Below are positions 1 through 40,565 of a stretch of 40,565 nt of DNA, piece after piece (position 1 is the first letter of the stretch; every line of letters starts with the position of its first letter). The stretch covers positions 1 through 40,565 of IMG/VR virus record IMGVR_UViG_3300047470_000151; one strand, written 5' to 3'. The position numbers and the translations under genes are program-made. This DNA is from a virus. Below the pieces are notes generated by a model. That model had not been told where the DNA came from. It did no database searches and saw nothing but the letters and a program-made list of their open reading frames with translations.

Positions 1-127
1 CCTGGTCCGCTGTGTCACACGCACCTGAGCAAGTCGGGTGTCGCGACCATGGTCGGCAACGGCCGCGCGAACCACGCCGGGACGTTCGCGGCGAACGCGT
101 TCAACGCGATGATGAACGAGAGCAAGA
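1..127. repeat. Terminal 127-bp duplication (copy 1; assembly circle closure)
   Basis: Bases 1-127 are identical to 40439-40565, and the endolysin reading frame continues unbroken across the join. The likely meaning is a circular assembly whose ends overlap by one assembly k-mer (127 is a common maximum k). A true terminal repeat that falls inside a gene would be odd for a phage carrying an HNH-terminase module. Confidence 0.9.
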
Positions 128-720
128 CCCACCCCCGACCCGACGCGGCTGAGCCGGTCGACGCCAACGCGCGCACGTACGGGATCGAGATAGAGAACCT
201 GGGGAACGGGACGGACTTCTACCCGACCGTTCAGTACGACGCTGCCGTTCGATGGGCCGCTGCCATCTGCCGGTTCCATGGGTGGTCGGCTCAGTCCGTG
301 ATCGGCCACAAGGAAGGCACTCGTCGGAAGATCGACCCGAAGGGCCCGATCGGTTCGGCGAAGGGTCCCCTGTGGGACATGGACACCTTCCGTGCCGACG
401 TTCAGAAGCGGATCGACGCTGGGCAGCCGTCGACCACGACCCCAAAGCCGTCGACCCCGGCGAAGCCGACTTACGAGCCATACCCGGGCGCGTCCTTCTT
501 CAGGACCGGCCGCAAGTCCCCGATCATCGCGGCCATGCATGTGCGGCTCGTCGCGGTCGGCTGCAACAAGTACAAGAGCAACACGAACACGAACGTGTGG
601 GGCTCCGGCGACGTGACTTCATATGCCGCGTGGCAGCGGAAGCGCGGAGCGACCGGCAAGGGTGCCGACGGCATCCCCGGCAAGGCCACATGGGACGCGC
701 TCAAGGTCCCGAACGTCTGA
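1..720 (+). CDS. Endolysin, N-acetylmuramoyl-L-alanine amidase (3' part, continues from 40241)
   Basis: This is the C-terminal 239 residues of a 305-residue endolysin whose start lies at 40241. Frame 1 is open from the first base. It holds the rest of an Amidase_2 (T7 lysozyme-like) zinc amidase: NHAGTF and GHKEGTRRKIDP carry the later conserved histidine and acidic residues. A Pro/Thr-rich linker follows (roughly residues 142-158 of the full protein), then a C-terminal PG_binding_1-like domain ending in DGIPGKATWDAL. The family cleaves the amide bond between MurNAc and L-Ala of peptidoglycan to release progeny. It is followed after 41 bp by a holin-like gene, making a compact lysis cassette. 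Residues upstream of base 1 must be taken from the other end of the contig. Confidence 0.93.
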   Translation, partial: PGPLCHTHLSKSGVATMVGNGRANHAGTFAANAFNAMMNESKTHPRPDAAEPVDANARTYGIEIENLGNGTDFYPTVQYDAAVRWAAAICRFHGWSAQSVIGHKEGTRRKIDPKGPIGSAKGPLWDMDTFRADVQKRIDAGQPSTTTPKPSTPAKPTYEPYPGASFFRTGRKSPIIAAMHVRLVAVGCNKYKSNTNTNVWGSGDVTSYAAWQRKRGATGKGADGIPGKATWDALKVPNV

Positions 721-761
721 GCCGTCCGGCAGTCACTCACCCCAACGAAAGGACTGACCGC

Positions 762-905
762 ATGAAGGTCGTCGACTTCCTCAGGAAGCACCGTGTGCGC
801 GTGGTCACCGTAGCGGCTGCCGTCGTCGCGCTGGTCGCTCAGTACGTGGCAGACCTCCCGACCACACTCGTCATGGACGTCGTACAGGCACTGTTCGGCG
901 CGTAA
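762..905 (+). CDS. Small membrane protein, probable holin
   Basis: A 47-residue protein with a basic N-terminus (MKVVDFLRKHRVRV), one hydrophobic stretch of about 20 residues (VVTVAAAVVALVAQYVADLP), then a short second hydrophobic tail. GAAAGGA precedes the ATG by about 8 bases. Size, topology and its place directly after the endolysin fit a phage holin, which permeabilises the membrane to let the lysin out or trigger lysis. No family motif is decisive for proteins this small, so the call rests on context; a different membrane role is possible. Confidence 0.65.
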   Translation: MKVVDFLRKHRVRVVTVAAAVVALVAQYVADLPTTLVMDVVQALFGA

Positions 906-967
906 AAATCTAAAAAGGGTTGCCGACTGGTTGGCGACCCCGAAGCACTGAAAAAGCGCAGTTCACG

Positions 968-1001
968 GCCCCTCACTGGCACGTCGCCGGTGGGGGGCTT
1001 T
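968..1001 (+). terminator. Intrinsic-type terminator after the lysis genes
   Basis: A 13-bp stem (968-980 with 986-998, two G-U pairs, 5-base loop) is followed by TTT. It separates the lysis cassette from the next transcription unit. Confidence 0.8.
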
Positions 1002-1020
1002 CGTGCGTTCGAGTGAAGCC

Positions 1021-1043
1021 AGCACACTCAATTTGAGTGTTCT
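1021..1043. promoter_or_regulatory. Family A palindrome, copy 1
   Basis: Core ACTCAATTTGAGT at 1026-1038 with arms AGCAC and GTTCT; one mismatched pair in 23 bp. The base next to each end of the core differs from most copies on both sides together, so symmetry is kept. It lies 77 bp upstream of the proposed repressor gene, a fitting place for autoregulation. Confidence 0.85.
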
Positions 1044-1120
1044 GGTGGACACGAGCTTTTGCGTCCCGCTAGTGTCGGCGACGCAACAACGACAACGACG
1101 AAAACGGGGCGGGGACGAAG

Positions 1121-2968
1121 ATGCGGTACACGGTCAAGTACAACCGGACGACGAACCACATTGACGGGCTCGACGGCCGGACCGTGGCCACACACAACGG
1201 CGAAGCGACCGGCGGGGAAGTCCCGTACTACGCAGAGAACTCGTGCGGCTCGCTGACCCGGTACAGCTTCGCTAACGGCTTCTCGTCCGACTCGCTCGCC
1301 GACGTGCTTGATGATGCGCGCAAGGGCGGACGGAAGCTGTGCAAGACGTGCGAGAAGGCCGCGCTCGCTGCCCTTGAGGCCATGGCCGCTCAGGCTGAGA
1401 AGGTTGAGGAGAAGAAGACCGTGACCACTGCCCCGATCGTGAAGACCGGTGACGCCGTATCTGTCGAGATCGGCACCGTTCACCCGGTGCTCAAGCGCGC
1501 CATGGACGCGAACCCGGACGCCGGGCCCCTGCACACCGTGAAGGTTGGGTACGAGGGGAAGTCGTCGCATGCGAAGTACGAGAACGATGAGAAGACGCTT
1601 TGCAGCATCCCGGGCGACGGCGTGTCCTTCGACCACACGGCCCCGTCGTGCAAGCGTTGCATTGCCAAGCTGAAGAAGATCACTGAGGGAGAGAACATGG
1701 CTGCCACGAAGAAGACCGCTGCCGCGAAGCCCGGAGACGTCGACATTGATGCGCTCACGAGCGAGGTTCACGCGACTGTCGACCAGATCAAAGCCGTTGA
1801 CCCGACAGAGGAAGGGGCGGCGACGAAGGCCAATGACCTTTCCCATGTGGCCGAAGAGAAAATTCGTCAGCTTCCGGCCGGAAAGCGGCCCGTTCTTCGT
1901 AAGACAGTGAAGGCGGCTCTCGCCGTAGTCACCACCCGGGCGACGGCCGACGCGAAGCCCGCGAAGAAGGCGACCGCAAAGAAGACCGCTGCGAAGCCGG
2001 AGCCGACGAAGGACGTCGCCGTTGCAGCGAAGCCCCGGGCTGAGGTCGTTGAGGACTTCAACACCATTGAAGGTGTCCCGGCGCTCATCAAGGCCGCTGC
2101 GGCGAAGGCTCGCGAAGGTGTCGAGTTCGGGCTCAAGATGGGGTCGACGAGTGAAGCTGTCGCCCGGACGATCTTCGAGATCCGCACGAAGATCAAGAAC
2201 CCTGACACGGGCTTGAAGGACCTCCAGTCGGACCGGAAGACCACGAAGAACGCTGCCGGTGAGGTCTACCGGGTAGCGCGCGCGGACGTGGCCGACGACG
2301 ACGTGAACACGCTCGCAGCTCACGAAGCACTCGTGAAGTCCGTCCAGAACCGCATGAATGACATTCTCGTCGAGTGGGTCGCGAAGTTCGACGAGAAGGA
2401 CGTCAGCGCAGTCGGCATGTTCTACCCGGACGCGGAGAAGGCCGTTCGCGAGAACCGTGCCGCTATCGCGAAGGCGGAGGAAGAGGGCACTGAGGCCCCG
2501 GCGGAGCTGACCCCCTCTCAGGCCATTCGCGCGCTGTACGACGCGGCCGGTACTCCCCTGCCGGAGAAGGGGCGCACTCAGATTGCTCGTGAAGCCGCTC
2601 AGGCGAAGTCGCTCGTCGGCAAGCGCAAGGAACTTGAGAACCTCACCGAGATCACTGAGGACGAGTCGGCCGACGAGAAGGCGAAGGCGGAAGCTAAGGC
2701 GAAGGCCGACAAGCTCAAGGAAGCCGTCAAGGAACTGGAAGAGAAGTTGCCGAGTGACGTGCTCGCGCAGGTCGACAAGGAGTCCCCGAAGAAGACCCGG
2801 CAAGAGCGCACCTTCGAGAAGCTGACGAAGGGGCGTGAAGTCCTCAAGGGTGCACTCACGGGTGGCTCCAAGCTGACCGACGACGAGAAGATGGATCTCG
2901 TCGCGGAGCTTGAGAAGCTGTCCGGGTGGCTCTCGACCGAGATTGCCGCTCTCAAGCCGAAGGGCTGA
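1121..2968 (+). CDS. Candidate lysogeny repressor / Lys-Ala-rich DNA-binding-like protein with nested start
   Basis: A 615-residue protein of no family I can name. The N-terminal third has two cysteine-rich units that look like diverged repeats (Cys near 43 and CKTC near 94; a Cys near 162 and CKRC near 179). A lysine-alanine-rich segment (about 193-310, including AKKATAKKTAAKP) resembles linker-histone tails. The rest is highly charged and helical. An internal ATG at 1697 has a strong Shine-Dalgarno (GAGGGAG) and would give a 424-residue shorter form. In phage phiC31 the c repressor gene makes nested in-frame proteins and binds dispersed inverted repeats. The size, the nested start, the palindrome 77 bp upstream and the position between late and early genes recall that. 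This parallel is inference; no homology was tested. Confidence 0.5.
   Translation: MRYTVKYNRTTNHIDGLDGRTVATHNGEATGGEVPYYAENSCGSLTRYSFANGFSSDSLADVLDDARKGGRKLCKTCEKAALAALEAMAAQAEKVEEKKTVTTAPIVKTGDAVSVEIGTVHPVLKRAMDANPDAGPLHTVKVGYEGKSSHAKYENDEKTLCSIPGDGVSFDHTAPSCKRCIAKLKKITEGENMAATKKTAAAKPGDVDIDALTSEVHATVDQIKAVDPTEEGAATKANDLSHVAEEKIRQLPAGKRPVLRKTVKAALAVVTTRATADAKPAKKATAKKTAAKPEPTKDVAVAAKPRAEVVEDFNTIEGVPALIKAAAAKAREGVEFGLKMGSTSEAVARTIFEIRTKIKNPDTGLKDLQSDRKTTKNAAGEVYRVARADVADDDVNTLAAHEALVKSVQNRMNDILVEWVAKFDEKDVSAVGMFYPDAEKAVRENRAAIAKAEEEGTEAPAELTPSQAIRALYDAAGTPLPEKGRTQIAREAAQAKSLVGKRKELENLTEITEDESADEKAKAEAKAKADKLKEAVKELEEKLPSDVLAQVDKESPKKTRQERTFEKLTKGREVLKGALTGGSKLTDDEKMDLVAELEKLSGWLSTEIAALKPKG
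1685..1699 (+). promoter_or_regulatory. Internal ribosome binding site and in-frame ATG (1697)
   Basis: GAGGGAGAG ends 3 bases before an in-frame ATG at 1697, which encodes MAATKKTAAAKP. It is a stronger site than the one at the gene's own start (GGGGACGAAG before 1121). A separate, shorter protein lacking the two cysteine-rich units is plausible. Confidence 0.5.
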
Positions 2969-2973
2969 CACTC

Positions 2974-2996
2974 AGCCCACTCAATTTGAGTGGGCT
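2974..2996. promoter_or_regulatory. Family A palindrome, copy 2
   Basis: Perfect 23-bp palindrome around one central base (arms AGCCC/GGGCT). It starts 5 bp after the stop codon of the candidate repressor and abuts the next terminator. Confidence 0.9.
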
Positions 2997-2998
2997 AG

Positions 2999-3030
2999 GC
3001 CCCCGACTCAAGTAAGAGAGTCGGGGGCTT
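2999..3030 (+). terminator. Terminator after the candidate repressor gene
   Basis: A perfect 11-bp stem (2999-3009 with 3018-3028), 8-base loop, ending in CTT. It follows palindrome copy 2 by two bases, so the two hairpins lie in tandem. Confidence 0.8.
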
Positions 3031-3148
3031 CGTCATGCCCTACCCCATCTGCGACCCTGAGCGGCCGTCTCCGCCCCTCTCGGCCCCGTCGGGTCTCCGT
3101 GTACCGGCGGGGCTCTGCCATGCCCTCACGCGGCCTTACAGCGACACC

Positions 3149-3165
3149 GGCAATCGACTCGCTAG
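3149..3165 (+). promoter_or_regulatory. Family B motif, copy 1
   Basis: Exact GGCAATCGACTCGCTAG, ending 38 bp before the exonuclease start at 3204. Apart from this, no gene is seen in 3031-3203. Confidence 0.75.
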
Positions 3166-3203
3166 ATCCGGACTGACAAGACCCATATCGAAGGGGGCCC
3201 CAC

Positions 3204-4070
3204 GTGGGCACAGTCCGCACGATCTACAAGAGCGGGAGCCGGTTCTACGTCCACCCGGACCGGCGCGAGATCATCCACCCGGGCGTGACGTCCGTGATCG
3301 GGATGCTTCCGAAGCCGTTCCTACAGCGCTGGTCGGCGAACATGGCCGCTGAGTTGGCCGTCGACTCGATCGACTTCCTTGCCGACATGGCGAGCCGTGA
3401 CCGGGACGGCGCGATCAAGTACGTTGCCGGGGCCGCTCACCGGTACACGAAGCACCGTGCCGACGTCGGCAGCAAGGCACACGACCTGTTCGAGCGCATG
3501 ATTCGAACCGGGGCTTTCACGGCTCGCGACAGCAAGGGCGATTTCCTTGCCCACGTTCACCCGGACATGGAGCCGTACCGCGCGCACTTCGCTGAGTTCC
3601 TGAGCGTGGTCAATCCGGAACTCGTCCGCGCGGAAGACGTGGCCTGGTCGGACACTCACGGATACGCCGGGAGCTTCGACGCGATCCTTCGCGTGTGGCT
3701 CGACGACCAGGGCAAGCCGACTCCGGACCACTCCGGCGTGCCTCACCTTCTGATGGTCGACTGGAAGACCAGCAAGGGCACGTATCCCGACGTGGCGTTG
3801 CAGATGGCCGCGTACGCGCGCGCTGACTTCCTGATCGACCCCGAAGGCAACACGGAGCCGATGCCGGAATTCGACGGGGCCGCAGTTCTGCACATCACGC
3901 CGGACGGGTGGGAGTTCAAGCCGGTACGGATCGACGACGAAGTGTTTGAGATCTTCCTCAACCTTCGCCGGATCTTCGATTGGGACCGGACCGTATCGAA
4001 GTCCGTTCTCGGCCGTGCCATCGCGAAGGCTGTCCGGCTCGTCACCGGTACGCAGCGAAGGGCGAAGTGA
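3204..4070 (+). CDS. Cas4/RecB-like PD-(D/E)XK exonuclease
   Basis: A 288-residue nuclease of the Cas4/RecB C-terminal type. The catalytic pattern is visible: D159 in GSFDAIL, then D186-x-K188 in VDWKTSKG, and the QxxxY motif (Q200, Y204) that marks this branch. An early histidine (H93 in GSKAHDLF) fits the family's metal-binding His. Such phage enzymes degrade or resect DNA ends in recombination and replication. The GTG start has AAGGGGG 7-8 bases upstream and follows a family B motif by 38 bp. It opens the replication block. I see no four-cysteine iron-sulphur cluster, so it may be closer to RecB/AddB-like nucleases than to Cas4 proper. Confidence 0.82.
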   Translation: MGTVRTIYKSGSRFYVHPDRREIIHPGVTSVIGMLPKPFLQRWSANMAAELAVDSIDFLADMASRDRDGAIKYVAGAAHRYTKHRADVGSKAHDLFERMIRTGAFTARDSKGDFLAHVHPDMEPYRAHFAEFLSVVNPELVRAEDVAWSDTHGYAGSFDAILRVWLDDQGKPTPDHSGVPHLLMVDWKTSKGTYPDVALQMAAYARADFLIDPEGNTEPMPEFDGAAVLHITPDGWEFKPVRIDDEVFEIFLNLRRIFDWDRTVSKSVLGRAIAKAVRLVTGTQRRAK

Positions 4071-4085
4071 TGCGCGCGTACGCCG

Positions 4086-4102
4086 GGCAATCGACTCGCT
4101 AG
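4086..4102 (+). promoter_or_regulatory. Family B motif, copy 2
   Basis: Exact GGCAATCGACTCGCTAG, 16 bp after the exonuclease stop. A potential short hairpin (CTCGCT...AGTGAG, one G-U pair) overlaps it. The next gene starts 128 bp downstream, after copy 3. Confidence 0.75.
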
Positions 4103-4202
4103 CCCCGGAGTGAGACCGGGCAGGAAGCCGGAGCGTGGGCAGAGAGAAGACGCCGGAAGCGGCTGATGAGACATGCCCGCGTGACCCTTCCTCCCCGGTC
4201 TC

Positions 4203-4219
4203 CTCAATCGACTCGCTCA
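4203..4219 (+). promoter_or_regulatory. Family B motif, copy 3
   Basis: Matches the motif from CAATCGACTCGCT on, but starts CT instead of GG. It ends 11 bp before the ATG at 4231, closer than most copies, and touches the GGGGAG ribosome site. Confidence 0.65.
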
Positions 4220-4230
4220 GGGGAGACCGT

Positions 4231-4983
4231 ATGGCGCTCGACATTTGGAAGACCGACCCGGACAACAAGCCCGCTCCGCGTGAGGACTACTCCGACGACA
4301 CCGTTGGCCGGTTCCACTCCGGCTACATGGAGCACGACGAGAAGACCGGCAAGAACTACCCGGCTCCGCTCGACGAGTGGCGCGTGTCGACCGGCGACAT
4401 GACGGCTGCGAAGGCCGTTGCGGAACTGTTCGGGGGCTCTCCCGTCGAGAACGAGGAGAGCGCGAACGAGAACTTCATTGACGTCTACACGTCGGCGACG
4501 AAGGTTCCGGTCATCATCGAAGCCGACGGCATCGAGTCGGACATGAAGCAGTGGGTCAACGGGAAGCTCGTACACCACTGCACCGGGACGAAGTTCCTGA
4601 GTCACCCGAGCAATGACAAGCTCGTCGGCCAGTCGTGCGGGTGCCCGGAGCTGTTCGCGGAGCGTAAGCAGGCTGCGCGCGATTACATGGGGCCGAACCC
4701 TTCGATCTCGGTGACGTTCCGGCTTGCCGACGACGAGCCCCTTGGCAACTTCAAGTTCGTCACGGGCTCGTGGACGCTCGCGGCCGTTCTGCACGAAGCC
4801 GAGAACGCGCTTGAGACGGTCGGTGCGGGCGGTCCGGTGCTCGCGTACATCGAGCTTGAGCCCGTCTCGTACGTGGCGAAGAAGGGCAAGATGAAGGGTC
4901 AGACGGTCGAGTACACGAAGCCCGTCATCCGGATCGTCAAGCCCTTCGCTGCGGCCGTGACCGACGGGGACGGCGACGAGTGA
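4231..4983 (+). CDS. Conserved-type early protein of unknown function
   Basis: A 250-residue acidic protein. I do not recognise a fold with certainty. It contains a Cys/His cluster (HHCTGTKFL at about 116-124 and [10 protein letters not shown] about 20 residues later) that could bind zinc, then a beta-rich half ([33 protein letters not shown]). Position between an exonuclease and a resolvase/primase suggests a role in DNA replication or recombination, for example single-strand binding or annealing; that is inference from context only. The ATG at 4231 has GGGGAG 5-6 bases upstream. An upstream GTG (4135) would only add a translation of family B repeat DNA, so it was not used. Confidence 0.8.
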
Positions 4984-5150
4984 GCAAGCTCGACCAGGCG
5001 GAGCCGTACGACTGGCCGACAGCCCTTACCGGGGCCGAGGACGAGACGGTACGGGCTCCACTGTGGACATTCCCGCCGGAAGCCGCGAAGGCCGTCATTC
5101 ACGAGCGCCGCGTTCGGTTCGGTTTCGATGACGACGGCGACAGCAACTAG
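4980..5150 (+). CDS. Small acidic protein of unknown function (56 aa)
   Basis: Starts with a GTG that overlaps the previous stop codon (GTGA), so it is probably translated by coupling. The 56-residue product begins [13 protein letters not shown] and ends in an acidic tail (FDDDGDSN). No motif is recognised. It ends 9 bp before a terminator, closing the transcription unit that begins with the exonuclease. Confidence 0.7.
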
Positions 5151-5159
5151 GACGACTCA

Positions 5160-5196
5160 GGGCCGGACGGTTCCCAGTGCGGGCACTGTCCGGCCC
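5160..5196 (+). terminator. Terminator between the 56-aa gene and the resolvase
   Basis: Perfect 9-bp stem GGGCCGGAC/GTCCGGCCC (5160-5168 with 5188-5196), followed by TTC. Confidence 0.65.
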
Positions 5197-5208
5197 TTCG
5201 TTGCGTTC

Positions 5209-5231
5209 AGCCCCCTCAATTTGAGTGGGCT
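5209..5231. promoter_or_regulatory. Family A palindrome, copy 3
   Basis: One mismatch (C at 5214 where the core has A). It ends 13 bp before the resolvase start and touches its AGGAGG site, so a bound protein or a hairpin here would affect that gene directly. Confidence 0.85.
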
Positions 5232-5244
5232 AGGAGGGGTGACC

Positions 5245-5769
5245 GTGGCCAACCCGAACAAGAGCAAGGGGACGAAGTGGGAGAGCGACGTTCGCGACTA
5301 CCTGAACGAAGCTCTCGGGCTCGCCGTGAAGGATGCGACCGGCAAGCTCCGGCTCGTCGATATCTTCTCGCCGTTCAACGTGCGCCGTGCGGCTCAGGAA
5401 GGCGCGAAGGATGTCGGCGACGTGCACGCCGTGCCCTTCGTCCTTGAGTGCAAGGACGTTGCGCAACCGGCCGTTCCGAAGTGGCTCCGGCAGGCACGGA
5501 CCGAAGCCGGGCATGCGGGCTTCCCGTACGGGGTCGTCGTGCACAAGACGCGACGCGTGGGCACGCGACAGGGGCGCGTTCACTTCCCGGTCGACACGTG
5601 GACTCAGGTACGCCGTGCCCTGGGGCTGTCGACGGCCGACATGCGGAAGCGGTACGGCTTCACGCCGGTCACGCGCGGGCTCGACACGGACCGGTGGTAC
5701 GTCACGACGGACGTCGGGAACTTTGCCGACGTGCTCTTTGCCGTACGCGCACTTCGTGACGCTGAGTAA
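5245..5769 (+). CDS. PD-(D/E)XK endonuclease, Holliday junction resolvase-like
   Basis: A 174-residue nuclease with the archaeal-type resolvase pattern: E13 in KWESDV, D59 in VGDVHA, and E68-x-K70 in VLECKD. These would hold the metal ions of the PD-(D/E)XK fold. Actinophage replication blocks often carry such an enzyme next to the primase-helicase, where it would cut branched replication or recombination intermediates before packaging. The GTG at 5245 was chosen because AGGAGG lies 8-13 bases upstream. GTG 5239 would sit too close to that site, and an ATG at 5128 would read through the terminator and the palindrome. Confidence 0.78.
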   Translation: MANPNKSKGTKWESDVRDYLNEALGLAVKDATGKLRLVDIFSPFNVRRAAQEGAKDVGDVHAVPFVLECKDVAQPAVPKWLRQARTEAGHAGFPYGVVVHKTRRVGTRQGRVHFPVDTWTQVRRALGLSTADMRKRYGFTPVTRGLDTDRWYVTTDVGNFADVLFAVRALRDAE

Positions 5770-5838
5770 AAATTCGCCCGATGCCGGCACGTCGTGAATG
5801 CGGACAGAAACGGACATTGACTCTTCCGCGGTAGTCAC
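5759..5838 (+). repeat. Family C element, copy 1
   Basis: Starts on the resolvase stop codon and holds, in order, GCTGAGTAAA, ATGCCGGCAC, AAACGGACAT and, 8 bases on, CCGCGG. The 59-bp part from 5780 matches the copy near 32118 at 43 of 59 positions with no gaps. A direct repeat of CGGACA lies inside. It precedes the primase-helicase gene and a family B motif. Confidence 0.75.
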
Positions 5839-5861
5839 TTTCTGTGTTCACGGCTTTGCCG

Positions 5862-5878
5862 GGCAATCGACGCGCTCT
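5862..5878 (+). promoter_or_regulatory. Family B motif, copy 4
   Basis: GGCAATCGACGCGCTCT, ending 34 bp before the primase-helicase ATG. Confidence 0.75.
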
Positions 5879-5912
5879 CGCCGGAACGACGGAGAGAGAG
5901 GAGAAGCCGACC

Positions 5913-8369
5913 ATGGACTTCGCGCTGTTGCTTGACCGCTTTGCCGACGTGCGCGAGCACGCTGACGGGGGCTATCTCGCGACGTGCCCGGCACACAAGG
6001 ACTCACGTCCGTCGCTGCGTATCTGGCGCGGTGAGAACGGCAAGGTTCGCTTCTCGTGCCGTGCCGGGTGCGAGACGAATAACGTGCGGAAGGCCGCGCG
6101 GCTCAACTGGGCAGACCTGTTCGACACGACCGGCGAAGGACGGACGGTACCGGCGGAGAAGCCTGTACTCGTCGGCACGGCCCAGACGGCCGCGCTTGCG
6201 TCGTACGTGGACGCTACGTCGGTTGCCCTGGGTACCTGGGGCGAGACGTGGCCCGACGCTGCCCGGCGGTACGTCGCTGACCGCTTCGGGCTCGACGCGG
6301 ACACGGCCGCTGAATTGCTGTTGGGTGTCGACGACGGCCGCGTACCGGGGCTTGAGTACACGGACGCTCAGGGGACGTCACGTAACTACCGTTCGCGCCC
6401 CTTCCGTCAGTTCCCCCGGCTCACGGTGCCGCTGAACGACTTCCGGGGAATCCCCCGGGGCTTGCAGGGCCGTGACCTAACCGGCCGGTGCCCCGGACGG
6501 TGGCTGTCTCTGAGCAACCCCGACGGCATGCGTTGGGCACCGTACGGCGTTTTCAGGGGCTCCGGCGGGTACGGGGTCACCCTGGTCACGGAAGGACCCG
6601 GAGACGCGCTCACAGCCGTTTCTGTCGGCTACGACGCGGTTGCCGTCCGGGGTGCGTCACTCGTCAACAACCCTGAGCTTGTGCGGGAGCTTGCCGAAGG
6701 ACTCCGGGGCACTCAGGTGATCGTGGCCGGTGACAACGACACGGCCGGTAACGGGTTCACCGCGCGGCTTGTTGAGGGGCTGTCCGCTCACGGCATTGAG
6801 GTGTACGCCCTGAGCATCCCTCAAGCCGGTTGGGATCTCACCGACTGGCGAGTGTCCGACCCTGAGTCGTTCGCCGACGTGCTTCACCGTGCCGTGAAGA
6901 ACGCTCAGCCTGCCCGGTCGGCCGTCGACAGCGAGAACCACGCCGTGAGCACTGCGGTTGCCGACAGGACCGGGGCCGACTTCGTTTCCCGGGATCAGGG
7001 CATGGAAGCCGCGCGCATGCTCGGGGAGCTGACGAAGCGCTACGGCGAGACACACGCGATCAATGCGTACGCGCTCGTCGCATGGACCGACGGCCGGATC
7101 AAATACGCAATCGGTCTCGGCTTCTTCGTATGGAACGGCCGCACCTGGGACAAGAGCGCAACGAAGGTCCGGCAGGAAGTACACAGGATGGGGGCCGCGC
7201 TTGCCCTTGCCGGTGAGACGGCAGCCGCGAAGGGCTTCCTGAACACGACTGGTATCGACTCGCTCATGACTGAGCTTCGCTCCGTCCCGAGTGTGCACGT
7301 CGAAGCCGACGCGTTCGATGCGAAGCCGCACCTGTTGAGTTTCCGCAACGGGGTTGTCGACCTTCGGTCCGGCAGGCTCCGGAAGCACGACAAGAACGAC
7401 ATGCTCACGGTCTCGCTGCCGGTCGACTACGACCCGACGGCGAAGGCTCCCCGATGGGAACAGTTCCTCACTGAGATTTTCCCGGGAATGCCGGATCTCG
7501 TCGACTACATGCGTCGGCTGACCGGCTACGGAATCACGGGCAGCACGAGCGAACAGTGTTTTGCCGTGCTTCACGGAAAGGGGGCGAACGGCAAGAGTGT
7601 CTTCACGGACGTTCTGACGACGGTCTTCGGCCCGATCACGACGACGACCCCGTTCGCGACCTTCGAAGACAAGGGGAGCGGCGGCATTCCGAATGACCTT
7701 GCCGCGCTTCGCGGCGCTCGTCTCGTCATGGCTTCTGAGGGCGAGTCCGGCAAGGCCATGTCGGAAGCGGTGCTCAAACGCGTCACGGGCAAGGACAAGG
7801 TCACGGCACGCTTCCTGAGACAGGAGTTCTTCACCTTCGCGCCGACATTCCTGATCATGCTCGCCACAAACCACCGACCGAAATTCCGGGGGCAGGATGA
7901 GGGCTTGTGGCGACGCGTGAAGCTGATTCCATACACGCGCTACTTCGCCCCTCACGAGCGCGACTACAACCTTGACCGGAAGCTACTTGCCGAGACTCCC
8001 GGGATCGTGGCATGGGCCGTGCGTGGCGCTGTCGAGTGGCACAGGGACGGACTGAGAGACCCGGACGTGATCACGTCGGCAACACGGGAGTACCGGGAGA
8101 CGAGCGATGCTCTCGCCGGTTTCTTCCCGGGCGTGCTCATCCTCGCTGAGGACAACATCATGCCCGGCGACGACGCTTACAACGCTTACAAGGATTGGTG
8201 CGAAGCCGAAGGCTTGCAGTCGCGCGAGGTGTGGACGCGGCGCACCTTTTACAGCGCCATGGAAGAGCGCGGTATCGGAAAGAAGAAGACGAACAAGGGT
8301 GTCGCCCTGATCGGCGTGCGCGACGCGTCGGCACCGGATGCGGCCGGACCCGGGATCTTCGCTCAGTAG
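5913..8369 (+). CDS. Primase-helicase (CHC2/Toprim primase + D5-type SF3 helicase)
   Basis: An 818-residue fused replication protein. The N-terminus has a primase zinc site (C25, H28, C49, C53). The Toprim core follows: E227 in VTEGPGDALTA and D274-x-D276 in VAGDNDTAG, binding Mg for primer synthesis. A linker leads to a D5_N region and an SF3 ATPase: Walker A GKGANGKS at about 555-562, a Walker B-like VMASEGESG, and sensor motif MLATNHRP. It would unwind DNA and prime synthesis for the phage polymerase next door. The ATG at 5913 has GAGAGGAG about 10 bases upstream. An ATG at 5844 would translate the family B repeat and was rejected. Confidence 0.95.
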   Translation: MDFALLLDRFADVREHADGGYLATCPAHKDSRPSLRIWRGENGKVRFSCRAGCETNNVRKAARLNWADLFDTTGEGRTVPAEKPVLVGTAQTAALASYVDATSVALGTWGETWPDAARRYVADRFGLDADTAAELLLGVDDGRVPGLEYTDAQGTSRNYRSRPFRQFPRLTVPLNDFRGIPRGLQGRDLTGRCPGRWLSLSNPDGMRWAPYGVFRGSGGYGVTLVTEGPGDALTAVSVGYDAVAVRGASLVNNPELVRELAEGLRGTQVIVAGDNDTAGNGFTARLVEGLSAHGIEVYALSIPQAGWDLTDWRVSDPESFADVLHRAVKNAQPARSAVDSENHAVSTAVADRTGADFVSRDQGMEAARMLGELTKRYGETHAINAYALVAWTDGRIKYAIGLGFFVWNGRTWDKSATKVRQEVHRMGAALALAGETAAAKGFLNTTGIDSLMTELRSVPSVHVEADAFDAKPHLLSFRNGVVDLRSGRLRKHDKNDMLTVSLPVDYDPTAKAPRWEQFLTEIFPGMPDLVDYMRRLTGYGITGSTSEQCFAVLHGKGANGKSVFTDVLTTVFGPITTTTPFATFEDKGSGGIPNDLAALRGARLVMASEGESGKAMSEAVLKRVTGKDKVTARFLRQEFFTFAPTFLIMLATNHRPKFRGQDEGLWRRVKLIPYTRYFAPHERDYNLDRKLLAETPGIVAWAVRGAVEWHRDGLRDPDVITSATREYRETSDALAGFFPGVLILAEDNIMPGDDAYNAYKDWCEAEGLQSREVWTRRTFYSAMEERGIGKKKTNKGVALIGVRDASAPDAAGPGIFAQ

Positions 8370-8394
8370 CTCAACAACTCAACAACCACCCGAC

Positions 8395-8429
8395 GGGCTC
8401 AGCCCACTCAATTTGAGTGAGCTGGGCCC
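8395..8429 (+). terminator. Extended hairpin built around palindrome copy 4, then TTTT
   Basis: Outside the 23-bp palindrome, GGGCTC and GGGCCC add six more pairs (one G-U). The 35-base hairpin is followed by TTTT at 8430, as in an intrinsic terminator. Confidence 0.55.
8401..8423. promoter_or_regulatory. Family A palindrome, copy 4
   Basis: One mismatch (C8404/A8420). Lies between primase-helicase and DNA polymerase, ending 25 bp before the polymerase start. Confidence 0.85.
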
Positions 8430-8448
8430 TTTTCTGTTTGGGGGACCA

Positions 8449-10296
8449 TTGCAGACCTACCGACACCGCGTTGCCGACGATGTTGTTGAGATCCGGATTC
8501 CCCGGGACGACCACGACCTTCGTGAGTTCATGTCGTGGGTGCAGCGTGCGACACTCCGGGGCCCGATCACTGTGGACACGGAGACGACCGGGCTCGACAT
8601 TTTCTCTACCGGCTACCGGCTCCGAACGATTCAGTTCGGTGACCGGGACACCGCGTACGTCATTCACTGGGAACGCGGGGGCCGCTTCGTCGAAGCCGCG
8701 CTCTTCGCGCTCCGCACGGCTCGCCGGGTGCTGATTCACAACGCGTCGTTCGACTGGCTCGTGATCGACCGTCACGCCGGTTACCCGCTGGAAGAGCTTG
8801 CGCCGAAGACAACCGATACGAAGATCAAGCTCACACTCGTCGACCCCCGGCAGCCTCAGGAAGGCGGCATAGGGACGGCCCTCAAGCCCGCTACGGCGTG
8901 GTACGTGGACCGGTCGGCCGTCGACACTCAGGAAGACCTCACGGCGGTCTTCCGGTCCCTGGGGCTCACGAAGGCAACCGGATGGGCCGGTATCCCGCTC
9001 GACCATCCGACCTACAACCTTTACGCCGGTCTCGATGTGATCTACACGGCTCGCCTTGATCCGGTTCTCACTGACGAGCTGAGCCGGTACGGCGTGCGGG
9101 AAGCGCTCGTTCAGTACGAGCACGAGATTGCCCGCATGTGCGCGATCATGCAGCGCGCCGGGATCGTGCTGGACGCCGAGTACATCGATCTTCTTCGCGT
9201 CCGACTGCGCGAGGAAGAAGAGAAGTACGCGACTCAGGCAGCGCGGTACGGGGTCGAGTCGGTCAACTCCGGCAAGCAAGTGTCGGAAGCGCTCGCTGCC
9301 ATGGGCGAAGAGCTAACGGAGAAGACGGCTTCCGGGGCTCTCAAGGTCGACAAGGCCGTACTCCTCTCCCTGTCGGACCTTGACCGCGACTGGCAGCCGA
9401 TCGGGTCTCGCACACCCAACCCGCTCGCCGAAGCCGTCTTGAGGGCGAAGCGCGCGGGCAAGTGGGCGACGACGTACGCCGACACCTTCCTTGAGACGGT
9501 CGACGCGGACGGCAGGATTCACCCGTTCATTCACACGCTCGCTGCCCGTACGGGCCGTATGAGCATCACGAAGCCCGCACTTCAAACGCTGCCATCGTCC
9601 GACTTCATGATTCGTCGGGCCATGCTCGCCGACCCCGGACACGTGATGCTGTCGACGGACTTCACTGCCGTCGAAATGCGCGTTCTCGCGGGGCTCGCCG
9701 ACGTGAAGCGCATGAAGGAAGCCATACGCAACGGCGACGACCTTCACGACTTCACGGCACGGCTCGTGTACGGGCCGGAGTTCACGAAGCGGCACCGGAA
9801 GATCTGCAAAGTGATCGGTCTCGGAAAGATCTTCGGGGGCGGGCTCGACACGATCCAGAGACAGACCGGAGCGCCGACGGCGGAAGTGCGGTCGGCTCTC
9901 GCCACGTATGACCGGGTGTACCCGGAGATCAAGCGTGCGTCGGCACGATGGCAGCGTGAGGCACGGGGCAACGGCATGGTCGCGATATCGGCGACCGGCC
10001 GTCGGCTTCCGCTCGACCGGGACCGTGCGTACGCCGTGACCAATTACCGCGTTCAGTCGACGGCTCGTGACGTGCTGGGGCAAGCCATGATGAACATGGA
10101 AGCGGCCGGTCTCCTCGACGTGCTCAAGCTCCCGATCCATGACGAAGTGGTTGCGTCAGTCCCGAAGGGTGAGGCTGCCGACTATGCGCGCGAGTTCGAG
10201 CGCTGCATGACCATGGATCTCTTCGGCGTCCGGATCGACGCGAAGGCGGAAATCGGGGGCCGGTCCTGGGGCTCCCTGTATGGAGCCGACTTCTAG
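8449..10296 (+). CDS. DNA polymerase, family A, with 3'-5' exonuclease
   Basis: A 615-residue replicative polymerase. The proofreading domain shows ExoI (D43-x-E45 in TVDTETTGLD), ExoII (IHNASFDW, D102) and ExoIII (YAGLDVIYTA). The polymerase domain has motif A as DFTAVEMR (about 404), motif B as RHRKICKVIGLGKIFGGG (about 447) and motif C as IHDEVV (about 563). Motif A has Phe-Thr where many relatives have Tyr-Ser. It would copy the phage genome with the primase-helicase encoded just upstream. The TTG at 8449 has GGGGGA 4-5 bases upstream. Starting earlier would translate palindrome copy 4 as protein. Confidence 0.95.
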   Translation: MQTYRHRVADDVVEIRIPRDDHDLREFMSWVQRATLRGPITVDTETTGLDIFSTGYRLRTIQFGDRDTAYVIHWERGGRFVEAALFALRTARRVLIHNASFDWLVIDRHAGYPLEELAPKTTDTKIKLTLVDPRQPQEGGIGTALKPATAWYVDRSAVDTQEDLTAVFRSLGLTKATGWAGIPLDHPTYNLYAGLDVIYTARLDPVLTDELSRYGVREALVQYEHEIARMCAIMQRAGIVLDAEYIDLLRVRLREEEEKYATQAARYGVESVNSGKQVSEALAAMGEELTEKTASGALKVDKAVLLSLSDLDRDWQPIGSRTPNPLAEAVLRAKRAGKWATTYADTFLETVDADGRIHPFIHTLAARTGRMSITKPALQTLPSSDFMIRRAMLADPGHVMLSTDFTAVEMRVLAGLADVKRMKEAIRNGDDLHDFTARLVYGPEFTKRHRKICKVIGLGKIFGGGLDTIQRQTGAPTAEVRSALATYDRVYPEIKRASARWQREARGNGMVAISATGRRLPLDRDRAYAVTNYRVQSTARDVLGQAMMNMEAAGLLDVLKLPIHDEVVASVPKGEAADYAREFERCMTMDLFGVRIDAKAEIGGRSWGSLYGADF

Positions 10297-10302
10297 CCCC
10301 CC

Positions 10303-10325
10303 AGACCACTCAATTTGAGTGGTCT
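10303..10325. promoter_or_regulatory. Family A palindrome, copy 5
   Basis: Perfect, extending to 25 bp (10302-10326). Arms are AGACC/GGTCT rather than AGCCC/GGGCT: both sides changed together, which points to selection for symmetry. Confidence 0.9.
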
Positions 10326-10530
10326 GAATACCGCTTCGTTCGGCATTCCGCACGACAGATCACAACAAGGTAACGGCCGTCGTTACCCGGTCCTCCCCAG
10401 GTATGAGCCCGTGTTGCGCATTGGCGCAGCGTGCATCCATGTCCGCTTTCACGAGTCGAATTCAGTGAACATGCAACGAAGTGCAGCCCCCAGCTAGGGC
10501 GGCACCTGAATTCGACGACGGCCTTGATCG

Positions 10531-10560
10531 AGCCCCGTCCGCATCACCCCGGACGGGGCT
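10531..10560 (+). terminator. Terminator within the region after the polymerase gene
   Basis: Perfect 10-bp stem AGCCCCGTCC/GGACGGGGCT with a 10-base loop. Closely similar stems recur at 21169 and 40188. Confidence 0.7.
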
Positions 10561-10660
10561 AGGTCAGTCGTTTCTCAAGTTCGCCATGCCATGGCGGAGC
10601 CATGCCCAAAACCGGGCGTGACCCCCGTCATTTAGCTGCATAACTGATCGGCCCCTTCCG

Positions 10661-10677
10661 GGCAATCGACTCGCTCA
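10661..10677 (+). promoter_or_regulatory. Family B motif, copy 5
   Basis: GGCAATCGACTCGCTCA, followed by a perfect 7-bp hairpin CTCGCTC/GAGCGAG overlapping its end. It ends 35 bp before the sigma-like gene. Confidence 0.75.
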
Positions 10678-10712
10678 CTCCCGAGCGAGACCGACCCGGA
10701 GGGACCAAAACC

Positions 10713-11642
10713 TTGTCTGCCACGCTCACGATTGACACTGTCCGCGAAGCCCAGGACAGCGGCCTTACCGCTACGACGGCCGTCATCAAAGCCACTGAGA
10801 GCCGAATAACCACCCTTGCCGACAAGGCTGCCCGTCGGCTCGCTCCGGCCGGTGGCGACCGCTACCGCGACCACCGTGACGAGTTCGAACAGGTCGGCCG
10901 TGTCGCCGTTTGGGAATCGCTGAGCCGCTTCCGGGGCGAGACCGTCGACAGCTTCTTTGCCTTCATGTACGCGACGGTCGAGCGGACGCTACTCGACGCC
11001 GTTCGGGACGCCCGGTACGGCAACGCCGGGGTCGACAAGGATGCGATCAAGGTCTTCATGTCCATGCTTGAGCGCGCCGACGGCGACCACGCCCTTGCCG
11101 AGAAGTTCGCTCAGTCCGTGCCCCCGAAGGGACAGAGACTCAGCGCCGACCGTGCCAACGCTGCCCGGCTCGCCTTCGAAGGTTCCCACTCGCTCGACGC
11201 TCCGCTTCCGACGGAAGACCCGACGGCTTCCGACTTCGGCACCTACGCCGACGCACTGTCGTACGAGTTCAGCTATCGCGGCCAGTACGACGTTCCCGAC
11301 GACCTGATTGAGCCCGACGACCTGAACCGGGAAGACCGGCGCGTGAAGCACGCGATCGTTCACGGGATTCTCGACGTCATGGGCGACGGTCAGCGCGCCG
11401 TGATCAAGCACAGCTTCGGAATCGACGGAGCCCTGACCTTCGGGCACGGCGACAGCGGCGACGACGACGCCCTTGCCGCGTTCCTCCGAATGGAAGTGAG
11501 GAACCTTCGTCCGGCACGCTCCAAGGGGCTCAGAGGCTTCGCAAAGCGCTACGTGAAGGCCGTTGCCCACAACGACGAGAAGGTTGCCGACGAGCTGACC
11601 GAAGCCGCTGAGCGCAACCTGAGCGCCGGTGGCCGGAAGTGA
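10713..11642 (+). CDS. Sigma-70-like protein, putative phage sigma factor
   Basis: A 309-residue protein with two parts of a sigma factor. Residues about 50-105 resemble region 2 (DEFEQVGRVAVWESLSRF, then FFAFMYATVERTLLDAVRDA), the helices that bind core RNA polymerase and the -10 element. Residues about 212-235 (ILDVMGDGQRAVIKHSFGID) resemble the start of region 4. The long insert between them (about 110-205) is unfamiliar. If real, it would redirect host polymerase to phage promoters; the family B motifs are natural candidates. The start is TTG, with GGAGGG about 11 bases upstream. The match is by eye and diverged, so a different helical protein is possible. Confidence 0.6.
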   Translation: MSATLTIDTVREAQDSGLTATTAVIKATESRITTLADKAARRLAPAGGDRYRDHRDEFEQVGRVAVWESLSRFRGETVDSFFAFMYATVERTLLDAVRDARYGNAGVDKDAIKVFMSMLERADGDHALAEKFAQSVPPKGQRLSADRANAARLAFEGSHSLDAPLPTEDPTASDFGTYADALSYEFSYRGQYDVPDDLIEPDDLNREDRRVKHAIVHGILDVMGDGQRAVIKHSFGIDGALTFGHGDSGDDDALAAFLRMEVRNLRPARSKGLRGFAKRYVKAVAHNDEKVADELTEAAERNLSAGGRK

Positions 11643-11953
11643 CACAGCCGCGCGGAACCGTGTGGAACCGTGCCGGACGGTACGGGCTCGCCTATTCGGT
11701 CGCCCTTGAGCTTCGGTCACGGCCATGCGATATCTGCGGCACGGAGCCGACTCCCGAGATCCCTCACGGGGTCGACCACTGCCACGGTACGGGGCGCGTC
11801 CGGGGCGTTCTCTGCCGCTCATGCAACTTGGCCCTCGGGCACTTCAAGGACGACCCGGAACGCGCCCGGAAGGCCGCTCTCTACCTCAGCAAGACGGACA
11901 CCGATTACCGGCGCGTCGACCGACAGGCAATCGACTCGCTACCCCCGGACTGA
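11639..11953 (+). CDS. Recombination endonuclease VII family
   Basis: A 104-residue member of the T4 endonuclease VII (His-Me finger) family. CDICG at about 30-34 and CRSC nearer the C-terminus supply the zinc cysteines, and VDHCHGTGRVRG is the catalytic His block. A FKDDPERA-type tail is also typical. It resolves branched DNA, and it is the second such enzyme here besides the PD-(D/E)XK protein at 5245. The GTG start overlaps the previous stop by 4 bp. The last eight codons run into a family B motif, so that repeat also encodes the end of this protein. Confidence 0.9.
   Translation: MTQPRGTVWNRAGRYGLAYSVALELRSRPCDICGTEPTPEIPHGVDHCHGTGRVRGVLCRSCNLALGHFKDDPERARKAALYLSKTDTDYRRVDRQAIDSLPPD
11926..11942 (+). 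promoter_or_regulatory. Family B motif, copy 6
   Basis: GGCAATCGACTCGCTAC, lying inside the 3' end of the endonuclease VII gene and ending 38 bp before the next ATG. Confidence 0.75.
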
Positions 11954-11980
11954 GAGAGCCGGACGAACGGGAGAGAACGC

Positions 11981-12202
11981 ATGGCGACTTACCGACTGCC
12001 CCAGGGTGGAAGCGTTCAGGCGAGCGCAACGAACGCCGGTACGGAATTCGTGACACGGAACGCCGACGGCGACGTGATCGCGTCCGTGACGCTGCCCTTC
12101 GTCGAAGCGAAGCCGGTCGTCGACACCCTTCGCGGGCTCGACGCACTCACGGGCTGCCTGAACTTCGGGGCGCACGTGAAGGCAGTGATCGCCCCTTGGT
12201 GA
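11981..12202 (+). CDS. Small protein of unknown function (73 aa)
   Basis: A 73-residue protein beginning MATYRLPQGGSV, with an alternating polar/hydrophobic pattern that suggests beta strands (VTRNADGDVIASVTLPF). GGGAGA lies about 7 bases before the ATG. It follows a family B motif by 38 bp and ends where a possible GTG of the next frame overlaps. No function is proposed. Confidence 0.75.
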   Translation: MATYRLPQGGSVQASATNAGTEFVTRNADGDVIASVTLPFVEAKPVVDTLRGLDALTGCLNFGAHVKAVIAPW

Positions 12203-12282
12203 GCCACCCTTCCGGGCTCGCTGAGTGGCAAGTCCGCTTCGCCCTGAACATGCTTCACGCCGGACAGAGGAGAGAGACGAAC

Positions 12283-12552
12283 ATGATGCGAGTCACCAGC
12301 GAAACGAAGGCCGTTCTGACCGGGCAGAACGGACGCGTCGTCGGCTTCACGAAGAGCGACGAGCCGGGACTTGCCTCGCTCGCCATACCGAACGACCGGG
12401 CACAGCTCAACCCGACGCAACTCCGGGAGCTTGCCGCATGGGCGAACGAGACGGCGGCCGAGATCGAGCGTCAGCGCAAGACTCCGCTCCGGCCGGACTC
12501 CCGGACCGAGTGGCTCGCGGCCGAGAAGCTGATTCGCCGGGGCATGGCGTAA
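12283..12552 (+). CDS. Small protein of unknown function (89 aa)
   Basis: An 89-residue protein. The second half is predicted helical (LNPTQLRELAAWANETAAEIER) and ends in a basic stretch (KLIRRGMA). The ATG at 12283 has AGGAGAGAG about 6 bases upstream and was preferred. A GTG at 12199, overlapping the previous stop as GTGA, is in the same frame and would give 117 residues if translational coupling is used; I cannot exclude it. Confidence 0.7.
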   Translation: MMRVTSETKAVLTGQNGRVVGFTKSDEPGLASLAIPNDRAQLNPTQLRELAAWANETAAEIERQRKTPLRPDSRTEWLAAEKLIRRGMA

Positions 12553-12575
12553 CCGGCGACGACTCCGGACCCCTC

Positions 12576-12598
12576 AGCCCACTCAAATTGAGTGGGCT
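12576..12598. promoter_or_regulatory. Family A palindrome, copy 6
   Basis: Perfect 23 bp but with A, not T, as the central base (core ACTCAAATTGAGT). It ends 37 bp before the lipoprotein start. Confidence 0.9.
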
Positions 12599-12635
12599 GC
12601 AATACCCCCTCAGGCTTGGAGAGATCTTGCAGCAC

Positions 12636-12938
12636 GTGAAGCCCGTCACCCTTGCCACCGCTGCCGTAATCGCCGGAGTGCTCACGATCGCCGGGTGTTC
12701 GTCCGGGGGCGACGGGCGTGAGTGCGTCGACTACGACACCATCACGACGACCGTCGGCTTCTCCGTTCCGCGTCCCGCTCCGGTTCCGCGTCCGGCTCCC
12801 GCTCCGGCTCCGCGTCCGAACCTGAACAAGCCCGCGACCCCGAAGAGCCCGACCGCCCCGAAGAAGCCGAGCACGCCGACCGCCCCGGTACCCGGAACGC
12901 GTCAGCATGTCGTGTGCGACGAGTGGTCCGACAGCTAG
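12636..12938 (+). CDS. Proline-rich lipoprotein, possible superinfection-exclusion factor
   Basis: A 100-residue secreted lipoprotein. It begins MKPVTLATAAVIAGVLTIAGC, a short signal peptide ending in a lipobox with Cys21 as the lipid-bearing residue. The mature part has a Cys in GRECVDY, two Pro-rich blocks (RPAPVPRPAPAPAPRP and a Lys/Thr/Pro-rich one), and VVCDEW near the end; the two cysteines could pair. Surface lipoproteins encoded by temperate phages elsewhere (for example Ltp of phage TP-J34 and Llp of T5) block infection by related phages; that function here is inference. The GTG at 12636 has GGAGAG 12 bases upstream; a TTG at 12627 is an alternative. It sits between a family A palindrome and a strong terminator, so it is a stand-alone unit. 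Confidence 0.75.
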   Translation: MKPVTLATAAVIAGVLTIAGCSSGGDGRECVDYDTITTTVGFSVPRPAPVPRPAPAPAPRPNLNKPATPKSPTAPKKPSTPTAPVPGTRQHVVCDEWSDS

Positions 12939-12957
12939 TCCGCGAAGCACGAGGAGA

Positions 12958-12989
12958 GCCCCTTGCCGAAACCGGTGAGGGGCTTTTTT
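12958..12989 (+). terminator. Strong intrinsic terminator after the lipoprotein gene
   Basis: A GCCCC...GGGGC stem with inner pairing (12958-12968 region with 12972-12983), then six T residues. It is the clearest classical terminator in the window. Confidence 0.9.
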
Positions 12990-13004
12990 CGTATCCTCTT
13001 GCCT

Positions 13005-13016
13005 ACTCAATTGAGT
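13005..13016. promoter_or_regulatory. Family A palindrome, copy 7 (short form)
   Basis: ACTCAATTGAGT, lacking the central base and the outer arms. It lies between TTGCCT (12999-13004) and TACGGT (13023-13028), which are 18 bp apart and resemble -35 and -10 boxes, so a bound repressor would cover this promoter. The next gene starts 47 bp on. Confidence 0.65.
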
Positions 13017-13063
13017 TGTCTGTACGGTGGCGCTTCACCACGAAGACAACGAAGGGGAACACG

Positions 13064-13969
13064 ATGACGGTCACACTGACTCTCCCGGGCGCAATGGTCG
13101 ACTTCCTTGAGGGTGCGTCGATTTGGGACGAGAAGAACGACGCCGACTCCGTTGCCACGTGCGACGCGATCCGCGCGGGCAAGGTCCGCCGGTACGGCAA
13201 GGGCTACACGCTCACGATGGAGGTCACGAAGCCTGTGGCCGACGTCATCGGCAGCTATGCCGACACACTGTGCTCCTTCACGGCCGAGGAAGCGTCGACC
13301 ACGGAGCGCAAGGCTGGACGCACGACCGTTGACCGGATCGACGCTCTCACGTTTCCGAAGCCGGAGCCGGTTGCCGACGAGAGCCCGGAGGAAGCGGCCG
13401 TTCGCCGGTCGGTTGACGCGGCCTTCCCGGTCGTGGCTGCCTTCCTTGCCGACGAGCGCACGAAGGCCGACGGCGCGAAGTACACGGTCGGCGACGAACT
13501 CACCTTCCAGCCCACCCGGAAGGACACCTTCATTCCCGCCAACGTGGGCGTCGTCGTCACGAAGGTCGTCGACCATGGGCCGGAAGCGGAATTCCACCCG
13601 GGCGGACGCTTCACGTACGTCGTACAGATTTCCGGCATCGAGAACGCCACTCAGGGGGCCGGAGAAGCTGAGCTTGAGCCGGTTGCCGACGAGACGGGAA
13701 CCCCGGACGGCGCCCACCCGGACCCGATAGACTCACCCAAGGTCGACGACAAGGGAGAAGCGGCCATGACGGAGACGAAGAAGGCTCGCCCGAAGACGAA
13801 GGCCGCGCGCCGTATCGAGCCGGGAGACTGGGTCGTTTTCGGGAACCTTGCCTACAACGTGCATGCGGTCGAAGTCACCGAGGAAGACGGGACCGTATTT
13901 CTCGCGATCGGGCACGCCGGGACCGAACTCAAGCTCAATGACCGCGTGACCATGCACTACGACGACTGA
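13064..13969 (+). CDS. Acidic protein of unknown function (301 aa) with nested start
   Basis: A 301-residue acidic protein with no motif I recognise. It appears modular: an N-terminal part (1-105), a middle part around residues 110-205 with a beta-rich patch (KYTVGDELTFQP, GVVVTKVVDHG), an acidic linker, and a C-terminal 67 residues that could fold alone (RRIEPGDWVVFGNLAYNVHAV). An internal ATG at 13766, in frame and preceded by AAGGGAGAAG, would make that last part separately. The main ATG has AAGGGGAA about 6 bases upstream. It is the sole gene between the promoter-operator at 12999-13028 and a terminator, so it is likely under repressor control. Confidence 0.75.
   Translation: MTVTLTLPGAMVDFLEGASIWDEKNDADSVATCDAIRAGKVRRYGKGYTLTMEVTKPVADVIGSYADTLCSFTAEEASTTERKAGRTTVDRIDALTFPKPEPVADESPEEAAVRRSVDAAFPVVAAFLADERTKADGAKYTVGDELTFQPTRKDTFIPANVGVVVTKVVDHGPEAEFHPGGRFTYVVQISGIENATQGAGEAELEPVADETGTPDGAHPDPIDSPKVDDKGEAAMTETKKARPKTKAARRIEPGDWVVFGNLAYNVHAVEVTEEDGTVFLAIGHAGTELKLNDRVTMHYDD
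13766..13969 (+). CDS. Possible internal in-frame product (67 aa)
   Basis: ATG at 13766 follows AAGGGAGAAG by 5 bases and begins MTETKKARPKTKAARR. It would give only the C-terminal domain of the 301-residue protein. This is a proposal based on the ribosome site; the site could be a chance result of Lys-Gly-Glu codons. Confidence 0.35.
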   Translation: MTETKKARPKTKAARRIEPGDWVVFGNLAYNVHAVEVTEEDGTVFLAIGHAGTELKLNDRVTMHYDD

Positions 13970-13987
13970 CCCGGCTCAATCGAGACG

Positions 13988-14013
13988 GCCCCCGCTCCGG
14001 CGGGGGCTTTCTT
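13988..14013 (+). terminator. Terminator after the 301-aa gene
   Basis: Perfect 8-bp GC stem (13988-13995 with 14000-14007), tetraloop, then TTTCTT. Confidence 0.85.
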
Positions 14014-14019
14014 GCTTCC

Positions 14020-14042
14020 GGCCCACTCAAATTGAGTGGGCT
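14020..14042. promoter_or_regulatory. Family A palindrome, copy 8
   Basis: Central base A; only the outermost pair is mismatched (G/T). It immediately follows a terminator and is 190 bp from the next start. Confidence 0.85.
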
Positions 14043-14106
14043 GAATTCACAAGCTCACAAAGAGCACAGCATTCACACAGGAAGCAAAGGTTCCGTGCAT
14101 ATTCAT

Positions 14107-14122
14107 TCGAACGGGTGTACGG
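14107..14122. promoter_or_regulatory. Possible LexA (SOS) box
   Basis: TCGAAC-GGGT-GTACGG resembles the actinobacterial LexA site TCGAAC-N4-GTTCGA with two mismatches (one in the inner CGAAC/GTTCG core). It lies about 110 bp upstream of the gene at 14233. If real, these genes would respond to DNA damage. Confidence 0.35.
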
Positions 14123-14232
14123 TCGATTGCGCCTGGTGAGCAGGGGGTGACCGGGTGTGACGCGTGAGCCGGTTGGGTTCACGTCGCTGGCTAGATCATG
14201 ACCAATGCATGACCAAAGATCGAGGGGGATAT

Positions 14233-14799
14233 GTGAACGGGGAAGGATCGCCGACTGTCGAGCTTCGCGTTGAGGTGCCGTTGCCTCAGGAAGGGGGCGG
14301 GTGGGGGTGGCATGCCGACCGGCGAGTGTCTCCGGCCGGACATGAGCCCGTGTTCAGCCGACACGACCTGTTGCGCGTAATGCTGACGTACGGGGTGATC
14401 GTCGCAACGCTCTTCGCGACCGCCGGACCGTCGGCGTTCCGCGTCACAGCGTGGGAGATCCACACTCGCCGGACGGTCGGCGCGTACAGCTTCCGATGGG
14501 ACGCCGACCGGGGCCGGTACATGCCCGAAGGCGACCCGTTCGTGATCTGGGACAAGTACAGCGACCGGATTGCCGCCGGACTCAAGGGCGGACACATCCA
14601 ACCCGCTGCCGTCGCCGACGAGCCTTCACATACTCGTGTCAGTCACGAGCCCCAGGAAGCCCGCCAACGGCCCCAGGTCGAGCCCGGAACACTCCCGCAA
14701 CCGAAACCCCCACGGGCCAGTCAGGAACGCGCTCAGGACCGTGTCAGGGAGCGCTACAGCGAGCCGTCGACCGACGAGCCGCGAACCCGCTGCCGGTAG
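14233..14799 (+). CDS. Protein of unknown function with one hydrophobic segment (188 aa)
   Basis: A 188-residue protein. Residues about 40-70 include a hydrophobic run (LLRVMLTYGVIVATLFATAG) that could be a membrane anchor or a buried helix. A Trp/Tyr-rich middle (AYSFRWDADRGRYMPEGD) and a Pro/Arg/Gln-rich, probably disordered tail follow. The GTG at 14233 has GAGGGGG 5 bases upstream; starts at 14164 and 14206 are in frame but lack such a site. It is followed by a DUF2637 protein across a family B motif that begins on its stop codon. Similar pairs occur on Streptomyces mobile elements, but I do not assign a function. Confidence 0.65.
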   Translation: MNGEGSPTVELRVEVPLPQEGGGWGWHADRRVSPAGHEPVFSRHDLLRVMLTYGVIVATLFATAGPSAFRVTAWEIHTRRTVGAYSFRWDADRGRYMPEGDPFVIWDKYSDRIAAGLKGGHIQPAAVADEPSHTRVSHEPQEARQRPQVEPGTLPQPKPPRASQERAQDRVRERYSEPSTDEPRTRCR

Positions 14800-14815
14800 G
14801 CAATCGACCCGCTCA
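14799..14815 (+). promoter_or_regulatory. Family B motif, copy 7
   Basis: GGCAATCGACCCGCTCA, starting on the last base of the previous stop codon and ending 42 bp before the DUF2637 gene. Confidence 0.7.
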
Positions 14816-14857
14816 CTCCCGAACGAGAGATCTCAACTCGTTCTAGGAGTAGGCAAC

Positions 14858-15694
14858 TTGGGAACACGGAAGAGCATTCGCAACGCCCGGTGGACGCTGA
14901 CCGGCGGACGCTGGTTCCTGATCACCGGACTCGTCTTCTACTCGGCCATGACGACCACTCCCTTCGTTTCCCGTCACAGCGAATGGGAGTGGTCGGGGTG
15001 GGTCCTGGGCCTGATCGTCGACGTGGCTTTCATCATGGCCTTGTCGGCGGAGTCGACCCTTGCCCGGCACGGCGTGACCAGTCTCGGCCGGTGGCCGGTG
15101 GCGTTCCGCTGGACGACCGGACTCGCATCGACCTTCCTGAACGTGTGGCTCAGCATCGAACGCCGCGATTGGGTCGGCGTGATCGTCCACGTGATCGCTC
15201 CGGCGCTCGTGATGCTGCTCGCCGAAGTCGGGCCGGTCTACATGGCAGCCCTTGCCGACGCGGAGCGACGAGCCAACAAGGCCGACGCGTTCGCCGAACA
15301 GTTCCGTGCGGCCATGGCGGACCCCAACGCGGTCACGGTGCTGCCACCCCTCACGGAGCCCGTGACGGCCCGTATGACTTACATGGGGCCGGAGTTGACC
15401 CCTGTGGTACCTGAACCACCGGACGAGCCGGAGACAGGCGCTCAGCCGGTCGACGAACCCGTTGCCGACGAGCTGCCGGACGACGAGCCGGTTGCCGACG
15501 ACGAGCCGACGGCCGACGAGCCCGTTCAGCTCCCGTTGCCGAAGGCGCGGCTGAGCAACGCTGAGGCGGACGCGATCATTGAGAAGGCATGGCGGCACAA
15601 GGTCAGTCCGGCCGAAGCCGCTGCCGCAGCAACCCGGCATGTCCAGACCGTTCGCAAGAAGTTCGCCCAACTCGACGCGGAACTGAGCGTGTGA
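14858..15694 (+). CDS. DUF2637 (SpdB-like) membrane protein
   Basis: A 278-residue protein. Residues about 17-130 form a four-helix membrane domain with the DUF2637 signature order: WVLGLIVDVAFIMALSAE, then RHG, WPVAFRWTTGLASTFLNVW and IVHVIAPALVMLLAEVGP. The C-terminal half is an acidic Pro/Glu/Asp repeat (EPVADE units, about 180-222), followed by a helical segment (NAEADAIIEKAWRHKVS) that resembles a small DNA-binding helix-turn-helix (HKVSPAEAAAAATRHVQTVRKKF). DUF2637 proteins are common on Streptomyces plasmids, where related SpdB proteins aid plasmid spread; their presence in a phage is unusual. The TTG start has AGGAG 9 bases upstream. It ends just before a terminator that closes the rightward early unit. 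Confidence 0.8.
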   Translation: MGTRKSIRNARWTLTGGRWFLITGLVFYSAMTTTPFVSRHSEWEWSGWVLGLIVDVAFIMALSAESTLARHGVTSLGRWPVAFRWTTGLASTFLNVWLSIERRDWVGVIVHVIAPALVMLLAEVGPVYMAALADAERRANKADAFAEQFRAAMADPNAVTVLPPLTEPVTARMTYMGPELTPVVPEPPDEPETGAQPVDEPVADELPDDEPVADDEPTADEPVQLPLPKARLSNAEADAIIEKAWRHKVSPAEAAAAATRHVQTVRKKFAQLDAELSV

Positions 15695-21289: not shown

Positions 21290-22852
21290 GTGAGACAGCT
21301 GACGTGCATCATCTACATCCGACTTAGCCGTGACTCCGACGAGTCCACTTCTGTAAAGAGCCAAACCGCAGCGTGCGAGGAATACGCGGAGCGCAACGGG
21401 TGGCGAGTGCTCTTCGTTGCGGAAGACGTAGACGTGTCCGGTGCCTCACGTCTCGAAGACCGTGAGGGCATGGGCAAGGTACTCGCGGCACTCGACAAGG
21501 CCGATTACGTGCTTGCCGCGAAGCTCGACCGGTACGCCCGGAGCGTGTTGGAGTTCTCGCGTCTCCTCAAGGCGACCGAAGACAACAGCGCCACGCTCAT
21601 CACTGCCGACGGCACGCTGACCCCCACAACTTCGAAGCTCGTCGTACACGTCCTTTCCGCATTCGCAGAGTTCGAGCGGGACCAAATCAGAACACGAATC
21701 CTCACCAGCAAGGAGCAGTTGCGCACCGAAGGCCGCTGGTTGGGCGGTCTCGCCCCGTACGGGTACCGAATCGTCAAGCGCGACGGCGGCAAATACCTTG
21801 AGATAGATGAGGACGCGGCGAAGGTTCTTCGCGACATTGCCGACAAGCTCATGAACAAGGGCAAGTCACTGACCAGCATCATGCATGACCTGAACACGCG
21901 CGGCGTTCTCTCCCCTGCCGATCACGCCCGGAAGCGCGACGGCCGGAAGGTACGCGGAACAAAGTGGAGCACCACAACGCTTCGCGACGTGCTCATTACG
22001 CCTGCCGTCCGTGGATACCTTTGCCAAGCCCCCGCAGACAAGCCCCGTTGCGCGGAAAACCTTGTGCCAGTCCTCAACGCAAAGGGCGAGCCCGTTCAGG
22101 TTGGGCCGGAACTCTTCGATGCCGCAACACACGACACGATTAAGGCCAAGATCAAGACTCGCAGCGTCGGTAAGGGCGCGCAGCGCTCGGGTAAAGCATT
22201 GCTCTTGCACGTGGCAGAGTGCTCGGATTGCTCGGGACCGATGTACCACCAAAAGCGAGTAGTCAAGGGAACGGACTACTCGACTTACCTTTGTCAGAGT
22301 GGTGTCGGCAAGAAGAGCGCGCACCCGTCGAACATTGTGAAGGCAAGCGGCATCAACCAGACCGTAGAAGCTGAGTTCTTGAAGCGGTTCGGTTTCTTCG
22401 GGTGGCTCCTGGAAGTCGTACACGAGGGACGCGACGTAGCGCGGGAGATCCGAGAGACGGAAACCAGCATTGACAACTTGAGCGGCAATCTCGAATCGCT
22501 ACCCGCCGGGGGCCGAAGCGCTAAGCGGATCACGGGGCAGATCGGGGAACTTGAAGAGAAGCTTGCCGCGCTTGAGAAGGAAGCCGCGAAGCACACTGAC
22601 GGGCCTAAGTCAGAGTGGGTGAAGACCGGGCGCACAGTGGCCCAGGAGTGGGCAGAGAGGGACACAGACGGCCGTCGAAGCATGCTCAAGGACTTCGGGG
22701 CGGTAGCGACCGTCACACCCCTCCCGAAGGCCGCTGAACGGCGCTACAGCGACGCACGGGTGACCGTCACCTTCGAGGGGCCGGAGTGGTGGCGCGACGA
22801 CCCGGCAGCGGGAGAGCTGGCCGCGATCGAAGCGATTGAGCTTGCCGCGTGA
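21290..22852 (+). CDS. int: Large serine integrase
   Basis: A 520-residue serine recombinase. The resolvase-type catalytic domain (1-140) starts MRQLTCIIYIRLSRD with nucleophile Ser13, and includes VDVSGAS and KLDRYARS, the conserved Asp-Arg-x-x-Arg. The recombinase domain (LGGLAPYGYRI onward), a zinc-ribbon region (AECSDCSGPM and YLCQSG) and a charged coiled-coil segment (about residues 385-450) follow. Such enzymes integrate the phage at one chromosomal attB without host factors and need a phage directionality factor for excision, not identified here. GTG 21290 has GAAGG 5-6 bases upstream; a TTG at 21278 lies inside a family B motif. Its length is near that of the R4/SV1/Joe size class rather than phiC31 Int, judged by memory of lengths only. 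Confidence 0.95.
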   Translation: MRQLTCIIYIRLSRDSDESTSVKSQTAACEEYAERNGWRVLFVAEDVDVSGASRLEDREGMGKVLAALDKADYVLAAKLDRYARSVLEFSRLLKATEDNSATLITADGTLTPTTSKLVVHVLSAFAEFERDQIRTRILTSKEQLRTEGRWLGGLAPYGYRIVKRDGGKYLEIDEDAAKVLRDIADKLMNKGKSLTSIMHDLNTRGVLSPADHARKRDGRKVRGTKWSTTTLRDVLITPAVRGYLCQAPADKPRCAENLVPVLNAKGEPVQVGPELFDAATHDTIKAKIKTRSVGKGAQRSGKALLLHVAECSDCSGPMYHQKRVVKGTDYSTYLCQSGVGKKSAHPSNIVKASGINQTVEAEFLKRFGFFGWLLEVVHEGRDVAREIRETETSIDNLSGNLESLPAGGRSAKRITGQIGELEEKLAALEKEAAKHTDGPKSEWVKTGRTVAQEWAERDTDGRRSMLKDFGAVATVTPLPKAAERRYSDARVTVTFEGPEWWRDDPAAGELAAIEAIELAA

Positions 22853-22920
22853 GCTGACCACATCATGTGATGCTCGTCACAGATCAACATTCAGCCACGG
22901 ACCATGCAACAGCGAAGGGG

Positions 22921-22951
22921 GCCGATCCTTCCGGGTCGGCTCTCTCCTTTT
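22921..22951 (+). terminator. Terminator after the integrase
   Basis: 8-bp stem GCCGATCC/GGGTCGGC (one G-U) with TTCC loop, followed by TCTCTCCTTTT. Confidence 0.8.
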
Positions 22952-23033
22952 AGCTTCGAACTGTTAGTTAGCCTAACTAGTGATGAACGCCTTGCCGACG
23001 CATCCGCTCCGCACCCCATCTGACCTGGGGTTT

Positions 23034-23126
23034 GTGATGAAGTGACGATTCTTGACCATGTTCAGGTACCCCATAAGGAATCCCTAAGGGAAAGCCGGAG
23101 TCGAGTCCGTACCGTCACTTCGTCAC
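23034..23126. repeat. Long-range 14-bp inverted repeat
   Basis: GTGATGAAGTGACG at 23034-23047 pairs with 23113-23126 (13 of 14), enclosing 65 bp that includes GGTACC and CCCTAAGGG. Protein-binding arms around an attachment core, or a large RNA fold, are both possible. Confidence 0.55.
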
Positions 23127-23166
23127 CGCTGTCGGCTCGCTGCCCTCACATGGCTCGACCACGCCG

Positions 23167-23183
23167 GGCAATCGACTCGCTCA
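23167..23183 (+). promoter_or_regulatory. Family B motif, copy 9
   Basis: GGCAATCGACTCGCTCA; first of a tandem pair 30 bp apart. Confidence 0.75.
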
Positions 23184-23196
23184 CACCGTAGACACG

Positions 23197-23213
23197 GGCA
23201 ATCCACTCGCTAG
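23197..23213 (+). promoter_or_regulatory. Family B motif, copy 10
   Basis: GGCAATCCACTCGCTAG, followed by AGTGAG that can pair with CTCGCT. Second of the pair, 130 bp before the tRNA, at the head of the packaging/late block. Confidence 0.75.
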
Positions 23214-23343
23214 ATAGGGAGTGAGAGAGGGAGTACCGCGCACCCTTCCGGCTCAGTGCCATTCGGCGGACTGGCCTCCCTTCTCTCTCGGTGCATGCTC
23301 CCCGGTGGCCACTCTCCGGCCCTGGGTTCTGAGCGTGCACCTT

Positions 23344-23419
23344 GCCTCCCTAGCTCAGTCTGGCCAGAGCACGCCTTTCGTAATGGCGGGGTCGGCGGTT
23401 CAAATCCGTCGGGGGGGCT
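23344..23419 (+). tRNA. tRNA-Thr (anticodon CGT)
   Basis: A full cloverleaf is visible: acceptor GCCTCCC at 23344-23350; D arm GCTC/GAGC; anticodon stem CGCC/GGCG with loop TTCGTAA (anticodon at 23379-23381, reading ACG codons); 5-base variable loop; T arm GGCGG-TTCAAAT-CCGTC. The 3' acceptor side is seven G then C, one more G than the 5' side needs, so there is either a bulge or a 1-72 mismatch, or a homopolymer error. No encoded CCA. Phage genes here use ACG heavily, which fits a codon supplement. Confidence 0.85.
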
Positions 23420-23434
23420 CTCTTGAGTACTTCC

Positions 23435-23457
23435 AGCCCACTCAATTTGAGTGCGCT
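23435..23457. promoter_or_regulatory. Family A palindrome, copy 9
   Basis: One mismatched pair (right arm GCGCT). It lies between the tRNA and the HNH gene, 29 bp before the latter. Confidence 0.85.
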
Positions 23458-23486
23458 GGATTCGCGTAAGGGCAGGGGGGGGTGAC

Positions 23487-23852
23487 ATGCGCACCCGGTG
23501 CATTGACTGTAGGGGGTGGGCTACCCACTCCGGCCGGTGCCACGTGCACCACAAGGCTTACGAGAGTGCCCGCTCAGTGCAGTCGCACAGCAAGCGCCGT
23601 GAGGCCATTGCCCGTGGGGATAACGCTGCGGCTCGCCTCCGTAAGGCTGTGCGTGCCGCGATCAGGACCGTCGGCTTTGTCGAGTGCGCCACCTGTCGCG
23701 GTCACTTCCTCGGCTCTCAGGTTGACGTCGATCACATCACGCCCCTTGCGAAGGGTGGCGAAGACGTTGACGGCAACGTTCAGGTCTTGTGCAAGCGATG
23801 CCACAAGGTCAAGACGCGTGCGGACTTCCCTTCGAAGACTCCGCCGTTCTGA
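23487..23852 (+). CDS. HNH endonuclease (packaging-associated)
   Basis: A 121-residue HNH nuclease. CATCRGHF gives the first zinc pair; VDVDHITPLAKGGEDVDGNVQVLCKRCHKVKT supplies the catalytic His block and the second pair. An N-terminal CIDCRGW...GRCHVHH cluster could bind another zinc. HNH proteins placed directly before the terminase genes, as here, are known in HK97-like phages to work with TerL in cutting cos DNA. The ATG at 23487 follows a GGGGGGGG run by a few bases and is 29 bp after a family A palindrome. Together with TerS and TerL this defines the packaging module. Confidence 0.92.
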   Translation: MRTRCIDCRGWATHSGRCHVHHKAYESARSVQSHSKRREAIARGDNAAARLRKAVRAAIRTVGFVECATCRGHFLGSQVDVDHITPLAKGGEDVDGNVQVLCKRCHKVKTRADFPSKTPPF

Positions 23853-23870
23853 GTCGGACGGGTGGGGAGA

Positions 23871-23892
23871 GCGGTTCGAAAGTTCGGACCGC
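23871..23892 (+). terminator. Hairpin downstream of the HNH gene
   Basis: 10-bp stem GCGGTTCGAA/TTCGGACCGC with one G-U pair and a 2-base gap. The rest of 23853-24060 has no gene and is the natural place for a cos site. Confidence 0.4.
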
Positions 23893-24060
23893 AAGCCCTC
23901 AGCGATCCCGGCCCCAGCTCGGAAAACGCGCGCTGGATGTGACGCCGGACCCCGGCCCCCCAGGACTCAAATCCCTTGCGGTTACTGGGCAAGGCCGCTG
24001 TCGACCCCCGGAGAAAGGCACCCGCTAAGGGGTGGTTAAGACCCCCGAAGGTGGTGTGAC

Positions 24061-24501
24061 GTGACCCGTAGCAAGTCCCCGGACGTGCGGACCGGTAACG
24101 CGTCGTACGCCGACGAGCCGGTTGCCCCGGTCGTGTACGAGGGTCGTGCCCCCCGAGTGCCGGTTCACCTCAAGGCCACGGGCCGTGATGTATGGCGGAA
24201 CGTGTGGGCTGCCGGTTCGGGTGCATACTCCCCCGAGACCGACCGGAACATCATCCTGAGGTATGCGGAGCTTCACGACCGGCGAGCCGAGTTGCTCGAC
24301 CGCGTTGAAGCCGACGGCTACCTGTCTGAGGGCTACTCCGGGCAGCCGGTTGCGCACCCGCTCTTGCGCTATGTCGAGAGCACTGAAAAGGAACTCCGCA
24401 GCATCGAGACCGTCATTGGCTTCACGCCCGAAGCGCGCATGCGCCTAGGGATCGTCGCCGCTGAGGCTCGGAAGGTTGCTGCCGGTCCCGAAGACTTCTG
24501 A
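24061..24501 (+). CDS. terS: Terminase small subunit (P27 family)
   Basis: A 146-residue protein of the phage P27-type small terminase family. Typical parts are the P-V-H-L-K-A-T-G-R-D-V-W start region (about 38-50), YAELHDRRAELLD, the P-V-A-H-P-L-L-R-Y block, and the helical tail ending FTPEARMRLGIVAAE. Small terminase recognises the phage DNA end or cos region and hands it to the large subunit. GTG start with GAAGG about 10 bases upstream. It precedes terL by 13 bp. Confidence 0.9.
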   Translation: MTRSKSPDVRTGNASYADEPVAPVVYEGRAPRVPVHLKATGRDVWRNVWAAGSGAYSPETDRNIILRYAELHDRRAELLDRVEADGYLSEGYSGQPVAHPLLRYVESTEKELRSIETVIGFTPEARMRLGIVAAEARKVAAGPEDF

Positions 24502-24514
24502 TCGGGGGTGACCG

Positions 24515-26065
24515 GTGAGCAAGCTCGACCCGGTCATTGCCCGGCACATTCCCGCGAACGCGCCGTTTCCTTCTGAGGGTTACCGCGTCGCGAAGTGGAT
24601 TGAAGAGTTCGCGTACTTGACCGGCTCGTTCGCCGGGCAGCGCTTCAAGCTCTTGTCGTGGCAGCGGGATCTACTCGTTGACGCGTACCGTCTCGAACAG
24701 GATGCGTTCGGCCGGTGGAAACGCAAACACCGAATGGTGGTTGTGTGCATCGCGCGCAAGAACGGCAAGAGCACGATTGCCGCCGCGATCATGCTGTACC
24801 ACCTGATCGCCGACAGAGCTGACGCTCAGCGACAGGTAATCGCCGCAGCGAATGACCGCAATCAAGCGCGCATGGTCTTCGACGCTGCGAAGCAAATGGT
24901 CAAGGCTTCCCCGAAGCTGTCGGCCGTGTGCGACGTGCAGCGCGACGTGATCCGTTACAAAGACTGCACGTACCGCGTCGTGTCGGCGGACGCCGGACGG
25001 CAACAGGGTCTCAACCCGTCGGCCGTTTCGCTCGACGAATATGCGTTCAGCAAGAACGCCGACCTGTTCGACGCGCTGACCCTGGGTTCCGCCGCGCGCA
25101 ACCAACCCATGACGCTCGTCGTGTCGACGGCCGGACCGGACCCCGACGGGCCCTTTGCCGCGCTGTGCGAGACGGGCGAGCGGGTTAACTCCGGCGAGCT
25201 GAACGACCCGACGTTGTTCTATCGGTCATGGGGTCCGCGTCTCGGAGACACGGTCGACCACACCGACCCGGAAGTGTGGAAGCGCTGCAACCCGTCGTAC
25301 GAGATCCTGAACGAAGAAGACTTCCGCGCTGCCTGTCAGCGCTCGACGGAAGCAAGCTTCCGGATCTACCGGTTGTCTCAGTTCGTCCGTGGCGCGTCCA
25401 CGTGGCTGCCTCACGGCCTGTGGGACTCCCTTGCAAGGGAAGACGCCCTTGAGCCCCGCGAAGCCGTCGTACTGGGCTTCGACGGCTCTTGGAAGGGCGA
25501 CAGCACAGCGCTCGTCGCCTGCCGCGTGAGTGACCTTCGGGTGTTCGTGCTCGGCCACTGGGAAGCTCCGCAGGATGACGCGCATTGGCGCGTACCCATG
25601 GCCGACGTCCGCGAAGCCCTTCACGAAGCGCTCGCTACGTACAAGGTCGTCAATCTCGTCGCCGACCCGTACCGATGGGAAGAGACGCTAGACAACCTTG
25701 AGTCAGAGGGTTACCCGGTCGAAGCGTTCCCGACCAACTCTCTCAAGCGCATGGTCCCGGCGACTCAGGCCGTGTACGACGCGGCTCGTGACGGCCGCAT
25801 GTCGCACGACGGCAACCCGGCTCTTGCCCGGCACATCGGTAACGCGGTGCTCCGCGAGGACAAGAACGGCGCGCGCATCACGAAGGAACACGCTTCCTCC
25901 CGCCGGAAGATCGACCTTGCCATAGCCATGATTCTCGCCGTTCACGGTGCGGTCATGTGGCGCGAGGACAACGGCGCATGGACCGAGACGGCGATTCTCG
26001 CCACATGGGAGGACAACGACGGCACGCACGTGATCGGCGGTGAAGCCGGGATGTTCGACGACTAG
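24515..26065 (+). CDS. terL: Terminase large subunit
   Basis: A 516-residue packaging motor. The ATPase half has Walker A as ARKNGKST (about 80-87) and a Walker B DEYAF (about 173-177); a coupling motif TAGPDPDG-like follows (VVSTAG). The nuclease half shows acidic residues in LGFDGSWKGDS (about 322), VADPYRW and IDLAIAMI (about 467), which fit an RNase H-fold nuclease. It pumps DNA into the prohead through the portal and cuts at the packaging end, with the HNH protein upstream likely assisting. GTG start with GGGGGTG about 5 bases upstream. Confidence 0.95.
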   Translation: MSKLDPVIARHIPANAPFPSEGYRVAKWIEEFAYLTGSFAGQRFKLLSWQRDLLVDAYRLEQDAFGRWKRKHRMVVVCIARKNGKSTIAAAIMLYHLIADRADAQRQVIAAANDRNQARMVFDAAKQMVKASPKLSAVCDVQRDVIRYKDCTYRVVSADAGRQQGLNPSAVSLDEYAFSKNADLFDALTLGSAARNQPMTLVVSTAGPDPDGPFAALCETGERVNSGELNDPTLFYRSWGPRLGDTVDHTDPEVWKRCNPSYEILNEEDFRAACQRSTEASFRIYRLSQFVRGASTWLPHGLWDSLAREDALEPREAVVLGFDGSWKGDSTALVACRVSDLRVFVLGHWEAPQDDAHWRVPMADVREALHEALATYKVVNLVADPYRWEETLDNLESEGYPVEAFPTNSLKRMVPATQAVYDAARDGRMSHDGNPALARHIGNAVLREDKNGARITKEHASSRRKIDLAIAMILAVHGAVMWREDNGAWTETAILATWEDNDGTHVIGGEAGMFDD

Positions 26066-26067
26066 TC

Positions 26068-26090
26068 AGCGCACTCAATTTGAGTGGGCT
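26068..26090. promoter_or_regulatory. Family A palindrome, copy 10
   Basis: One mismatch (left arm AGCGC). Two bases after the terL stop and 14 bp before the portal start, touching its GGAAGGGGG site. Confidence 0.85.
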
Positions 26091-26104
26091 GGAAGGGGGC
26101 CCCG

Positions 26105-27457
26105 GTGGGTTTCTGGTCTGACCTACTCCGCCGGGGCACGAGCCCCGCCCTTGCATCCGCTAAGGAAGCGCGGGCATGGGAGCCGTACGACCCGACGTTG
26201 TACGGCAACACTGCCGCTTCGGGTGAGCGCGTAACGACCACTCAGGCACTACAGGTGTCGGCCGTGTTCGGGTGCGTCCGGCTTCTGAGCGAGACGATTG
26301 CCACGCTGCCTATCTCGACGTACTCGCGTCGTGGTGGTGCACGCCGGGAGGTCATCTCTCCTGAGTGGCTTGAGTACCCGAACGCCGAACCCGGGGGCAT
26401 GGGTCGGATCGACATTCTGTCTCAGACTGTCCTGTCCCTCCTGCTTGAGGGCAACGCGTATCTCGCTGTCCGGTGGAACGGCCCGAACATCGTCGGTCTC
26501 GACGTGCTCGACCCGTCTCGGATCGTGCCGCACATGGTCACGATCGACGGGGTTCGCCGGAAGGTCTTCGAAGCGTTCGATATCGACGACGACGGCAATG
26601 AAGTCCTGTTGGGTTGGTTCACACCCCGGGACGTGCTTCACATTCCCGCGATGATGCTGCCCGGTGACTTCTCCGGGGTGTCCCCGGTGGCGTATGCGCG
26701 CGAGTCCATCGGGCTCGCTCTTGCCGCTCAGAAGTACGGGGCGCACTTCTTCCGCAATGGGGCTATGCCGTCGGCTGTGGTTGAGGTTCCCGGAGCCATG
26801 TCGGAAGACGGGCTCAGGCGTGCGCGTGACGCGTGGCGTGTCGCCAACTCCGGTGTCGAGAACTCAGGTCGCGTCGCTCTTCTCACGGAAGGCGCGAAGT
26901 TCTCGAAGGTCGCCATGTCGCCGGACGAAGCACAGTTCTTGGAGACACGGCAATTTCAGGTTCCCGAGATTGCGCGCATTTTCGGTGTGCCGCCTCACCT
27001 GATTTCCGACGCGACGAACTCGACTTCGTGGGGCTCCGGTCTCGCTGAACAGAACATTGCGTTTTCCATGTTCTCTCTGCGCCCGTGGCTTGAGCGGATT
27101 GAGGCGGGCTTCACCCGGCTTCTGTTCGCGGAGACGGCCGACCGCATGAAGTTCGTCAAGTTCAATCTCGACGAGATCAAGCGCGGGGCTCCGAAAGAGC
27201 GAATGGAGCTGTACTCACTCGGCTTGCAGAACGGCATTTACAGCATTGACGAAGTGCGGCATGCCGAAGACATGGCTCCGCTGCCCGACGGTCTCGGCTC
27301 GACCTATCGCGTGCCGTTGAACCTGGGGGCTGTCGACGACGAGCCGGAGCCTGAGCCGAAGCCGGACCCCACTCCCCCGACCGACGAGCCAGTGAATCCG
27401 CCGGACGAGAACGAGCCGGACGAAGAGCCGGACGACGAAGGGGGAACGGATGCCTGA
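26105..27457 (+). CDS. Portal protein (HK97 family)
   Basis: A 450-residue portal. The family order is visible: VSAVFGCVRLLSETIATLP near the start, LLLEGNAYLAVRW, VLDPSRIVPH, DVLHIPAMML, then LLTEGAKFSKV and FQVPEIARIFGVPPHLI, ending in a helical segment. The last 45 residues are an acidic Pro/Glu/Asp-rich tail (DEPEPEPKPDP...), probably disordered. It forms the dodecameric ring through which TerL loads DNA. GTG 26105 was chosen because a GTG at 26084 lies inside the palindrome. The protease start overlaps its end by 8 bp. Confidence 0.95.
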   Translation: MGFWSDLLRRGTSPALASAKEARAWEPYDPTLYGNTAASGERVTTTQALQVSAVFGCVRLLSETIATLPISTYSRRGGARREVISPEWLEYPNAEPGGMGRIDILSQTVLSLLLEGNAYLAVRWNGPNIVGLDVLDPSRIVPHMVTIDGVRRKVFEAFDIDDDGNEVLLGWFTPRDVLHIPAMMLPGDFSGVSPVAYARESIGLALAAQKYGAHFFRNGAMPSAVVEVPGAMSEDGLRRARDAWRVANSGVENSGRVALLTEGAKFSKVAMSPDEAQFLETRQFQVPEIARIFGVPPHLISDATNSTSWGSGLAEQNIAFSMFSLRPWLERIEAGFTRLLFAETADRMKFVKFNLDEIKRGAPKERMELYSLGLQNGIYSIDEVRHAEDMAPLPDGLGSTYRVPLNLGAVDDEPEPEPKPDPTPPTDEPVNPPDENEPDEEPDDEGGTDA

Positions 27458-28082
27458 TCTTGAGCTTCGGTTCGCGGTGAGCCCGCCGGAAGAGCGGTCG
27501 GCCGACAACGGCCTGATCGTGATGCGCGGGTACGCCTACCGGTTCAACGACCTATCTCACGACCTGGGGGGCTTCCGGGAGCGGATCGTTCCCGGGGCCG
27601 GTGCCCCGTCGCTGCGACAGAACGACGTGCTCGCCACGTTCAACCACAACGCGAACGCGCTGCTCGGCCGGACCGGTGCGGAGACGCTCCGTGTCGGCGA
27701 AGACCGTGAGGGCGGTTGGTACGAAGTCGACTTGCCCGACACCACGACCGGCCGTGACGTTGCCGTACTCCTCAAGCGCCGTGACCTTCGCGGTAGCTCG
27801 TTCACGTTCGGTGTGCTCGACGGCGGACAGCGACGCGCCGACGAAGACGATCCCGAGACCGGTCTTCCGGTTCGGGAGATCACGGCAATGAACGTCGTCG
27901 AACTGGGGCCGGTCGTGAATCCCGCCTACCCCACAACTCAGGCTTCGCTTCGCTCGATCGAACAGGCCTTGTCTATCGGGGAGTTCGCGCCCCCGGTTGA
28001 AGTGCGCGATTCCCAGCCTGCGGACCTTGTCCCGGCTTCTCACCATGCCGCGCGTGCATTGTTCCGCGCGCTTTCCAAGTAA
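27450..28082 (+). CDS. Prohead protease (HK97 family, U35)
   Basis: A 210-residue serine protease of the HK97 prohead type. Visible marks are GYAYRFND, the catalytic-His segment LATFNHNANALLGRT, and the Ser block LRGSSFTFGV, followed by ELGPVVNPAYPTT. It trims the scaffold domain of the capsid protein during head maturation. It overlaps the portal gene by 8 bp and is followed after 8 bp by the major capsid gene, as in the standard HK97 order. Confidence 0.93.
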   Translation: MPDLELRFAVSPPEERSADNGLIVMRGYAYRFNDLSHDLGGFRERIVPGAGAPSLRQNDVLATFNHNANALLGRTGAETLRVGEDREGGWYEVDLPDTTTGRDVAVLLKRRDLRGSSFTFGVLDGGQRRADEDDPETGLPVREITAMNVVELGPVVNPAYPTTQASLRSIEQALSIGEFAPPVEVRDSQPADLVPASHHAARALFRALSK

Positions 28083-28090
28083 GGAGCGTC

Positions 28091-29284
28091 ATGGACGCAA
28101 CTACCCTGAGCGCCAACTTCGAAGCGCGCGAGAAGGCGACGCACGAGCTTCGCGCGCTGACCGACGAGTTCGCGGGCAAGGACATGCCCGCTGAGGCTCG
28201 CGAGAAGGAGACGACCCTTCTCACGTCCATTGCCGACTTCGACGGCCGGATCAAGCGCGGTGTCGAGTTCCTCAAGGCCAACGACGGTGTCTCGGCTCTC
28301 ATGCAGGGACTCAAGGGGACCGGCGAGAAGCGCGACACTGACAAGCTCGCTGAGGCTGCGGCACAGCTCCGCTCTCTGGGCGGTGAGTCCGGCATGGGCA
28401 AGCGGCTGGAGTTCGCTCCGGAGAAGATCGAGCGCCGGACCGTCGACCGGCCGACGAACCCGAACCTTCTCGCCCGGACCCTGTTCGGTCAGCTTCTCGC
28501 TCAGGCTGTCGAGCGCTCGACCGTCATGCGCAACGGTGCGACGGTCCTGACCACGTCCGGGGGCGAGCCGATCGACTTCACGGTTGTCGTCGGCCGTGCG
28601 TCCGCGTCCATCGTGGGCGAGAACGGCGCGATTCCCGAGAGCGAGCCGACCACCGTTCAGCGTCCGGTGGGTGCGTACAAGTACGCGTACGCGTCCATCG
28701 TCTCTTCGGAGTTCATCGACGACCAGGCACTTGACCTTGTCGGCTTCCTGGTCGGCGACGCGGGACCGGCGATCGGTGACGGCATGGGTCGGCACTTCCT
28801 GACCGGTACCGGCACGGGGCAGCCGAAGGGAGTCATCACGGCTTCCCAGGGTGCGACCGCGACGTACAAGGCCAACGCGACCGACTCGACCGTGTCTGAC
28901 GCGCTGATCGATCTCTTCTATGAGCTTCCGTCTTCGTACCGGCAGAACGCGGCGTTCATCGTCGCGGATCTCACGGCCGCGAAGATGCGCAAGCTCAAGG
29001 CGACGGACGGCACGTACCTGTGGCAGTCGGCCGTGACCGCCGGTGCCCCGGACACCTTCAACGGCAAGGTCGTCGCGACCGACGACGGCATGCCCGCGAA
29101 CAAGGTTCTCTTCGGCGACCTGAGCAAGTACCGCATCCGTCTCGCCGGTCCGCTCCGTGTCGAGCGGTCGGCCGACTACAAGTTCATGAACGATCAGATC
29201 GTGTACCGCTTCATTCAGCGCGCTGACGGTCTGCTCGTCGACGAGCGCGCGACCCGCGTTCTGACCGTCACTCCGGCCGCGTAA
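28091..29284 (+). CDS. Major capsid protein (HK97 fold)
   Basis: A 397-residue capsid protein. The first roughly 110 residues are charged and helical, fitting the delta/scaffold domain removed by the protease. The mature part begins somewhere before VDRPTNPNLLARTLFGQLLAQAV and shows HK97-type features: SGGEPIDFTVVVG, ASIVGENGAIPESEPT, and FLTGTGTGQPKGVIT. AAGGAG lies 6 bases before the ATG. The next gene is separated by a 37-bp hairpin with a family A palindrome, which could lower readthrough and keep the capsid in excess. Confidence 0.95.
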   Translation: MDATTLSANFEAREKATHELRALTDEFAGKDMPAEAREKETTLLTSIADFDGRIKRGVEFLKANDGVSALMQGLKGTGEKRDTDKLAEAAAQLRSLGGESGMGKRLEFAPEKIERRTVDRPTNPNLLARTLFGQLLAQAVERSTVMRNGATVLTTSGGEPIDFTVVVGRASASIVGENGAIPESEPTTVQRPVGAYKYAYASIVSSEFIDDQALDLVGFLVGDAGPAIGDGMGRHFLTGTGTGQPKGVITASQGATATYKANATDSTVSDALIDLFYELPSSYRQNAAFIVADLTAAKMRKLKATDGTYLWQSAVTAGAPDTFNGKVVATDDGMPANKVLFGDLSKYRIRLAGPLRVERSADYKFMNDQIVYRFIQRADGLLVDERATRVLTVTPAA

Positions 29285-29297
29285 GTCCGGCAGGCAA

Positions 29298-29334
29298 GGG
29301 GCTCAGCGCACTCAAATTGAGTGGTCTGAGCCCC
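29298..29334 (+). terminator. 37-bp hairpin enclosing palindrome copy 11
   Basis: GGGGCTCAG and CTGAGCCCC (29298-29306 with 29326-29334) add perfect outer arms centred exactly on the palindrome. It lies just after the major capsid gene, where partial termination would be useful. Confidence 0.6.
29305..29327. promoter_or_regulatory. Family A palindrome, copy 11
   Basis: Central base A, two mismatched arm pairs; ends 27 bp before the connector gene. Confidence 0.8.
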
Positions 29335-29354
29335 TGCCCCGGGAAGGGGGTTGC

Positions 29355-29723
29355 GTGTCTTACGCGACGATTGAGGAAGTCCGCGCACTCGACGGGCTCG
29401 ACGACTCCGCGCTTTTCCCTGACAGCATGCTCAGCGAGGCAATCGACTTCTCGGTTGAGACGGTCGAAACGTACTGCGGCCAGAAGTGGGACACGGCAGA
29501 GAGCCCGACACCGGAAACGATCCGGTGGTGTGTGCGCACTCTCTCCCGGCAATACGTGCTCGACCACGTCTCCCGGATTCCGGATCGCGCCCTACAGCTT
29601 CAGTCGGAATTCGGGTCGATTCAGCTTGCGCAAGCCGGTGGTAACTGGCGTCCGACTTCCCTGCCGGAAGTGAACGCGAAGCTGAATCTGTACCGGGTCC
29701 GGCTCCCGTTCATTTTCCTGTGA
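29355..29723 (+). CDS. Head-tail connector (adaptor)
   Basis: A 122-residue, mostly helical protein of the HK97 gp6/SPP1 gp15-like adaptor type: MSYATIEEVRALDGLDD, then a helix with VETVETYCGQKW, a second with IRWCVRTLSRQYVLDH, and a C-terminal beta extension ending in LPFIFL. Adaptors bind under the portal to prepare for tail joining. GTG start with AAGGGGG 4-5 bases upstream. Its place just after the capsid gene supports the call. Confidence 0.82.
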   Translation: MSYATIEEVRALDGLDDSALFPDSMLSEAIDFSVETVETYCGQKWDTAESPTPETIRWCVRTLSRQYVLDHVSRIPDRALQLQSEFGSIQLAQAGGNWRPTSLPEVNAKLNLYRVRLPFIFL

Positions 29724-29733
29724 GGGGTCCGGG

Positions 29734-30168
29734 ATGGCGCTGATATTCGACACGAAGGTTGCCCTGTTCGACCGGCTCAAGGCGACCGTTCCGGCCGGAA
29801 CGCAATGCACCTTCGCGGAACAGGGCGACACCAATCGTCGTCGGCAAGTCTTCCTTGGCTCGACGACAGACGACGACATGCAGTCGGCAGCATTCCGGGA
29901 CGGCCCGAAGAAGCCGACGAACGTGACCGGCTACGTAGAAGTACACGCAATCAACATCACTCCCGGGGACCCGGTTGCCGCTGAGCGCGGAGTGTACGAG
30001 CTTCGCGACGCGATCACTGACGCGTGTTCCCAGGTCGACAGAGCGGCCGTGAAGGGGCTCGTCGACCTTCGCCCAGAGTCGGCCACGGTCGACACGGCGG
30101 AGACGACTGACGGGGCGTACAGCGCTCTCACAATCCGCGTCCGCGTCCGTGGGCGCGTCATGCAGTAG
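29734..30168 (+). CDS. Neck/tail-terminator-like protein
   Basis: A 144-residue protein starting MALIFDTKVALFDRLKA. Its layout of an N-terminal helix, beta strands (VTGYVEVHAINI), a central helix (GVYELRDAITDACSQVD) and a final strand pair (SALTIRVRVRGRVMQ) is that of tail-terminator proteins (lambda gpU/HK97 gp10-like fold group). It lies between the connector and the major tail protein, where a tail terminator or head-tail stopper is expected. I see no separate stopper gene, so this call could be either. Confidence 0.6.
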   Translation: MALIFDTKVALFDRLKATVPAGTQCTFAEQGDTNRRRQVFLGSTTDDDMQSAAFRDGPKKPTNVTGYVEVHAINITPGDPVAAERGVYELRDAITDACSQVDRAAVKGLVDLRPESATVDTAETTDGAYSALTIRVRVRGRVMQ

Positions 30169-30182
30169 AAGGGGGCGCGCGC

Positions 30183-31166
30183 ATGGCGCTTGACGCAAGC
30201 ATTGGCATTGGCCGCGAAGACTCATACGGAACTCTCTCGACTGTGGTTGAGGGGTACGAGGGGAAGGCGGACTCTTGGAAGACTTCGCGGGAGTTCATCG
30301 AATCCGTGGGCTTCCGTGCGGGCATGCAGACGGCTCGCGCCGACCGCCGGAGAATCGTGAACATGGGCGGCGAAGGTGAGCTTGAGGTTGACCTACTCGA
30401 CGCCGGGGCTTCCTCGCTCTTCCTCGCAGCGTTCGACAAGGTCACTGTCTCGACGGCGAACGGGATCAAGACGACCGTTGCGGAGACGAGCACCGACAGC
30501 GCGTCACCTTCCTTCTCGGCTCAGATGGTCCGGCCGACGGTCGATGGAACGAAGGTCGGTTACCGGCATGTCGGCTGTGTCGCCACTGAGTGGGAGCTGA
30601 CGGCCGAAGTCGAGAACGCCGTTGCGCTCACGGTCACGTTCGACTTCCAGGACGTGACGCATACGCAGGCAGCGGCTCAGATCATCGCGCCGACGTACCC
30701 GGCGGAGTCGTACCCGTACGACTGGACGCGTACCGCGATCACCCTGACTCGTGCCGGTGCTTCCGTCCCGATGGACGTGAGCAAGTTCAGCGTCTCGGCC
30801 GACAGGGGCATGAAGACCGACCGGCGCTTTCTCCGCTCGAATCAGTTGAAGAAGAAGCCGACCCGCAACGCGATGCCGTCGTACGAAGGTGAGCTTGAGG
30901 GCGAGTTCTCCGCTGATTCCCTAGGGCTGTACGAAGCCTTCATTGCCGGTGAGGTGTGCGGGCTCGTGCTCGACCTTGACGGCGTGCTCCCGAGTTCGGC
31001 ACTGAAGATCGAGTGCCCGGCGATTCAGTTCACGGGCGAGTCGCCTGAGTCGGCCGTTGACGAAGTCACCGTTCACACCCTTCCGTTCCGGGTGCTCGAC
31101 CCGGGCACGGGTGCCGCCGCGATCAAGGCCACGTACACGGAGCCGGAGCCGGACGCGACACCGTAA
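30183..31166 (+). CDS. Major tail (tube) protein
   Basis: A 327-residue protein of the phage tail tube type: MALDASIGIGREDSYGTLS, IVNMGGEGELEVDLLDAG, WELTAEVENAVALTVTFDFQ and YEGELEGEFSADSLGLYEAF with repeated beta strands, as in tube proteins that stack in hexameric rings. It ends in a Pro/Glu tail. ATG with GGGGGCG about 4 bases upstream. It lies 14 bp after the terminator-like gene and shortly before the chaperones. Confidence 0.88.
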   Translation: MALDASIGIGREDSYGTLSTVVEGYEGKADSWKTSREFIESVGFRAGMQTARADRRRIVNMGGEGELEVDLLDAGASSLFLAAFDKVTVSTANGIKTTVAETSTDSASPSFSAQMVRPTVDGTKVGYRHVGCVATEWELTAEVENAVALTVTFDFQDVTHTQAAAQIIAPTYPAESYPYDWTRTAITLTRAGASVPMDVSKFSVSADRGMKTDRRFLRSNQLKKKPTRNAMPSYEGELEGEFSADSLGLYEAFIAGEVCGLVLDLDGVLPSSALKIECPAIQFTGESPESAVDEVTVHTLPFRVLDPGTGAAAIKATYTEPEPDATP

Positions 31167-31177
31167 AGGGGTGGCTC

Positions 31178-31615
31178 GTGGCATCGAACAATTCGGCGTA
31201 CACGGTCCGCGTTGAAGGGCTCCGTGAGCTACAGCGGAACGTTCGACAGCTCCGGGACCGGGAGCTAGGCAAGAAGATCCGTGAGGCCAACAAGGCAGCG
31301 GGAAACGTCCTCTTGCCTCAGGCCGTACACGAGAGCCCGGACGGTAAGCGCGACGCGAAGTCGAGCAAGAAATACCGTCCGGGCAAGCTCGACAAGAGTG
31401 TCAAGGTCGTCGCTTCTCAGAAGAACGTCGTGATCAAAGCGGGCTCCGCGTCCCGCGTTCCTTACGCGGCTGCAATTCATTTCGGTTACCGGAAGCGCAA
31501 CATTCGCCCGAACCGATTCCTTTACCGCGCCATGGCTCGTAAGAGCCCCCAGGTTGCGGCCACTTACGAACGGCTTGTTGCCGGTGTCGTGCGCGATTAC
31601 TTGGAGAGTGAATAG
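31178..31615 (+). CDS. HK97 gp10-like tail-completion protein
   Basis: A 145-residue basic protein. The C-terminal signature AAIHFGYRKRNIRPNRFLYRAM is that of the HK97 gp10/minor tail Z family, which acts at the head-tail interface or in tail completion. The N-terminus has VRVEGLRELQRNVRQLRD. GTG start with AAGGGG 5-7 bases upstream. In most phages this gene precedes the major tail gene; here it follows it. The stop codon TAG abuts the ATG of the chaperone gene. Confidence 0.82.
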   Translation: MASNNSAYTVRVEGLRELQRNVRQLRDRELGKKIREANKAAGNVLLPQAVHESPDGKRDAKSSKKYRPGKLDKSVKVVASQKNVVIKAGSASRVPYAAAIHFGYRKRNIRPNRFLYRAMARKSPQVAATYERLVAGVVRDYLESE

Positions 31616-31891
31616 ATGCCCGCGAAGAAGGCCGCTGCCGTTGCCCCCGACGTTCTGTCCCTGAACATCGACAGCCTGACTCTCGACGAGATCGAGATCA
31701 TCGAAGACCTGATTGACGCTCCGCTCGACTCGCTGAGCAAGCCGGGTCAGAAGAAGGCCCGACTCCTCAAGGCCATGGCCTACGTGATCAAGCGGCGGGA
31801 CAACCCCGACTTCACCCTTGAGGACGCGGGCAAGCTCCGAATCGAGTTGAAGGGCGGCAAGGCAAACCCTCCCGTAGCCAACGCGTCGTAA
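31616..31891 (+). CDS. Tail assembly chaperone, short form (gpG-like)
   Basis: A 91-residue protein starting MPAKKAAAVAPDVL, with an acidic helix (LTLDEIEIIEDLIDAPLDSL) and a basic helix (QKKARLLKAMAYVIKRRDNP). Placed directly before the tape measure gene, it matches the G protein of the G/GT pair that keeps the tape measure soluble while tube protein assembles around it. A downstream open frame (-1) without its own good start extends it, see the 31616-32097 entry. Confidence 0.85.
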   Translation: MPAKKAAAVAPDVLSLNIDSLTLDEIEIIEDLIDAPLDSLSKPGQKKARLLKAMAYVIKRRDNPDFTLEDAGKLRIELKGGKANPPVANAS

Positions 31892-32097
31892 CGGCTGCCC
31901 GGCTCGTCGGCCACTTCCGGGGGCTGTCGTGGGGTGACGTGAAGTCCCTTGAGCTGAGGGACTTCAACGCGTTGGTCGATCAGATGGTTGCCGACTTGGA
32001 AGCCGAGAAGGCAGCGACGAAACGCGCTCAGCGCGGGGGCCGTGCCGGTAGTCCGGCCACGGGAAACGGGGAGCGTCGCACTCCCGTCATGACGTAA
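31616..32097 (+). CDS. Tail assembly chaperone, long form by -1 frameshift (gpGT-like)
   Basis: The -1 frame is open from 31822 to the TAA at 32095-32097 and encodes RLVGHFRGLSWGDVKSLELRDF and a basic tail (AATKRAQRGGRAG), typical of T domains, with no good start of its own. The shift must lie between 31822 and 31891. The best candidate is C-CCT-CCC at 31867-31873, where the P-site Pro tRNA re-pairs perfectly after slipping. The fused product would be about 160 residues. A programmed shift at this place is widespread in long-tailed phages; the exact slip site here is inferred. Confidence 0.75.
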
Positions 32098-32178
32098 CGC
32101 TCAGTAAACGATCACGCTTATGCCGGCACGGGGTGAACCTGTACATAAACGGACATAGGGAGTCCCGCGGGGGCCACT
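32096..32178 (+). repeat. Family C element, copy 2
   Basis: Begins at the end of the chaperone frame and shares ACGCT.AGTAAA, ATGCCGGCAC, AAACGGACAT and CCGCGG with copy 1 at equal spacing. In this copy ACGCTCAGT (32096-32104 region) is repeated inverted as ACTGAGCGT at 32176-32184. It precedes the tape measure gene. Confidence 0.75.
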
Positions 32179-32205
32179 GAGCGTAACAACTGCATAGGGG
32201 GCGCC

Positions 32206-34395
32206 ATGGCGGAGCCGATCAAAATCACGCTTCTCGGGGACGCCGACCAACTCGCGGACACCCTTGCCGATGCGGGCGACGACATAGCCGCGTTCGGCGA
32301 CCAGGCTAAGACGCTCGCTCTCGCTGCCGGTGGTGCAATCGCTATCGGCATTGGCGCGGGGCTCATGGAAGCGCTCAGTCAGGAAGCCGACACAGACCTT
32401 CTCGCGGCTCAGTTGGGCGCGTCCCCGGCGGAAGCTCAGAAGCTGGGCAAGGCTGCCGGAGAGGTCTACGCCGACGGGTACGGCGAGTCCGTCGCCGACG
32501 CGAACGAAGCGCTCAAGAACCTTTGGCAACAGGGGCTTGTTCCGGCCGGTGCCACTGCCGACGAAATGGCGAACATTTCGAAACAGGCAATGGACGTGTC
32601 CACGGTCCTGGGTGACGAAGTCGGCCCGACCGCGAATGCCGTCGGCCAGATGCTGAAAACCGGAATGGCAAAGAATGCCACTGAGGCATTCGACATTCTC
32701 GTTGCCGGTACTCAGAACGGCGCAAATAAAGCCGAAGACTTGCTGGACACGTTCAACGAGTACGGCACGTCCTTTAGGACTCTGGGGCTCGACGGCAAGA
32801 CCGCAATGGGCCTGATTTCTCAGGGCTTGCAGGGCGGTGCGCGTGACGCGGATCAGGTTGCCGACGCGCTCAAGGAATTCAGCCTGGTCGCCGGGCAGGG
32901 TGGTACCGCGATCAATCAGACCTTCGCGTCGATTGGCCTGAACGGCAGTCAGATCACGAAGGACATTAACGCCGGGGGCAAGGCCGCTTCGGATGCTCTC
33001 GGGTCGGTGCTCGCGAAGCTCCGCGAGATGCCTGCCGGAGCCGCGAAGGCGAACGCGGTGAAGACGCTCTTCGGTGGTCCGGGTGAAGACCTGGGGGCCG
33101 CGCTCTTCTCGCTGAACGTCGACAAGGCCACGGATGCTCTCGGCAAAGTCGACGGTGCCGCCAAGAAGGCAGGCGACACCATGCACGACAACGCGGCGAA
33201 CAAGGTGAAGGTCTTCACTCGCTCGCTGCAACAGGGTGTCGTCGACTTCCTCGGAACGGCTGTCGTTCCTGCGGTCGAAGCCCTTGCCGACAAGCTCTCG
33301 GGTGTCGGTGACGCGATCACGGTGACCGCCGGTTTCATCGCTCAGCACAGCACGACGTTCGGGATCATCGCGGGTGTGATCACGGCCCTGATCCTTCCGG
33401 CCCTGATCGCATGGGGTGTGCAGCAAGTCATTACCGGCGCTCAGGTGGTTACCGGGTGGGTCACGACGGCAGCCGCTTCGGTCACGTCGGCAGCGACTCA
33501 GGTTGCCGCGTCGTGGTCTACCGTCGGGGGCTGGATCGCTGCCGCTGCCCGTGCCGTCATCTCCGCTGCCGTGATCGTCGGTTCATGGGTCCTCATGGGG
33601 GCTCAGTCACTCATTCAGGCTGCCGTCATGGCGTCCGCGTGGCTTGTCGCCATCTGGCCTATCGCGCTCGTCATTGCGGCCATAGTCGGGCTCGCGCTGA
33701 TCATCTGGCAGAACTGGGACACGATCAAGAAATACACCCTTGAGGCCTTCCAGTGGGTTTGGGAATGGGTCAAGAAAATCTTCGGATGGCTCAAGGATCT
33801 CTTCCTGAACTTCACGGGTCCCGGACTCCTGATCAAGCATTGGGACACGATCGTCACGGCCACGACGAACGCTTTCAAGTGGGTTCGCGACAAGGCGAAG
33901 GCGGGAATCGACGCGGTTGTTGGGTTCGTGACGGGGCTCCCGTCCCGGCTCCGTTCCGCACTGTCGTCGCTCGTGAACGCGGGCAAGTCGATCGGCGGAA
34001 GCGTGATCGACGGAATCAAGAACGGTCTCGGCAAGCTGGGGGGCTTCGCTTCCTCGCTCGCATCCACCGTGACCCGTGCCGCGAAGGGTGCGATCAATGG
34101 CGTGATCGACCTTCTCAACTGGGCAATCCCCGACAAGTTGGGATGGGGCAAGCTGTCGATCTCTCTGCCGTCGAATCCCATTCCGAAGATTCGCGCTATG
34201 GGTGGTCCGGCCCGTGGCCTTACCCGTGTGGGTGAGCGCGGTCCGGAGTGGGTGAATCTCCCGGACGGCTCGACCGTGATTCCCAACCATGCGGGCACAT
34301 CGGGAATCCCGGTCGTCGTCAACGTGCAGACGAACGCCGACCCGTTCGCGATCGGGCGCGAAGTGGCATGGGCCCTTCGGACGTCGCCCGCATAG
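32206..34395 (+). CDS. Tail tape measure protein
   Basis: A 729-residue protein. The N-terminal third is helical and Ala/Asp/Gln-rich; the central part (about 370-505) has several hydrophobic stretches (FGIIAGVITALILPALIAWG, IALVIAAIVGLALIIW) typical of tape measures, which set tail length and enter the cell membrane. The end holds a Gly/Ser-rich helical region and RVGERGPEWVNLPDGSTVIPN, a usual C-terminal signature. By the rule of about 0.15 nm per residue the tail would be near 110 nm. GTAGGGGG-type ribosome site (AGGGGGCGCC) precedes the ATG. Confidence 0.95.
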   Translation: MAEPIKITLLGDADQLADTLADAGDDIAAFGDQAKTLALAAGGAIAIGIGAGLMEALSQEADTDLLAAQLGASPAEAQKLGKAAGEVYADGYGESVADANEALKNLWQQGLVPAGATADEMANISKQAMDVSTVLGDEVGPTANAVGQMLKTGMAKNATEAFDILVAGTQNGANKAEDLLDTFNEYGTSFRTLGLDGKTAMGLISQGLQGGARDADQVADALKEFSLVAGQGGTAINQTFASIGLNGSQITKDINAGGKAASDALGSVLAKLREMPAGAAKANAVKTLFGGPGEDLGAALFSLNVDKATDALGKVDGAAKKAGDTMHDNAANKVKVFTRSLQQGVVDFLGTAVVPAVEALADKLSGVGDAITVTAGFIAQHSTTFGIIAGVITALILPALIAWGVQQVITGAQVVTGWVTTAAASVTSAATQVAASWSTVGGWIAAAARAVISAAVIVGSWVLMGAQSLIQAAVMASAWLVAIWPIALVIAAIVGLALIIWQNWDTIKKYTLEAFQWVWEWVKKIFGWLKDLFLNFTGPGLLIKHWDTIVTATTNAFKWVRDKAKAGIDAVVGFVTGLPSRLRSALSSLVNAGKSIGGSVIDGIKNGLGKLGGFASSLASTVTRAAKGAINGVIDLLNWAIPDKLGWGKLSISLPSNPIPKIRAMGGPARGLTRVGERGPEWVNLPDGSTVIPNHAGTSGIPVVVNVQTNADPFAIGREVAWALRTSPA

Positions 34396-34398
34396 TCC

Positions 34399-34421
34399 AG
34401 CCCACTCAATTTGAGTGGGCT
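34399..34421. promoter_or_regulatory. Family A palindrome, copy 12
   Basis: Perfect 23 bp; 3 bp after the tape measure stop and 17 bp before the next ATG. Confidence 0.9.
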
Positions 34422-34438
34422 ACGAAGAGGGGGCTGGT

Positions 34439-35305
34439 ATGGCGGAGTTGGAAGACTGGACGTGCTCTTACAACGGGTTCGTCATGGGAGAACCCGACTC
34501 CGCCATATCAATCGTTCAGGTCGACGGGCTCTTGTCGCTGCCGGAAGTCCGCTCTTCGGATCTCACCCTTGTGCAGCGACACGGGCTCTTCGCCGGGGAC
34601 GACTACATGAACGGCCGCACCGTGACTCTCACGCTTGAGGTCTACGGGTCGACGCGGTCAGAGTTCACTGAGGCTCTCAATGCGGTACAGGCTGCCTTCA
34701 TCCCCGGGAACCCGGAAGCATCCTTCACGTTCCGGTTCCCCGGGGTTGCTGCCGACCAAACGGCTTACCTCATGGCACGGCCTAGGAAGCGGTCGGCTCC
34801 GCTCGACCTGAACTTTGCCTACGGCGTGTGCAACGTCGTGGTCGAGCTGTACACGACGAGCCCGTACATGTACGGCGACGCTGCCCGTGAGGCCGTCGTG
34901 AGGTCTCTCAAGCGCGATCAGGTGCCGTCGGGCATGGTCGTGCCGACGACCGTTCCGTTCACGGTCACGGGTGTCGGGGCTCCCCCGGCGGACCCGGTTA
35001 CGTGGGTCACTGAGTGGGGCTCCATTCCGGCACGGCCGACTGTCGCTGTGACCGGCGGGGCTAGCCCGGTGCTGTGGGACGACACGACGGGGCAGCGCTT
35101 CGCGGTCGACTTCAGCGGCAACTTCGTGGTCGACAGCGCCAACGAGATCGTCACCGCGTGGAACGGCGACGACATTACGGGGCTCGTCCGTGACGGCTCC
35201 GCGTGGCCGGAGTACGGACCCGGCACGCACCGACTGAGGCTCACGAGCCGAGACGAGTACACGGCAGCGCGGGCAGTGCTGTCCTGGGTAGATAGGTGGG
35301 TCTGA
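34439..35305 (+). CDS. Distal tail protein (Dit-like)
   Basis: A 288-residue protein directly after the tape measure, where the distal tail protein is expected. The N-terminal half (WTCSYNGFVMG, GRTVTLTLEVYGS, FTFRFPG) and the later galectin-like beta part (ARPTVAVTGGASPVLW, GTHRLRLTSRDEYTAARAVL) fit the Dit two-domain plan. Dit forms the hexameric hub at the tail tip. ATG 34439 has AGAGGGGG about 8 bases upstream; a GTG at 34415 lies inside the palindrome. Confidence 0.8.
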   Translation: MAELEDWTCSYNGFVMGEPDSAISIVQVDGLLSLPEVRSSDLTLVQRHGLFAGDDYMNGRTVTLTLEVYGSTRSEFTEALNAVQAAFIPGNPEASFTFRFPGVAADQTAYLMARPRKRSAPLDLNFAYGVCNVVVELYTTSPYMYGDAAREAVVRSLKRDQVPSGMVVPTTVPFTVTGVGAPPADPVTWVTEWGSIPARPTVAVTGGASPVLWDDTTGQRFAVDFSGNFVVDSANEIVTAWNGDDITGLVRDGSAWPEYGPGTHRLRLTSRDEYTAARAVLSWVDRWV

Positions 35306-35308
35306 GTC

Positions 35309-36301
35309 ATGGCGGGCTTCGTTTGGTTTCAGGACGGTGTGTCGTACGGGGGCAGCGACCTTGCCAACTTCAACAACCTGAACATGCCCCGAATGGGCTT
35401 CATCAACTTGTTCGCGGGAGCCTCTGAGTTCCTGATGACCGGTGACCAGACAGCCCGGACAGTGACTGTCGGCTCTGGCAACGCTCTGATCGGCCGCCCT
35501 GCGGGTGGTGCCGCGTGGGCATGGTCCCCGGGCGCAACCGTTGCCGTGCCGGTGGCAAGCAATGACAACCCCCGGCGCGACCTGATCGTTGCCCGTGTCA
35601 CCACGTCGGCGATCGACGGCACGAACGGTGTCGCTGTCGAGATCATCGCGGGCACTCCGGCGGCTAGCCCGGTTGCTCCGGCACGACCCGACAACGCCAT
35701 TGCCCTGGGGTGGGTGGACGTTCCGAAGGCGACGACCACGTTCACGCTGACCGCTACGCGCTACACGGGGCAGTACCGGGACCAGGGCATCATGTCGGCC
35801 CCGGGCACGGTGGGGATCGATTGGGCCGGACAGCTTCCGTCGGCTTCGGCTGTCCGTGTCGGCGCGACTGTGGTCGACCTGGGAACCAATCAGCGTTGGT
35901 TGCGTACGGCGGGCTCAACATGGTTCACGTCGGACCCGGGTCCATGGCGAGCCGTGACCTTGCAGAACTACCAGACTTCGGACGCGACCAACGTGACCGT
36001 CTCCGGCACGCTGTACGTCCGCGAGTCGTCGACCATGTGGGAACTGTCCGGCCGCGTCGACTTCTCCCCGGCGAAGGCTCCGATACAGCTCGTCATCATC
36101 GGGACAACCCCGACGACAATCACGCGCCCGACGGCACACACATACGCACCGAGCGGGCAGACCTTCTTTTCCGCTACCGGCGGCGATGCGCGTATTGCGC
36201 TGACGACCGCAGGTGCACTCGAAATGGGGGCGGTCGGCGCGATATCGGCCCTGTACTGCAATGTCCAGATGAGCAAGAGCCCGTTCAATACGGCGTCATA
36301 G
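35309..36301 (+). CDS. Minor tail protein
   Basis: A 330-residue beta-rich protein, MAGFVWFQDGVSYGGSDL..., with a segment typical of phage tip proteins that bind an adhesin (TARTVTVGSGNALIGRPAGGAAWAW, then RRDLIVARV). The second half (about 190-330) has strand-turn patterns like receptor-binding or fibre-tip domains. It starts 3 bp after the Dit stop, so the two are co-translated. Exact role at the tail tip unknown. Confidence 0.75.
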   Translation: MAGFVWFQDGVSYGGSDLANFNNLNMPRMGFINLFAGASEFLMTGDQTARTVTVGSGNALIGRPAGGAAWAWSPGATVAVPVASNDNPRRDLIVARVTTSAIDGTNGVAVEIIAGTPAASPVAPARPDNAIALGWVDVPKATTTFTLTATRYTGQYRDQGIMSAPGTVGIDWAGQLPSASAVRVGATVVDLGTNQRWLRTAGSTWFTSDPGPWRAVTLQNYQTSDATNVTVSGTLYVRESSTMWELSGRVDFSPAKAPIQLVIIGTTPTTITRPTAHTYAPSGQTFFSATGGDARIALTTAGALEMGAVGAISALYCNVQMSKSPFNTAS

Positions 36302-36322
36302 CCCACTCAATTTGAGTGGGTT
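36300..36322. promoter_or_regulatory. Family A palindrome, copy 13
   Basis: One mismatched pair; its first bases are part of the upstream TAG stop. A family B motif follows 3 bp later. Confidence 0.85.
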
Positions 36323-36325
36323 GAG

Positions 36326-36342
36326 GGCAAGCCACTCGCTAG
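36326..36342 (+). promoter_or_regulatory. Family B motif, copy 11
   Basis: GGCAAGCCACTCGCTAG, ending 18 bp before the ATG at 36361. Only copy inside the structural block. Confidence 0.7.
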
Positions 36343-36360
36343 AAGTAGAGGGGGGATGGC

Positions 36361-37461
36361 ATGCCGAATGCTCGATATGAAGTCGCTCAGATTGCCGCCC
36401 GGTCCGGTGAGGTTCTGGACGTCTTGCCGGTTACCGGAATCAGCTACAGCGAGACACTGAACGGGGCCGGTACGGCGACGATCGGTATCCCGTTGAAGGC
36501 TGCCGACCCTGACACGCTCGTCCCCGGCGAGAGCGCGCTTGCAGTGCTCCGGGGAGGCTCCCCCGTATGGGGCGGGATGCTGTGGACTGCCGACGCCGAC
36601 CTTGACGCCGGAACACTGACGCTGAATGCGTCCGGGTGGCACTCGTACTACTCGGCGTGCTACCTGGGCGGCTTCTTCCGGCTGTCCGACGGGGGTGACG
36701 GCCGACTTCTCGGCAGATGGCTGGGGTACGCGGGGAAGAAGGATCAAGCCCTTCTCTTGCGTGACTGGTTTGAGCGCGCGAACGACGACGACGGCATTGG
36801 TACCGACACGTCACGGCTCAACACGACCGGCCGTATCCGCTCCCGTGAGTGGGGCTTCTCCGAATTCAAGAACACGGCTGAGGCAATCAACGAGCTTGCC
36901 GACGAAGACGGGGGCTTCGATTTCCGATATGAGACCTACTGGCGCGACGCGTCCCACATCGGGAACCGGTTCATCATGTCGCCCCGGGTGTTCTCGACCT
37001 TCCCGGCACTGACTCACCGCGTCACGTGCAACGTCACCCGGGTCACGTACGACGGCAGCAAACTCGCAACCAGATCGTTCGCCTTCGGTGCCGACATGGG
37101 CACGGGCGTGAAGCCGTACGCGTGGAAGGCGAACACGCTCGACACGCCGACACTCGTTCAGGTCGCGACCTATGCCGACTTGAAGGCGACGGGGGATCTC
37201 ATCCCGAAGGCCAACGCGATTGCTGCCGTCGGCCGGTCACCAATCGCCATTCCCACGCTGACCCTGTACCCGGGCGTATTCGAGCCGTCGGCATTCCTGC
37301 CCGGCTCGTACGGAAGCGTTCAGATCGATTCGGGCTATGTGCGCTTGCTCGACGACTTCGTGTTGACGGAACGCCGCGTGGACGTAGACACGAACGGAAC
37401 CGAGACCGTCGCCCTTTCCCTTGCCAGTAAGGACGTATTCGAAAATGGCGATTCAAGCTAA
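36361..37461 (+). CDS. Tail hub/baseplate protein (minor tail)
   Basis: A 366-residue protein starting MPNARYEVAQIAARSGEVLD. The pattern VTGISYSETLNGAGTATIGIP, then GMLWTADADLDAGTLTLNASGWHSYY, resembles the N-terminal hub domains of tail-associated (gp27-like, Gp37-type) proteins of Streptomyces and Gordonia phages. The end (VLTERRVDVDTNGTETVALSL) is also typical of that family. It would form the ring below Dit. AGGGGGGATGG precedes the ATG. Confidence 0.78.
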   Translation: MPNARYEVAQIAARSGEVLDVLPVTGISYSETLNGAGTATIGIPLKAADPDTLVPGESALAVLRGGSPVWGGMLWTADADLDAGTLTLNASGWHSYYSACYLGGFFRLSDGGDGRLLGRWLGYAGKKDQALLLRDWFERANDDDGIGTDTSRLNTTGRIRSREWGFSEFKNTAEAINELADEDGGFDFRYETYWRDASHIGNRFIMSPRVFSTFPALTHRVTCNVTRVTYDGSKLATRSFAFGADMGTGVKPYAWKANTLDTPTLVQVATYADLKATGDLIPKANAIAAVGRSPIAIPTLTLYPGVFEPSAFLPGSYGSVQIDSGYVRLLDDFVLTERRVDVDTNGTETVALSLASKDVFENGDSS

Positions 37462-38068
37462 CGCGCTTCCTCCGTCGCTCATTGCGGAGCTGACCGAAAT
37501 GAAGCGTCGGCTCACTGCTCTTGAGCGGAAGCCGAAGCTCGGAAGCGTGAACGAACGGCTTCCGTTCGGCAACTTCCAGAGTCCTTCGCTTGAGGGCACA
37601 GAGGGGGCCGAGTACACACACGCTCTCGGCGCGATCAATTCAACCGGACTGAATCAGCCGGTGCTTCTCGTCTCTGTTCCGTTCAGTATTCCGTGGGGCG
37701 CGAGTGCGGCTCTCGACGTGTCCGTGACCCTGTGGATTCGGGACATGATCACGAACGGCAAGACGGCGGAACTCACGATCACGAAGGCCAACGACAACAA
37801 CGGCCTCACACGTTCGATCACCTACGCATGGCGACACCCTCAGCCGATCGGCTTCGACGACGGACAGAGCTGGAAGGGCTTCGCCATTGAGTACCACGTG
37901 AACAAGCGCGTGACCTACAACGGCGAGTCGCTCACGGTCGGCATGGGGAGCCCTACGTTCATCGTCGGCGTGCCGGACGGCACATACCTTGAGGAAGCCG
38001 ACGACGGCAACCCGCGCATTGCCGGTGTGCTCACGCCGACGGACGGGGGGCCGGTGGAATGGGGCTGA
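37445..38068 (+). CDS. Tail-tip protein of unknown detail (207 aa)
   Basis: A 207-residue protein starting MAIQANALPPSLIAELTEMKRRLTALERKPK, an N-terminal helix that may trimerise, followed by a beta-rich body (FGNFQSPSLEG, VLLVSVPFSIPWGASAALDV). This layout of a short coiled coil plus beta domain is frequent in minor tail proteins. It overlaps the previous gene by 17 bp and the next by 10 bp. A TTG at 37421 is in frame but less likely. Confidence 0.75.
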   Translation: MAIQANALPPSLIAELTEMKRRLTALERKPKLGSVNERLPFGNFQSPSLEGTEGAEYTHALGAINSTGLNQPVLLVSVPFSIPWGASAALDVSVTLWIRDMITNGKTAELTITKANDNNGLTRSITYAWRHPQPIGFDDGQSWKGFAIEYHVNKRVTYNGESLTVGMGSPTFIVGVPDGTYLEEADDGNPRIAGVLTPTDGGPVEWG

Positions 38069-38343
38069 GCAACCTTGCCGGGGGTGCCGAGATCGTCGGC
38101 GGAGCCGCGCTCTTCCTCATGCTCGTCTTCCGGCAGATCAAAACCGGCGCAAAGGCCGCGTGGCGCGAGGAAGCCGAAGCACAGACAGCGAAGGCGGCAC
38201 GGCTTGCCGACGACGTGTCCCGGCTCATCGAAGAAGTCCGGCTCTTGCGCGACGAGAACGGCGCACTCCGTGAAGAAGTACGAGCCCTTCGCGCTGAGAA
38301 CCGTGAGCTTCGCGAACACATTGACACTCTGCTCGGCAACTAG
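38059..38343 (+). CDS. Membrane-anchored coiled-coil protein (94 aa)
   Basis: A 94-residue protein with one N-terminal transmembrane helix (AEIVGGAALFLMLVF) followed by about 65 residues of heptad-rich coiled coil (LADDVSRLIEEVRLLRDENG...LREHIDTLLGN). It lies between tail-tip and fibre genes, yet its form is that of a membrane protein, such as a holin partner, spanin-like or superinfection factor. It overlaps the previous gene by 10 bp. Role uncertain. Confidence 0.7.
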   Translation: MGLSNLAGGAEIVGGAALFLMLVFRQIKTGAKAAWREEAEAQTAKAARLADDVSRLIEEVRLLRDENGALREEVRALRAENRELREHIDTLLGN

Positions 38344-38351
38344 GGGGCCCC

Positions 38352-40124
38352 ATGAGCACGCCGACGGAGACATACCCGCTGCCGTCGAGCATTCGCACAG
38401 TGAAGGTGAAGGGGCAGTACCGGGGGCCGGACGGACGCGGCTTGCAGGGAACCGTGACCTTCTCAGGTCCGGGACTCCTCACGTTCCCGGAAGCGGATCT
38501 CTTCATAGCCGGACCGGTCGTCGCACGGCTCGACGAGAACGGCGCCTTCGAAGTCGTCCTTCCGGCCACGGACAACCCCGACATGAACCCGTCGGACTGG
38601 TCGTACACGGTGAAGGAGAATCTGACCGGCGTGACCGGCGCGCGCACGTACGCGCTTCTCCTTCCGGCGGACACTCCCGGCGGAGAGATCGACCTTGCTG
38701 ACGTTGCTCCGGCTGACCCGACTACGCCGACGTACGTTCCCGTTCCGGGACCCCAGGGCGTGAAGGGCGACACCGGAGCGAAGGGCGACACGGGTACGGC
38801 AGGCGCGAAGGGCGACACGGGCGCGACGGGTGCGCCAGGTGCCGCCGGGGCTCCGGGCGTGGTGCAGTCGGTCAACGGCAAGTCGACGGCTGCCGTGTCG
38901 GTTACTCTCGCTGACGTGGTCACGGCCGGTGGCACGGCTACGGGAGCCGTGAGCCTGAGCAACGCTTCCGCCGTGGCACTGTCCATGCAGGGCAACGGGA
39001 CCACGAACCTTGTCGAGTGGAAGAACGCTTCCGGAGTCGTGGCAACACGCATCGGATCGAACGGCAACCTAGTTGCTCAGGGTGCCTCGTACCTTGTCGG
39101 CGGGATTCAGCTTGGCTCGACGTCCACCGATTTCGGTGGGGGTGCCGGTGCCATTCTGGGCATCGACGATGCTTCGACCGTGCCGACCACGAACCCGACG
39201 GCCGGAGTCGTCGTGTACTCACAGGGTGGCGTGCTCAAGGTCCGGCAGGCAGACGGCACGGTAATTCAGGTGGCGGCCGGTGGTACCGGCGCCGTGTCGT
39301 CCGTGAACGGCTACACGGGCGTTGTGAGCCTTACGGCTGCCGATGTAAGCGCGCTCGCTGCGAGCGTGAGAGGTGCAGCGAACGGCGTTGCCTCACTGGA
39401 CGCTTCGTCGCTCGTTCCGGTCGCGCAACTTCCTTCGCTGTCGTCGACCTACGTTGCCGTATCGACGCGCGGAGCCGCGAGCGGTGTTGCGACGCTCGAC
39501 AGTACAACCCGGCTGCCGATTGCTCAGGTTCCGACGGTGCTGCCGAAAAACTCATGGACTCCGCAGGCTCTCGGCTTTCAGGCATGGTCGTGCGACCCGG
39601 GCGGGGTTGCCAACCCGGCGGCGAAGTACCTGACTCCTCAGCGCCTCTACCTGACCGGCTTCAACATCACGGAATCCACAACGGTCAGCAACGTCGTCAT
39701 GTTCGCGCGCGGCTATGGCGGAGTGACGACCAACCGGTACATGGCCGGTATCTACCGGGAAGACGGAACCCGGGTCGTCGCGTCAAGCAATATCGCGCTC
39801 ACCATGGCCGGACAGGAGACCGGCGCACTGACCGGCATGGCGACGAACCATATCGGCGCGGTACCGATCGCGATCACGTCGACCATGCTGACCGCCGGAC
39901 GCTATTGGGTGGCGTGGCTCATGACGACTGGCGGCACGGCAGATTTCTCGTTCTATCACGTGCAGAACGAAGCCCCGATTGCGACCGCCAACTTCGCCAT
40001 GACGACAAGCCCGTTTGCCCGTGCGTGGTACCTCGCGGCCCAGTCGACGTTGCCGACGACCGTGAGTCAGACGAACACGGCCGCTCTCGCCGACCACGAC
40101 ATTCCGATTATCGCTCTCGCCTAG
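38352..40124 (+). CDS. Tail fibre with collagen-like repeat
   Basis: A 590-residue fibre. After an N-terminal beta domain (1-130), a collagen-like run of about 12 Gly-x-y triplets (GVKGDTGAKGDTG..., about 134-170) forms a likely triple helix. A middle section with repeated ASGVATLDS/ANGVASLDASS-type units links to a C-terminal domain (about 400-590) that probably binds the host. It is the last gene before the lysis cassette, as expected for the receptor-binding fibre. AGGGGGC lies close before the ATG. Confidence 0.9.
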   Translation: MSTPTETYPLPSSIRTVKVKGQYRGPDGRGLQGTVTFSGPGLLTFPEADLFIAGPVVARLDENGAFEVVLPATDNPDMNPSDWSYTVKENLTGVTGARTYALLLPADTPGGEIDLADVAPADPTTPTYVPVPGPQGVKGDTGAKGDTGTAGAKGDTGATGAPGAAGAPGVVQSVNGKSTAAVSVTLADVVTAGGTATGAVSLSNASAVALSMQGNGTTNLVEWKNASGVVATRIGSNGNLVAQGASYLVGGIQLGSTSTDFGGGAGAILGIDDASTVPTTNPTAGVVVYSQGGVLKVRQADGTVIQVAAGGTGAVSSVNGYTGVVSLTAADVSALAASVRGAANGVASLDASSLVPVAQLPSLSSTYVAVSTRGAASGVATLDSTTRLPIAQVPTVLPKNSWTPQALGFQAWSCDPGGVANPAAKYLTPQRLYLTGFNITESTTVSNVVMFARGYGGVTTNRYMAGIYREDGTRVVASSNIALTMAGQETGALTGMATNHIGAVPIAITSTMLTAGRYWVAWLMTTGGTADFSFYHVQNEAPIATANFAMTTSPFARAWYLAAQSTLPTTVSQTNTAALADHDIPIIALA

Positions 40125-40145
40125 CCCACTCAATTTGAGTGGGCT
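40123..40145. promoter_or_regulatory. Family A palindrome, copy 14
   Basis: Perfect 23 bp, starting inside the fibre gene's TAG stop. Confidence 0.9.
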
Positions 40146-40155
40146 GGAGTCGACA

Positions 40156-40172
40156 GGCAACCGACTCGCTAG
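40156..40172 (+). promoter_or_regulatory. Family B motif, copy 12
   Basis: GGCAACCGACTCGCTAG, with TCGCT/AGTGA able to pair. A terminator lies between it and the endolysin start, unlike the other copies. Confidence 0.75.
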
Positions 40173-40187
40173 CAAGTGACCAGAACG

Positions 40188-40218
40188 AGCCCCGTCCGGC
40201 TGATCGGGCGGGGCTTTC
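40188..40218 (+). terminator. Terminator between fibre and endolysin genes
   Basis: 11-bp stem AGCCCCGTCCG/CGGGCGGGGCT (one T/G wobble) with a 6-base loop, then TTT. It stands 22 bp before the endolysin ATG. Confidence 0.8.
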
Positions 40219-40240
40219 CCATGCCCTGAAAGGGGAATGC

Positions 40241-40565
40241 ATGTCGACTACGCCCATGACGGCCGACCAGTTCGTTGCGCGACTCAAGGCCGAAGGCGTG
40301 ACCGTCGTCGAGCACGTCGGTTGGCGTACCCACAACAGGGCCGGACACGGTTCGTGGGGTCCGATGAACGGCGTCGTGATCCATCACACGGCCGGTCGCG
40401 ACTCGCTCGCCGTGGTCTACAACGGCACGTCGGCCCTGCCTGGTCCGCTGTGTCACACGCACCTGAGCAAGTCGGGTGTCGCGACCATGGTCGGCAACGG
40501 CCGCGCGAACCACGCCGGGACGTTCGCGGCGAACGCGTTCAACGCGATGATGAACGAGAGCAAGA
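40241..40565 (+). CDS. Endolysin, N-acetylmuramoyl-L-alanine amidase (5' part, continues at base 128)
   Basis: Start of the 305-residue endolysin, cut by the contig end. ATG 40241 has AAAGGGG 6-7 bases upstream. The first 45 residues are followed by VVIHHTAGRD with the zinc-binding His48 or His49, then LCHTHLSKSGVATMVGNGRANHAG. The coding region continues in frame at position 128 of the window, because 40439-40565 duplicates 1-127. Confidence 0.93.
   Translation, partial: MSTTPMTADQFVARLKAEGVTVVEHVGWRTHNRAGHGSWGPMNGVVIHHTAGRDSLAVVYNGTSALPGPLCHTHLSKSGVATMVGNGRANHAGTFAANAFNAMMNESK
40439..40565. repeat. Terminal 127-bp duplication (copy 2)
   Basis: Identical to bases 1-127. Removing one copy gives a 40,438-bp circle. 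Confidence 0.9.

Follow-up and report, generated by a model that had tools for sequence, protein, structure and literature searches.

The window, by which we mean the whole 40,565-bp IMG/VR virus record analysed here, keeps the gene order of phiC31 when its proteins are aligned to those of that phage (repressor, gp1 exonuclease, RDF, primase, DNA polymerase, gp12, gp13, gp25, HNH, terminase and head-tail genes); its integrase was recognised via PHROG. Judged by these alignments, it is a phiC31-like phage, distantly related to phiC31 itself. Its ends (1-127 and 40439-40565) form an exact 127-bp repeat; the record is a circular assembly opened inside the endolysin region, not at cohesive ends. 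A direct repeat of 59 nt, 73% identical, lies before the primase (5781-5839) and before the tape measure gene (32120-32178).

A sequence-only reading of the window had reported twelve same-strand copies of a 17-bp motif, and the set holds up: eleven match the 17-mer with at most three mismatches on the + strand, against 0.10 matches expected from shuffled sequences, and none of 100 shuffles reached twelve. The twelfth copy, CTCAATCGACTCGCTCA at 4203, departs from the 17-mer at four positions and was counted as a member because it differs from the variant at 10661 at only two. The sole extra match with three mismatches, on the - strand within the portal gene (26286-26302), is probably due to chance; the asymmetry and single orientation ascribed to the motif are both borne out.

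Once gene starts were corrected by protein alignment and reading, the seven copies described as close to start codons were indeed found 11-42 bp upstream of them. These putative promoter cores, all on the + strand, precede the gp1 exonuclease (core 3149-3165, gene start 3204, predicted transcription start 3175), the RDF (4203-4219, 4231, 4229), the primase (5862-5878, 5910, 5888), the sigma factor gene (10661-10677, 10713, 10687; this copy carries the dyad CTCGCTC/GAGCGAG), and the homologues of gp13 (11926-11942, 11981, 11952), gp25 (14799-14815, 14858, 14825) and gp46 (36326-36342, 36361, 36352, the last without a pyrimidine-purine step). The remaining copies, on the same strand, lie more distally upstream of the RDF (4086-4102, 130 bp before its start, predicted transcription start 4112), before the integrase (21264-21280, predicted start 21290), as two tandem copies upstream of tRNA-Thr (23344) and the late genes (23167-23183, predicted start 23193 without a pyrimidine-purine step, and 23197-23213, predicted start 23223), and before the endolysin region (40156-40172, predicted start 40182). 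The degenerate copy at 4203 is uncertain as a promoter because a ribosome site sits between it and the RDF start codon; that site falls within the part predicted to be untranscribed, which counts against a promoter there.

The element in phiC31 and its relatives

Searches with the window motif gave no matches above chance in phiC31 and phiBT1; the core has diverged too far for that, and it took a de novo search for strand-biased repeats to recover a homologous element in the related phages. In phiC31 the element (GTTGCCGACTCCCT) has 14 copies on the + strand and none on the - strand, in phiBT1 (CGTAACCGACTCCC) 13 and none; similar elements occur in Euratis, Lilbooboo, Shawty and Vash, GGAATCCCCTCCGCT is the element of Sebastisaurus, Heather and RemusLoopin, and TG1, Rowa and Samora each have their own version. 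Streptomyces is the host genus of the cultured relatives found, and the core sequence differs even among phages sharing a host genus. Dozens of uncultured phages also carry a homologous element; an exact 15-mer search of IMG/VR matched 57 stretches, mostly by chance, with contig 3300047317_000290 (three matches) as a true relative.

Once refined, the set of each phage comprises 8-13 strong copies, almost all of them on the coding strand; similarly strong matches on the opposite strand are few or absent. The genes downstream are gp1, gp2, RDF, primase, methylase or polymerase, sigma, gp13, gp25, gp46, dNMP kinase and the tRNA/late position; not every phage has the element at every one of these positions, yet it serves the same genes in seven annotated phages, and no copy was found before the repressor, TerS, capsid or tape measure genes of the annotated phages checked. 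Core end and start codon are mostly 30-44 bp apart (range 11-160 bp). The window thus shares with phiC31 a homologous core, orthologous gene positions, a common strand and many copies, including the late position, where the pair at 23167/23197 has its phiC31 counterpart at genome positions 40565-40585.

That phiC31 copy, found independently by the de novo search, is also an annotated one: it equals positions 174-194 (TCAGGTTGCCGACAACCTTCA) of the phiC31 cos region record (GenBank X91149.1), which are labelled as a "late lytic" promoter, the record stating no mapping method. The same record annotates CIR7 (CCTACTCACGTGAGTAG) and CIR8, two "conserved inverted repeats", as repressor sites. Their counterparts in the window are palindromes (AGCCCACTCAATTTGAGTGGGCT), present in 13 copies between 1015 and 40151, mostly right after stop codons. 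The two annotations point to two repeat families with separate jobs, one as repressor site and the other as promoter. The position of the palindromes after genes would also fit terminators without U-tails (compare the title of Ingham 1995).

The phiC31 lytic promoters resemble the window element in gene positions, strand, multiplicity, a CGACTC-N-CT-like core and start-site spacing, and differ from it in the diverged core (GGCAATCGACTCGCT against GGTTGCCGACTNCCT). The promoter class is therefore known from phiC31, and the window holds a new sequence variant of it in an uncultured phage. The phiC31 lytic promoters have been described as phage-activated, and promoters of the phiC31 early region were reportedly treated by Ingham et al. 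in 1993; to our knowledge, the activator was left open. A literature text search, beyond whose reach the primary phiC31 papers lay, found no paper describing these promoters, and we know of no publication of the gp12-promoter pairing or of the start-site rule given below.

Start-associated sequences of cluster K mycobacteriophages, one of the options raised earlier, likewise occur as many same-strand copies before genes; their distance from the start codon is 3-9 bp, they extend the ribosome site, and their extended forms (ESAS) contain putative promoters (PMC11373665). The phiC31-type element does not fit that description: it lies farther upstream, at 11-160 bp (33-44 bp for the majority), and the predicted transcription start falls between the element and most genes.

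Predicted start sites and pairing around the element

A second conserved spot, 11-15 bp past the core, is present in all three main element classes. A pyrimidine-purine step occurs at +11/+12 in 75% of 368 distinct copies, as opposed to 5-35% at the neighbouring offsets tested, and at the predicted place in ten of the twelve window copies. An ATG with an open frame sits exactly at +12 in 13 cases, a peak among nearby offsets; annotated starts at this offset include the RNA ligase and gene 43 of Sebastisaurus and the HNH gene of Shawty. The window integrase has a GTG at 21290, exactly at +12 of its element, and in Vash (L065, 38966-39034) the same offset is taken by an in-frame ATG that lies 42 nt ahead of the annotated integrase start. 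Both integrase starts probably need correction, to GTG 21290 in the window, where the gene would be leaderless, and to the upstream ATG in Vash. GTG at +10 was counted in 28 cases, which probably stem from the GTGAG letters around the start site.

From the pyrimidine-purine step and the start codons at +12 we infer that transcription starts at +12, 26 bp after the first base of the motif. Numbered from that transcription start, the promoter core would extend from -26 to -12 and lack a -35 box; conservation weakens towards -7, and there is none from -45 to about -30. An alternative in which the second box, TGAGA, served as a -10 box with a start near +22 was dropped on account of the several start codons at +12.

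The sequence-only reading had further proposed that many copies are followed by a short hairpin, CTCGCT with AGYGAG downstream, showing G-U or matched changes. This proposal survives in part. The stem, in which CTC of the core pairs with GAG of the start region, is complete at 4086, 10661 and 23197 and broken at 3149, 5862 and 14799, and compensatory changes are confined to the copy of the sigma gene. Among 225 other distinct copies, the phage-variable stem position is paired with its partner in a fraction of 0.28, against 0.32 expected; with the partner unmatched there and a flexible test giving p=0.05, a hairpin common to all copies was rejected. Wider leader-hairpin pairing at the copies was not clearly above that at control gene starts. 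At the sigma gene, the dyad exceeds swapped controls (5.9 vs 4.9 and 6.1 vs 4.9 positions paired in a row, a level reached by none of 500 permutations), with examples such as CTCACTC/GAGTGAG and CTCTCAC/GTGAGAG beside the CTCGCTC/GAGCGAG of the window; a dyad with compensatory change (10661-10700) is conserved only at this copy. With transcription starting where predicted, this dyad could form in DNA or read-through RNA only, and it possibly serves autoregulation.

Hairpins in read-through transcripts that sequester the Shine-Dalgarno sequence are familiar from T4 gene e. For such hairpins native pairing exceeded that of swapped arms; they are not claimed here, since the excess is comparable at other gene starts in Vash and partly present there in phiC31.

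The gp12 sigma factor

The proposed reader of the element is the gp12 homologue, a sigma-70 family sigma factor encoded at 10713-11642 on the + strand. It matches Pfam Sigma70_r2 (PF04542) with 26.1 bits against a cut-off of 24, and is assigned to PHROG 15865 (RNA polymerase sigma factor) with E 3e-104. A profile of 52 sequences, compared with PDB, matches region 2 of SigB and FliA and region 4 of RpoD, the RpoD region 4 matches being weak (E 0.0004-0.01); an AlphaFold model of gp12 (mean pLDDT 86.8) retrieves almost only sigma chains and initiation complexes. As far as profile and predicted structure can tell, region 4 and the overall fold are those of the sigma-70 family. Searches for prophages carrying the window sigma in genome contigs, and searches of plasmids and of Rfam, returned nothing relevant. 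The phiC31-type gp12 (L001, 29958-31148) has an insertion of ~95 residues between regions 2 and 4, which is absent in the window, Rowa and Shaeky types.

Each phage examined that has the element also has gp12, the phages having been drawn from gp12 carriers or gp12 having been found in them. In 74 IMG/VR loci holding the gp12 gene, the gp12 start is preceded by a repeated same-strand 16-mer at a median distance of 52 nt (interquartile range 49-55), and 80% of these loci reach a strand-biased copy score of at least 5, compared with 16% of random segments from the same loci. The gap between DNA polymerase and sigma genes (10297-10660 in the window, 29484-29900 in phiC31), 420-480 nt long, holds strongly conserved non-coding DNA in relatives (e.g., GCACGACGGACCGGAACTGATCA, GGTTACGCCTTCGA), which may serve as the first sigma promoter, as a leader RNA or as an origin.

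Across 63 phages, element distance correlates with sigma distance (r=0.78); controlled for DNA polymerase distance the correlation is 0.66, against 0.18 for the reverse control. Region 4 retains 0.58 after control for region 2, and region 2 retains 0.35 after control for region 4. Permutation gave p <=0.002, which serves as a guide only since the phages are related; the contrast between the correlations carries the argument. On this comparative evidence, changes in sigma have gone along with changes in the promoter in about 60 related phages, and element divergence tracks that of the sigma factor, above all its region 4, far better than that of DNA polymerase.

Proposed mode of action and alternatives

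Among the options offered for the motif, that of a phage promoter read by a phage sigma factor is well supported by the annotated phiC31 late promoter, the sigma gene and the co-divergence of element and sigma, and we consider it very probable that the motif is a phage-specific lytic promoter core read by gp12 with the host core polymerase. A first transcript would yield a little gp12, which would direct host core RNA polymerase to the element, a stretch of 15-16 bp spanning roughly -26 to -12, and transcription would begin at the purine of the pyrimidine-purine step. The copy before the sigma gene would provide positive feedback on gp12, other copies would drive early, replication and integrase genes, and the tandem pair before the tRNA would drive the late genes. 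In the lysogen, the repressor would act at the separate palindromic CIR sites, its own gene having no copy of the element. The early copies stand ahead of genes located upstream of gp12, so gp12 must initially be expressed by other means. T4 gp55 and SPO1 gp28 are phage sigmas that redirect host core polymerase to phage-specific promoters, and gp12 is proposed here as another with dedicated promoters; it differs from them in having both regions 2 and 4 and in the contiguous promoter proposed for it, from -26 to -12. Such a core, with no -35 box, is unusual for a sigma factor with region 4, and this is a point against gp12 as the reader.

Reading of the lytic promoter by a host sigma factor with some other phage activator, or by a modified host polymerase, would account for the early genes upstream of gp12 that bear the element, and gp12 binding is itself a proposal; we nevertheless regard this as unlikely, for the element phages, as sampled here, all have gp12, the element tracks gp12 and especially its region 4 after control for DNA polymerase, and the core differs between phages of the same host genus. 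If the motif were instead an RNA leader element (a stability hairpin, antitermination or translation control), with the promoter elsewhere, the stem-like complementarity at some copies and the conserved dyad at the sigma gene would be explained, but a variable stem position left unmatched by its partner at 225 other copies, leader pairing not clearly stronger than at control gene starts, start codons at +12 that leave no room for a leader, and the annotation of the phiC31 copy as a promoter together make this quite improbable.

That the repressor binds the motif as a one-directional stoperator or operator, as the many intergenic same-strand copies near gene starts had suggested, is harder still to credit: stoperators and the phiC31 CIRs are also repeated in intergenic positions genome-wide, but the CIRs are palindromic, the phiC31 repressor sites (CIR7 and CIR8 among them) correspond here to the 13 palindromes of the other repeat family, and the motif has no symmetry. 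Almost no weight falls on a sigma-54-type -24/-12 promoter or one for a T7-type single-subunit polymerase. The window core GGCAATCGACTCGC does fit GG-N10-GC at nearly the right distance from the predicted start, and a core contiguous with the initiator is found in T7-type promoters; yet relatives do not keep the GC (Rowa has AC there and phiC31 CC), the sigma factor present belongs to the sigma-70 family, and the + strand ORFs large enough are all assigned other functions, the rest being too short for a single-subunit polymerase.

Returning to gp12 as the reader, we add to the known phiC31 promoter class its assignment to gp12, a rule for start sites and the co-divergence. We think it fairly likely, with less assurance than for the window itself, that gp12-type sigmas direct a compact promoter (conserved from -26 to -12, with a pyrimidine-purine start, no -35 box and some leaderless genes), that among phiC31-like phages the joint divergence of sigma and promoter has produced several distinct specificities, and that the dyad at the sigma gene's copy may serve autoregulation. 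The sigma factor is thereby put forward as the probable activator throughout the phage group and start sites are predicted at single-base resolution, both open to direct testing; the several sigma and promoter sequence classes could give orthogonal expression switches for Streptomyces.
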